From positions 6,958,607 through 7,022,606 of the forward strand of contig NC_060258.1 of NCBI RefSeq assembly GCF_921293095.1: a stretch of 64,000 bases of DNA, given 5' to 3'. This document shows positions 1 through 64,000 of the stretch, in pieces. A program made the position numbers and the translations under genes. The stretch is from Ischnura elegans. Lineage: Eukaryota; Arthropoda; Insecta; Odonata; Coenagrionidae. Every line of letters starts with the position of its first letter. Within the stretch, counting starts at the first letter, position 1. The notes under the pieces are model-generated. The model saw nothing but the letters and a program-made list of their open reading frames with translations, was not told the DNA's origin and ran no database searches.

Positions 1-2053
1 TGAAAGAAAGGAAGTGAGTTTGCCTAGTAGAAATATTTCTGCGGGAAGTCACTGTCAAATGTGCGAACTTCAGCGGTATGACTTGTATGATATGAGGCAA
101 AAAGCGTAACCGTAATTATTTTCATTTAAGTAACTCTTAGTTTTAAATCACTAAAACACTGCTAATCTCCTAGGAGAAATGTCTTGTATCTAATGTAGTA
201 GGCCAATGGTAAACAATCTGAATTCTATTTTCAAGGCAATAGTATTTGGTAAAACATGGCTGGAATGAAAGATTGTTCTGTAAATGTTTAAGCAAAATTA
301 ATGCTTTACATCAGCTAAAGTGCTAACTCTAAACCTACGGTCACCTCTTAATTAGAATGGGAAAAGCAAAGGAGAACACAATCCAATGTATTAATGAAGT
401 AAATGGTTCTACAAAAGATAATAATTACCTGGATTTTGTTATCACTCTGCATTAGCAACTTTGCTCTAAAATCTAAAATAGCCCCAGAAAAGTCATCTTG
501 TGGTGCACAGGATATAAGTTGTATTGTTATGCATTAAAAACACCTCACTTAGCATGAAATGTGCTAGTATGACACTCTTTAGGAACATGTTTATAGTTAA
601 ATGAGGGGTACCTGAAATAGAAACAAAAATATTATGGGAGGAATTTTTTTATTTGCATGTTCTGATTTACTCACAAGAAGGCAAAAAATTAAAATGAGAA
701 GACAGACTTAATTGTAAATGTTTCATTTTTTTCTATGAAATTTGAAGACTAATTCATAATGGAGTTTTTGAAATTCCTTTCATCTACAGCTCAAATCCAC
801 ACTCAGATATTTGGGAGATTACTTTACTCGGTTGCAAATACTTTGGGTGCTGATTGTTAGAAAACTTGTATGTTTACTCAGTGTGGCCCGACGGTGTGCT
901 GTCTATGGCGTGAAATGCAGCCAGTGCTACATTAAGGCAGCTTTCAGACGAAACAACTTTTCACCGGCCATCATTCACAGCATGATATGCTCAGTGGTAC
1001 GAAATGGTGACAAGCTAAGTTCCCGTTTAGATTGACCAAATGCTTAAGTCTGCTCCTGAATCATTGAAATTAAGCCAAATGATTTAGCCTTAATTTTTCA
1101 TCATTCTTTCTGTAGCAGGCATTGGGGTTTATTTTTGGCCTCTCTGTTTATGCCTCAGCATGCCTGATGTTAAAGGAGATTCCATGGGTGATGGCGTGAC
1201 CAGCGACAACACTATTTTTTTTTACCTAAAATAATTGAAGGTTAAGGTTGACCGATTCTCTCTTTTATAACCTCTTACCAGCTGCATTGAAGACATTATG
1301 CATTGCATAACAGTACCAATAAGTATTCAATTGAGCCATTGGTTCTAAAACTAGCAGACATTTGCATCGTTAAAGCATCATCCTCAATTTTCATGGTTTT
1401 TAAAATTTGTCACTCTCAAACTGATGGGAATAATTTTAGTGTTCTTGCATCCAAACTGTGAGTCATTGGAATGAAAAATAAGGGATATTAAGGCTCGCAA
1501 ACTTGGGAAACATGAATATAAGCGCAATAATTATAATGAGAATAAACTAACATGTAATGAATGAAGCACTATGGAACAGAGGATTTTTATGACTTATCGC
1601 AACTGTGTTCTCTCTCTCATGCTTCTGGTGGTATTGAAATTGATTGCTTCGTTCAGGCAAAAGAGCTCCTCAGAATTGGTTTTCTTGTTTAGTTATACAC
1701 GTTGAATTAAATTTATCACATTGGTATGTACAATGTAATGATGAATTCTTTGAATGAGGACTTTTTCCTGGTAACCTTTGGTCATAAATCTCATCTAAGA
1801 TAACAGTGTCTCCATGGGTTTCCATTACTATGTTGGGCAGTGTCTTTTACTGTTGCGAATTTATTTGATCTAAATGTGTATAATAACATTTATTTTTTCA
1901 GGGTTTGTCAGCCTGCTGCTATTAAAATACAAGCCATGGACATTTAATGATACCCTTCCTGGGAGCTGATGCGCAGCTGTTGATGTTCATATTTTACATT
2001 GCAACTAGTGCCACATTGATCTCAAACATCATCCCAAATTTTATGCAAATTAT
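1..2053. other. Intron or upstream sequence of gene A, no gene seen
   Basis: No exon with usable borders was recognised. Bases ~25-125 resemble the intron that follows the third 168-base exon of gene A (around 10,050-10,170): both carry a GGGAAGTC block, then a TTCAG block, then ATGAGGCAAAAAGC. By analogy another copy of that exon may lie just before position 1. That is inference, since the exon itself is not in the window. Confidence 0.4.
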
Positions 2054-3000
2054 TTGTTGACTAAAAAGCAGATAGTTCTGTTTGATTTGTATGCAGTGTT
2101 TATAAATTTGAATAAGGATATCATGAATCAATGTAAATCACCATTATACTCCAAAACTGATAATGTGGTAGTGCATCTGGGAAGACTTCCTGAATGGATC
2201 AGTGAACAAAAAACGGTGAAAGTGTTGATAAAATCTCAGGAATGTGTAATTACCTCTCTACCATCTTCTATAACATGGAAGGAATATCGATTTATGAACA
2301 GCTTTTGTGGGAAAAACTTGTTGCCATCACAAAACCAAGATTTGGTCAATGGCCAGAGGTTAACTCACTCTACTGGTGGGAACGTGACAGTGAATTTCAT
2401 GGCCAAGTTACCTGATGACATAAATTATTGTTGTAAAGTAATAGGGGCTTGCATTAACCCTTTCTTTGGATTTGATTTGTGTCATCATGCAATCGACTTA
2501 CTGAACAATGAGGCCTTCCAGTGTCTTAGAAAAGTAAAGGAGAACATGGATTTTGTGCTTAGCATGGCCATCACTGAAGCTCAGTGTTCTGATGTAGAGT
2601 GCAAAGAATGTATATTGCTGATGGATGCACCGTGGCTAGCAGCATCAAATCCTGGAGGCAGCCTGGTAAGTTTTTGAGAGCACCAGGGAAAAGTTGGGAG
2701 TGAAGTTAAGTGGAATACATGTGGTCAAGTTATTAAAGAGCGAGGAGACATAATTTTGTTCTAGTAATGGTCCAATGAGTAATAGGAAAGCAGAATGTGG
2801 TAAAGACTTTTGTGGTCTGGGATGCATGGGTTGCAGATAGAAAGTTAAGCGGAAGTGTCTGCATTGTGGCCATGCTGATTGCATGTTTTCAAAACCTTCT
2901 TTAACTGCTTCTAATTTTACCGCAAGAGACTCCATTTTGTTAACAGATTTTAGTGCTGAGAAGTCATCTGAGAAGGGAGGAATCATTTTGATGGCAGTCA
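2054..3000 (+). pseudogene. Decayed Cys-rich coding remnant
   Basis: An open stretch of 207 codons (2,054-2,677) is followed by coding-like sequence with stops and frame changes to ~3,000. The later part has closely spaced cysteines: CGKDFCGLGCMGC near 2,795-2,835, then KCLHCGHADCMF near 2,850-2,890. This pattern faintly recalls the Cys-rich DUF4801 region of MGA-type proteins, but that is a weak resemblance from memory. The sequence sits in an intron of gene A in the same orientation. It could be a retrocopy or a fragment of a larger transposon protein. An ordinary GT splice site near 2,666 could also make the first part a real exon, but no matching partner exon was found. Confidence 0.3.
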
Positions 3001-3574
3001 ATAGTGCGTAGTATTGGGGAAATATTAATATTCTGTATTGCTAGCCTATTAAGTGTTCAGGGAGTGTCGTGTTCTCCAATATGTATCCTGTTACCTGGTC
3101 GGTGGGAAAAGTTGGTTTGCTAAAATAGTGTTAAATCTCTTTCTCTCTCCCAATGTTGAAATTTCCTTTGCTGCTTGGTAATTCATGGAAGAGGCTCGGG
3201 TATTCAGCCAAAATGACCCTTCTCTGCTTCACGTCTCTCTTTTCCAGCAGTTATTTGGGTAGAATTCTTAATTAACCAAAGAATAAAATGTTAGCTGAAG
3301 AGTACACCTTAATAACCATACCTCTGTACGTGTACTATTGTCACCCTGAAATATCCTCACCAACGCCTCGTGACAGTGTTTTCTAGGTCTTTGTCCTTAA
3401 ATGCAGTTGAAGTGGAGTGGCTTAGCAATGCATGCTTGGTCCTTCAATCTAACATAATCTTTTGTAGTATTAGAGGTAAGATTTCAATAATCCTGTTTCA
3501 TTATATCTAGGTGTGCTCCTAATTTGTTGACTTTGAAGAGGGTGAGTTTTTTATCTCCATTACTTTCTCTGCAG
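3001..3574. other. Intron, nothing recognised
   Basis: AT-rich sequence leading to a pyrimidine-rich tract and CAG acceptor at 3,572-3,574. No gene or repeat was recognised. Confidence 0.5.
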
Positions 3575-3742
3575 AGTATCAAAGAAGAGGAGACAGGTGA
3601 TGACAATTTACGGTATTCTACTGACTCACAGGACTGCTTGCAAAGTGCAAATGAAGGCACTTCACAGCTCCCATGTGCATTCCAAACTACTGAAATATAC
3701 ATTCCTGTGTCAGACTGCCAAGAAACGAGACCAGATGCTTTG
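3575..3742 (+). CDS. Gene A linker exon, 56-aa repeat copy 1
   Basis: 168 bases, phase 0 at both ends, between CAG and GTAAGT. It starts SIKEEETGDDN and carries the core TTEIYIPVSDC. It is the most diverged of the three visible copies. The family signature is an acidic start, a CxQ or CIxD pair mid-exon, and (T/R)E(I/V)YIPV near the end. Sixteen bases before it the frame is open back to an ATG at 3,524, but the acceptor and the paralogues favour starting at 3,575. I know of no named domain matching it. Confidence 0.75.
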
Positions 3743-6700
3743 GTAAGTTTTATTCTCACCTACAGTAACACCTGAGTTGTACGACCTTGTGTTGTGTAAA
3801 TTTCTCATCTGTATATCTCTCATATATGGGTTATTCACACTTAATTCATTCATTATTGTAAGAAAGCTCAAATTTACACATAGCATGGAATGAAGTTTTG
3901 TGTTTCAAGAGGCAGGAGTAAAACTGTGATTGAAGATGGATATCATCATATTAATTATATCTATTGTCACTTGTAAGAAGTAGCATAGAATACTAAAGGA
4001 TTTGGTGGATTTTGCCCACCGTAATATAAACCTCATTTTACAGATCTAAGTACATATTGGATCAACTCGTAAGATAAATCATAGAAAACTTAAGCATTTG
4101 GTGGAATATGCTATCAGAAATTTTAACTTCATTTTACAGATCTATTGGCAGCTTGGATCAAACAGTAATTAATATTCAGTATGTGTTTTTAATGCCTAAA
4201 TACCGAAAAATTCACTGGTTAGAGCCTGAATTGAATATTTTGCTTTGTTATGGAATTCTAATAAAAAACTCTTCTTAAAATAATTGGAAACTTTTGGGTT
4301 TTTACTTTACTTTGTGGTAGAATTACTTAGACTCTGGACTTCACTAGGAATCCATAAACAGTTATTTTCTTCACATATAAACATTATTGTTGTCAATTAC
4401 ATAGTAACCTGAGAACATATTTACTTTACTCTAACACAAACAGTTTTTTTTTTTTTTAAACATCAGTAGTCTCATTTCATTAACAATTTCCATTATCTCA
4501 CTATAAGTCAGTGATACATCATCTGTCTCACATCGCATAGCATAGTTCTTGTATCTTGAAGGCGTTCTTAAGTTTACTCTGGGTCTTAAATTTCGTGTGG
4601 TTGAATCTCTTTCTTCATCTCTTACTTCTGGTTCATTTCTTTCTTTATTTCTTGTTTCTTCCCTTTCATTATTTTTTCTCATATCTTCATCTATATCTTC
4701 TTCACTCTCTCTAGATTCTTCTAAATTCTTTTCTTTACTTTCCTCTACTTCTTCTTTTTCCTTGTCTAGATTTTCTATACTATTACAAATTCTAACTCTC
4801 CCAACATCTTGCTGATTTTCACATATATGGCTTTTATTTTTAGCTGGAGATTTTTCAAAAATCACATCCCTAGAGACAAAAACTTGCCTTTTTTCTGGAT
4901 CCCACAATCGGTATGCATTTCTGGCATATCCAATGAAAATACATTCTCTTGATCGATTGTCCATTTTCTTCAAAGGCTTCAAAACTTTTGCATAGGCTTT
5001 GCAACCAAATATCTGAACCCCTTTCAGATTCGGTTTATATCCAAACCACAGTTCCACTGGTGTTCTGTCCACAGTAGTGCTCAGACATCTATTCGTAATG
5101 TATGCTGCGGTTAAAATGGCATCTCCCCACATTTCCTTGGGTAGGTTTGCATCAAATATTAATGATCTAGCTTTTTCAAGAAGTGTACGATTCATTCTTT
5201 CTGCTTTACCATTTAATTGAGGAGTGTAAGGCACTGTATACTCTAGCACAATACCCTTGTTCTTACACCATGACTGTAACTCTAAAGCACAGTACTCTCT
5301 TCCATTGTCACATCGTATCACGCTAACCTTTTTGTTAAATTGATTCTCAACAGAGTTTACAAACTGCTTCAGACATTCAGACACTTCACTCTTATATCTA
5401 ATAAGAAATACTGTACAAAAATGTGAAAAATCATCTATCATAGTAACAAAATATCTTTTACGATCATGAGTCTCAATCTCAAATGGTCCGCATACATCAG
5501 TGTGAATTATTTGTATTATTCTAGTTGCTCTCATTCTTTCTGTTTTAAAAGGAAATCTGGTTTGTTTAGCATTCACACAAACAGCACAAAAATTATTTTC
5601 GTCTATATTAGCAATTTCTTTTGGCACACCATCACATAATGATGCTATTTTTTTAAGACTTTTAAAATTTAAATGGCCCATTTTTCTGTGCCAATCCATA
5701 CCTACATTAACTGTCTGTGTTAACATGGCTTCATCAGTTCCATTGAGATCAACTACAAACATTCCATTTGCTCTTTTCTTACCTTCTATTACAATATTTG
5801 GTTTTGGCATAGGTATTTCACCAGTTAATATTTGAACACTATCTTTAGTAAATAATACGGTTCCATTATTCTCTGTGATTTCAGAAACAGACATTAAATT
5901 TTTAGTAAGTTCCGGTACACACAACACCTCTTTTAATTTACATTTATTTAGATCTAGAGTTCCTACTCCTTTGACTGTCATAGTTGAATCTTTTTTAGCA
6001 ACCTTTGCATTTTCATTGCACTTACGCAAATTTTTAACCATTTCGATGGAATTTACCATGTGTTTCGTTGCGCCACTATCGATCACAAATTCAAAGATAT
6101 TATTATGATTAAGGTTAGCCTCAGAATCCGCAAAAAAAATGCTAATTTATCTTTTCTTGAGTCCCTGTCTCTATACCTTTTTTCATTATTCTGACCCTTA
6201 TTTTTAAAAAACAATTTTTTTCGTCATGATTTGTTTTCTTACATATTTTGCAAGATTTTTCTCGAAAGAAACAGTCCTTTTCATTATGATTTGTGCGTTT
6301 GCATATTGTACACCCTCTTTTAGGACATCTGGATTTTACATGACCTTTTGGGTTTTTACTTTACTTTGTGGTAGAATTACTTAGACTCTGCACTTTGCAT
6401 AAAAACACACTGTATCTATTTTATAATTAATTTTACCGTTTTTGTAATTTGCCGCGAATGATACCACATCTGTTTCGTTTTCCGTCTTCAGCTTCGACTC
6501 TTCTATTTGAAGACGTGCGCAAAGGTCCTCAATTGTTTTATCTGGTCCTCTCACGGAATCCCATGCGCTCGAGAGATGCCGGAAATTGTCTGGCAGGATG
6601 GACATCATCTTCGTCATTATCATGAGATCGTCGACGGGTTGTTTTAGTCCGTTCAGTCTATAAGCAATGTTTTGCAGATTGCTCATGTTTGTCATGACGT

Positions 6701-9700
6701 CCTTCGAACTGTCATATTTGTATGCGTAAAATTCTTGTAGGAGTTGACATATCTGAGTCTCTGTGTCCTTTTCGCATATTAATTTAAGTTTCTGGAACAT
6801 TTCTTTAGCTGTTTTACAGGTCATTATATGGTGGACCACGGATCTATCTATTGTTGAGACTATCCAATATTGGGCCTTGGCGTCTTTCATGTTCCATCTC
6901 CGCGTCTCTTCTTGATTCATATCTTTTTTCTCCTTTAAATCTTCACCTTCAATTACTTCTATCATTTCCTTGGCTCGGAACAGGATTTTAATTTGGAAAG
7001 ACCACATAGAGTAAGTTGTTGTGTCCTTCAATTTTTGTATGTGCGTAGTATCTTCGCTTGACATCGCCATCTCTTTTTTCCGTTTTTTTTCCCTTCTTTT
7101 ATTCTTCAAATTTTCCTTTATTTTTACTGCAATTCTTGCCGCGAGCCCATAACCTTTTGGGTTTTTTACTTTACTTTGTGGTAGAATTACTTAGACTCTG
7201 CACTTCACTAGGAATCCATAAACATTTATTTACTTCACATATATAAACATTATTGTTGTCAATCACATAGTAACCTGAGAACATATTTACTTTACCCTAA
7301 CAGTAGCTATTAGAATATCTTATGGGTGTGGTGTAAAAGGAAGGATGTTGTCCATTTCTAGCTGCAGTTTTTCCCCATCATTGTGGCAGAGCTTGAATAC
7401 TGGTATGTGGTGAGGTTTTGCATGAATGAAGCCATTTTTCAATGCATTCTTATGAGTGCAACTGCTGATCTGTCAAACCATGTAATATTGAATGCAAAAA
7501 ATAATAATCAGATGATTCAATGTCTGAGGAATTAGTTGGGTGCGTTCAGCCTTTGCATTTGAGTGTTTTCAGTTCGGTTTTAATGTTTAATGCTCTAGGC
7601 TTTGTAATGTGAGGTTGAGCATTTCATGCTGTGGAATTACTGTTGAATCATTGTGAACACAATTTCCTTGCTTGACACTAAATTCCCAATGCATGCAATT
7701 CCTTGGAAATGGCTTGGTGGGCAACTTCAAATACAAAGCAGTCTCTTCTTGAGTATGGCATTGATCTTCATTGAGCAATGCCTCCAATTGATTTTCTCTG
7801 GAGGTTTTTGGCCTTTCTTCACATAGACCATTGTCATCATTGAAATGATTGTCTTTGAAGCAATGATACCAATCCTGTAACAGTGTTTCTGTTATAGCAG
7901 TCTCTCGGTTAATTTTTAAAAACTGTATTGTGCTCTTCTCTCAACACTAAGTATCTAATGCCGTGACGTATTCATCATGGTTGTTGAGCAGTTTGTTTAA
8001 CTAATGTCTGAGCTTGAGTCATGATGATTCTGGTATTTCAAAATTGAGCAACAATCAGTGCTATAGCCATCTATTGACAGGCAGTAAGAACTTTTTTTTC
8101 GAGCATAATACATAATTGCTGTGTGATTGGTTTAGCATGTTTTAAGGATAATAATAACAGGGTAATTTAAAAAACCGTTTCATGAAATAGTTTTGGCAGA
8201 GAAGATGATTTTGAGGTCTGTTTTCTTTCTGCATAGATATTGTACCCTGTATTCTCTTCCAGAGTTTATATTTGAGTATTAACAAGAGGTAAGAGAACAT
8301 ATACATTGAAAAGAGAACACATAACAAATACATTGAAAACATGCTCCACTTGTTTTTTCCATCATTCTACTGTTGAGAAAAGAATAAATAGTGATTTTGG
8401 CCTTTTAACATATACTACTACAAAAATGATAATTGCAGAAGCAAATTGAGTGCAAGAATAAGAAACTTGATTAATTCGTTCTCGTAACTGCAAAAAATTG
8501 AATCTTCAATCTCAATTTTGATTTCTCATGATTTGAAAAAAAGGGAAAATGATACATCTGAATAATCTCCATTCTCTGTCCTGTATTTTGCTGTGAAGGG
8601 GCAGCTTCCATGGCCCCTTAGATATTTAGAAAAGACACTGGGTGTACTTGGAATATCAGAAATCTTCCTGTTAATTTTTTTTTCAGTTTGCGCTGTAGCT
8701 TTTCAGTATTTGATTAACAGGCATGCAGAGACGAGGTTATTTTTATGTGATATCAGAGGCAATATGTGTAACATTCTTCTTCTAAATGCTTTGAGTATCC
8801 CATATATGTGTGTTTGAAGAGATAAAGGTTTATCCCTGTTACTTTTTCTGCAGAGTTTTGAAGGAGGAGGGGCAGATGATGAGGAGTCGGATCCTTGTGT
8901 GGAGACTAAGGACTGCATTCAAGATGTCATTGAAAACACTTCAGAGTTTGCATCCTCAGCCCAAATGACTGAAGTATACATTCCTGTGCCAGACTGCCTA
9001 TTGCCCAGGGACTATAATTTGGTAAGTTATATTCTCATTCATAGTGAAAACTGAGTCTAATCACCTTCAGTTTTACAAATTTCTCGAGGGTGTGTCTGTT
9101 ATAAATTTAAGAATTTTGGTGGGAAGTCACTAGCATAATGAAACCTTCAGATGTAGTTCTTTCTATTAGTGACACATGAGGCAGGAAGTGGAACCTCACA
9201 AATGTTTTTTCATGCAGGTCAATAGCAGTTGTACAGCATTGATAATCTTTTGACAGAAATGTCTCCTATCCCGTAGAGTATAATTTTGGATACCCTTGTC
9301 AAATCTCTGTTCAAGCCATTAGTGGTGGCTATAACAAGGCTGCCACATGATTGCCCTCTATTTGTTCAAGCCATCATCCTCCATTGTTTCAACTGAGGAA
9401 CCAGCATAAAATATTGTGGATCCTTTTTATAAGCCTAGGTGAAGAAATGATCCAGACAATTCAATGTACTGTGGAACCTCGATATGTCGTTCCCACCGTT
9501 GTGCCCTTGCTGTAAGTGGCCAATACTCTCATTCTAACCATGTGATGTTGGTGGCATAGATCTCCCCTCCCTAGTTGAGCGTTTAAATGCTGGAGTTTGA
9601 TATGTGAGTCGCAAGAATCTCATGAGTATTTTGGCCAGCTGCAATGGTCTCACATAAAACAGGAGTTTTCATTATCGATTGAGGGAATTATTGTTTTGCC

Positions 9701-12700
9701 TTTATTGAGTGATGCCCATTATTCTCTTCTAGTGTTGTTGAGGATATAATTTATTTATCACTGTGGCTTTGTCTGCAGAGTTTTGAAGGAGGAGGGGCAG
9801 TTGATGACAATTTGGGGCCTTGTGTGGAGACTACGGACTGCATTCAAGACGAGATTGAAAACAATTCACAGCCCACATGCTCAGCCCAAACCACTGAAAT
9901 ATACATTCCTGTGCCAGATTGCCTTCTACCCAGGGATGACAAGTTGGTAAGTTTTATTCTTATACTCAGTGAAACCTTAAGTGAACCACCTTCAGTTGTA
10001 CAAATTTCTTGGTTGCTTGAAGAAAGAGGGCGTGTCTGTCGTGAATATAAGTATTTTTATGGGAAGTCGCTCACCATTATGCAACCTTCAGTTGTTGGAC
10101 TGGTCCAGTTGTAATCTATGAGGCAAAAAGCCATACCACACAAATCCTTATTTATGCAAGTCAATATTAGTTGTACATCACTTCTAATCTGCTGAAAAAA
10201 GTGCCTCTTATCCTGCGGAGTAGCCATTGGTAGTGGCTAAAACTAGACTGTCTCATGATTGCCCTCGTATTTGTTCCAGCTATCTTCCTCCTTTAATTCT
10301 ACTACGGAATTAGCATAAATTTTTTTGACACCTCTTTATAAGCCTGGGTAAAGAAAAGATGAAAAATTCAATGTGCACTGGAACCTCGACCTATCGTTCC
10401 CACTGTTATGCCCCTACTGTAAGTGATCATAACTCTCATTCAGTGTGCTCTTGGTCATCTAGCTCCCTCTCCCTATTTGGACATTTATATTCTAGACTTT
10501 GATCTGTGAGCTGCAAGAATCTCACGAGTATTTTGCCCATCTGGAGTGGTGCCAATTAAAAGAGGAGTTTTCATTATCAAATGAGGTTATTAATATTTTG
10601 CTTTTATTGAGTGATGCCCATTATCCTTTTCTAGTTTCATATAAAAGATGAGAATGAAGATCACCTCAGCGAGGAGAATAATCCCATGCTGTACACGACC
10701 GATCCAGCTGGAAGTGATGCCTCTGACCCATTGGCCACTGATGACCTGGTGAGTGTACTTTTGCCAAATGTAATTTAATTTACCTATGGCACATTGCCAT
10801 TCCTTTATAGATTATTCCCAACACCCCTTAGCAGGAATCTACACCATTTTGCCTCGCCTTTGCCAACAACAGTCATGAACCACTACAGAAGAAGTTTCAT
10901 CTTTGAATCATTAAAATAAAATGTAATGAACTGATTTGGTGTATTTTGCCAAACTGACCACTCAACTTTGCTCTCTGTGCAAGTAAGCTCTCTGTCATCT
11001 CGACACTGAGCAGTCATTTGTTATGTGATCACACAAACACAGTTTCACTTCCGTTTACCATGGAGTGGAAGGGGGGATGTTAGGAATTGAGAGTTAAACT
11101 GAGTACTTTTGACTTAGGTACAGTGAAACAGATTGACTGTGACATCATGATGTAGCTGCTAGCCAAATTCAACTACATAACTTGCATTCCTTATGAGGGA
11201 TTGATGTTCATAGGAATCAAAATGTTGCAGATTTGGATTTTGTGATGAAAGTGAAGAGGAATTTATAGTGTAGGCTAGGGATTCAACCTTCTTTGCCATT
11301 TTTGAATGGGGTGTTTGACGTTTGCAATGCAAGTTGATTGCCAAAAGATATAAATTTTTAGAGATGTGAACTGATTTTTATTTACTCTGACTGAATTTTC
11401 TGCTGCTGTTGTTCATAGTCTTGAAACCCTTCCACTTTTAATGAAATATTAAGATTTTGCTTATTCTTAGATTTTTATCATTTTTTTATAAGTCGGTGCT
11501 CTTGGCCTTGTTCCCTTTTGGAAATTAATTTTAATGATCGGGAAGGTTCACATCTTAAAAAGCTATTTATTTCCAAGATTTTCCCAATGAAGTTGTTTCT
11601 CCTTCATACTGTGGCTATTATAAGATTATATGGGAAGGTATAAGGACTTTATTGATGGAATCGCAACGGTTCATTAAGTTAATCTGTTTTCTATAAAGAA
11701 GCCAAAATCATTCATCAGGAATAATTTTTTTTTCTACAGAGATCATGTAATTCAAGCTTTGTTCATGATCACTTTTTATTTGTTAACCAATTGATTAAAA
11801 TGGGTATCCATCGTTGTCCCTCTTTCCAATAGAGTGATCCGGTAAGATACAAGTGCTCTCCTGTTAAAGAAGATCAGATTAGCGATGATGAAGAAGGACA
11901 TATACTCAATGATTGCACTGATGGTGTCACAAGCAAACTGATACATCAAGACTCTTTTGATCAGGTAATACTATTAATGAACTTTATTTTGTACTGCATC
12001 AACATCATAATTTAACAAACCTAAAATTGGTTTCATACAGCCCTCAATTCCGGTCTAACATCTGCTTATCTTTTCATGCATATGGTCTTCTTTTTTTATA
12101 TCCTTGATAACCTGGCCTGTGAAAAACATGCAGAGCCATTCCTTTCCCTTCTTCCTGTCCACCTCTCCTTTTCTTTGTCAGTCTATTGTCTTTGAGGACA
12201 TCATATCTCATTATGTGGGCGATAAAGTTAAGGTTGTCAGAAGACTTCTTTTCTCCCATTCTGCTACATACTTCCTTGTTACTTTACCAATTTCTTTATG
12301 GTCAACGAGCAACACATTCCAAAGCTTCCACTCTGAACTTTTCTGCAGCTGTAAATTTTGAAGCCTTTCTAACATTTCCACTCTGATTCTGATTACTTTT
12401 TCATGGGAGATTAGGGGAATCATATTCCTAAAGGTTTTTATTTCTAACTAAAATAGAGATGTTTCCAGGGCTTCCACTCAACCTTGAAAACCGTTAATAA
12501 GCCGTGAATTTTGTCATAAAACATGAAAAAATCTCTCACACTTCATTGTAGAACTAAGATTGACTGATCAAAAGAAAAATTGATATGTTGATTATATTTC
12601 AAGGTCAGTAATGCATTTATCTGCACATGTATATTCGAAGTACAAGTATAGGTCCGTGTGCCATGACGACACATTGATGATAAGCCTGCACCAAATCTGG

Positions 12701-15700
12701 AAGACAGGTAACCAAAGTGCTCATTAACCATGGAGAAATTTCAGACCCTTCTTAACTTCCCTGCTCCCTCCATTTTCCAACTCACAACTTTAAGACAGCA
12801 CTTAATTTAACTAATGATAGGTAATTTTATGAGAGATAGCTCTTTCATTGCTGCATTTGCATCTGTAGTGTCTGTTGCGTTAGTTAAATTTTTAGTTAAT
12901 TTGAGGCTTGTGATTGTTACTTGATCAATATTTCTGCCTAAAATGGCTTATAGTCACAGTTTATATAAACAATAATTTAGTTAGAGTGGGAACCCTATGT
13001 GTCATTCTTGAAAAAAATCTTTCATGGTACTGAACAGATTGGGGGCATACAGCCACGGTGATTGCTCATCATTGCTCACTGAACCAGTGAGGGCTCTGAC
13101 GTCAGGGCACTTCCCACGTTAGTGAGCACAGATATGTGTACCTTGCTCACTTTTGATCACCACAAAGCAGAAGGAAGAATCATCATCACTAGTCAACAAT
13201 CCTAACATTGGTTTGATGCAGATCTCTTATCTGCTAGACATTTTTAGGTGACATATTCCTTCTACTATACATCCTTAATGACCTGCCCTATGAAACTCAT
13301 TCAAGGCCATTCCTTACCCTTCTTCCCTTCCACCAGTCCTTCTACTGTTGATGTCATCAGGCCATTGCGTCTCATAATGTGGCCAACTAAGTAGTTCCAT
13401 CTTCTGCTAATGGTTTTTAGAAGACCTCTTTTCTCCCACTCTTCGTAGCACTTCCTCGTTACATTCACATTCGATCCATTTTATCTTCATCATTTATTGG
13501 TAGCACCACATTTCCAATGCTTCCACAGTTGACTTTTCTGCTGTTGTCAACGCCCACGCTTCACTCCATTGAGAAACTTGATCCATATGGAAGGGAAATA
13601 AGTGAAATTCATTCTACCTAATGTAGCATTCTGTACTCGCACACTTGTTGTTATAACTTGGTCCTCTCATTGTTCAACAATTCTTTTTTAATGCTATAAT
13701 AAACTGTTATTTCTGCATTGTAAGGTGGCTAACCGTCATTTCCATCCGAATCATTAACGTATTTTACTCGTGGGCGAACCCCAATACCCATCTGGGATTT
13801 CAAAATTTTACAAGTGATGGTGATGTTATGAACATTTGATCACCGAATACAGTGTGACAGAATACCCCCAATGATTTGAATCATGTTTCCCTGGTGAAAA
13901 AGTTCAAAATGAGCAAAGTCATTGGTGGTGAATAAAAAATTGGGTTGTGCTGGTTGCAGTTGGTTGCATAAATCAGGTGATGATGCAGTTTCCAGCCATA
14001 TTTGCCAAACAGAACTTGTTCCCAAAAAATAATTTATATAAGGCACACTCTTACTATAGCAGATTTGGATGTGGTGAGAACTGTATAGAGGAAAGTATAA
14101 GGGGCACTCAGGATTTGTCCTTTACCATCTCTGAAAAGAGTATTGGATGTTGGCAAATCAGGTTGGTTGCTGGGAGAGATAAATTTTTTTCTGGGAGCTG
14201 ATTTTGTGAGCAGGTCCTACTATTAGCGAAACCAAGCTTGCGATAATAATGTTCTAACCATCTTGGAGGACCATTCTATGAGGGAGAAGGATCCAACAAT
14301 CAAATCGTTAGATACCTTACCACTGGACAGTCAGATTCAATAAATCATTCATTGTTACTGCATGTCGCAAATGGAACAGCATTGACTACCCGAAAAAGAC
14401 TATTTGGGCTTTCAACCGAGTGGACTCCCTCCAACCTGCTGACGTTTTGGAACACGGGTCGGGTTCCAACCTCAGGGCTAACAGGATGATGATGGAACCC
14501 GACTCATTTTTCGAAACGTCGGCAGAATGGAGAGACGTCGGCAGAGACCACCCAGCTGGAAGCCCGAATTGCATTTTTCGAATATATTCTCTCGGAAAGC
14601 ATCAGATTTAACATTGACTAACGGCTACGTAAATCATCTTCACTGGGTGCTTCAAAAAGGAGCTACACGTAAAACTTCTTTGAGAACAGCAATGAGACAG
14701 GTAACATCATGGAAACAGTAGGAAAGATTCAACACTTATCTCCTCTGGCTTCATCTAATTTCCTTTTTCGTTCCAGGTATGCTGTGATATTTCGTTGTAG
14801 TTTCTTGCATTTATTGATACCTAGGTTTATATTAGCTCTTTATTAGTAGGTTTTCAGTTTTTTTCACCCCCCTTCTTGTGTGGGCGTTTTCCTGCAGTGG
14901 TTTTTTCCAAAAAGGTCCTTAGGTTTTCCCATGTTTCCTTACATCTTTTTACACTTGGTAAATGGTAACTGAGTTAACTTATAATTTTATTTGTTGACTG
15001 AAAATGGAGCTTCTCTGTCTCTTTATAAAACATCTCAGCATGTGATTTCATGAGTAACTTCAGTATTTATTAGACTGCCTAAATTTCATGTTTGACGAGG
15101 GTTTAGATGGAAGATGGAGCTTTCTTTAACAGATGAAATCAACATTTCTGTGCTCTTTCTGCTCATGTAGGCGAAGATTCTTGGTTGTCAATGAAGGATG
15201 TCATGAGACCATCATGTCTCAAAATATTGCTGATAAATTTGTTCTTCCTTCTAAGGAAGGTTTTCCTATGGCTAATTGAAATGGTAAGGTAACTTAATGG
15301 GCCATATTTTGTTAGTCAATAAATTTTTCCTTCCTTCTTCTTTGAGGTCAGAATAGCTTTTTAGGGAATTATTGATTTATGCATGCACCTGTAATTCATG
15401 TTTTTGTTGTGATCTTTTCATTTCTGGTACCAATTGGTTCAAACACTACAATTAAGTGTTTATTGTCTTTCTTTCAGAGTGGCATAAAAACAGGGTCCCC
15501 TTCTGTAAAAGCAGATCAGAGCAGTGATGATGAAGGACGAGATGCACACAATAATATCACTGATGGCACCACAAACGAACTGGTGCTCCAAGCCTCTGAT
15601 CAGGTAATAATAACAATATTTTCATTGGTCTAGTGATTTGTTTGTACAAATATAGGACTTTTCAATGAGAGAGTAAGATACAAAAACTACAAATTAAGAA

Positions 15701-18700
15701 AGAAAAAAAAGTTTATATGAAGAAATTCGTCCATAGAATAAAAAAGTGTTTCAAAGTAAACTAATCAATCTTGCAATTGAAGAGGGACATAGTCTTTACT
15801 CACCTGACTTCCTGTGGAAACTTATTAAGTAACAACAGGCCCATGTACTTAGGGGCAAAACTCAAGTTTTTGTTCTTTTAAATGTTTGGTGGAGGCTTGA
15901 AGCATTCCTATTTAATTAAAAATGTTAATTGTCATTTGTTGCATAATTATAAATATATAACTTTTTGCACAAACAAGTGCTGCATACATAAACACATAGG
16001 GGTGGGGTAATGTACTCAATTTTTGAAGTAGAGGGTGACATGGTGTGTAAGAAGGCATTTTACCTAAGAGTTGCGGTATCCTCTTTTGAATTTTGAAAAT
16101 TATTTTATGATTGGGTCTGGGGCCCCAGAAGAGGATACTGAACATCGCATGCAAGTAGAATTCACCATAATAAGTTGACAATAATGGTTTTATATGTACC
16201 TACAGTTTTTCTGATAGAATCAAAAAGGCAGTAGACTTCATTTTTTCTGCAGAGCTTCTGCAGATGTTACTCCCAGGACACTCCATTATCAAGTTTTACA
16301 CCCAATAAGAACAACTGAGATTTTTTTCAAAGATACATCACTTTTTAGGGAGATCAGTGAATGTGAGGTGGTTGCATACACTGTTGAGTCACATGCATTG
16401 GTAAACCTTAAAATTATCGAGATTGTTCTCTTAAAAACTAATGTTTGTGTGCTTAAAAATTATAAACATTTAATACAGTTACTATCCATTATGTTCCCCT
16501 AAAAAAAGCACCAAAAATCAAAATGCTATCAGAATAGCATGTTTACGATCATTTTTGCCTTACTTCTTGTACCAAAATAAGGGTATTATATCCACTGCAC
16601 TTAAGGTTAGATAGGCAGTGGAATGAGGAAAACTTGCAGTTATTGTTCGCATGCTATAAATTCCTCCTTTATACTCCTTAGCTATTTATTGCCTTGCTCA
16701 CTACAGAATTCAATTGGGAACTCAAGGTTGGTAATAAGTGCAGGCATTGCAGTAGGGTGAGCTAACGATATGGTGCACTGAAAATTGAATGTTTATCTAT
16801 ATTTGCAAAGACTAATAAGAATTTTCATAAGTAGCACATCTAGCGGATATAATCCATAGAGTACAAACACTTTTTGCATGTGTAGAAGATAAATTAAAGT
16901 AAAGACTCATAATGGCAACAAAATCTTGAAGCAATTCAAGTTACACCTAAGTCTCAGTCATACATTCATGCATTAGATCAAAAATATTTATTCACAAATT
17001 AGACGCGATTTTTTACTTGATATTAATCCTACATTTTCTTGATAAGATGAGTGTTTTTTTCGAGCACTATGATAGATTATTGTACAAATTAGTGCATATA
17101 AATGTCATACAAAAGCTTTTAACATGTGAATATTGCAAAAGTGAATATTATAGAGTGCTTTGTAGATATGTATCTATGTTATAAATAGGAATCGTTATCT
17201 TTTGGTTTACTCAAAGCTATTTCTATATTTTTGTATCTCTGTCTTTAATGATGCTAATTGTGGACTCATATGCAGGCACAGGCCTCAACATCTTCCCAAG
17301 GTGAAGAGGGGGATGCCGAAGGCACAGGAGCCATTGTGATAGAGTCTTTGCTGGTTTTGGCCAAGAAAGAATCTCCCCTGGAGACTGATACCACTGAGGT
17401 ATGCACAAAATTCAAATTCATTTAAATTAATGGATGAAAGTGATGTTTGGGATAAATCCTGAATTTCAAATAATGTAAATATGGGCTTCTTGAGTCCAGG
17501 TAATGAAACAATTGAAAATCATTATTTTCAAAAATGGCCGAACATATTTTAACCAATGCCTCTTGCCATGTTTCATGGATAATTTAAAAATGGTGCGCTC
17601 TAAGGAAGGAGAACTTATGCAATATCATGTGTGAGTATGCGTGTGTGTGCATTGAAGCCTGAATGGAGTGTAAAGCGTTTCTCCCTTCCCCAACGATTCC
17701 CCACTTTCCTGATTTTGTGGTTATTTCCATGTTGTGTGCGTGGCCAGTGAAAAGGTCCACACTTTTTCCAATCCCCTCCCTCGAAACAACACCTGTGAGC
17801 AGCAAATGGAGAATGACAGAATCTGCACCTTCTCCCTCTACGATATGAGAACATGTTTCAGCAACACCCCCTGCCCATGGTGAGGATTTTAAGAAGACCC
17901 GCTTTTTCCAGGGTTTCTTCCACCTGCCACAATCCCAGAATACTAACCCTCTCTAGGTTGTAAAACCCAGACAAATATCAGTAGGAGAAGACACATTTAC
18001 ACGGGATTCGTATTGTGGCCGAATGCTATGCTGGAGAGCTGAAGGCATCTTGTCTGTCACATGGAGGTGAAGTAGGGAGGGAAGAGAATTGTGGAGGTTA
18101 GACCGAGAAGTGAATAGTGGTGAAGAAGAGGAAATGGAAGAACAGAAGGGTAGATTTCCTGCACCAAGAGGAATAAAGTCAACCCACCATGCCCATAATT
18201 TAATATTCTCTCAGCCCATGGTGAATGAAGATGCAGCAACTCGTACAGGAGCCAGCCAAGGAGGTCATACCCATCCATGACCGAGAGTCAATAAGTAAAA
18301 CTGTTATCCCATATTACATCCACCTCCCAAGGTAAAAAGTTTAACAAAGAATTCCCCTATATCCTCCAATCAAGAATAGAAGAACTAATTGTGAAGAAGT
18401 CTCGTTGCCCTGGAAAATTTTTTCCCTTGTAGTTTTTATTCTGATGGCCCTCCTGTTTTCCCCGTGACTGCGTGTATACTTTGGTGTTTCAGACAGAATG
18501 TACTATCGGATAGTTTTTGGATTAATGTTGGTGTAGTCACTTCATTCGTTTTTGTACTCATTCCAGAGATTCACTATAAGTGAAGATTCTTGTTTCATTT
18601 TTTTATTATTTTTAGATGTCATTTGTTTTGGGTAAATTTGATTGATTTGGGTTTCATTTCACTTGCCAGTAGTGTGCTTAAAGCAAAGGTATTTGGGCAA

Positions 18701-21700
18701 TAATTTCATGTATTTCTGTGTATTTTTCTTCATTTATTTTTTAATGGATTAATTTTTTGTGAAATTTATAATCTATGTACATAGTAAGCTCTCATTATTT
18801 CGTGCATGCCAGCAAGCCAGAAATTGTGAGAATCCGAGCCTGCAATTTTTCAAAATATCTGGGGGCACTTTTCACAATCCTAACCTGCTGGACCCCTTGT
18901 ATGGCAAGATATCATTGGTTTTGGTCCAACTGCAAACATAGATTATGGGCTCCATGCAGTTAACCTTATCTATTATACTCTAGCTAGGTGACGTATGAGT
19001 ATTTCTTCCACGTAGTGGGTAGTGTCACAATCTCTCATCTCTTATCTTGCAGTCCTTGAAGAAATGTATTCCTAATCATAGACAAATCTGCATTGGCTTT
19101 GAATTTTCTTGATTTGGCAAATGGCTTGTAATCTGATTGTCTTCTGTAAGCACTACTCCAACTTTCTTTCAGCCTGCCTAAAGGTTGCTTTCCTATTTCT
19201 TCTAAAACAGCTCGCAACAGCATTTAGGACTCATTCTTTGGAAGAACCGATCATTTCATGAGAATTAAATATTTCCTACAGTGAATAATGCCCTTCCACT
19301 TCATTTGAGTGCCAAAAGTACACCACATCCAGTGGTTGAGTGAAGTGGGATGAATTAGGGGGAAGAAAAATGAAGGGTATATCACAGAATTGAATTACGT
19401 TGATTATGAGTTGTGAAGTAAGATTGTCTCCAATGACCACCTTCTTCCCATATTGTTTCTTAAGAATTATAAGTGGGTAATTGGTGGCCCAGTCCTTAAA
19501 CATTTAAAATGTGACAAAATTTGTGCGGGGAACTTGAGTGGAAACCCCTCATACACTAAAGAACATTAAAAGAGGTAATAAATTACTTGAGCCCACGGCT
19601 CAGAGTAGATATATCCCTACCCTGTGCTCACGGGCTCAAGTGATCTGTTTTTTTGATAATGTGTACAAGTTGTACTTAACAACAAACAGTACCAGTAAAT
19701 GAGTCAGGTCATGAAAAGGCCTAAATTTCCTTCAGCAACAGCCTTCATGTGAAAGATATACAATCATATCCAGTTATAGGCTATTCCGGTTGTTTTACAG
19801 ATGAAAGTTTGCTAAGTGTTATAAAAAACAAACTCGTCTGTGGGTTAATTAACCAATACTGCTCTCAGTGGTGTCTTTCCAAGCCTCCTAGATTCGATCT
19901 ATTGTCTACCTACTGCCTATGCCTACCAGCAAAGCACTGAACTACATCGCTTTGCCGAAGTTGAGAGCTCTCAGAGAACCGAACATCATTTTCAGTATTT
20001 GGGCTCAAGTTAGCCCACAGGGCTCAAGTAGCCCGTGTGTAAATGACTGAGCTTGTTATATACTTTCTACACTGGTTTTTTAGTTTCCCAATCGATTCAA
20101 ACTTGCTACCTTACAATAAACTATTAAACTTCTTATGCTATGCACATAAAAGGATATTTGGAGGAGAATAATGCTGCTGCAATGAAATTTACATAATTCA
20201 GTTTAATTTATTGATGATAGTTATGTTTGGGAGACATCCTGAATTTCAGGTATCGTAAATGATTGAACTTGATACATACATACTTTCTACACAGGTTTTT
20301 AAGTAGCCTAATTGATACAAACTTGACAACATTGCCCTATGCATACTATTAAACTTCTTATGCTCTGTATCTACTTTCATATATCTTATTCTTCTGCTTA
20401 TACTCAAAGAATACTTCTTGTAAAAGCTCATCTCCTTTGCCCAAGTTCATGGGTAACTAACTCAACATGGTGGAGATGTATTCATGTCTGCAATTACACA
20501 ATAGTGTAAAACAAGAGACTTTCATATGGCAACAAAAGTAAAGAACGTTTTGCCTCAAAGCATGATATATTCTCCTCCGAGACATGAGTTAAAGTATAAA
20601 ATGACAGTTCAAGTATAAAATGATACTCCTTTGTGTGGTTTAAGTTACTTCAGCCTAAGTGAGTTGTTGGAGGTGCATTCATATCACAAGACAAGTTGAT
20701 TGTTTTTTTTTGTTGTTGCATGCATTTGACTTATGTTTTACTAAGTAAAATCTTTTTACCTATAAATCATATCTAATAATGGTATTGAATTAAATGAAGT
20801 GTAATATTAATAAAATTGATAGTGCTTGCTGAAACTTGGTGGTGATCATTCATTGTGGGAGTTGAAGAAATAAAAACTTGACTATTTCTTTAAAGTCATT
20901 TATTGTAACGATGGACTTGCAAACCTGTTAGTGTATTTAGTGGGAATCACCCTCATCAAGTCAGATACACCATATCCAGTGACAAGTGAACTTTGGGAAC
21001 TCCCGAAATTGTGCAAAAATCAAAAGTTTTTTCTTCATTGGCAGGCATTACAAACAATTAGATAGCGTAGCTATGGGGTCACCTTTGTCCCCCATCTTAG
21101 CCGACATTTGTATCGATAATTTTCGAAAAACTTCAGGTCTCTGTTATACGTCCTTATTAAAAAAGCATAAAATGGTATCGATATGTAGACAATGTGTTTG
21201 CGAGTGACAAGGTATGTCATGCCAGCTAATGCGATTTCTGAGAGTGCTCAATTCGCAGGATAAATACATGTATAAATAAATAAATACAATTTTTGGTTTG
21301 GAAGTCAAGACGGAATGTAATGGGTGTAGACCACAGACTCAATTGGATTAGGTATCCACTGCTGTTTATGATTTTTGTCATTTTGAAAGGAAGGAAAATC
21401 AGATTTATTTGCATTTGCTGTCAATCATAGAGAATACATATTTTATAATAAATATTATTTATTTACTTCTTGTTCACATTGACAATATAATATGATATGT
21501 GAGTTTATATGGTTTAAGAATTAGTTGTATTTAATCACCTGCTGGGATAGTTCCAATTCCTTATCCATTCATATTTTGATGCTTACTTTCAGCCTACTTC
21601 TACAGAGAACGGAGAGCTGATTCAGAATCAGACAATGGCCATGGAGTCTATGACGGAGGCAGTGGGTGAGTGCTCTTAACACGTTGCGTACCGGGGTATT

Positions 21701-24700
21701 TAAATTCCTTTTAACCCTCTGTTCCGGCGGTTTTTTAAACATCACTCACTTAGCAAACCTTCCATTCGAAAAAATGCCATAACTTATTTAAAAATTAAAA
21801 TTTTTTCATGCAATTTTGAATGCAATACTCACAAATAATTTCAGAATCTTTTTCTCGTGTGATACTCCATGAAACACTTTCCCTTGTGGAGTGGAATGCC
21901 GCAAGTTGAGCACACATATCTTGTCTCTTTTCTAATTTTTCTCGTAGCGCACATTTTGCATCTTCTTGTGTGATATTTTTTCGTCCCCTTCCCCACAATA
22001 GGAACGAGATGGTGTTTGCTAAGGTCTCTCGATAAGCGCTGTGGGTGATCTCTTGAAGGGGCCCGTCCTGTTGGCTTATCATCGCAGTCATCGTCCGAGA
22101 ATGATTCACTCGACTCCTGCCTACTCGCTGCCCACTCTTTGGCGGTCTGGAGCAAAAAGCTTTTGAATCGAATGCCATTATTTTTGTTTAGAGTTTTATA
22201 AACTCTGAAAGCATTAAAAAGAGCGCAATTTATTAGCCAAAGCACGACTTTCTTCGACCATTTCATTGTTTTTCTCATGATGGAGTAATAGGATAAGTAC
22301 ATATCCGCCCTGTCAACACCTTTCATGCACTCATTGTATTTTAGAATACAAGTGGGTTTTCTGATTGCCTGTCCTGTAATCCTATCTTTTACCTTTGAGT
22401 TACCCATGCTGGCGTTATGAACAGTGCTAATCATTCTTACTTCCCTCTTGTCTTTCCAAACCACTAGTAACACCTCACCTTTACGAGAGAACGTGCTCTG
22501 TCCCTTTTTCAAAGTTTTTGCCTCGCTCTTCAACGTGGGAGGGAGTCCCCGATTTGGTCTTATGGTTCCACACACTCTTACTTTGTTATCTAAGAGCAGT
22601 TCTGCAATTTTCACACTATTATAATAGTTGTCTTGATAGACATGATGCCAAAGATTGAGATGTGGCTTCAAAAGAGACAAGATGGTTTGTTCTAATTTTT
22701 TCCCCTCGGCTGAATAAATTTCTAAATTACTAATGTAGCCAGAATCACTTTCACAAACCATTCGAACTAGTAAACCATATTTTACAATTTTTGCAGGATT
22801 ATAGGTCTTGATTTTCAATCTTCCTCTCCATGGAATCATGGCTTCATCAAGTGACAATTCCTGCTTTGGTTTATACACATTTTGAAAATTTTCAACTAAG
22901 TATTCCAGGGTGGGTCTTATTTTATATAGTCTATCCGAAGTATCTGAGAATGCTTCGTTATCACTAAAATGCCACGCTTTCCATATCTGCTCAAATCTGT
23001 TTCTCGTCAGTAGCTCTCTAAATATTTTTGTTTCGATGAAAGGATCTGTACTCCAATACTCCTTCAGTGTATCTTTCCTCACTTGACCCATCAGAATCAA
23101 AATAGAAAAGAATTTTTTCATTTCAGCCATGGTTATGTTTGACCACTTCCCTGTTTTTGGCGATTCTTTGTATTTATGCTTATTTTGACAGTAATACAAA
23201 TTGGATTGATGGCACATCATTTCAAAAAAATCATTACCAAGAAATAGTGAGACTACGTCAAGGATGTAATTGGAATTTTCTGGTAATCGCTTCACTCCAG
23301 GTTGGCCCAAAAATTGCTCTAAATGTCTCTCAAAATCTATTTTTTCCCATGAAGTAGAACTTCCTGCCAAAGTATTGTCTTCATTTTCACTCGCATCGGA
23401 GTCACTTTCACTGATAACTAGAGGAATACGTTTTCTAGTTTTCATATTCACCACAACATCAGAATCGCTTTCACTTTCGTCGTTATCTTCGTCATACCCT
23501 AATGGTACATCTGACAAATCATCAGCACACAAGTCTAACAAAATTTCTTCTTCATCCAAAGTGTTGTCCTTCCGATGTGATGCCATAATATGGAATATTC
23601 TTATGAGTGGTTTTTAGAGCACAAATGCGTGCAAACCTTCAAGCGAGAAAAACTTGACACCAAATGTTCTATTCACTTGGACTCAGGGAAACACCAACTG
23701 CTCTTGACACATTAGGAGAGGAAACTAACCCAGAGGCAGGAAACAAGTAAGAGAGCATCATCTCCCTCCATGGCATGGACGAAAAGAACTGGGGGCCTCA
23801 TTGTGAGTCCCCCAGTTCCTTTTGTCGAGAATGTTTATGTTGACGGAAAAGAGCAGTCCACTTGCTGAGAGTGCATCTCGAAGAAGCGGCGATGAAGATA
23901 AGGGTCAAACTCGCTAGATAAAACAAGGCCATGTGGATAAACTCTTTGGAAATAATAAGCCAAGTGTGTGGGGTAACTCAAGGAAAACGATAAATAAGAA
24001 GCCAACGCTGGTAAGAAGAGGAACGCCGATTCTGGGTGGAGGTGTTGAGAATGGAAATATGTGCCTATTCGGGCGTAATGCCTTTGGTTTAAACATAGTT
24101 AAAAAGCTAATGTTTAGAATATAACTTTACCCAATCAAACTTAATGATGTATCAATTCATTATTAATAACGAACAACAACTGATAACGTTCTAACGAATA
24201 CGGATTGCACGCTTTAAAATTGTTTTGGTTGACGCGCCTAAATGACGAGAATCTTCGTCATCCGTCCGGAACGTTCGGGAAAAAAATGACGAGAATTCTC
24301 GCCATCCGTACGCAACGTGTTAAGTGCTTGAAAATGACTCTTCACAGAAAAGGCTTGTAACTAATTCTGTCTAGGCAAATGTCCCAAAACTGGATATCGG
24401 AATTCAATCAAATTTTGCAATTCACACATGAAATTTTTTCGTACTTTCATTCTACTTCCTTTTTTACTGAAACCTGTCATTTGTTCAATATTTCAATAAA
24501 TTTCGCTGAAAATTTTATATTTATGCGTGGATCGACACCAGGTCCTCTAGGTGACAACTGGAAACCTTAAGCACTAGACTAATGCTCACCCTTTGCAGAG
24601 TGGCTCTTATACATGAATACATTTGACCAGCAAATGTTTAACTGGATTTTTAGCTTATAATATTGGTTATAAATGTAACCCCATATGGAGGCTGATTCGA

Positions 24701-27700
24701 AGACAACTCACAATGGACTATAACACAACAAAATTTGGTTGAGTTCTTCGACCAGGTTTTTGGACACTCCACTTGTGAAGGATGTAGCATCTGAGTTTGT
24801 CATCCTTATATACTTTCTTTAGTTTATGTTAACAGTTCTGATTGATATTTTAATCTGGTTGGCAAATTTCTATCAAAATTTTCTTAATGTTAAAGCAATA
24901 TTTGGAGTCATGTGCATTAGGGCGGATCGCAAAAATCGATTTTTTTCAAATCCATCTGGCCCAATGAAAAAAACGTTGTGGGACCGATCAATAATAAGGC
25001 CTGAAAAATTTGAGACCTCTACGTGAACCCGACCCTCGCTCAAATGCAATTTAGGGGGGGAAGGTCAAAATTCGAAAAATATAAACTTTTATGGTCTTTC
25101 CCTATAGATTTTGCCGAGTTACTGCCCCTATAGGACAAAAATTTCGTGCATTTTGACGTATCTGCCACCGTTTAGCCACAAAATGCCTAATTTGAGTCCG
25201 CGCCCGCGAAGAAAATATTACAACGCCCGCGCAGCGTCGCGGATACAAGAGCTGCTAGCCGATCCCGTCCCCTCCCCGCTCGCTTCTCCCCCTCCCATGC
25301 CTCGAATGCAGCAAAATTCATCTCGCGTGTACTGCTAGGAGGGCGATTATCTTTGATAATATAAATCGGAAGATGGTAGAAGGTAAAAAACGGCGCGTAG
25401 TGAGACGACTTGTCCCTTATTTGGCGCCTCGTCGGCGTTAAACAAATCGATGTTACCAACGTTTAGAGAAGTGATGAAATATTATTAGATCTGCGAACGC
25501 AGGAAAGGAGCCTGCGGTCTATGAAGACGCCTTTCGAGTGGCTATAAGGTGTGGGAACTTAGGATATACATTTCTATTCCGGTATTGTCCGACAGCTGTG
25601 TCTAAATGGATTTTGGGTGAAGGCCGCTCGCGTCCCCTCCCCGCTCGCCTCTTCCACGCCCCAAATGCACCAAAATTCACACCAAGTGCGTCGTTCTTCG
25701 TTAGTCTTACTAATATTTGATGTTTCAGCTTCGTCCGGTGAGGAACAATCACGAAAGAATTACTCAAGTATCTGCTTTCCAGTCTGTATTTCTTATATCA
25801 GTGTCATTCCTCGTCTTTCGCTGCTTTCAACAAACTTTTGGTGAATTCTTTGACGAATATTTCGTCTGCATGATGTATAATAAAAAGAATATTTAACTTC
25901 AAATTTGGACGTTCACAAATAGATTTTTAATTTCCATAGCGCTAATCTCAGATATAGCCGAAGGAACCGGAGTCTCTCTCCAATATATCATCAGCGTGTA
26001 GTCCTTTACGTCGATATTAAAATCCAGCAATTAAAAAAATCTCGGATTTGTCGCCAAACGCATCCTTGCATCAACGCAAATTGGGTCCCTAGATTACCCT
26101 CCCAATGTTTATGTCGCAAATCCAAGTCAGCATAGTGCAATTAGCAAATAGACCACTGTAAGGGATGAAATACGGATTTAATGCTTTCCCGACGAATGAT
26201 GTGGGTAAACTCTCTTCGGGATTCAACAAAATTTATCTCTTAGGATGAGCCCCAAGTCGGAGATTGAAATGAAAAATTAACCCGGTGGAAATCCCGAGAT
26301 GAGTTCGCCCACACTGCAAGGGATGTTGGAATTATGCTTATAGCAAAGGGATGATGCCTCCTTTTTTAATTTTGTGCATCTACTTTTCACTCCGAAAGGA
26401 ATCGATAATCGCAGATTTTATAACTTTTGCTAATCCTCCGACGGGGGGGGGGAAACCTCCAAAAGTGGGACCCTGTTTCTTCAAGTAACACCACACATTT
26501 CCCTCTAAACTTGTATTGATAAGTCCTCTTGCCTTTTTTATCAGACAAGAGTATAGTCTTTCGTTCCAATAAAATGGAGCCCTTTGATGAAACCTCTCTT
26601 TTTTATCCACAGTAGGCAGGGCTGGGCAAAATACAGGCCGAGGAGTATTTGAAATGCAAAATACCAAAAACCTTGGACTTCTGTATTTGAAATACAAAAT
26701 AGTATTTTAAATACTTTTTAGAATACAAAATACACTTGTAAGGAAACGAGATTTTTCACTATAAAAATTATCAAATGTTGCTCTCTATGAATGAATTATT
26801 CCCCTTGAGGAATACAAGTTTTTCAAAAAGTTTGGCTGACAGAGCTCCCCTCACAGGGGTATGGATAAACCCAGCAAGTGAAAATAGTCTTTCCACTGGT
26901 GAAGATGAGCATAGGCATGTATTAAATCTGATGAACATTTTCTAAATATTCGGATAATTTTGTAAACTCGACAGCGATTTGTCAGTAGGTAGCATCGTTT
27001 TCTGTGTACGTAAGTGATTCTGGTACACTAGCTTTGATGTATCTTACGAAGTTATGACTTTTGCGTCGGCTAAAGTTGCGGGAACGATCATTGCTTTGCT
27101 TGGTTCTTGCATATACCTCTATCACAGTTGGCAGACGCATTTTCCCCGAAGAAGTTCCAATTTGAGTTTATAGTCCTTAATGTTTATTTTATGAGGAAAA
27201 TAGAGATACAACTCGGCTAATTTCATTTTCTTCGAATGAATTGATGAAGAAAATTTTTGGTACTATTTTCCCGTACAAGAATTGACGATGTTGACTCATC
27301 GATCTCCGATTATTCCATTTTTTTCCTCAGTTGTCGAGTTTTTTAAGGATTCAATCGAGCAGCCATTATCTTTCTTTTCGTCAGCTTGTCTTTCAAACTA
27401 CTTCTTCATTGGGGAAAACTTATGCTCCTCCTTGCACTTACACGCAAAAATATCGCAAAATTAAAAAAGTTCCTTTAAAATTGTTTGAGTTTTATACTTC
27501 AATAAAACCCTACTTTTTGACTATTCTAATTTTCCGTAAGTTATAGTACTTCCTGTGGTACCGTTTAATCCATTTAGTCACATTCACAATAGAAGAGAAG
27601 CGCGTCACCATAGTTCGCACACCTTTATAGCCACTCGAGAGGCATCTTCGTAGACCGCAGGCTCCTTTCCTGCGTTCGCAGATCTAAAAATATTTCATCA

Positions 27701-30384
27701 CTTCTCTAAAAGTTGGTAACATCGATTTGTTTAACGCCGACGAGGCGCCAAATAAGGGACAAGTCGTCTCACTACGCGCCGTTTTTTACCTTCTGCAATC
27801 TTCCGATTTATATTATCAAAGATAATCGCCCTCCTAGCAGTACACGCGAGATGAATTTTGCTGCATTCGAGGCATGGGAGGGGGAGAAGCGAGCGGGGAG
27901 GGGACGGGATCGGCTAGCAGCTCTTGTATCCGCGACGCTGCGCGGGCGTTGTAATATTTTCTTCGCGGGCGCGGACTCAAATTAGGCAATTTGTGGCTAA
28001 ACGGTGGCAGATACGTCAAAATGCACGAAATTTTTGTCCTATAGGGGCAGTAACTCGGCAAAATCTATAGGGAAAGACCATAAAAGTTTATATTTTTCGA
28101 ATTTTGACCTTCCCCCCCTAAATTGCATTTGAGCGAGGGTCGGGTTCACGTAGAGGTCTCAAATTTTTCAGGCCTTATTATTGATCGGTCCCACAACGTT
28201 TTCTTCATTGGGCCAGATGGATTTGAAAAAAAATCGATTTTTGCGATCCGCCCTAATGTGCATTCCTTTGGGAAATCCCCTGTACTTTACCTAACAATTT
28301 TGTCCTTTAAGATTGGTTAATAGAAAATAATTACCAAAAAACACTTGCAAAGAATCCAAAGCATGAGATTGCAACACTCTCATCAATTATGCGGTAATAA
28401 TAGACAAAGTTAACATGGAACATGTTGAAATGAGGACACGGTTTGGTTCAGTTTTGAAATAATGGGAAGATTTTGCGTTGATACATACCCCATCCAATTC
28501 AATTTGTTGTTGTCATAGAAACTGTGCTTTATTAGGTCAAACACATATTCATGGAAGAAGTGAAATATGGGGAAAAACTAATTTGGCTAAAAATAGGCAA
28601 AACTCTATTATATTTCCTTGTGTGTAGAAGTTCTGGCTCTGGAGATTAATGACAGTAAGCGACCAGCCCATGCTTACTTATTCTTGTTAGCTAAGTTTTC
28701 AAGGCTATTGTTTCATCCAAATTTTTAATGTAGGTACAATGAAATAAAGGGCATCACCCTCATTGAGGGTGGATATGAGAAGTTTGTATAATTTTTATGT
28801 GATTTTGCATATAACTGCTAGGTATATTTTTTTCATTAGGATGCTCTAGTGCCATTTTGCATGTAATTGTGCACTGGGGTGTTTTCTGAAGTGGATATTT
28901 GAGGTTAGTATGTAATACCTTACTGAATTTCTCTGAGCAGCAGTGCCACTCAATTTGTGAACACATGTTAGGAAACAACCGTAAAAAATGAATTGCAACA
29001 GTTGGTATATGCATGTCATTGAACCAAAAGATCGGTTAAAGTTGCAACTTAGATATCTGTGTAATGGTTATTACAAATTAGGTCATAGAATCATAGATTA
29101 CATGTCTGACTTAACTTATCTTAAACGTGAAATTCCTTTCTAGGTATCGCAGCTTCTGAAAGAGCCTCAGCTTTGTTTGCTCTCATTGAACCAAAAATTA
29201 GAGCATCAAAGTCAGGGAAAGGAAGAAGAATTAAAATAAGGCAAGGTATTCTTAAGGCAAACTTTGGAGGAACAAGGGAGAGGAAAAATGTAAGGGAAGT
29301 GAGGAGAAACTTCATTGTAGATGGGAAATCATGCATAGATAGTCCACACACAACAAAGAAACCTTATTCCTGCGGTGAGTGTGAAAAGTCTTTCACTCGA
29401 AAGAGTGCCATTGTCCGTCACATTCTGACTCATACAAAGGAGAAACCTTATACCTGCGGTGAATGTGAAAAGTCTTTCTCTCAAAAGACTGACCTTGTCC
29501 GTCACATTTGGACTCATACAAAGAAGAAACCTTACTCCTGCGGTGAATGTGAAAAGTCTTTCACTCGAAATAGTCAACTTATATATCACATTCAGACTCA
29601 TACGAATGAGACACCTTATTTCTGCGATGAATGTGAAAAGTCTTTCTCTCAAAAGAGTCACCTAATCCAACACATTCGGACTCATACAAAGGAGAAACCT
29701 TATTCCTGCGGTGAATGTGAAAAGTCTTTCTCTGTGAGGAGCAACCTTGTCTGTCACATGAGGATTCACACAAAGGAAAACCCCTATTCCTGCGGTGAAT
29801 GTGAAAAGTCTTTCTCTGATAGGAGCAACCTTCTCCGTCACATGAGGATTCATACAAAGGAGAAACCTTATTCCTGCGGTGAATGTGAAAAGTCTTTTTC
29901 TCAAAAGATTCACCTAATCTATCACATTCGGACCCATACGAAGGAGAAACCTTATTCCTGCGGTGAATGTGAAAAGTCTTTCTCTCGAAAGAGTCACCTT
30001 GTCGATCACATTCGGACTCATTCAAAGGAGAAACCTTATTCCTGCGGTGAATGTGAAAAGTCTTTCTCTGTGAGGAGCAACCTTGTCTGTCACATGAGGA
30101 TTCACACAAAGGAGAAACCTTATTCCTGCGGTGAATGTGAAAAGTCTTTCTCTGTAAGGGGCAACCTTGTCTGTCACATGAGGATTCATACAAAGGAAAA
30201 ATCTTATTCTTGCGGTGAATGTGAAAAGTCTTTCTCTTTTAGGGGCAACCTTGTCCGTCACTTGCAGACTCATACTAAGGAGAAATCTTATTCATGCAAT
30301 GAATGTGAAAAGTCTTATGCTACCAAAAGAAACCTTGTCTTACACATGCGTGTACATAGGACAGAAGCCTTATCGTTGCATTGA
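3575..30384 (+). CDS. Gene A: ZAD-family C2H2 zinc-finger protein (5' end outside window)
   Basis: Ten exons join in frame: 3575-3742, 8854-9021, 9779-9946, 10635-10748, 11833-11964, 15478-15603, 17276-17398, 21593-21665 and 29144-30384, preceded by ZAD exons expected upstream of the window (nine are visible, so the tenth is inferred). The visible exons sum to 2,313 bases, or 770 codons plus stop. All junctions up to 17,398 are phase 0. The 73-base exon ends in phase 1, and the finger exon completes that Gly codon. Membership in the ZAD class rests on paralogues B and C, which carry ZAD exons directly before the homologous 168-base exon. The product is probably a nuclear DNA-binding regulator with an acidic Ser/Asp/Glu-rich linker and 12 fingers. 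No stop or broken splice site was seen. AATAAA at 30,631-30,636 is a candidate polyadenylation signal. Confidence 0.8.
3743..4287. other. Intron, nothing recognised
   Basis: AT-rich intron sequence between the exon donor and the Copia LTR. It contains a short internal duplication around CATTTTACAGATCTA (near 4,035 and 4,130). Confidence 0.5.
4288..4437 (-). repeat. Copia 3' LTR
   Basis: Matches 7,153-7,309 almost base for base, from CTTTTGGGTTTTTAC to CTAACA. The two differ by a few substitutions and small indels, so the insertion is not brand new. Confidence 0.85.
4431..6086 (-). pseudogene. pol: Copia pol remnant: protease motif, GAG-preintegrase, integrase; RT missing
   Basis: The first residues carry the DSGA aspartic-protease motif (D at about residue 3). 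A GAG-preintegrase segment with WHRKMGH and CxxC follows at ~130-175. The integrase core then has HTDVCGPF, CDNGREY and a Glu in NGKAERMNR, the D-D-E triad, with GYKPNLK and the FGCKAY region after it. After ~residue 430 comes a Glu/Lys/Arg-rich spacer, then the frame stops. Family members continue for some 800 further residues of RT and RNase H. The product would process and integrate cDNA but could not copy it. Upstream, the frame is lost at an eight-base homopolymer near 6,133-6,140. Confidence 0.85.
6130..6345 (-). pseudogene. gag: Copia gag zinc-knuckle segment
   Basis: Translating the minus strand gives a knuckle tail (HVKSRCPK) followed by CTICKRTNHNEKDC and CKICKKTNHDEKNC, repeated CxxC-x4-H-x4-C nucleic-acid-binding motifs. 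It is separated from gag by the embedded LTR fragment and from pol by the homopolymer shift. Confidence 0.7.
6345..6400 (-). repeat. LTR fragment inside the Copia gag region
   Basis: About 50 bases identical to the inner edge of both LTRs (CCTTTTGGGTTTTTACTTTA and onward to AGACTCTGCACTT). It interrupts gag just where the first zinc knuckle should be. Template switching during reverse transcription is one way to create it. Confidence 0.75.
6381..7109 (-). pseudogene. gag: Copia gag (capsid) ORF
   Basis: 242 residues. After a Lys/Arg-rich leader, a likelier start is the internal Met of MSSEDTTHIQKL. YSMWSFQIKILF and IVHHIMTC-type segments match the copia gag family (UBN2/DUF4219 type), including a W-x4-K region and the SLPDNF-like motif ILPDNFRHL. 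The frame runs into the embedded LTR fragment after a CFYAKC start of a zinc knuckle and stops. Confidence 0.8.
7153..7309 (-). repeat. Copia 5' LTR
   Basis: Read on the minus strand it starts TGTTAGGGTAAAG and ends ACCCAAAAG, directly before the tRNA-like primer site. It lacks a clean terminal CA. Confidence 0.8.
7310..8853. other. Intron, nothing recognised
   Basis: Low-GC intron sequence ending in a TTTTTCTGCAG acceptor. No exon or repeat family was recognised. Confidence 0.45.
8854..9021 (+). CDS. Gene A linker exon, 56-aa repeat copy 2
   Basis: 168 bases, phase 0/0, CAG before and GTAAGT after. It starts SFEGGGADDEE, then CVETKDCIQDVIENTS, and ends with TEVYIPVPDCLLPRD. It is very close to copy 3, and the introns after both copies also align, so this is a recent tandem duplication of ~925 bases. 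Confidence 0.8.
9022..9778. other. Intron, part of tandem duplication unit
   Basis: Aligns with 9,947-10,634. Shared blocks include GGGAAGTC, GGAACCTCGA(C/T) followed by TCGTTCCCAC, and the run CTTTTATTGAGTGATGCCCATTAT. Confidence 0.6.
9779..9946 (+). CDS. Gene A linker exon, 56-aa repeat copy 3
   Basis: 168 bases, phase 0/0. It starts SFEGGGAVDDN and carries TTEIYIPVPDCLLPRDDK. Its acidic and Ser/Thr-rich make-up suggests a disordered linker with one short conserved, possibly partner-binding, motif. Confidence 0.8.
9947..10634. other. Intron, part of tandem duplication unit
   Basis: Second copy of the intron part of the ~925-base unit. The acceptor of the next exon (TATCCTTTTCTAG) corresponds to TATTCTCTTCTAG at 9,720-9,732 in the first unit. 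Confidence 0.55.
10635..10748 (+). CDS. Gene A linker exon 4 (38 aa, acidic)
   Basis: 114 bases, phase 0/0. It starts FHIKDENEDHLSE and ends DPLATDDL. The homologue in gene B (53,443-53,562) is 6 bases longer and contains an in-frame stop, while this copy is open. Confidence 0.72.
10749..11832. other. Intron, nothing recognised
   Basis: No gene or identifiable repeat. Parts may correspond weakly to 52,700-53,440 in the inverted paralogue. Confidence 0.4.
11833..11964 (+). CDS. Gene A linker exon 5 (44 aa)
   Basis: 132 bases, phase 0/0. It contains PVKEDQISDDEEGH and ends with FDQ before GTAATA. It is a diverged homologue of the exon at 15,478: both have K(A/E)DQ(S/I)SDDE, then TDG(T/V)T, then DQ at the end. 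No counterpart was found in gene B. Confidence 0.7.
12074..12420 (-). mobile_element. Non-LTR retrotransposon 3'-ORF fragment
   Basis: Minus-strand translation contains LNFIAHIMRYDVLKDN and then a Lys/Arg/Gly-rich stretch. This matches the C-terminal tail typical of many insect LINE reverse transcriptases (W..(I/V)GHI(M/L)R.D). It is degraded and truncated. Confidence 0.55.
13190..13560 (-). mobile_element. Second LINE tail fragment, shared with gene B
   Basis: Minus strand encodes VGHIMRRNGLM and VEGKKGKEWP-like sequence with stops. The same fragment is at 51,590-51,960 on the + strand, in the inverted paralogue, so this LINE insertion predates the A/B duplication. Confidence 0.6.
14432..14526. 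ncRNA. Inverted repeat with degenerate hammerhead-like motifs (Penelope type)
   Basis: Two arms in opposite orientation. The + arm has UGAUGA, a variable segment, then CGAAACGUCGG. The - arm has CCUGAGGU, a possible stem TUGGAAC/GUUCCAA, then AAAACGUCAGC. Penelope-like elements are known to carry hammerhead ribozymes of the form CUGANGA...GAAAC...GUC in their terminal repeats. Both arms deviate in the core (first C changed in one, GAAA to AAAA in the other), so activity is doubtful. Confidence 0.4.
15478..15603 (+). CDS. Gene A linker exon 6 (42 aa)
   Basis: 126 bases, phase 0/0, TTTCAG before and GTAATA after. It contains VKADQSSDDEGRD and ITDGTTNELV and ends SDQ. It is homologous to 11,833-11,964. 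It lies in a ~2.5-kb block (about 14,360-16,840) absent from gene B. Confidence 0.72.
15604..17275. other. Intron, nothing recognised
   Basis: From about 16,845 on it aligns in inverted order with 50,510-50,960 of gene B. No gene was seen. Confidence 0.5.
17276..17398 (+). CDS. Gene A linker exon 7 (41 aa)
   Basis: 123 bases, phase 0/0. It starts AQASTSSQGEEGDAE and ends ETDTTE before GTATGC. The gene B copy (50,379-50,504) is open but its donor reads ATATGC. Confidence 0.75.
19035..19503 (-). mobile_element. pogo/Tigger-type DDE transposase fragment
   Basis: Minus strand 19,276-19,503 encodes VVIGDNLTSQ, then IPFIFLPPNSSHFTQPLDV. That is the GDN and LPPNS(T/S)H..QPLD signature of DDE_1 transposases related to pogo and jerky. 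The frame breaks after it. 19,035-19,223 may be the following C-terminal part (VLEEIGKQPLGRLKESW). It is truncated and inactive. Confidence 0.7.
20980..21210 (+). mobile_element. Penelope-like reverse transcriptase fragment
   Basis: Encodes FFIGRHYKQLDSVAMGSPLS followed by PILADICIDNF, matching the Q.DGVAMGSPLSP..AD motif of Penelope-like RTs. After ~30 further residues the frame breaks where the catalytic YVDD should be: the sequence reads SICRQCVCE in one frame and RYVDN-like in another. Confidence 0.75.
21593..21665 (+). CDS. Gene A linker exon 8 (24 aa, phase 0 to 1)
   Basis: 73 bases, TTTCAG before and GTGAGT after. Encodes PTSTENGELIQNQTMAMESM-TEAV and the first base of a Gly codon completed at 29,144. 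Gene B has the same exon at 49,071-49,143. The piggyBac element starts 14 bases after the exon end. Confidence 0.75.
21841..23586 (-). CDS. piggyBac transposase
   Basis: 581 residues, uninterrupted, a normal length for the family. An acidic Ser/Asp-rich N-terminus (~1-80) precedes the DDE_Tnp_1_7 catalytic domain (~85-460). The three catalytic aspartates are visible in LSLDEAMIPWRG, VYQDNYYNS and GVDRADMYLSYY. The C-terminus is a Cys-rich zinc-binding domain (CKMC, CSTC, CF..H at ~540-575). It cuts and pastes at TTAA. The frame is complete, and the cysteine spacing and all three Asp are kept, so activity is plausible but not shown. The start at 23,586 is the first Met and precedes the acidic region usual in the family. 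Confidence 0.93.
   Translation of the reverse strand: MASHRKDNTLDEEEILLDLCADDLSDVPLGYDEDNDESESDSDVVVNMKTRKRIPLVISESDSDASENEDNTLAGSSTSWEKIDFERHLEQFLGQPGVKRLPENSNYILDVVSLFLGNDFFEMMCHQSNLYYCQNKHKYKESPKTGKWSNITMAEMKKFFSILILMGQVRKDTLKEYWSTDPFIETKIFRELLTRNRFEQIWKAWHFSDNEAFSDTSDRLYKIRPTLEYLVENFQNVYKPKQELSLDEAMIPWRGRLKIKTYNPAKIVKYGLLVRMVCESDSGYISNLEIYSAEGKKLEQTILSLLKPHLNLWHHVYQDNYYNSVKIAELLLDNKVRVCGTIRPNRGLPPTLKSEAKTLKKGQSTFSRKGEVLLVVWKDKREVRMISTVHNASMGNSKVKDRITGQAIRKPTCILKYNECMKGVDRADMYLSYYSIMRKTMKWSKKVVLWLINCALFNAFRVYKTLNKNNGIRFKSFLLQTAKEWAASRQESSESFSDDDCDDKPTGRAPSRDHPQRLSRDLSKHHLVPIVGKGTKKYHTRRCKMCATRKIRKETRYVCSTCGIPLHKGKCFMEYHTRKRF
23780..23824. repeat. Hairpin in the piggyBac 5' untranslated region
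   Basis: AAAGAACTGGGGG and CCCCCAGTTCCTTT form near-complementary arms around a ~13-base loop, upstream of the transposase start. It may be structural or a regulatory site. Confidence 0.5.
24324..24909. other. Intron between two transposons
   Basis: Ordinary intron sequence that aligns in inverted order with ~48,476-49,056 of gene B. Confidence 0.55.
26617..26740. mobile_element. Nested hAT terminus
   Basis: CAGGGCTGGGCAAAATACA followed by repeats of GTATTT(G/T)AAATAC-like sequence is the style of many animal hAT ends. It faces the transposase remnant just to its right. Confidence 0.55.
26790..26910 (-). pseudogene. hAT transposase C-terminal remnant
   Basis: Minus-strand frame reads SSSPVERLFSLAGFIHTP, then RGALSAKLFEKLVFLKGN. 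This is the hAT dimerisation tail (S.ERLFS..G..L...R..L....FEKLVFLK). Only ~40 residues remain, inside the larger inverted-end element. Confidence 0.75.
28264..29143. other. Last intron of gene A, edge of the A/B duplication
   Basis: 28,440-28,790 aligns in inverted order with 48,040-48,320 (shared GGGCATCACCCTCATTGAGG). Similarity fades after ~28,790, about 350 bases before the finger exon. Confidence 0.65.
29144..30384 (+). CDS. Gene A terminal exon: 12 C2H2 zinc fingers
   Basis: 413 residues after a TTTCTAG acceptor. A basic stretch (KSGKGRRIKIRQG) precedes 12 consecutive C-x2-C-x12-H-x3-H fingers of 28 residues joined by T(K/N)E(K/N)P-type linkers, mostly HTKEKPYSCGECEKSF. Helix residues (-1 to 6) are RKSAIVR, QKTDLVR, RNSQLIY, QKSHLIQ, VRSNLVC, DRSNLLR, QKIHLIY, RKSHLVD, VRSNLVC, VRGNLVC, FRGNLVR and TKRNLVL. 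The framework is nearly invariant while helices differ, as in rapidly changing DNA-binding arrays. Fingers 5 and 9 are the same. After the twelfth finger, GQKPYRCIDC in another frame looks like the start of a lost thirteenth finger. Confidence 0.93.
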
Positions 30385-33228
30385 TTGTGAAGACTCTCTC
30401 AATAGATTTATGTTTTCTCTCGTTTTAAAACTCAGTGTTAGGCCTTAGTAGTCTAATTAATTACTGTTAATTAGTCATCACGATAAAAATTCTCATTACC
30501 ACGATATCGGCATGGGGTAAATGAACGAATTTCCTTATAATGTTAAAATAATACAATAATATTCAATTAGGTCTGTGACCTAATTTCTAAATGTTCAAGG
30601 AAATTTACTCTACTATGTTTACTAGGATCAAATAAATTATTCCTTTATCGTTAACTGCTATTATTAATGGTAGTAATGTGTATAAATTTATGCGGCATTT
30701 TTCAGTGTACCCCTCCCCTAAATTTCTCGTATCCCCCCATAAATTTTTTCGAACTTCCTCCGAACTTATCCGCAGAACTTCTCCCGCTAAGGACTTTTCG
30801 CGCCAAGGATTATCGCGCAAAGGCCCTTCGACTCGGCGAAGTCTCGGTAACTCACGTCTCTGGAGAGTCCGGCCTCCGGAAAATCCTGCCTCCGGAAATC
30901 CTGCATCATCCTGCCCTCTCTTTTGCTCGGGCGCTCGTGGTGGATGAATGGCGCGACTGACATGGGTTATTTTAGAAAAATTATACAGCTGGTACTTAGT
31001 TTGGTAATGTTTCCTATGGGATCATTAGTTATCACCGTTGTTTTCTGTAATAAATCTGATTTTGAATACTTGTACTTAAAATAGATATTGATTGAAAATA
31101 TCTCGTAAATATTTTGGCAATTGTTTCTTAAGTGCTGATTTCTTGTTTGCGGAGTCTTTCCCTGAACCAGCTTGTGACCGACGATTGGAGTTCCCTATGT
31201 CTGAGCTTAGGTGGACAATCTCCAAGATTTAACGACGTAACGCTGCATTTATATAAAAGCCATTCATTTCAACACTTTTGATAAAGTTTGAGGAACTTAG
31301 TCTCAAGGATAATTTTCTGTGGCATTAATTCTAATTGTATGATTAAATAATGTTTGTCTGATCGATGTTACTTCATGTACTGCTTCTATGTAATTTTTAT
31401 GAAAATGTCAAGTTAATGGTAATGTACGATTGATTAAGAGAGATCTAAAGTATAAAGTAAGTATAATAGAGGACTAACGTCATAGGAGGGAATCGTATTG
31501 ACTGTTTTAATTCTGAAAGAGCCGATAAATGGCCCTGGAGTTGCGAGCAAGTGGCAAGAGATCCTTCGTTCAAAGTCGTTCTAGTTCTCTCTCTTCTCCC
31601 CCTTCCTTCCCTGCCTCCCCTCTTCCTAAATCTCCGTCCGCCTCCAAGGCCTCCGGCTGAGGGAAGACGATTTTCGCCTCGAACTGAGAGAATAGTCTCT
31701 CCTACCAGCATGCGGTATCGGGACCTTGCGGCAGGGTCCTATAAGAGGGATTCTTTCAAGCTTGGCGATCTGCGTCCTACACGAATCCATCGATCTTCTC
31801 TTCTGCTTGGCTTTCATCATTACCACTAAAACAGTTTTACAACATGGAGCTGTGAACAAGTAATGAAACGGTCTAATGTACGTCAAAGATCGAAGTGTGA
31901 ATGCCTGGCGGAAGAGGGAGGGAATTTTCAGGTGGGCCTTGGGCCCTATAAATATATATTCATAAACTAAACGAATAGGCTTTCAAGTTAATAGCGTCAC
32001 GAAAATGTTCACTCAACCACCACGGATTATGGCGAAATTGTGAGAAGAGATATGCTCGAATATCGAATGGAGGTTGGTGGGGTTTTCATATTCAGCATGC
32101 TAATAATATGCGTCTATAATGATTCGTTTGACAAGGTACTGCTGCCTCCCTCAATGCGGTACTGGAAAATAGGCAAAATTGAGATTTAATATCGCCAATG
32201 GTATTTTGTCGGAAGACGTGGTACTAAGCCACATTGTGAAACTTAAAGGGGCACAATTAAAGAAGGCAATTAAATGTTATCCGTGGACAGGTCTTTGGAC
32301 AAAATGTTAATATTACTGAATAGGGGAGGACAGAGAGCTCATCAAAGAGGGCGAGGTTAAGAAAGGGCAGACAAAAACCTAATGAATTTGGAAAAGAAAA
32401 ATGGGAGAGAGCATGAATGGGTTAGAGAGTTTCGGTGTCCCATTGAGGGATTAGCGAGTGTCTGTGGTGAAGGAAGGGTCGGGAATCGACACAGGGTAAC
32501 GACGCGTTAGGTGGGGCTCAACAGGGAGTAGAAGGGAGAGGAATGCAAAACACATCGGGAAATTGAAATGGTGGGAGAGAGCGCCGCACAGCGGTACGGA
32601 TCCAGAAAAATGTTGACAAAAATAGTTATGGACTTTTTAAATCCCTCTTTTACTATGAGAGTTAGGTTGCGATATGTCTGGGGTACCACACTTAATGCTT
32701 CCTTTTTTATGAAAATTTTTTTAACTTAGATATATTGCATAACTGTTGCACTTTTTTAACGGAAACGTGCTTTTTCTGTTTTTCTTTGTTCGAAAATTGC
32801 TTCATATATAATTTTTTACCTTACTCTGCCAATAATTTTGGTCAAAACAACTTCGTACTATATGCATATAGGCAATATGCTATTATAAAATCTAGATATC
32901 AACCTTTTAGGGATGGTGACGACTGCTGCAGGAGTGAGTGAAAGGGAGTAAATGTTTTCGAAAAAGATCGCATACATGTTGAGTTATAAAAAAAGTGACG
33001 TCGATTTGCGCGGAAAACTAAGTTCGTGGCAAGAAAGAACAGTATTGTAAAGAAATAAGGTAAAGAAAAGCAGTGCAAGTTTTTGCAAGTGAACGAATAA
33101 CAGCTATCTTCGTGCGTATCCGCCGTACGCACGAGCGTCAACACGCAGGCATCAGCGCAGAGTAGTCTCGTGGTCAAATGTGTCTTCCTATATTTCATTG
33201 AAAAGATTAAAAAAGTAAGAAGTTAATT
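30385..33228. other. 3' flank of gene A and intergenic DNA
   Basis: AATAAA at 30,631-30,636 may end gene A. Beyond it the sequence is richer in CG dinucleotides than the gene A introns. No protein family was recognised in the short open frames. Confidence 0.4.
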
Positions 33229-33490
33229 TGAAAGAGAACAAATTCCACAAGGCCGAACTCTTTGGTGGGCAAAGTGGGGAGGGGGTTGGGAAGTTAGAAG
33301 GCTGACAGGGGGGGTAATAAGCGGAAATCAAGCTAAATCATCGTGAAACCAAACAATCGCGCAGCACAAACACTCACCTTGCAGATTTGCTCTAAAAAAC
33401 AAATTTCCGCGAACACACACACACATACTTCCCAACCCCCACTTTGCCCACCAGAGAGTACGACCATGGGGAATTTGTTCTCTTTCAACT
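33229..33490. repeat. Imperfect inverted repeat, ~65-base arms
   Basis: GAAAGAGAACAAATTCC, GGTGGGCAAAGTGGGG and GTTGGGAAGT occur at 33,229-33,297 and in reverse complement at 33,425-33,490. A ~130-base spacer contains a short (AC)n run. It could be a fold-back element or the two ends of a small transposon. Confidence 0.6.
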
Positions 33491-33939
33491 GTTCAACAGA
33501 CGTAGATCGTCCATTCACTTATCAAAAGAAGTCAAACATTTTATATATTATTTTCTATTTTATCACTATCCAAACTTCTTAAATGTAACGATAAATTATT
33601 TGTATTGCTCGATTGATGTTAAGCGCTTTTCCGACGCAGGGAGAGGAGGAGGAAAGGTTTTTCTTTCATCGCATGCATGCACGACTTTAATCGCCTTTTG
33701 GTAATCTTTTGATGTAAAGACGACATGCTGCTTGCACTACTATTGGGAAAACCCACCGTTGGCTTTCCTTCCTTCCGATCCGAATTGGCAGGAGACCCGT
33801 TACTTGAACACCTGCTGCACCCAAGGGAAGTGGGAAGCTGTCCATAGTCGGGACATTCTGCTGTTTCGCATTGGTGCACCACCCAACTTGACTTGACTGC
33901 TACAAAAGAGGCAGTTTGACTGCAAGTAAAATACACGTG
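33491..33939. other. Intergenic, nothing recognised
   Basis: No feature supported. Confidence 0.4.
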
Positions 33940-33943
33940 TTAA

Positions 33944-35561
33944 CACTAGAATGTCCGGGGCAAGCCGCATACCTATAATGACTGCCAGCGGTCAATTGAT
34001 CGTTCGCCCTTTTCTTGCGCTCTCTCATTCGTTTCCTTTCAATATTTTTACGTAACGAGGGTAGAAGTTTTTTGGTTACTTTTTATGTTCTGATTAGTTT
34101 CACGGTCAGATTTAGTGTTTACTTTACAAAAAATATCAATTACATCAAAAATATTTCTGTAAAATAAAAATGTGTATCACTAGTATAGTTAAAAAATAAT
34201 ACGTGATATGTTTCAAAACTGAAGTAGCATTTCAGAACACGTTTTTTGCTGAATTTTTCTGGGTCAAAATATATATATTTAAGAAGAAATAAAAAAGAAA
34301 GCATCAAATGAAGCAATACAAAGTTGGTCTCAAGGTATGTATGTTCTTAACTCTCTTAGCACGTTTGCAAATATTGTGATTACTTTCACGGCATTCAAAT
34401 ATGCATTTAGGATACATTTATTAGTGCTTAAATGAAATGAATTTCCTGGAACATCGAAATACATTAACTTTTGCCCATTTAAATAAAAAAGGCGATGAAT
34501 TTTTCTGGGTAAGAAAAAGTGGCACAAAGGAGATGCAAAATGCCAATGTCGGCACTTCTAAAGACGCCCAGTGGGATCCAGAAGAAACTGTCGTCGCCCT
34601 ATGACAAAAAAACTCTGTACAAACTCGAATCTTGAACGAATCAAGAACGCCTTGGTAGACTACGAGACAGTAAAGAGGCAGCGCTTAGATGATGTGACCT
34701 AAGTTGTAGAATGAGACGCGTATTTGAATCTCAAGGAGGTAGAAAAGAAAGGCTTCGGAATGTATTCCATTTTATCTATCCTCTGAGATTGTGATTAAAC
34801 TGAAACCTCTCAGTAAGATGTCTTCTAGAGACCAAGTGCGAAGGGACAATGAGAGAGACATAGGGAGAACCGATTGACCCAGAAATATATTTAAACATGC
34901 TCAATGAGCGCGTTGTAGAAAATATCTATGGGCCGTGCAGACTGGAGGAATAGTGAAGGAAAAAAATAGAAGAAGGAACGATCATGGGAAAGAAAGACGG
35001 AGTGAAAGCGAACAAGTTGACGGGGAGGTGGTTGGAAATATCCGTGTTTTTTTATGTCAGACGGCACATGGCATTGTTGGCAGCTGCTACGCACGAACGC
35101 AACAATAAATTTCAGCTGAATGAATGGTTATCACTGCCCAAAGAATGCCTGGTGGACTCAGTGGTGACTCTTTACGACGACACATACTTTGCTTTCGCTT
35201 ATGTGTTCACATGAACTGTAAAGTCATACGTAAAGATATGAGAATCAAAATTGAGTAGGATTCGTGTGTGTTGAAGCGCACGATATGATATTTGATTAAA
35301 GTGACACCAAGGATCGGCAAAGAGAGCTAATTTACGGTATAAAATAAAAAAACGTTCAATTTACTGCTCGGGGTCATCCTAGGTAAAAGATGACATTTCT
35401 CTAGACATGATTTTTTTCCACACAAAAAATTTCGTTTTCTGATTAATTGTTCCGAAATGTCAAAAGTAAAAAAATCTCAGCGTTATCGGTCGGAAAATAA
35501 CAAAAAATTGCGCGAAATAAAATCGCGAACGGTTAATTGACCACCTCCGGTCTTTTTAGTG
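33944..35561. mobile_element. TTAA-flanked element with short inverted ends
   Basis: TTAA at 33,940-33,943 and 35,562-35,565. The ends are CACTAGAATGTCCGG and, in reverse complement, CACTAAAAAGACCGG. This fits a piggyBac-type, non-autonomous element of 1.6 kb. An ORF of 76 codons at 34,984-35,214 was not recognised. Confidence 0.6.
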
Positions 35562-35565
35562 TTAA

Positions 35566-37539
35566 GAGATGTGGTTTTTACCCTCCCTCTAATTTCACTT
35601 GGATAGGTTTGATTGTAGGTCCGCCGCTAGAATGCAAATCCGCACAAAATTCAAATATATCACATTTCTTACTATGCGGTCCAACCATACCTCTTCAAGT
35701 TAAAATGGGGAAGACCCAGGTACCCATAGATTAATCATATTTTTTAACCCTTTCCAAGTTTCGGTTGAAACTGTTTGGAACTCTTCAGTTAAACGTTTTC
35801 TGTCGATGCCCTTCGCCAATTGACAAATACTCTATTGGTAATATTTTTTGTGATTTGTAGTGATCTCGTAAGGAAGTTCAAGAGTTTGGATAACTATAAA
35901 TCTTGTGATTCATTAATTCGTGACAACCACACAACAACGATTATTCAACAAGAGTTTTAAAGTTTTGATTTTTCGCGTAGAGAACTGCCGGAGTTAAAAG
36001 GGAAAAACGTTGACCCGAGAAAAAGGAATTCGAACGAATTTCAAGAGATTTGTTTCAATTAATCGGAGATGAGGAGGCAAAACTTGAGCTTTTTTATTTG
36101 TGAATATGAAATTTGCTTATTTCGATGAGAGAAGATTGCGGGCTTGTTAGCGATAAAACTTTTTTTAGGGAAGAATTAAACTTGGTTGAATAAAATAATT
36201 GATATCCGTGATGTTGTCTTTCGCAACCTTCAAAGCACTGCAGATTTGTTTTATCCTGGTACTATAACGGTAATATAGGGTTCTCTGGGCGTTTGTTATA
36301 AAGTTTTTAAACCTCTGACTTCGTTAAAAATAAGTGGGGGCAAGGAATGGTGCAGAAGTCTATCTTATAAAAGACGCTACATCGACTCCCACAATGCATA
36401 GTGTTGATTCATGGTGCAGATGTGATCGTGTCGGCTCTTCTACCAATTGGGTAACTGTCGGAAGATGCCTAGGAATCGTGAGTTAAATGTGTAAGAAAAT
36501 TGCGCGAGCATCCTGCCAGAAAAATATTTCGTCGTTACGCGAATGAAGATATTTTCCGGTGACTGGTCCAGACTTGGGGTCCTCATATTTTCAATCCATG
36601 TATTGATTAATCTCCGGAAGAGCACCCAAACTCAGAGAGCGAATGCGAATAGGAGAGGGAGGGGAGGGATTGAGGAGAATCTGATATTGAAATTTATTAT
36701 TTTAAAGAATATGAGACATATTAAAAATGCTCAAAGGAAAATGTAGGAGTTAACTTTCACCCCGTCACTACTCAAAATCTTATTTATATATTACGTTTTT
36801 GTCCAAATAGCAGTATCTCAAGAAGCCTGAATATCACATATCTTCAACGTAAGTCAGTATACACCCAACAACCGCCGTTTTTGGTTATTTAGAAGTTTAA
36901 TTTGTCATTAAATAATACATTTTAAGGAATTCCATTTCATTATCATGTTTAATAAATACGAAAGGTTGTTTATGCTGTCTGCGTTAATATTAGTTTTTGA
37001 ATTGTAATTCCTCAATTATTTCTATCCCTACAAACACAAAGATTAAATCTGTATTAAACTCGTATTTTGAAATCCACGAAATCTCAATAATATCTAGATT
37101 TTATCTGTTGCAAAGGTGTTGCTATGTCTTCTTTTTATCATATTATATCTAGATTGAATACATGAAATATCTCGCCCCACGCTACAGATTTTTCAGGGAT
37201 TAAATACAGATTTCAGTATCTAGATTTTCCAGGGACACATTATAGTAGATTTTCATTTGAACTTTTATCAAGGAACCTTTGCGTTACAATTAATGAAATA
37301 TACTGAGGATGCTTCCCTCAAGGGTAAACCCTCTGACCACCACAATAATATCTCTACTTATTCACCCCTTAACTCCAACAAGAATTATATAATCAAGCAC
37401 CCAATAAGCAAAATCTTTAAAAATTAACTAACCACAATGCAATAATAAACTGACTTGAAGGAAAAAGATTGTTTATTTGGATTGAGAAAACATGACTCAT
37501 AATAAATGATATTTTATTATAAAGGTACAAATATCTATT
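35566..37539. other. Intergenic, nothing recognised
   Basis: AT-rich, no ORF with family features. It leads into the diverged edge of the satellite. Confidence 0.4.
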
Positions 37540-37926
37540 TATATCACATACAAATTCCAAGTTTTTCAAATTACAGTTAATGTAACTGAGTTCTGTTAAG
37601 ATCTTATGCAAACTCCAAACATGAAGTAAAGTGAATCTAATAGAATTCTGTTAACAGTATACACAAATTCCAAGCTTTTAAAACAGCAATGAATCTAATC
37701 AAGTTCTATTAACATCGTATACAAATTCCAATCATTTCAAATTACAATGAATCTACTTAAGTTCTATTAAAGTACAGTGATTGTAATAGAGTTCTATGAA
37801 CAGTGTACACAAATTCTAAGCATTTATAATAACCGAATCTAATCAAGTTCTATTAAAGTGAAGTGAATCTAATAGAATTCTATGAACAGTATATACAAAT
37901 TGTAAGCATTTAAAATAACTGAACCT
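37540..37926. repeat. Diverged edge of the satellite
   Basis: Degenerate copies of the same monomer as the main array: GTGAATCTAATAGAATTCT, ACAAATTCCAAGC and AATCAAGTTCTATTAA recur with many differences. Diverged monomers at an array edge next to a homogeneous centre are usual for satellites. Confidence 0.75.
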
Positions 37927-37962
37927 AAAATAAGTGTATGCCGCATGTCGTAATGGAGATAG

Positions 37963-38004
37963 CCCTGACGTTTCGCGACCGACTGCTGATCACTTTTTTC
38001 AAGG
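37963..38004 (-). ncRNA. Hammerhead-like motif, left Penelope arm
   Basis: Minus strand: UUGAAAAA, stem GUGAUC / GGUCGC around AGCAGUC, then GAAAC and GUC. The order fits a hammerhead, but the CUGANGA box is altered in at least two places, so cleavage is unlikely. Confidence 0.4.
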
Positions 38005-38109
38005 GAATAATGTTAGGATTGGGTTTTTGCTGCCTTTTTATATTTCAGGTGGGAGGGGTATCTCCATGCCAGTTCTCATCACCACCCTGCTCAATTAAAC
38101 GCTGTGATG

Positions 38110-38740
38110 ACCTCTCTAATTGAATGTTCGATCCGTCTGAGAGACCCACAGAATCTATCTTCAGAAATTAGTAAGCTGAAATCCATACTACGTCTTTATG
38201 GTTACGACAACAGAGCTATATCCCGAAATTTTTGAGAGATTATCAACAAGGACAACAGGAACAATTCCCAAGACGCAGAAGACATCATTGACCAAAAGAA
38301 AGCCTTCCTCCCCTACGTGAAAGGAACGACTCATATGATCGGGAACATCATCCAGAAATTCGACATAAGAGCCATTTTTAAACCACACGCCCAAGTACGA
38401 CACCTCGGAAATGCCAAGGATAGGACGCCACTGCAAATTGAAGGAGTATACGAAAACCCCTGCCGATCGTGTGACAAGAAATACATCAGGGAAACCGGAC
38501 GAACAGTCAAAACTCGGATAGAAAAACACAAGCGGGCCATTTGACTGGGTTACACTTCAAAGTAAGCCGCAGCGGAGCACGAAGCCAGTGGACATGCGAT
38601 CGACTTCGAAAAATCAAAAGTCATCGCGAGGGTGAAACATTTTAAAGCCTGACTCATCCGCGAGGCCATAGAAATAAATAAAAACAAGAACAACTACAAT
38701 AGAGATACCGGATTAAGAATCAGCAATACTTGGAACCCAG
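38110..38740 (+). pseudogene. Penelope RT tail and GIY-YIG endonuclease remnant
   Basis: Translation shows FLPYVKGTTHMIGNIIQKF, IFKPHAQVRHL, GVYENPC.SCDKKYIRETGR with RIEKHKR, then HEASGHAIDF and REAIEI..NKNNYNRDTG. This is the Penelope GIY-YIG domain order. Here the YIG position reads YIR, and there are at least three stop codons (for example after KHKRAI). It is inactive. Confidence 0.82.
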
Positions 38741-38853
38741 TCATCCGAAACATTTCGTTATCTTCCCCCTCCAGTCCTAACTCCCCATACCCTCCGTCCA
38801 CCCCTCCCACCTAAAATATAAAAAGGCAGCAAAACCCCAATCCTAACATTATT

Positions 38854-38895
38854 CCCTTGAAAAAGTGACCAGCAGTCGGTCGCGAAACGTCAGGG
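38854..38895 (+). ncRNA. Hammerhead-like motif, right Penelope arm
   Basis: Same layout as the left arm, with stem GUGACC / GGUCGC. The one stem difference between the arms (C or U) keeps pairing with G. Core changes are the same. Confidence 0.4.
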
Positions 38896-38945
38896 CTATC
38901 TCCATTACGACACGCGGCATAAACCCGTATGTGACTTATTTTAAT

Positions 38946-39000
38946 CACCATGAGCCGCGAAAGCTTCAATCAAGTAACTAACCTAATCAAGTTCTATTAA
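38946..39000. repeat. Short satellite remnant between two insertions
   Basis: CTAATCAAGTTCTATTAA at 38,983-39,000 is satellite sequence. Its last four bases are the TTAA target of the next element. Confidence 0.65.
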
Positions 39001-40790
39001 CCCCTCAAGCGCGGCAGGCATTTAATTAAATCCCATCTCAGCGGCCGGATGAGATTTAAAAATCTTCGCCTTTTTGGTATACTATCATTCAATAATTTAT
39101 ATCTTTCATAATATACGATCAGTATCGTTGAAAATTTTTGTAAACTTGTGTAATATAATGCGCTACTATATAATAATTTTTCGAGCGATTTGAAAAAATA
39201 TTTATTGTTTTATGTATCTCTTTTTATGAACTAATGAATAAATTTTCAATTTTGAAAGATTTTTATTTGGTTTCGAAGAAGATACGAGATCTCTAACATT
39301 CCATGCATTTAAAAAATACAATTACATGATGTAATTTAGTTATTTGGGGTTGAAAATTTCATAACAGATTGGATACTTTCGATAGGATTACCCGTTTCGC
39401 CTACTTACTTGAAAATTTACCACTCCGCCCACTTCTCTGACTTTGTTCCATTATTACCGTATCATTTCATATAGGTAATCACATGCTAATGTTTCAAACG
39501 TCAATAAGCAAATATTCAAATGATTTACCTTAGAAAATCTGCTCTGACATGATTTGAAGCAATCCAAACACAATCCCACTGCACATTATTCACAACAGTA
39601 CACGCAAACTCTTCATTTCCCATGTTACGCACAAACTGCACACCTCCTTTGAGACTTTGATTTCTTCCCAGCTGCAGGAATTGTCTTTAGGAAATCAATT
39701 TTTGTGAGTCTTGGTACTAAATTGTGTAATGAGTGACGGCCAAGTCCAAACAGTTCGTATGACGTTGGATATTTCAAAAATATTTTTTCGCCCAATGGCA
39801 CGCGAAATGATAAGTCAAATTTTTATACGTGTTTTTCCTGTGAACAACATATGAATTTAGGACTGCCTCATTCAATAGTCTCCTAAATAACTTCATACAT
39901 CACTTGTAATGGCGTTTTCTTTCCATTACGTACAAATGCAATAACAGGTTCTTGAAATTCACCCCACCAATGATTTCACTATAGCCTAACACACAAACAG
40001 ACTTCCGAGTCTCTTTTTTGCCTTTCAATACTATTCCCATTTCGTAGGATCCCCAATTATAAAAAAAATACCACACACAGGAAGTACACCCAATGAGAAT
40101 TTCAGCACACTGCCTGAACGAACACCACACAGCATGAATGACTCTGGTGGACTGGGTGGACTGAAGCTCGTGGTTTAGAAGCTCCCTCAAGAGACAAGAA
40201 AATATCTCGAAGGGGCCCTGGTATACGCTGACTGTTTAGATGGAATCTTATCTTCGTTGTTTACTGTCCAGAAAAAAAATAAAAAAATAAATGCAGAGCG
40301 AAGCACATGGCCCCTTCGCTTAGGACGCTTAGGACTAACGAGGCGGACCAAACACACTTGGGGCTCGAGGTGACGACAAACAAGGAGAAGACGGAGAGAT
40401 GGCATTGAGCTTAGAAGATACCGTATCTCAAGCTAAAGTAGCTGAACCTTCTAGACGTCTCTTAATCAGAATAGGCGGAAGTTTTCATGATAGAACAGCT
40501 GAAAGAAGGCGTTAAGTTTTTGGACCGAAGTCGTCAAGGCGCTGGTTTAAAACGGAATTTTATCGAAGCATTTTTTAAAAATCTTGAAGGCATAAAACCG
40601 CTACGAATATTTTATTGGAAAGGAAAAACATTTCTTCAAAAGCTAGAGTAATTAGTTTTAATTTAACATACAATATCTGGCGGAGAAAAAATATTATAAA
40701 CAGTAGGTCAGGAAGCGTACTGGGTACGCATGACGGCGGCATACGAAATTTAAAGGGCGCGTACTGGGTACGCATGACGGCGTTGAGGGG
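39001..40790 (-). mobile_element. Decayed piggyBac element inside the satellite
   Basis: TTAA at 38,997-39,000 and 40,791-40,794. The tips are CCCCTCAA and its complement TTGAGGGG. Satellite continues directly on both sides. The right end repeats GCGTACTGGGTACGCATGAC twice. The minus strand holds a broken transposase C-terminus. Confidence 0.82.
39540..40190 (-). pseudogene. piggyBac transposase C-terminal remnant
   Basis: Minus strand reads VCVLGYSEIIGGVNFKNLLL then YVMERKRHYK, matching the family's Y...MGGVD...... YS..RK..KW. The catalytic Asp after GGV is Asn here. Next come MKLFRRLLNE and, at ~39,550-39,660, a Cys-rich end (RRCAVC, VYCCE, LCLDCF) with in-frame stops. Confidence 0.72.
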
Positions 40791-40794
40791 TTAA

Positions 40795-42130
40795 AGTACT
40801 GTGAATCTAATAGAACTCTATTAACAGTATACACAAATTCCAAGCATTTAAAACAGCAATGAATCTAATCAAGTTCTATTAAAGTACAATGAATCTAATA
40901 GAACTCTATCAACAGTATACACAAATTCCAAGCATTTAAAACAGCAATGAATCTAATCAAGTTCTATTAAAGTACAATGAATCTAATAGAACTCTATTAA
41001 CAGTATACACAAATTCCAAGAATTTAAAACAGCAATGAATCTAATCAAGTTCTATTAAAGTGCAGTGAATCTAATAGGACTCTATCAACAGTATACACAA
41101 ATTCCAAGCATTTAAAACAGCAATGAATCTAATCAAGTTCTATTAAAGTACAATGAATCTAATAGAACTCTATTAACAGTATACACAAATTCCAAGAATT
41201 TAAAACAGCAATGAATCTAATCAAGTTCTATTAAAGTACTATGAATCTAATAGGACTCTATCAACAGTATACACAAATTCCAAGCATTTAAAACAGCAAT
41301 GAATCTAATCAAGTTCTATTAAAGTACAATGAATCTAATAGAACTCTATTAACAGTATACACAAATTCCAAGAATTTAAAACAGCAATGAATCTAATCAA
41401 GTTCTATTAAAGTGCAGTGAATCTAATAGGACTCTATCAACAGTATACACAAATTCCAAGCATTTAAAACAGCAATGAATCTAATCAAGTTCTATTAAAG
41501 TACAATGAATCTAATAGAACTCTATTAACAGTATACACAAATTCCAAGAATTTAAAACAGCAATGAATCTAATCAAGTTCTATTAAAGTGCAGTGAATCT
41601 AATAGGACTCTATCAACAGTATACACAAATTCCAAGCATTTAAAACAGCAATGAATCTAATCAAGTTCTATTAAAGTACAATGAATCTAATAGAACTCTA
41701 TTAACAGTATACACAAATTCCAAGAATTTAAAACAGCAATGAATCTAATCAAGTTCTATTAAAGTGCAGTGAATCTAATAGGACTCTATCAACAGTATAC
41801 ACAAATTCCAAGCATTTAAAACAGCAATGAATCTAATCAAGTTCTATTAAAGTACAATGAATCTAATAGAACTCTATTAACAGTATACACAAATTCCAAG
41901 AATTTAAAACAGCAATGAATCTAATCAAGTTCTATTAAAGTACTATGAATCTAATAGGACTCTATCAACAGTATACACAAATTCCAAGCATTTAAAACAG
42001 CAATGAATCTAATCAAGTTCTATTAAAGTACAATGAATCTAATAGAACTCTATTAACAGTATACACAAATTCCAAGAATTTAAAACAGCAATGAATCTAA
42101 TCAAGTTCTATTAAAGTGCAGTGAATCTAA
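40795..42130. repeat. Homogeneous satellite array, 88-base monomers, 176-base higher-order unit
   Basis: About 15 monomers. Two alternating types differ at fixed sites: AGAACTCTATTAAC with CCAAGAATTT, versus AGGACTCTATCAAC with CCAAGCATTT. AGGACTCT recurs at 41,076 and 41,252, exactly 176 bases apart, and onward to ~41,955. The first monomers (40,795-40,985) do not follow the alternation. Each monomer contains two related halves starting TGAATCTAAT, and AATAGAACTCTATT is nearly palindromic. Confidence 0.93.
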
Positions 42131-42245
42131 TAGAACTATGAACAGTATACACCAATGCCCAGCGTTTAAAACGGCAATGAATCTAATCAAGTTCCATTAA
42201 CATCGCATACAAATTCCAAACATTTTAAATTACAATGATTCTAAT
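42131..42245. repeat. Diverged right edge of the satellite
   Basis: Degenerate monomer that runs into the last codons and stop of the DUF4806 gene. Confidence 0.7.
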
Positions 42246-44706
42246 CGAGGTTGAGCATCCTTCGCTTGCTTCCTCCTGTCCCTTGCACCAGCCTGCCGCA
42301 GCCACTCTGCCACTGCCTTTCCAACCTCTTTTCTAGAGTGGTTGGCCAAACTTGGTCTCCCCTGTATCACTTCTGAAATGAAAAAAGAATTCAGTGCCAT
42401 AAAATTACCACACACAACATCTTGTTCTCACTAGGCTGACAAGTCAAAACCCAATGGCAACAAGATAAACAAGAGTGCAACCATAAAGAAACAAGGATTC
42501 TACCATTGTGAACTTTTGAAAACTAAATATATATTTGCATTTGAAAACCACCTTCACAAGTCCAAACAATATACAACAATTTAAGATCATGAGATATAAT
42601 TCATATAATATTTCCATGAGATGTGTCACTTTTTAATTGAAAGTGAAGGTAAATGAAGTTATCTTATGGTTAAAAATGACATTACATAGTACTCTAATAA
42701 CTTTAATGTTATTAATTAAAGGTGAAAGAAAATGCCATGACCCAATCCAAATATTGAATACCACAACTTGACATTTGGATGATTGCTCCACAGAAGTTAT
42801 TAGTTTACACTGATTTCACATTAACTCCTTTATGAACTGAGAACAGCAGAAAACAATGCAGTGTGAGCAAAATAAACCTGCTGAAAACTAATGAGGTGAA
42901 AAAAATTCATTGGGTTTAAATATAAATGCCAATGCATTACTTACCAAATATCAATTTATCAAGCCTAGAATCTTTGAAGCTAAATTTATTCCGGGATGGG
43001 ACTCCCTTATAAGTAAAACATTTCCCCAAAGCATCCGTCATTGCATAGTACAATATCCCATTGACGGCAGTCACCAGTGAAGCCCCACCCTGGATCTTCA
43101 ATACCCCTTTCTGGAAAGTGAAGGGATCGTTAGACATAGAAGTGAGAGCAATAGCTAAACAAGCTGTCATACAGGAAAATCATCTCCTCAACTTACCACT
43201 AACTCCCTGAATGCCACGTCTTTCAGATCATTCTCCATTACTTCATAGTCCTCGACAGTCCTCAACGGGAAATTCAGTTCAACATCTGGAACCCCTTGAA
43301 AATGAGAAGGTCTTTCTTTCAGGTTGTTCACTGCTGCAACCAGTGATTGTGTCGTCTCGAGTAGGAGAACATTAGTTGTCTCCACTCTTTTTAGCAAAAC
43401 GTCAATCAAACCTGATTTAAAAGAAAAGATGCACTTAAAGCAATTTAATTTAAAACTTCCACATAATTTAAAGAATACAGTTGAGTACTTACGTTTATTT
43501 TCCTTGCAGCCACAGTTGCATGCCCCACCACTGGAAAATTTATCTGAAATACAAAATAAGTTTGAATGGAACACTAAGCAGAAGGAAGAGAATAGAAATC
43601 TCATTATGTCCAAGGAAAGCATAAAATATACTGGCTTAATATTTGAGTAGACTTATGACTACGCAGTTAGACATTTGCTTCTATGAAGATAAAATATTTA
43701 CTTCACTCCACCGCCTATGAGGCCAGAAAATGAATATTAGAATGAGAAAACATGACTAACATAACTAACTTCATAGAAACAACCAATACTGATTAGTAGT
43801 ATTTGCAAAATTACAAAAATGAAACCATGTTATGCACTGAATCCAACTCTGAAAACAAATTTGTGAATTACCAACCTAAAGAGGTACTGGTATCAGCATT
43901 AATGGCTGAAGTACAGCTTGTAGAGGGCCCTTGACTCTCCATAAAAATTGCAGCAGCTTCTGAAGTCCTTACATTATGCGAAACGAGCACAGATTTTTGT
44001 CTTGGTGTGGTTTCTATTACACCATGGGAATGAATATTATATACAAAGCATTATATACCATCACGTATAAATGCAAAATCACAAAGCAGTCAATAAGCAT
44101 AACAAAGAACCATAGTTAATACTTCACCTTTAACCATCTTTGGAGGAGATGGCATTTTCCTCCTCGGGCAATGATCACTATCATCATCACTCTCATACTT
44201 TGCCCTATTCCCTCTTTGACCTCGTCCAAGGACCTCATCGGCATCCACATCAGAGGTATCAATGGCTACTAACTCCAGCTCTCTGGCCTTCGCGTATGAA
44301 TCTAAGTGAAGAATTTTACAGGTTATAATCTTTCATGCGAAAATAATTAGATAAGAATGACAGTGGAAATCATGACAAAACCATAAACAAATTTGACACT
44401 GTACTAAAATGAATTCCCTGAGAGTTATGCCAAAATTCTCAACTAATAACAAGATTCCAAGAATAACCAAATTTGCTCACCACAAACACTCTTAGGAAAT
44501 TTTCTAACCCTGAACTTACTCCAAGATGGGTGTGACAGTGCATGGCTGGCAATGATGAAGATAATCTGCCTATCAGTCATTCCACTAGGGTAGCAATACA
44601 TCATGGTACCCTTACTCTCCCACAGCCACGTAGTAGGCACTGCCTTGCAATCTGGCATGTCACCCTCATTGGCCGGTATGAACTCTACCACAACCCAACT
44701 ATCCAT
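42230..44706 (-). CDS. DUF4806-domain protein (complete seven-exon gene)
   Basis: Exons 44481-44706, 44128-44301, 43876-44013, 43493-43543, 43197-43411, 42945-43110 and 42230-42372 all have GT-AG borders and matching phases. The CDS is 1,113 bases, 370 residues. The start ATG at 44,706 is preceded by AGAA. Residues 1-75 (MDSWVVVEFIP..., CYP, WSKFRVRKFPKSVC) resemble the N-terminal module often found with DUF4806 in insects. A charged, Asp-rich linker follows, with a small CNCGC cluster (~187). The DUF4806 region runs from ~244 to 355 (FPLRTVED, LVTAVNGIL, KFSFKDSRL, WLRQA). The molecular role of the family is not established, and such genes are often multicopy and linked to mobile DNA. It sits where the finger exon of gene B would be expected. 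Confidence 0.85.
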
Positions 44707-45032
44707 TTCTATCACTGGTCACTGTACCTACTTTATTTGGGGATGTAATTAAACTTCTGAGCAGTAATTCTTCTCCAGAATTCAAGTTATACACTATTTC
44801 AATACCAGGTAACCTCCCAACCCTACATCTATATATACATACACTAAAACACCTAACAATGAAATCTAATTTATTTAACAAATGCAACATCACTTCATTT
44901 GAAATCAACAAATTATGATGAACATGGTAGCTAACACAATATTAACTTAGTTATGACGCATCACAGCAACATAGGACTCTGGAAATTCCAAAGTCACATT
45001 GGGAACACACATCCCTTAGTGCCTAATGGAAT
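44707..45032. other. 5' flank of the DUF4806 gene
   Basis: Candidate promoter region, with no convincing TATA or initiator. It ends at the next transposon. Confidence 0.4.
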
Positions 45033-45559
45033 TAAAGGGCCTATTATGAACGGCTCACCGCATGCGGTGTCGTGCCGCCCCGAAGCACGTTTACCGCCTC
45101 CGAGCGATTACGAGTGACCACCGGTCGGTGTCACACCACGGCTTGGGGGTCAATATGTTACCACGGTCAGCTACCCCGGTGGTGAGATACCGACCCCTGA
45201 TGGCGGATGTTTGTTCACCTTTTTCGGGTCAAGCTGGCATTTTTAAAACTAAATATCCGACGATAGAGACTCGGAAGCCCTCATATTTTGTGTTATTTAT
45301 AATATTAATGTCGGAATAAGCGTATAAAATATAAAACTGGAGCAGTTGAACAAAAAATTATAATACCTAAATAACATCGTTGTAGCAGTCTGAGCCACGG
45401 CCGTTGGAGATGGATAAGTTTATTGTAAGTTGATCTTCATTCATTTATTTAATTAGAACAATTTGGAATTTTTTTAAATGTCCACTATGTTTTTATATGC
45501 AAAAACTTCTTCTATTTCTGGATAGGTACAGGAAAATTCGTCGGTAAGGACTACATATG

Positions 45560-45850
45560 CTTGTATTGTAAGGTGAATACAGCTGTTGCTTGCCCCTTGG
45601 AGATTTCTACGAACATATTTTGTGGCAAAATAGTATTTTTTCACGTGACAACTTCTTGTATTGTAAGGCGAATACAACTTCTGCTTGCTGCTTGGAAATT
45701 TCTACGAACATTTTCTGGGACAAAATAGCATTACTTTCAACGTGATTACTGCTTGAATTTTAAGGTGAATGCAACTTTTGCTCACTGCTTGGAGATTCTA
45801 CGAACATCTTTTGTTCCAAAATAGTGTTATTTTTAATGTGACAACTAGGT
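45560..45850. repeat. ~96-base tandem repeat, about three copies
   Basis: CTTG(T/A)ATT(G/T)TAAGG starts at 45,560, 45,655 and 45,752. Each copy then has a TGCTTG block, GA(A/G)ATTTCTACGAACAT and a CAAAATAG block. Confidence 0.8.
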
Positions 45851-46406
45851 ACCGTTAATCAGTGCCAGTGGTTGTACTGCACAAAGTTTGACTACGATGA
45901 CAAATATCTGCCAAGAGCTGTAATTATCAGTGTTCCATTTTGACTGGTTTGTAAAAAGTGGTATTACGCTATCGAGAAGTGTCTGGTAGTAATGTAAAAA
46001 TTGTCAGTGGCCTTTTTAACCTTAGTTATTCAGTTGTGTTACCTTGGCCCAAACTTAACTCCGTAGAGATTACGTTTCACGACGAAGTTATCAAGTTCAA
46101 GGCTATGTGTGAAATTTGTTTATGCAAGTATATCAATCGTACCAAGGAATTGTAATGAGAAAAGTCACTTGTGTGAGATAATGTGAGGCTTAAAATCAGT
46201 GATTAAGTAGTAGTTTTCATCATAGCGAGCTCTTGATAGTGAGGTATACGTGATGAATATAAGAATGGTAGTGACTTCCAGTTTTTGATTATCGTATTTG
46301 CCTATTTCCCTTTATTTATAAAGGTGTGAGCTTGAATCGATTGTGGATTTCACCTGCAATTTGGAAATAAGTTGTAGCTTGTGTGTGTGTGTTGGCCGCG
46401 GAACCG

Positions 46407-46464
46407 ATTCACGATCTCACATGCATGTGAGATCGTGAATGTAACATGTTTAATAACATGTTAC
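46407..46464. repeat. Two adjacent perfect palindromes
   Basis: 46,407-46,440 is a 34-base perfect palindrome centred on CATG|CATG. 46,441-46,464 has 10-base arms GTAACATGTT around TAAT. Confidence 0.9.
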
Positions 46465-47132
46465 ATCCACGATACAGTGAAACATGTTTATATTGTGGGA
46501 ACAGTGTTTTGCTGTGATTGTGTAACCGTGAATAAACCAAAGAAATGGCGAAACTCTGTCACATTGCATTGAGATAAAATTTTCTTGTAACCAGAAGTGC
46601 ATATCTTGTGTTTTTAATTCTCTATGGCTTTTCAAATATAATAGCCAAAAAGTTATTTTTCACTGTTCAAATGTGCCTTTCGTGTTCTCTGAATTCACAT
46701 TAGGTTCCATAACCCGTTTCTTACACGAAAGGAATGCAGAGCAACAGATGCTTTGTCATTTCACAGATGTTGAGTGTTATATTGTCTGTGCTCTCCAGCT
46801 AAGAATCGGTGGTGGATTTTCATGTAATTTTTAGAATGCGCATTTTGGTCATAGCTCTGATGGAATTAGTGGTTCACCTTGCACTAAAAATACTTCTACC
46901 GCAGTTTGTCGATGGCCTGTCATGCAATTTGCCACTAACTGCGTCTGCTCATACGTGATTTTTAAAAATATTTCTTCCACATGGCACTGCTAATTATTGT
47001 TTTATTCAACTTTTTATCCCACAAGTACTAATAAAAGAGCAAAATTTGTTCATTTGTTAATTTTTAAAGGAGAATTAACGTAAAACACATCCCTATTAAT
47101 CCATAAATACTACTATTTTTGTTATTGACTAC

Positions 47133-47720
47133 CTCGGATGGGAATCTCTGTCGGACCGTAGATTGAAAAATAGACTAAACCTTTTAGATAAATTCAAGAG
47201 GAGTGTCTTTTCTGAAGAAGTTAATCATATCTTGCAGACGCCAACGTACTACGGAAGATCAGATCATATAAATAAAATAAGAGAGATAGATCGCAGAACA
47301 GACAGATTCTGAATGTCATTTTTTTCACGATCAATAAGAGATTATAATGGCAGCAATAGAACTCGTAAATAGATTGCATGACTTGTAGTGTAGCCTACTA
47401 ACCTATGTAAATAATAAAACGTTATTGTACTTTTCCACACGATAACGTACAATAACGTTTTATTATTAAGAATGGATTTTCACAAAGTAAAGCCAGAAAC
47501 AATCAAGTTTAACCTATGTAAAACTTAATGCATGTATCTGATATTTTATTCTATATTCTATTTCTAACAGCATATAATAGTAGAGTTTGTAATAATACGG
47601 GACGTTTTTTGGACGGTGTGGTGAGCATGTGGGAGTCCAAATGCATGCTGCATGCTGGTGATTGATCACCCCCTGCCAAACACCCTAAAGGTGGCTCGCA
47701 GGGTATTATGTAGATGTAGT
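47133..47720 (+). mobile_element. Non-LTR retrotransposon 3' tail
   Basis: Encodes LGWESLSDRRLKNRLNLLDK and later TYYGRSDHINKIREIDRRTD, the usual C-terminus of a LINE RT (L.W..L..RR...RL). It ends in a stop and 3' sequence with GGGTATTATGTAGATGTAG. It is nested in the larger element. Confidence 0.65.
47410..47467. repeat. Hairpin with 21-base perfect arms
   Basis: Arms 47,410-47,430 and 47,447-47,467 (inner bases ACGTTATTGTAC / GTACAATAACGT), 16-base loop. Confidence 0.9.
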
Positions 47721-48010
47721 GGAACAACTGTTGCCGAAATATTCGTCTGCTAGAAAGTTGCCGCAGATTTGGAACACCACAAGCCCTTCCCATGGGCTAC
47801 AGCATTTTCAGGTTGAAGGAGCTCAGAATTTTTCATACAAACGTCACTTCCACCACATCACTCTTAACCGACCCCTAGAGAGTCTCTCTGCCTGGCGGTG
47901 ACTCTCCGACCCAACCATTCGCAATCGCAAGGGACGGTGTGACACCGTATACGGAACGAAAACTCTGCCCGGCCGTGCGCACCGCCTTCTCGTTCGTAAT
48001 AGGCCCCTAA

Positions 48011-49070
48011 GCCTTGAAATAAATAATAAGTTAAATTACCATCCTAATAATTCAAACTTCTCATATTCACCCTCAATGAGGGTGATGCCCTGTACTTCCC
48101 TGTACTGCTTTTAAAAGTTTTGGATGAAGCCGTGAGGTATTAAAATTATGCTTAACCCATTTATAACCAAATCAGATTTTTTCCATATTTCAGTCCTTCC
48201 ATGATTACCTGTTACACCTACTAAAGCACAGTTGCCAAAAGCACAAAACGGTGAATTGGATGGGTTGTGTATCAAAGCAAAATTTTCCCATTACATCATA
48301 ATTAAACCAAGCCATTTTCACTCATTTCAACAAGTTCCATGTTAATTTTGTCCATGGACACAGCAATCGACATGGGAACAGGAATCATATGCTAAGTATT
48401 CTTCACAAGTAACTTAGTGGCTTAATGGCAAAATTGTTAAGTAAAGTATGCTGGAATCCCCATATGAATGCACATGACTGCAAATATTGGTTTATATCAC
48501 TGAAGCATGATGAAAATTTTACGAGACATTTGCCGACCTGATAATATTCTCCAGAAGAACTATTAACTTAAACTAAAAAGAGTATATATGGAAAGCAAAT
48601 TAAAATGCTACATACTTCACAGGGGAGTATCCAAAAACCGAATCTCAGAATTCAGTCACATTTTACTGTTATATGTTATGTTATGAATGGAAGCTGTCCT
48701 TGAATCAGCCACCATTTGGGGTTATATAACCAAATTGTTTAAACTGAAATACAGTTAAACATTTACAGGTCAAATGTATTCATGCATAAGAGCCACTCTG
48801 CAAAATGAGCATAAGCACAGTGGTTAAGGTGCCCAATTGGTACTCAAAGGATTTAGGGTCGAGACAAACAAAAAATATCGGTGAAATTTATTGAAATATT
48901 GATGAACTCCTGTGTAACATAGACAATAGAATCAATGTATGAAAAATATTCATGGGAGGTTGGCAAAATTTGATTGAATACTGAAATTAGGTGTTTTCAT
49001 ATTCCCTTGTCAGAATTAGTTACAAGTCTTTTCTGTGAAGAGTCAATTTCAAGCACTTAAGAGCACTCAC
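48011..49070. other. Gene B intron, inverted homologue of gene A intron
   Basis: Aligns in reverse with 24,324-28,790 of gene A minus the hAT element. It contains the empty hAT site (48,468-48,475) and the empty piggyBac site (49,057-49,060). Confidence 0.8.
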
Positions 49071-49143
49071 CTACAGCCTCCGTCATAGACTCCATGGCCA
49101 TTGTCCCATTCTGAACCAGCCCTCCATTCCCCTTATCAGTTGG
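49071..49143 (-). pseudogene. Gene B exon matching gene A exon 8
   Basis: Encodes PTDKGNGGLVQNGTMAMESM-TEAV plus one base. Same length (73) and phase as 21,593-21,665. Confidence 0.75.
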
Positions 49144-50378
49144 CTGAAAGTACCTAAGCAGATTTCAGATTTACCATAAACAAGTGATATCCCTATAATA
49201 TTTTTTTAATGAAACAAGAATATTAACTTTGAGTGAATCTCTGGGACGTATACAAAAACAAATGAAGTGACAACACCAACAATTAACCTAAACAGTATCC
49301 AATAAGACACTCTGTCCTAAATACTAAAATATACAGTCCTTCATGGGGAAAACAGGAAGGCAAAAGAATAAAAAAGGCAAAGGAAAATTAATATGGGGCA
49401 ACAAGTCTTCTTCACAGCTAGTTCTTCCATTCTTGATTGGGGGATATAAAGGACTTCTTTGTGAATCTTCTAACCGTAGGGGGATGTATTGGTGGATAAC
49501 TGTTTTATTTATTGATTCTCAGTCTTGGATGAGAATGACCGCCTTGGCTGGCTGCTGTCGGGGTCGTTGTGTCTTCCTTAATCATGAACTGAGAAAATAT
49601 TTAATTTGAGGCATCGTGGGTTTTTTGATATTCCTCTTGGCATGGGAAATATACCATTCTGTTCTCCCATTTCCTCTTCTTCACCACTCTTAACTTCTCG
49701 GTATAGCCTCCAAGATTCTCTTCTCTCTCCACCTCTCCTTCACATGACAAGCAACACACATTCAGCTGACCGGCATAGCCTTTGGCAATAAAATAAAGCC
49801 AGGGTTCATGTGTCACCATGAGCTGAAATTTGTCCAGATGTTATAACCCACCGAGGCTCAGTTTTCTGGGGCAGGTGGGGGAAGCCCGGAAAGAAGCAAG
49901 TTTTCTAAGAATCCCCACTATGGGGAGGGGGGTTTGTCAAAGAATGTTCTCATTTTGTAGAGGGAGGGGGGTATTAATTATGTCACCCTGCTCATAGGCG
50001 CTGTTTGAATAGAGGGGTGGGGAAAAATGGTGATATTTCACCGGTCACATACACTACATGGAAAAACCAGGATATCAGAAAATTGGGAAATCATGGGGGG
50101 AGGGTGAAACACTTAACAATCGAGCCCATTCATGCTTCACTATGCACACAAACACACTCATACATGATATTGCATCAGCTGCCTCTCTGTCATGAACACT
50201 GATATTGGGTTACCCATAAACCAAGCCATGTGGCATCGGTTACAGAACATTGTGCCCAATTTTGAAAATAGTGATCAAGGTTTCAAAATAGCCCATGTTT
50301 GCAGAACTTGAATTTCAGGATTACCCCCAGATATCACTTTCATCCATTAATTTAAATGAATGTGAATTTCATGCATAT
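49144..50378. other. Gene B intron
   Basis: Partly aligns in reverse with 17,400-18,300 of gene A. No gene seen. It lacks the pogo and Penelope fragments present in A. Confidence 0.5.
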
Positions 50379-50504
50379 CTTAGTGGTATCAGTCCCCTTG
50401 GGAGAGAGTTCTTTCTTGGCCAAAACCATCATAGAGTCTATCACAATGGCCCCTGGGGCTTTAGCATCCACCTCTTCACCTTGGTAAGATGTTGAGGCCT
50501 GTGC
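50379..50504 (-). pseudogene. Gene B exon matching gene A exon 7, donor lost
   Basis: Open for 42 codons (AQASTSYQGEEVDAK...TDTTK). The base after the exon is A, giving ATATGC where gene A has GTATGC. Confidence 0.72.
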
Positions 50505-53442
50505 CTGCATATGAGTCCACAATCAGCATCATTAAAGACAGGGATATGGAAACATAGAAATAGCTTTGTGAGTTCGCCAAAAAAATTATTCCTATTACCC
50601 AATAGCATTGATATATATGTACACACCACCCCAAAAAATTCACCTGTGTAATTTGTTAACAGCTTGTGCGTCACAATTATATGCACTTAATTGTACAATA
50701 ATCTATCAGAGTTCTTTAAAAAAGCTTTAATTTGATCAAAAAAGGTAGAATAAGTATCAAGTAAGAAATCACTACTAATGTGTGAAGGAATATTTGTCCA
50801 ATGCTTGAATGTGTGACTGAGACTTGAGTCTAACTTGAATTCCTTCAAAATACTGTTTCCACTGTTTATTTTGACTTGTATTCGTGCAAAAAGTGGTTGT
50901 ATTCTATAAATTACATTTGCTAGATGAAGGAGGCGAGTGATGATGATTTACATAATGGTAAGTCAACGTTGTTCCATTTGCAGCATGCAGCAACGATGAT
51001 TGATTTATTGAATGTCACTGTTCAGTGGTGAGATATAACAAGTTTTTCATTTCCCCTCATGCTTCAGTTGTGTACTCTACTAAATATATACCTACAACAA
51101 GATCCATCAAAATCACCTCACGATGGTAAACGACAAATCCTGCATCCCCATCATAATTTCCCCTTTACAGTTCACACAATATCCAAATCTGATATAGTAA
51201 GAATACACCTTACATAAATTCTTTTTTGGGAACAAGTTTTCTTTGGCAGGAACGGCAAGAAACTGCATCATCAACTAATTTTGTGGAAAGGCAACCGACC
51301 ACAACCAACGTAACCCAATTTCATTTCAAATTTATCATTCGTCATAATTTTTTTTTTTCATTTTGAACGATTTTACCAAGGAATGACTAAAATCATTTGG
51401 TGTATTCAGCCACACTATGATCCGTGATCAGTTAATCATCACATCACGATCATTGAGTGTGAGAGTACCAAATGCAACAATAGGTAACATGAATTTCATT
51501 TGTTTTCCATCCTAATGGAGTATGTCTCTTTATGGAAGTGAGGCTTGGACGTTGACAGCAGCAGAGATGTTGGGAGGAAGAAGAATTTCAAATGTAGTGT
51601 TACCAAAGAATGATGAAGATAAAGGGGATCGACCGCGAACGTAACAAGGAAGTGCTAAGAAGAGTAGGAGAAAAGATAAGTCTCATAAAAACCCTTAGCA
51701 GAAGATGGAATTGCCCAGTTGGCCACATTATGAGACATGACGGTGTTATGAAAACAATCGTAAAAGGACTGGTGAAAGGAAAGAAGGGCGAGAAAAGGCC
51801 TTGAATGAGTTTCATACAACAGGTCTTTAAGGATGTAAAAGAGAAGAAATATGTTGGCTAAAAAATATCTCGCTGATAGGAAAGCGGCATCAAAACAATT
51901 GTATGATTGTTTACTAGTGACGAAGATCCTTCCTTCTGCTTTGTGGCCACTAGAAGTGAGCACAGTACATATATCTATCCTCACAAAAGCACGACGTCAG
52001 AGCCCTCACTTGCTCAGTGAGCAAAGATTAGTGATCAGAGTAGCTGTATGCCCCCACTCTGTTCAGTGCAGTGAATCACTCATTTTGAAAGATTTTTTTT
52101 TCAAAAACGACACCCAGGGTTCCCACTTTAACTTATTAATAAAATTCACAGATTTTTCCAGATATTCATGGTCCTATTATTGTCAAATTCATGGTCAGTT
52201 CATATGCCATTTTAGGATGAATCATTGATGAAATACCAATCACAGGCCTCACAGCAATTAAAAATGTAACGAATGACAGATTCAGTAAATGCAAACGCAG
52301 CAATAAAAGTTCTACCTCTTGTGACTTCACCTATGATTAGAAAAATGCAGTGCTGGCTTTGGGTTGTGAGTGGGAAAATGGAGGGAGAAGGGTAGCAGGG
52401 AAGTTGTGTCTGAAATTTCACCAGGGTTAATGAACAACTTGGCTCCTTGTCATCCAGATTCGGTGCAGTCTTACAGCCAATGTGTTTTCATGGCATACAG
52501 ACCAATACATGCACTTCGTATACATATGTGCAGATAAATATGTGACTGACCTTGAAATATGATATTGATTTTTTTGATCCATCAATCATAGTTTTACAAT
52601 TAAGTTTGAGAGATTTTTCAGGTTTAATGACAAAATTCATGGCATATTCACGGTTTTAAGGATTTAACGGCTATGCGGGAGCCCTGGACAAACATCCATT
52701 TTAGTCAAAAATAAAAACTGTTAGGAATTCAATTCCCTTGATCTCCCTTGCAAAAGTGATCGGAACCTCTTTGGAAATGTATGAGTTAACTTCAAAACAT
52801 GCATAGCAATACAGCCCAAAAGTTTTTTTGTTAATTTACATGACAAGTGCCCACAAAAGTGCTAATGAAGAGTTATGACACACATCAAGTTTACTTATTC
52901 AAAATTTGGAAAGTTAACATAAAGCTTTTGTTTTTTCTGGTAAAGCCTGAATCATAGAATTATTTGTTTCGTCCCTCTCCAATCACTCGAGTGATCCCTT
53001 TTCCGGATCGGATAAGTATTCGCTTGAAATATCATTTTTCTGAATCACATGGTCCCTCCCACTGTCCCTTCTCCCATCATTTCCAATATCACAGCTCTAT
53101 GATGTTTCCATGATTGTCAAACGCTGTGCTGAAATCTTTCCATACAAGTAAGCATTCCGATTGGCTGATATGAGGTTTCAGCAACAGAAAAAGTGACCAG
53201 ACGAGTGATGGAAAAAGTGATGGGAATCCTCAGCATTATCGTGATCGTAAAAAACAATTGTGCTGGATGCTCAAGTTAGAGTCATCTCTCAGTTAAAAAA
53301 GCAAGAGTGATCGCTGAAGCGATTATTTGGAAATGACAAATAAGATCGTGTGAGTGAGTCTTCTGTGATATTGGAATATTCTATGGAGGACTGAAGTTAT
53401 GTAGTAGCATAACTGAACCAAACAAAGCAAAAATACACTCAC
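50505..53442. other. Gene B intron with LINE fragment
   Basis: Aligns in reverse with parts of 10,750-14,360 and 16,845-17,275 of gene A and skips 14,360-16,840. The LINE tail is at 51,590-51,960. Confidence 0.55.
51590..51960 (+). mobile_element. LINE tail fragment (same insertion as 13,190-13,560)
   Basis: Encodes EVLRRVGEKISLIKTLSRRW and then VGHIMRHDGVMKTIV, GKKGEKRP, the LINE RT C-terminus. Upstream 51,520-51,600 adds a YGSEAWTLTAAEM-like part in a shifted frame. Confidence 0.75.
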
Positions 53443-53562
53443 CCAGTCATCTGTTGCCAATGGGTCTTAGGCATCAGTCGAAATTAAGGCTGGATCTGTT
53501 GTCTTCATCAGAGAATAATTACCTTTACTGAGAGGGTCTTCGTTCTCCTCTTTAAGATTAAA
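53443..53562 (-). pseudogene. Gene B exon matching gene A exon 4, with stop codon
   Basis: Starts FNLKEENEDPLSKGN and ends DPLATDDW. Codon 32 is TAA (53,467-53,469), where gene A has TCT. Confidence 0.78.
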
Positions 53563-54528
53563 CTAGAAGACAATGCTGAGTGTCAATCAAAAAAGGCAAA
53601 ATAATAATACATGACAATAAAAATGCTAATGTTTATAACTTATAACAATAAAACCTTCTCTTTTACTTGAAATCCAAAAGCATTTTTGCAAAAGACTTTA
53701 GTGACCAACTACAATAAAATGACTAGTTTATTCTGCACACATTGGTGTGGAATGCTTCTGCATTTGCCTGGCACAGTAGAAGCGGTAAAAGTCTTCACCT
53801 TCCAACCCAAAGGATGCAGGTTTTCATCCCAAATGGGTGGCTTTCCCCCATCCAGGTCTTGCATAAGGATCCAGATATGCCTCTCCTTCAACTTCATCAT
53901 AGGAGAGGACTTAAAAAGTCCTGAATTTTATCGATGAATACAGATGAAATCATTCTCACCATTTGTTTAAGTTTATCTTAAAATAAGGGCCATATGCTCA
54001 GTCGACACTATAGGGTCAACCGACCCTTGATAGGTCATCAGCCCCAACATAAATGGATCACGCCCTAAATGTGCAATAATAAGCCCTACATATGGTAAAT
54101 TTTGAAATAAATGGCCCCAACATGATCTAAGGTACCTGAACCAGACCTATACCCGGGGATGCCGATAAAAATTATTGGGGGGGGGGCAAACCTGGGATCT
54201 TTCCCCAGGAAATTTTGTGAGTAGTGAGTCTAAAGTAAGTTAAGCATTTTTGAAGAGTCATATGATCAACATTAGAATCCTGATAATTCAAATCTCGATG
54301 TCTGGACACCCCGGGGAAAATCGACAAGCCTGAAACATTAATCCTTACACCCATAACGAAATTTTGAGGGGGCTTGGGCCCCTCAAAAATTCGTTACGTG
54401 ATGGTGACTTCCCGTAGAAATGACTACAGTTACACTGGACAAAAGCAATTTCGCCATACAACATAGTAAATACCTACAAATTGAGTTCATTTAACTAGGG
54501 TTTCCCTGCGGATGAGAATATAGCTTAC
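53563..54528. other. Gene B intron
   Basis: Contains a poly-G run (54,177-54,187) and an inverted pair around 54,355 and 54,395 (AACGAAATTTTGAGGGG / CCCCTCAAAAATTCGTT) that looks like small-transposon debris. No second copy of the 168-base exon was found. Confidence 0.45.
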
Positions 54529-54696
54529 CAGCATATTAGTTCCGGATTGATGGGAGTCTGGCACAGGAATGTATATTTCAGTTGTTTGGACCAAGCCAGT
54601 GAGATGTGAGGTGCCTTGCATCACATCTTGAATGCAGTCTGTTGTCTCAGTAGAAGACCCCAACTTGTCATCAGCTGCCTCATCCCCTTGGATACT
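54529..54696 (-). pseudogene. Gene B 56-aa repeat exon
   Basis: 168 bases, open, starts SIQGDEAADDKLGSS and carries QTTEIYIPVPDSHQ. It is closer to the gene C copy than to those of gene A. Confidence 0.8.
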
Positions 54697-57087
54697 CTGT
54701 GAAGATAGTAACAGTGATAAACAACTCACCTCCTTCATTGCCAACAAATGAAGCATATTTCTAATTTTGATGAAAAGGGATTTTTAATGTGTCATCTAAG
54801 CTATTATGTAAAAATTGAGAGGTGTCAGTTAATCAATAACTTAAAAGCTAAACAGCCACTGAAACCAAAATTAAGCAGGAAGATACTTGGTATACTGACT
54901 CATATCTTGGCCATATTACAACATCCTTGGGACCATGGAGTCAGAAAATAAATGTTTTCAGCAGTGGTGTCTTATTTATGATTTTTTTATGTGGAATATG
55001 CTTTTGATGCATATATATTGTTATTGAAATCTTGCTTATACATACTCTAATATGAAATCTAGGAGAAAAGAGGTAAATCTCATATGTTGGCCACTTTCTG
55101 AGGCAAAGAAGTAGGAGTTCCTCATCCTGATCTTGGAAGAGATTTGTAGGAAAGAGCCCAAGAGTGGAATAAAATGTCCACAGGCACGAAACGTCATAGA
55201 TGGGGCAGCAGTTATATATGCTTGGGACCAATTACAATGTTCAAGAGAGTATTGCCTGAGCAGCCATTACACTGGATTTTAAGTAGCACAAAAAAGAAGA
55301 AACATAAGATCCTAAGAAATTCTGACAGGTCCACATTAATAGTCTCGTGGGTGAAACCTATTCATTCGCCAGATTTTTTAATTATCAAACCTCATCCCTG
55401 AAAAAAATAATTTTACTAAATTTTACTAAGTAAGTAAACTTTTTAAAGTAAACACAGCTAACAAGCTTTTTCAGCTCTAAATTTGGATGAAAAAGTTCTT
55501 CACCAAAGAAATCTGCATAAAGTTGAATTATTTAAGAAAAAATCTTTAAAATATATTTTATTGCATTATCAAAGAGGCAACTTCTGACCTCATACTCAAA
55601 ATACGAATAACTAAATTAATTTTTAAAATGTAAAACCATTCCATTCCCAAACTAAAAAATTACTTTAAAATGAAAATACCCAGTACATATTTTACTAAGA
55701 ACAATTTCTTCTACAACCCCAACAAAATGGAGCATATCTTATGGCTAGCCACGCCTGTGAAGACTATATCATAGCATAATCATCTCAATTAATAAGAAAA
55801 GGTAATTTAACACATAAGCCATCTTTTAAGTCAAATAAACAGTCCAGTACACATCTTAGCCAAGCATTCATAAAAACACAACCTAGGAATTCCATAACAC
55901 CAAAATTTGAAAAACAATATAGTTTTAACTACAAGATTCATTAAAAAACTATTTTTTTACCAGCATAAAGAAAAAACTGCTGCTGTGATATAGATGGGTC
56001 TACCAAATATAGCGTACTGAATTACACAAAATTGGTGCACAAATAAAAGTGAAATTATACATTTTGTAACTAAGAAACTGACAAACAAAATAAACGGATT
56101 GATACATAAAAGATAATTCACATCCGTTTTCTTATTTTTTTTTAAATTTATACTTTGATTTTTAAAACGTTTTAGTATACTTTTTTGCAACTAGATGTTT
56201 CATAAGTATCAAAATAATTTTCAACACTGGGCCACTTAAAAATTTATTTTACCTCTCATATTTAAATAAAATATGCCTTGAGAATGGAAAATAAATGTCA
56301 TAACCGTTAGCAGGTATGCTATTGCAAATAAGTTAAACCTCAAGAAATCATATGGAAATATAAACAAGAATTCAAGTAAAAAAATATTTCTCATGCGTTA
56401 TTATCCACCAATGAAGAAAATAATCTACAGAGCTATCACAACTCACGCATTGCAGGAAAAATTTGTAGGAGATATCCTTGAACATTTTAACATGCTCTGG
56501 TTACCCAAGCGAGGATTTTATAATGGAATATGTCATAGCCTAGAGGGTAGATTGCCTTTTGAGTGGATCATTTGCGACTTGAATTCCTCACTTTGTTAGC
56601 AAGATTGTTTAACAAACAAGTATTTGAACCAAGCAAAAAAAACGTCTACACTTATCACCACTGAAACACCAACTGCAAGGCAAAAACACTTCGCGGAGAT
56701 TCAGAAACACAGCCTCCGGGCAACTGGGCTAGATTCACTATTCCGTCAACCATGTACGATGGCTTTTAAAGTTCCCTCTTATTATCAATTATCCAATAGA
56801 ATGCTTTCATTTACTTTTCATCTCTGATATAAATACTTTAAAAATTAAGTTGAATTTACCACCTTCAACCTGTCATACAATATTGTATTTCTCAAGTTGT
56901 GGCATCAAGTCAATAATCAATCATAATTTTGTGTTTTATCAAATTAATGCTATAGGAAGACGATTCCGCATATAATTATCTACCTGGATTACTCACTGCT
57001 GTCGGCACAAACCAAAGACTCCAATTTTACGTTCTGGGAAACAATGCATGCACCAGTCTTCAAATAAGAAAAAAAGTAAGTACTCAC
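54697..57087. other. Gene B intron, nothing recognised
   Basis: AT-rich. ORFs at 55,174-55,401 (+) and 56,393-56,599 (+) have no recognisable family features. Confidence 0.4.
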
Positions 57088-57225
57088 CCTAAAGTAATCA
57101 CTCCCAGGAAATTTTCCCAGTTTTTCGTCCGATTCTAAACATATCTTTTTGAAAACACTGAATCCCGTGAGCTTCTTCAGACATACTGGACACAGGATGG
57201 TAGGCAGGCCATCTCCCACAGCAAC
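57088..57225 (-). pseudogene. Gene B ZAD exon 2
   Basis: 46 codons, phase 0/0, VAVGDGLPTILCPVCLKKL... with CPVC as the second zinc-binding pair of the ZAD, ending before GTGAGT. Matches gene C 59,861-59,998. Confidence 0.85.
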
Positions 57226-57339
57226 CTAATATACCAATCAACACGCTATACATTAAAAGAATCTGAAATTATACTCATAACACAGAATAAAGAAATCAAT
57301 ATGAAATAGAAAATTGATAACAGGTATCGTGCTACTTAC

Positions 57340-58548
57340 TTCCAAACCGAACAAACCATGCATGGCATCCTTGACAGTTACTCCGAAAGCCACGTTTGAA
57401 GTGAATATGTTGGGTGCTTTCCAATCGCGTATCTGCGCTGATCTGTTTTAAACTGTTTAGCTCAGAGCGTGTTCCAATCGCAGCTGTGACGTCATCTGCG
57501 CTAAACAGATGGGAACACACCCAGCACCGTCGTTCGTCTGCGCTAGCAGACAAAACTTGTGATGGCGGGAAAATATATTGGTGACGGAAAATGAATGCAT
57601 GAATTCCACCATCTCAAAGATACGTATGATGATCATTTGAGAATAATATAAACACTAATTTCATCTATATGTGTCTTACATAAGTTTAATTAAGGTCGTA
57701 ATTTGGGAAATATAATAATATCTTCGTCAAACGTAATGATTGATATAACGCATGAGCAAAGATCGATAGCAAGAGGAGGCTAGTAGATTTTCTAGAGTAA
57801 TTGTCCTTATCAAAAAAATTAGAAATGGAGAATGTAAGCTATTTAACTAAAATGTTATAATGCTTAGATTCTAAGCAGATTTATTTCATTAGCTTACATG
57901 GATAGCGGGCGTATTATATACCAAATTTCCTTTAACGTTCATGTGGCGTTAATTGCATTCCATTAACTGAAATTCAGTACCGCAAAATCACTATAGAATC
58001 GGCAGATTTATGATGCGGTGTTAGCACTTTTTACGGCTTTTCCTGCGTGATATGGATGTAAGTTGTACATGTATCTCAATCTAGAAATGCGAAATGAAGT
58101 ATAACTGGTATAACCATGTTCTTCTTCCATGGTATAACTGCCGGCACTAGCAGTTCGGGAGAGGTAATTATTATAAGTAGCGATAGTTCCATTATTTTCT
58201 TTCAATTAATACTTAATAGTGCTTTAACTAAATACAAAATGAAATATACGAACATTTATCATCCTTCTTCAATAATAATGTGGCGAAGGTCAGTTCAAAA
58301 GCTACCGGTCATTTGAACATTCAACTTTTGCCGCCGATCGGTCCACACACCAGCGCAGATGCGTTCCAATCGTCTGTTTCAGTGTGCGCTAGTGTGTTTC
58401 AATCTGTTGCGATGTGAGCTAGTCTGCGCAAGGTGATTGGAAAGCACCCGTTGTAATAATAGTCATTTTTCTTCATGCAAAGTCTGCACTGGGTACCCTC
58501 GTAACTCCTTTCAGAAGACTCCGAATAATTCCCTGGTAAAGCACTCAT
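57340..58548 (-). pseudogene. Gene B ZAD exon 1, split by a transposon
   Basis: From the ATG at 58,548 the frame reads MSALPGNYSESSERSYEG, then CRLCMKKNDYYYN up to 58,450. After the insert it resumes NIFTSNVAFGVTVKDAMHGL to the GTAAGT donor at 57,339. GTGAAAACATGAGT around the start is shared with gene C, which supports this start. The first zinc pair CRLC lies before the insertion. Confidence 0.85.
57412..58449. mobile_element. 1,038-base non-autonomous DNA transposon in a coding exon
   Basis: Inverted ends GGGTGCTTTCCAATC. Three-base duplication GTT (AAC on the coding strand) at 57,409-57,411 and 58,450-58,452. Repeats of (G/T)TTCCAATC(G/A) near both ends look like subterminal transposase sites. 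No transposase. Superfamily not assigned. Confidence 0.88.
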
Positions 58549-59584
58549 GTTTTCACAGCAATAACTCATAACAATCTTTAAATCAGTTCATTCATCAAAG
58601 ATATCATCCACAAACCACGCTTAAAAATTTCCAAATGCCTATAACATTACTATCAATTCCATGGCGTATGGCAATAGAAACACTTTGGACTACTCACGGA
58701 AAACGGAAGAAAAAAGCTGTCATTGAAATATGACCTGAGGAAGAAATCATATTGCCACAAAAGACATAAAATATTCGTGTCCATTGGCACCACAGCTTAT
58801 ACCAGAACTGGCAAGGAAAGGTTACTATAGATTTCGCACTTTAGTTGCGTATTCTACCAGCAGAGTACCACATATACAACAGGCTTACCTTCGAAAAATG
58901 ACGAAAAACCTGCAATCGCAGGATAAAATGATATATCATTGAGCTTCATTGCATGAGCCGTTGAGTGGTTCTATTTAAAACCTCTATTTTAATTATTGAA
59001 TAAAGAAGTTTTGTAATCCATTTTTTGACAAAATTGTAAATGCATAATAACCGTGCGGGAGCCACATTGGGCTTATTCCTTTCTAAGCTATTAATCATAC
59101 ATTTAGTAACAAATACTTTTTATTCCGCCATTAATAAAACAATCTTTGATGAAGTTTAAATGAGATTTTCATACGTATTATCAAATTGAAATGAATTAGT
59201 CTTCGAACGCGGATATTTGGCCTGTTCTTCAGGTACGCGCTCCGCGGATGAAATGGCAACTAGAATACCACAACTCTACACCAATCTTTGCTTGCAATGT
59301 CTTATATTGACAAGTTACGTCGTGTACCCGGATGTTATTTTGTAATCGTGTCAAAGAGCCTGCAAGTTGTTGATAATATTTTCAGCCCACGCTGTTCCGT
59401 ATTGATATATCTAGAGATGAGTTATTAATTGTTGGCTTTTTAGGTGCTTCGTTGAATAATCCAAAGTGTTTTCATTTTCGCACGATATCGAAGTGAATGT
59501 AGTTTTCGTGTTGGATTTTGAGATCTTTGTCAGGTCTGTGTGGATGATTTATTTAACTATTGAATGATACGTTGAAGTGAAAAC
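58549..59584. promoter_or_regulatory. Divergent intergenic region between genes B and C
   Basis: 1,036 bases separate the two ATGs. The last bases before each ATG are shared (GTGAAAAC). A common bidirectional promoter is likely, but no core promoter element could be assigned. Confidence 0.45.
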
Positions 59585-59746
59585 ATGAGTCGTACCACCG
59601 GTATTTTCAAGTCAGAAAGGAGTTCAAAGAGTGACCTTTGCAGACTTTGTAGGAAGAGTACTAGTGTGTATTACAACATATTTACTTCTAATATAGCATG
59701 TAAAATAACTGTGAAGGAAGCCCTGCATGATTTAGTCGGTTTACAA
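59585..59746 (+). CDS. Gene C ZAD exon 1
   Basis: 54 codons from MSRTTGIFKSERSSK to DLVGLQ before GTAAGT. It holds the first Cys pair. Eight or more residues around YYNIFTSN are identical to gene B. Confidence 0.85.
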
Positions 59747-60976
59747 GTAAGTGGCACATTACATTTTCTCGATTTTGTTGAAATGGAGATTACTTCTTTT
59801 CGGGTTATGCAGGATAATTCCGAATTCCTCTGACGTATATGTTATTTATTGCTATCTCAGGTTGCTGTGGGAGATGGCCTGCCCAATACCATGTGTCCAC
59901 TATGTTTGAAAAAACTCTCGGAATTCAGTGTTTTCAAGAAGATTTGCTTGGAATCAAACACAGTTCTGAGAACATTTTCGCCTAGAAATTACGGCAGGGT
60001 GAGTACTTAACGTTTTTTCTCATTTGCAGACTTCAGCGATTTTAGGTTACAATATATGGTTTTTGTCGACTTCAGTAAGAAATGCACAAAGAAAATTATT
60101 TGCGGACTGAATATTAATATCGCAAATTGGTAAGGATTAACTCAATATGGTAATAGATAAATCGCTTGGTGACACAATTGGAGTTCACAATACAACACAA
60201 GTATTATAGTTTAACTGCATTAGGACATGAAATCCAGTATGAACTATGAAGGCACTCATATTAACAATCAGAAGTTAAGTAAGCATATGTCTATCTACAG
60301 TAACAGGGCATGAATGGCTTCGTATATGGTCTATGGACAAGTGTAAGTGCAACGAGTTCATTTTCCAGCTAGGGGTTTTCCCTATCTATTAATCCGTGGC
60401 AAGGCACTATTTATGATCCAGTATGTGTTTCAGTGGCGACAACTAAAGAAATTTTGTTTTGTGGTAAACTTCAGTGTGCTCTAAACAATGATACCCTGTG
60501 AAGTGGGGCGTTAACATTCATCATCGATAAACTGAAAAGGGCAATCTACCCTGTATGCTATACCACAATCCTTCAGTATTTGATTGACAATACTTCAATA
60601 TGTGAACTGATTATACCAAGTGTCTTCCTGCCTAGTTTGGTTTCAGCAGCTATTTAGCTTTTGAGTAATGGATTAAGAGACGCATCTCAATTTTTACGCA
60701 ATAGCTTAGATATCCCACTAAAAATCCTATTTCATCATTATTAGGAGTATGCTTCAATTGTTGACTTCGAAGGAGGTGAATTCCTTATTACTGTTACCCT
60801 CTCCACAGAGTATCCAAGGAAAAGAGGCAGCTGATGAGAAGTTGGGGACTTCTGCTGAGACTAATGGCTGCATTAGAGATGTTATTGAAGGCACCTCACA
60901 TCTCACTTTCTCACCCCAAAGGACTGAAATATACATTCCTGTGCTAGACTCCCAACAACCTGAGGCTAATATCTTG
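59585..60976 (+). CDS. Gene C: ZAD-family protein, first three coding exons (3' part outside window)
   Basis: Exons 59585-59746, 59861-59998 and 60809-60976, all phase 0 with GT-AG borders, 156 codons. The ZAD spans exons 1-2: CRLC (residues 19-22), then VYYNIFTSN and an amphipathic segment, and CPLC with FSVFKKICLES in exon 2. ZADs bind one zinc through four Cys and mediate dimerisation in insect C2H2 factors. Exon 3 is the 56-aa acidic repeat with RTEIYIPVLDS. No stop or splice defect. By analogy with A, further linker exons and a finger array should follow after 64,000. Confidence 0.85.
59861..59998 (+). CDS. Gene C ZAD exon 2
   Basis: 46 codons, VAVGDGLPNTMCPLCLKKL..., second Cys pair, ends NYGR before GTGAGT. 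Confidence 0.87.
59999..60808. other. Gene C intron 2
   Basis: Nothing recognised. Confidence 0.45.
60809..60976 (+). CDS. Gene C 56-aa repeat exon
   Basis: 168 bases, starts SIQGKEAADEKLGTS, ends EANIL before GTAAGT. The fifth visible member of this exon family in the window. Confidence 0.82.
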
Positions 60977-62573
60977 GTAAGTTTTATTCTCATCCACAGT
61001 GAAACCTGAATTTAAATACCCTAAGTTGTTGGCATTTTCTTGGTAGTATGACAAAAGTGCCTTTATATAGTGTATGCCTCTATGAGTGCCTATTTATTAA
61101 GTTGCCTATTGTAAATGTATGCATTTTTACGGGAAGTCATCCTTGGCTGTCTGACCAGGGAGACCAGATGCATGGAGGTGAAAAAGGAGAACTGCACCCT
61201 ATTAAAAAAGAGATAAGAGGAAAAGTAGGGCACTCAAAAAATAACGTCAATTTCATAGTTTATAACAATAAAATTAATTTGCAGTATGATTTTATGTATA
61301 TTTCTGTGGATCTAATTTACTTAATGTATGTATTTGTATCAGGTAGTTAGCTATTAACATATTCAATGGCGATTTAATTTTCATGAAAGTTGTCAGAATT
61401 GGTCAATGAAATAAGAAAGAAAAAGGGGGAGTTTTCCACAACATATCTTCGGCTCAAACCCTGCTATTTAAAAATGGTGCACGTGGTTTGAAAGAGCATT
61501 CCTTGCTGGAGGTCATACACATGATTGAAAAACTTGGGAGAGGATATTAGTTACTTACGGAGGTGGAGAATGGTCTCCTGGCCTGAATGACAGAGCACTT
61601 GTATTGACTAGCTACATATATTAACTTGGATGGGACTACATCAATTGACATGTTCCACACAGAATGTGTTAAAAATGAGATAAGAAGAAAGTAGACAACT
61701 TGAAAAATAATGGCAATTTCACAAATTAGAACAGTATGAATTAATTAGATGCATGATTTTGTAATATTTTGTGGTCAAATGTTTCTTGAGCTATGTTTGC
61801 ATTTTGTACAGCTAGCTAGGTAGCCTGTAACAGATTAACTATGCACAAAATGATGATTTTCAATAAGAAGGAAAATGTCTCATTCATAAAAAATCCACCC
61901 CGACACCAGACGAATATCCCAACTGTACCCAATGGCGGATGTTTTATGAATAAAAATGCCTGTTGGCTCGGCCAGACATCTAGTGAGAAAGGATTTAAAG
62001 GAAAGGATGAATGGAGGATAAGCAGGACACTTGAAACATAACTGCAAATTCATAATTTAGAGCAAAAGAAGTTAATTAGCACTGTGGTTTGTTTTTGTTT
62101 GTGGATCGAACTTTTCAAGTAATTTTGGCATTTCTTGACAGTGCTAAGTTTTTAACTTTAACCGAGGCCATGTTCCAATCCACCGTAAATGCACTTGCGC
62201 TCTACTCAGCAGTTTTTGATGGTCACATTTGGGAAGTGATGTTGTCACCTATTGAGATTCCAGTCCACTACGGTCCTGCTCTGACGAGTGCATAATCGAA
62301 GAGCACGAGAGAGGGCAAGGATTCACCCTTACTTGCTCTTCAACATGTTGGCTATGGCCGCTAGAGGTAGAAATTTCTGTTCATTATGTGAATTCATAGC
62401 ATAGCTGAATTTCAAGAATATTCTCTTTTTCTTTAATCAATCTTCCTGTTTGACCTAAACATAGGAAGTAGCCAGAACCCTCATGAAGCTTTAATAAGTA
62501 AGGGAAGTATAATTAAGAACCAAATTCAACCTGTTCATTTAGTACTTGTGTAGGCTTTTGCGGTGTGGCAAAG
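60977..62573. other. Gene C intron 3, nothing recognised
   Basis: Includes a GGGAAGTC block like those after gene A's repeat exons. No further exon could be supported. Confidence 0.45.
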
Positions 62574-62715
62574 ATTCAGGGTGTAGGTTTTCGGGGTTAG
62601 CACCACGTAGATTGGTCTCTGCAGACAACAGTTTCGCCGGCATTGCAGCAGGCGAAACTGTTGTCTGCAAAGACCAATCTACGCAGTGCTAACCCCGAAA
62701 ACCTCCACCCTGAAT
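62574..62715. repeat. Long hairpin, 65-base arms, 12-base loop
   Basis: Arms 62,574-62,638 and 62,651-62,715 differ at about four positions. The innermost part is GGCGAAACTGTTGTC. It resembles fold-back ends of Penelope-type repeats but is not assigned. Confidence 0.85.
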
Positions 62716-64000
62716 ATTCATTTAGTAATTTAATCTACAAAAGATAGATAGATAAAGCATAAAAATAATAATTTAAACATAAGGAAACACGTTTCCTTTA
62801 TGTTGAGTGAGTGTGTGTGTCTCTCAACTAAAGAAACTGTTGCAACGTCCCTTAAACTATCACAAAATTACCTTTGCATTGTGTGAGTGCATGTGACTCT
62901 ACCGAAGAAACCCTAGCAAAGCACCTTCATCCATCGCAAATGCTTCCTCTTAGCTGAGTGCTTATAATGGATTTGCGGTTTAGAGGCTTGGTGTTGGTCA
63001 CCACTATTCATTCTTCCGTTCCAGCAAACCAAGGTAGTATTTGTTTAATCCTGCCTCTTAATCCTTACGTTACGGCCATGGGAGACTATTTTCATGTTTC
63101 CGGTTTGAAGCTGTAGAGCTGGGTTTACTTTTTCTGTGGCACAATCTGACGAGTGTACGAAAGGTGCAGTCAAAATTGTGTCCTGTAATGGATGGAAATA
63201 CTATAAAACATGCGAGAGTGAATCGATGTGAGATGGCAAATTAACCCCTGTTCTAATTCCATTCATGCGTTTGTGCAAATCCTAGCCATTTTACAAATAA
63301 ATGCCTTTCTAATATGACTAATTCGTGCCCCCTTTTCTGTCATTTTGCCATGTCAACTACTTCGATGCCAATAGATGTAAAACAGCCCACAAACAAATCA
63401 GTCAATAATCCAGAATGTGGAAATTTTACTGCTGGAATGGAATATGCCTCTTTCCTGTCACTAAATTTCCATATTATGACGTTTTTTGTAACATATCTGT
63501 AGTGTTTGGTGAGGGATACCTGTAGTAGAATCGAATATTTTATGAAAAGAATTTTTTTTCCATGGAATGTCTTGATTTGATCATATGAAGGAAAAAAATT
63601 ACTAGAGTTATGTTTAGAATTTGTTTAGTAACTGACTTATGAGACAATGTCATCATAGACTTCTTGAAATTCTGTCTACCTAAAATTGATTCACTGATGA
63701 TTTTACTTGACCCCATTGCAAATGAAGAGAAAACACTTATTTCTCTGCACCTATTTTTTTGCTGTGATCATTTTTTCAAACAAATTATAATGCACTTCAA
63801 ATAACATTATAAATTCAGCTTCTATGGGATGGAATAGTGTCTCCTTTATGTTATCCCTTTGACTATTATGCTGTCTTCACTCTCCATTGGTAGCATCCAA
63901 GCTGCATTCTCATCACTTGAGCAGGAATTAAAGTTCAAGGCAGACGACGTCACTGTCTAGATTCCAAGGTGCATCTCGTGTCTCCATGATAACATTGTAA
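62716..64000. other. Gene C intron, nothing recognised
   Basis: AT-rich to the window end. No exon supported. Confidence 0.4.

Follow-up and report, generated by a model that had tools for sequence, protein, structure and literature searches.

Five 168-nt linker exons with a conserved TE(I/V)YIPV core in a local cluster of ZAD-type C2H2 genes of Ischnura elegans

Comparison of five paralogous exons, each encoding 56 residues of an acidic linker in genes for ZAD-type C2H2 proteins, showed statistically that selection within this locus keeps the reading frame open and preserves the core QxTE(I/V)YIPVxD, and little else. The copies were identified in a single window, i.e. the whole 64,000-nt stretch of the Ischnura elegans genome analyzed here (contig NC_060258.1), and all statements on conservation derive from these five copies of one locus in one genome. 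Their positions are as follows:

Linker exon copy A: 3575–3742, plus strand; 168 nt, phase 0/0; core TEIYIPV at 3689–3709
Linker exon copy B: 8854–9021, plus strand; 168 nt, phase 0/0; core TEVYIPV at 8968–8988
Linker exon copy C: 9779–9946, plus strand; 168 nt, phase 0/0; core TEIYIPV at 9893–9913
Linker exon copy D: 54529–54696, minus strand; 168 nt, phase 0/0; core TEIYIPV at 54562–54582
Linker exon copy E: 60809–60976, plus strand; 168 nt, phase 0/0; core TEIYIPV at 60923–60943

A first-pass annotation of this DNA had described five exons of 168 bases and phase 0/0 with a shared core, which inspection of the individual copies confirmed. One frame is open across all 56 codons in each copy, and boundaries, length and phase are common to all five. 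The splice borders are intact throughout, with a pyrimidine-rich stretch and CAG preceding an exon that starts with AGT and ends with (T/C)TG, followed by the donor GTAAG(T/C). Profile searches at the protein and the DNA level returned no convincing sixth copy within the window (next best E-values of 1.1 and 0.15). The core TE(I/V)YIPV corresponds to residues 39–45 of 56 in every copy; it is thus internal, with 11 residues after it, and does not end the exon as had been stated. Its first residue, previously given as (T/R), is threonine in all five copies, the T/M/R variation belonging to the preceding residue (position 38). Thirteen of the 56 residues are invariant across copies A–E, eight of them within or beside the core (Q37, T39, E40, Y42, I43, P44, V45 and D47). 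The acidic nature of the exon was borne out, with 9–14 D/E vs. 1–4 K/R residues per copy.

Pairwise dN/dS ratios (Nei–Gojobori) ranged from 0.51 to 1.10 over the ten pairs of linker exons, and variable columns were spread evenly over the three codon positions (30/29/30). In the five-way alignment, 47% of exon columns were invariant (43% before and 30% after the core), compared to 43% of the intron columns from +7 to +60 and 19% of those from –60 to –13. Mean pairwise identities amounted to 72% for the exon and to 70% and 57% for the same two intron intervals, respectively. Without its core, the exon hence matches the conservation of the 54 intron bases that follow the donor consensus, and exceeds that of the upstream intron. 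Taken together, the dN/dS values, the even codon-position spread and the intron-like conservation point to loose constraint over most of the linker exon.

The open frame and the core depart from this pattern. All five copies stayed open in 0.2% of 5000 neutral simulations on a tree of exon plus flanks (P = 0.002) and in 0.56% of 5000 on a shorter tree of the exon (P = 0.0056), where simulations applied a single rate to all sites and yielded 65% and 56% variable columns vs. 53% observed. No copy carries an insertion or deletion within the exon; as the neighboring intron of D and E is itself almost gap-free (2 gap columns in 480) and comes close to the exon in similarity, this absence is no proof of coding for these two copies. 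The claim that the core is conserved above its surroundings held up well: with 20 of 21 columns invariant, it surpasses every other 21-mer between –60 and +110 of the exon, the donor region ranking second (15 of 21 columns). A core with at most one variable column arose in none of the 5000 neutral simulations, whichever tree was used, and permutation of the exon's own columns gave p = 5e-5. The sole change within the core replaces isoleucine by valine, and the codon for D47, beside the core, differs silently between copies. Both observations agree with selection acting on the protein.

Conservation of this kind might, however, reflect the nucleotides rather than the peptide. The 21 bases could owe their conservation to a signal in the RNA or DNA, e.g. 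an exonic splicing enhancer located 33 bases upstream of the donor, of which the peptide would be a by-product. In line with this, the 20 identical core columns include third positions, and in all six core codons that specify an invariant amino acid, the nucleotides do not vary either (P = 0.0065 given the amino acids; 0.028 for a silent rate of 0.7 times the block rate), while the donor-side intron is conserved too (15 of 21 columns; 43% invariant columns at +7 to +60). Yet, the single variable column of the core is a conservative amino-acid change, and outside the core five of seven invariant-residue codons are likewise nucleotide-invariant, an unremarkable number (P = 0.25–0.47), so that core and remainder do not clearly differ at silent sites. 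We regard a nucleotide signal as a live rival, though of low probability; should it be the cause of the conservation, it would be a warning against calling motifs from paralogue alignments alone.

Alternatively, gene conversion or a young, separate duplication may have homogenized a larger block, leaving the core identical by accident and without special function. Copies D and E do share a block of 480 bases (exon plus introns) with 78–85% identity in 60-base windows, except for the last two (73% and 68%), and just 2 gap columns, as opposed to 59–71% and many gaps in the windows of 60033–60539. Moreover, D and E have diverged at synonymous sites by 0.28 within the linker exon vs. 0.71 within the ZAD, a pattern compatible with homogenization between inverted copies or with nucleotide constraint. 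The low selection outside the core would also fit such a history, but homogenization, if uniform, singles out no particular 21 bases: the core was matched in no neutral run (0/5000 per tree), and column permutation gave 5e-5. An accidental origin of the core is improbable in our estimation.

The hosts of the linker exons are ZAD-type C2H2 genes, forming a local cluster of the insect type. Two of them, arranged head to head, contain copies D and E (GC content of the window, 37%):

ZAD exon 1 of gene E: 59585–59746, plus strand; phase 0 donor
ZAD exon 2 of gene E: 59861–59998, plus strand; phase 0
ZAD exon 1 of gene D: 57340–58548, minus strand; split, with coding parts 58548–58450 and 57411–57340 and an insertion at 57412–58449
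ZAD exon 2 of gene D: 57088–57225, minus strand
Next linker exon of gene D: 53443–53562, minus strand; contains an in-frame TAA

Joining of the two exons of gene E yielded a Pfam zf-AD match at 5.4e-13 (49.4 bits, cut-off 28). Its best sequence match in the PDB was 7pok (LD15650p, 5e-05), with weaker matches to Grauzone (1pzw, at 0.051) and also to E6 proteins; 7pok and 1pzw are ZAD structures. Gene E extends past the end of the window. The ZAD of gene D is interrupted by a transposon, an insertion of 1038 bases with terminal inverted repeats of 15 bases and a duplicated target (AAC); the part of the ZAD after the insertion matches zf-AD at 2.6e-6 (28 bits, at the cut-off). Over the compared pieces, the ZADs of D and E have a dN/dS of 0.31, in contrast to the higher values of the linker exon. 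Given the transposon in a ZAD exon and the stop in the exon after the linker exon, we take gene D to be a broken, decaying copy. The search for a finger array of gene D returned just one isolated pattern, on the minus strand at 39508, and nothing from Pfam at 44–54 kb. A ZAD thus lies upstream of two of the five linker exons (D and E), whereas the gene of A–C may start outside the window.

Neither Pfam nor NCBIfam, the latter a library of prokaryote families, matched any of the five copies (0/5 each), and the PDB held no match for the exon profile or the core peptide, in agreement with the earlier view that no named domain covers this sequence. Pattern searches for relatives elsewhere gave 1 match in IMG/VR and 13 in GTDB, none of which was confirmed; these are viral or prokaryote contigs and say little. 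In the literature searched, the strings TEIYIPV, EIYIPV, EVYIPV and YIPVPD were not found, and no paper brought together ZAD and zinc finger with exon duplication in insects, or ZAD and CP190 with disorder and a conserved motif. A single paper there, on nuclear translation components, contains both "zinc finger-associated domain" and "short linear motif".

AlphaFold2, run on the linker exon with a shallow five-sequence alignment, predicted no secondary structure (mean pLDDT 61.6, pTM 0.20), including no beta strand in the core for the exon alone. Block means of pLDDT were 49, 52, 54, 76, 80 and 57, the highest being those of residues 31–40 and 41–50, which hold the core. This prediction is consistent with a linker that is flexible but has one region of local order. 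The disorder postulated previously is likewise compatible with the missing secondary structure, though a model from five aligned sequences is no proof of it. On the whole, the first-pass interpretation is partly supported. By eye, none of the five sequences fits PxVxL, the pentapeptide of HP1 chromoshadow ligands.

Several known systems resemble the present one in part. The genes described here share with insect ZAD-C2H2 proteins (ZAD-ZNF) the N-terminal ZAD (Pfam zf-AD; D and E), the acidic linker, a nearby C2H2 array (presumably in the gene of A–C) and the location in a local cluster, but differ in that their linker contains a 168-base exon that recurs and has a conserved core. According to PMC7655104, ZAD-ZNF linkers have no discernible structural motifs; the linker of Oddjob contains a PxVxL motif, a putative HP1a site that matters for localization (PMC7655104). 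Oddjob and the present proteins thus have in common that their linker includes a short motif under conservation, albeit with IYIPVPD lacking a PxVxL fit in our case. A second resemblance concerns the regions of Pita, CG31365, dCTCF and Su(Hw) that bind the BTB domain of CP190, in which a short hydrophobic stretch likewise lies among polar residues of an unstructured region (PMC8618245, PMC7983404). These stretches are beta-prone, often two per protein (PMC8618245, PMC7983404), and for those in the linker of the fly ZAD protein Pita, addition as a beta strand within the groove of the CP190 BTB domain has been proposed (PMC8618245). However, no shared sequence motif is described for CP190-binding regions in the accessible portions of these sources, compared to one precise recurring core of putative binding function here. 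Furthermore, CP190-binding stretches are reported as conserved in Drosophila and not in other insects, and two of the C2H2 proteins tested, the ZAD protein CG31365 and CG4730, as almost insensitive to groove mutations in pull-downs (PMC8618245).

With slightly less than even confidence, we propose that the five segments are coding exons in the acidic ZAD-ZNF linker, spread by gene and exon duplication, whose core serves as a putative beta-strand-like docking peptide. They would belong to a local cluster of genes for ZAD-type C2H2 transcription factors and encode part of the acidic linker past the N-terminal ZAD. That their number grew by gene duplication and, at one place, by tandem duplication of exon plus intron is shown by the sequence. 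The linker would be flexible, the core acting as a short docking peptide: by analogy with Pita and CP190, the hydrophobic I-Y-I-P-V among acidic and polar residues may add as a beta strand into the groove of a partner. ZAD dimers would then present two core peptides, and a gene with at least two exon copies would present more. CP190 is one candidate partner, the analogy being a mechanistic one. A defined conserved peptide in a ZAD-ZNF linker, encoded by an exon whose duplication leaves the frame intact, would offer a handle on the partner of that linker.

In the region of copies A–C, the following further features were delineated:

Tandem duplication giving rise to exons B and C: 8808–10635, plus strand; units 8808–9733 and 9732–10635, 73.6% identical, unit of ~924 bases
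Next linker exon (FHIKDENED...TDDL): 10635–10748, plus strand; 114 nt, phase 0/0; homologue in gene D
Finger exon with 12 C2H2 fingers: 29144–30384, plus strand; most likely extent; acceptor 29144 out of phase with exon 10635–10748

The second tandem unit ends at the start of the exon at 10635–10748, whose first 24 codons, compared between the gene of copy B and gene D, gave a dN/dS of 0.10 with silent sites near saturation. Homology of the A–C region to gene D continues to 28812. The 12 fingers, at 29371–30357 on the plus strand, fit the gene of copies A–C, and we infer that the finger exon belongs to this gene; the phase of its acceptor does not match that of exon 10635–10748, so at least one exon must be missing from the gene model. 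Exons A, B and C presumably form part of one gene, with a Copia-type element at 4288–7302 separating copy A from copy B. Within the window, no ZAD was found upstream of A–C either by tblastn with the window's own ZAD pieces (E 0.1) or by Pfam, whose scans, here as well as at 44–54 kb, may miss an intron-split ZAD. The tblastn search recovered D, E and one stop-containing match at 16517 (E 0.022). Since window bases 4–390 match the region that directly follows copies B and C, a further linker exon copy probably lies ~60–70 bases before the window start.

The tandem duplication of B and C demonstrates actual copying of an exon that, being of phase 0/0, had been suggested to be copyable in frame. 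Neighboring copies of equal length and phase are also a feature of tandemly duplicated, mutually exclusive exons. B and C (168 bases each, phase 0/0, in units with 73.6% identity), preceded by A, could thus be alternatives of which each transcript contains one, giving rise to linker isoforms. With a length that is a multiple of three, serial inclusion would keep the frame as well, and mutual exclusion alone leaves the core unexplained; we consider it quite doubtful, although the two may hold together, i.e. mutually exclusive exons may encode a docking peptide. Under the docking-peptide reading, phase 0/0 would allow copy number to change, or copies to be exchanged by alternative splicing, without a frameshift. 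By extension, the number or choice of TE(I/V)YIPV motifs per protein may be set by duplicating or losing this exon, a notion to which we assign a low probability. If true, valency of partner binding would evolve by exon copy number, apart from DNA-binding specificity.

Finally, codon-position bias between two paralogous introns flagged six stretches. That at 10635 was accepted as an exon, and the other candidates are located at 12811, 13241, 17212, 18203 and 18448.

One mobile element lies between two of the 168-nt phase 0/0 linker exons of the ZAD-type zinc-finger genes, and another within a ZAD (N-terminal zinc-finger-associated domain) exon of gene D, the decaying host of linker exon D. They are listed here with the other mobile elements and repeats:

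4288–7302: Copia-type LTR element with integrase and related domains, separating linker exons A and B
21841–23613 (−): open piggyBac-type transposase frame, 590 residues (Pfam DDE_Tnp_1_7, 2.1e-84)
24910–25612 and 27567–28263: long inverted repeats, ~2 kb apart, within a region homologous to gene D
40703–42258 and 37511–37944: tandem array (88-base unit, 16.0 copies, 94% matches) and a diverged second array ~3 kb away
57412–58449: DNA-transposon-like element, 1038 bases, interrupting the ZAD exon

The two ends of the Copia-type element share 94% identity. The insertion in the ZAD exon is delimited by terminal inverted repeats of 15 bases each (GGGTGCTTTCCAATC) and an AAC target duplication, and translation of its minus strand revealed numerous stops in each of the three frames. 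The long inverted repeats, 95% identical over 705 aligned bases (608 of these at 99%), probably constitute a fold-back or long-TIR element. A plus-strand frame at 38236–38544 presumably resembles part of a Penelope-like element.

As window bases 1–390 match the sequence immediately 3′ of linker exons B and C, which arose by tandem duplication, a further linker exon copy probably lies just upstream of the window start. Further downstream, a weak MGA_dom match (2781–2892, +; 2.3e-5, under the Pfam cut-off) contains a stop and is preceded by a 222-residue open frame (2009–2677) lacking any Pfam match above cut-off; together, the two are perhaps the remains of a decayed MGA-related gene.
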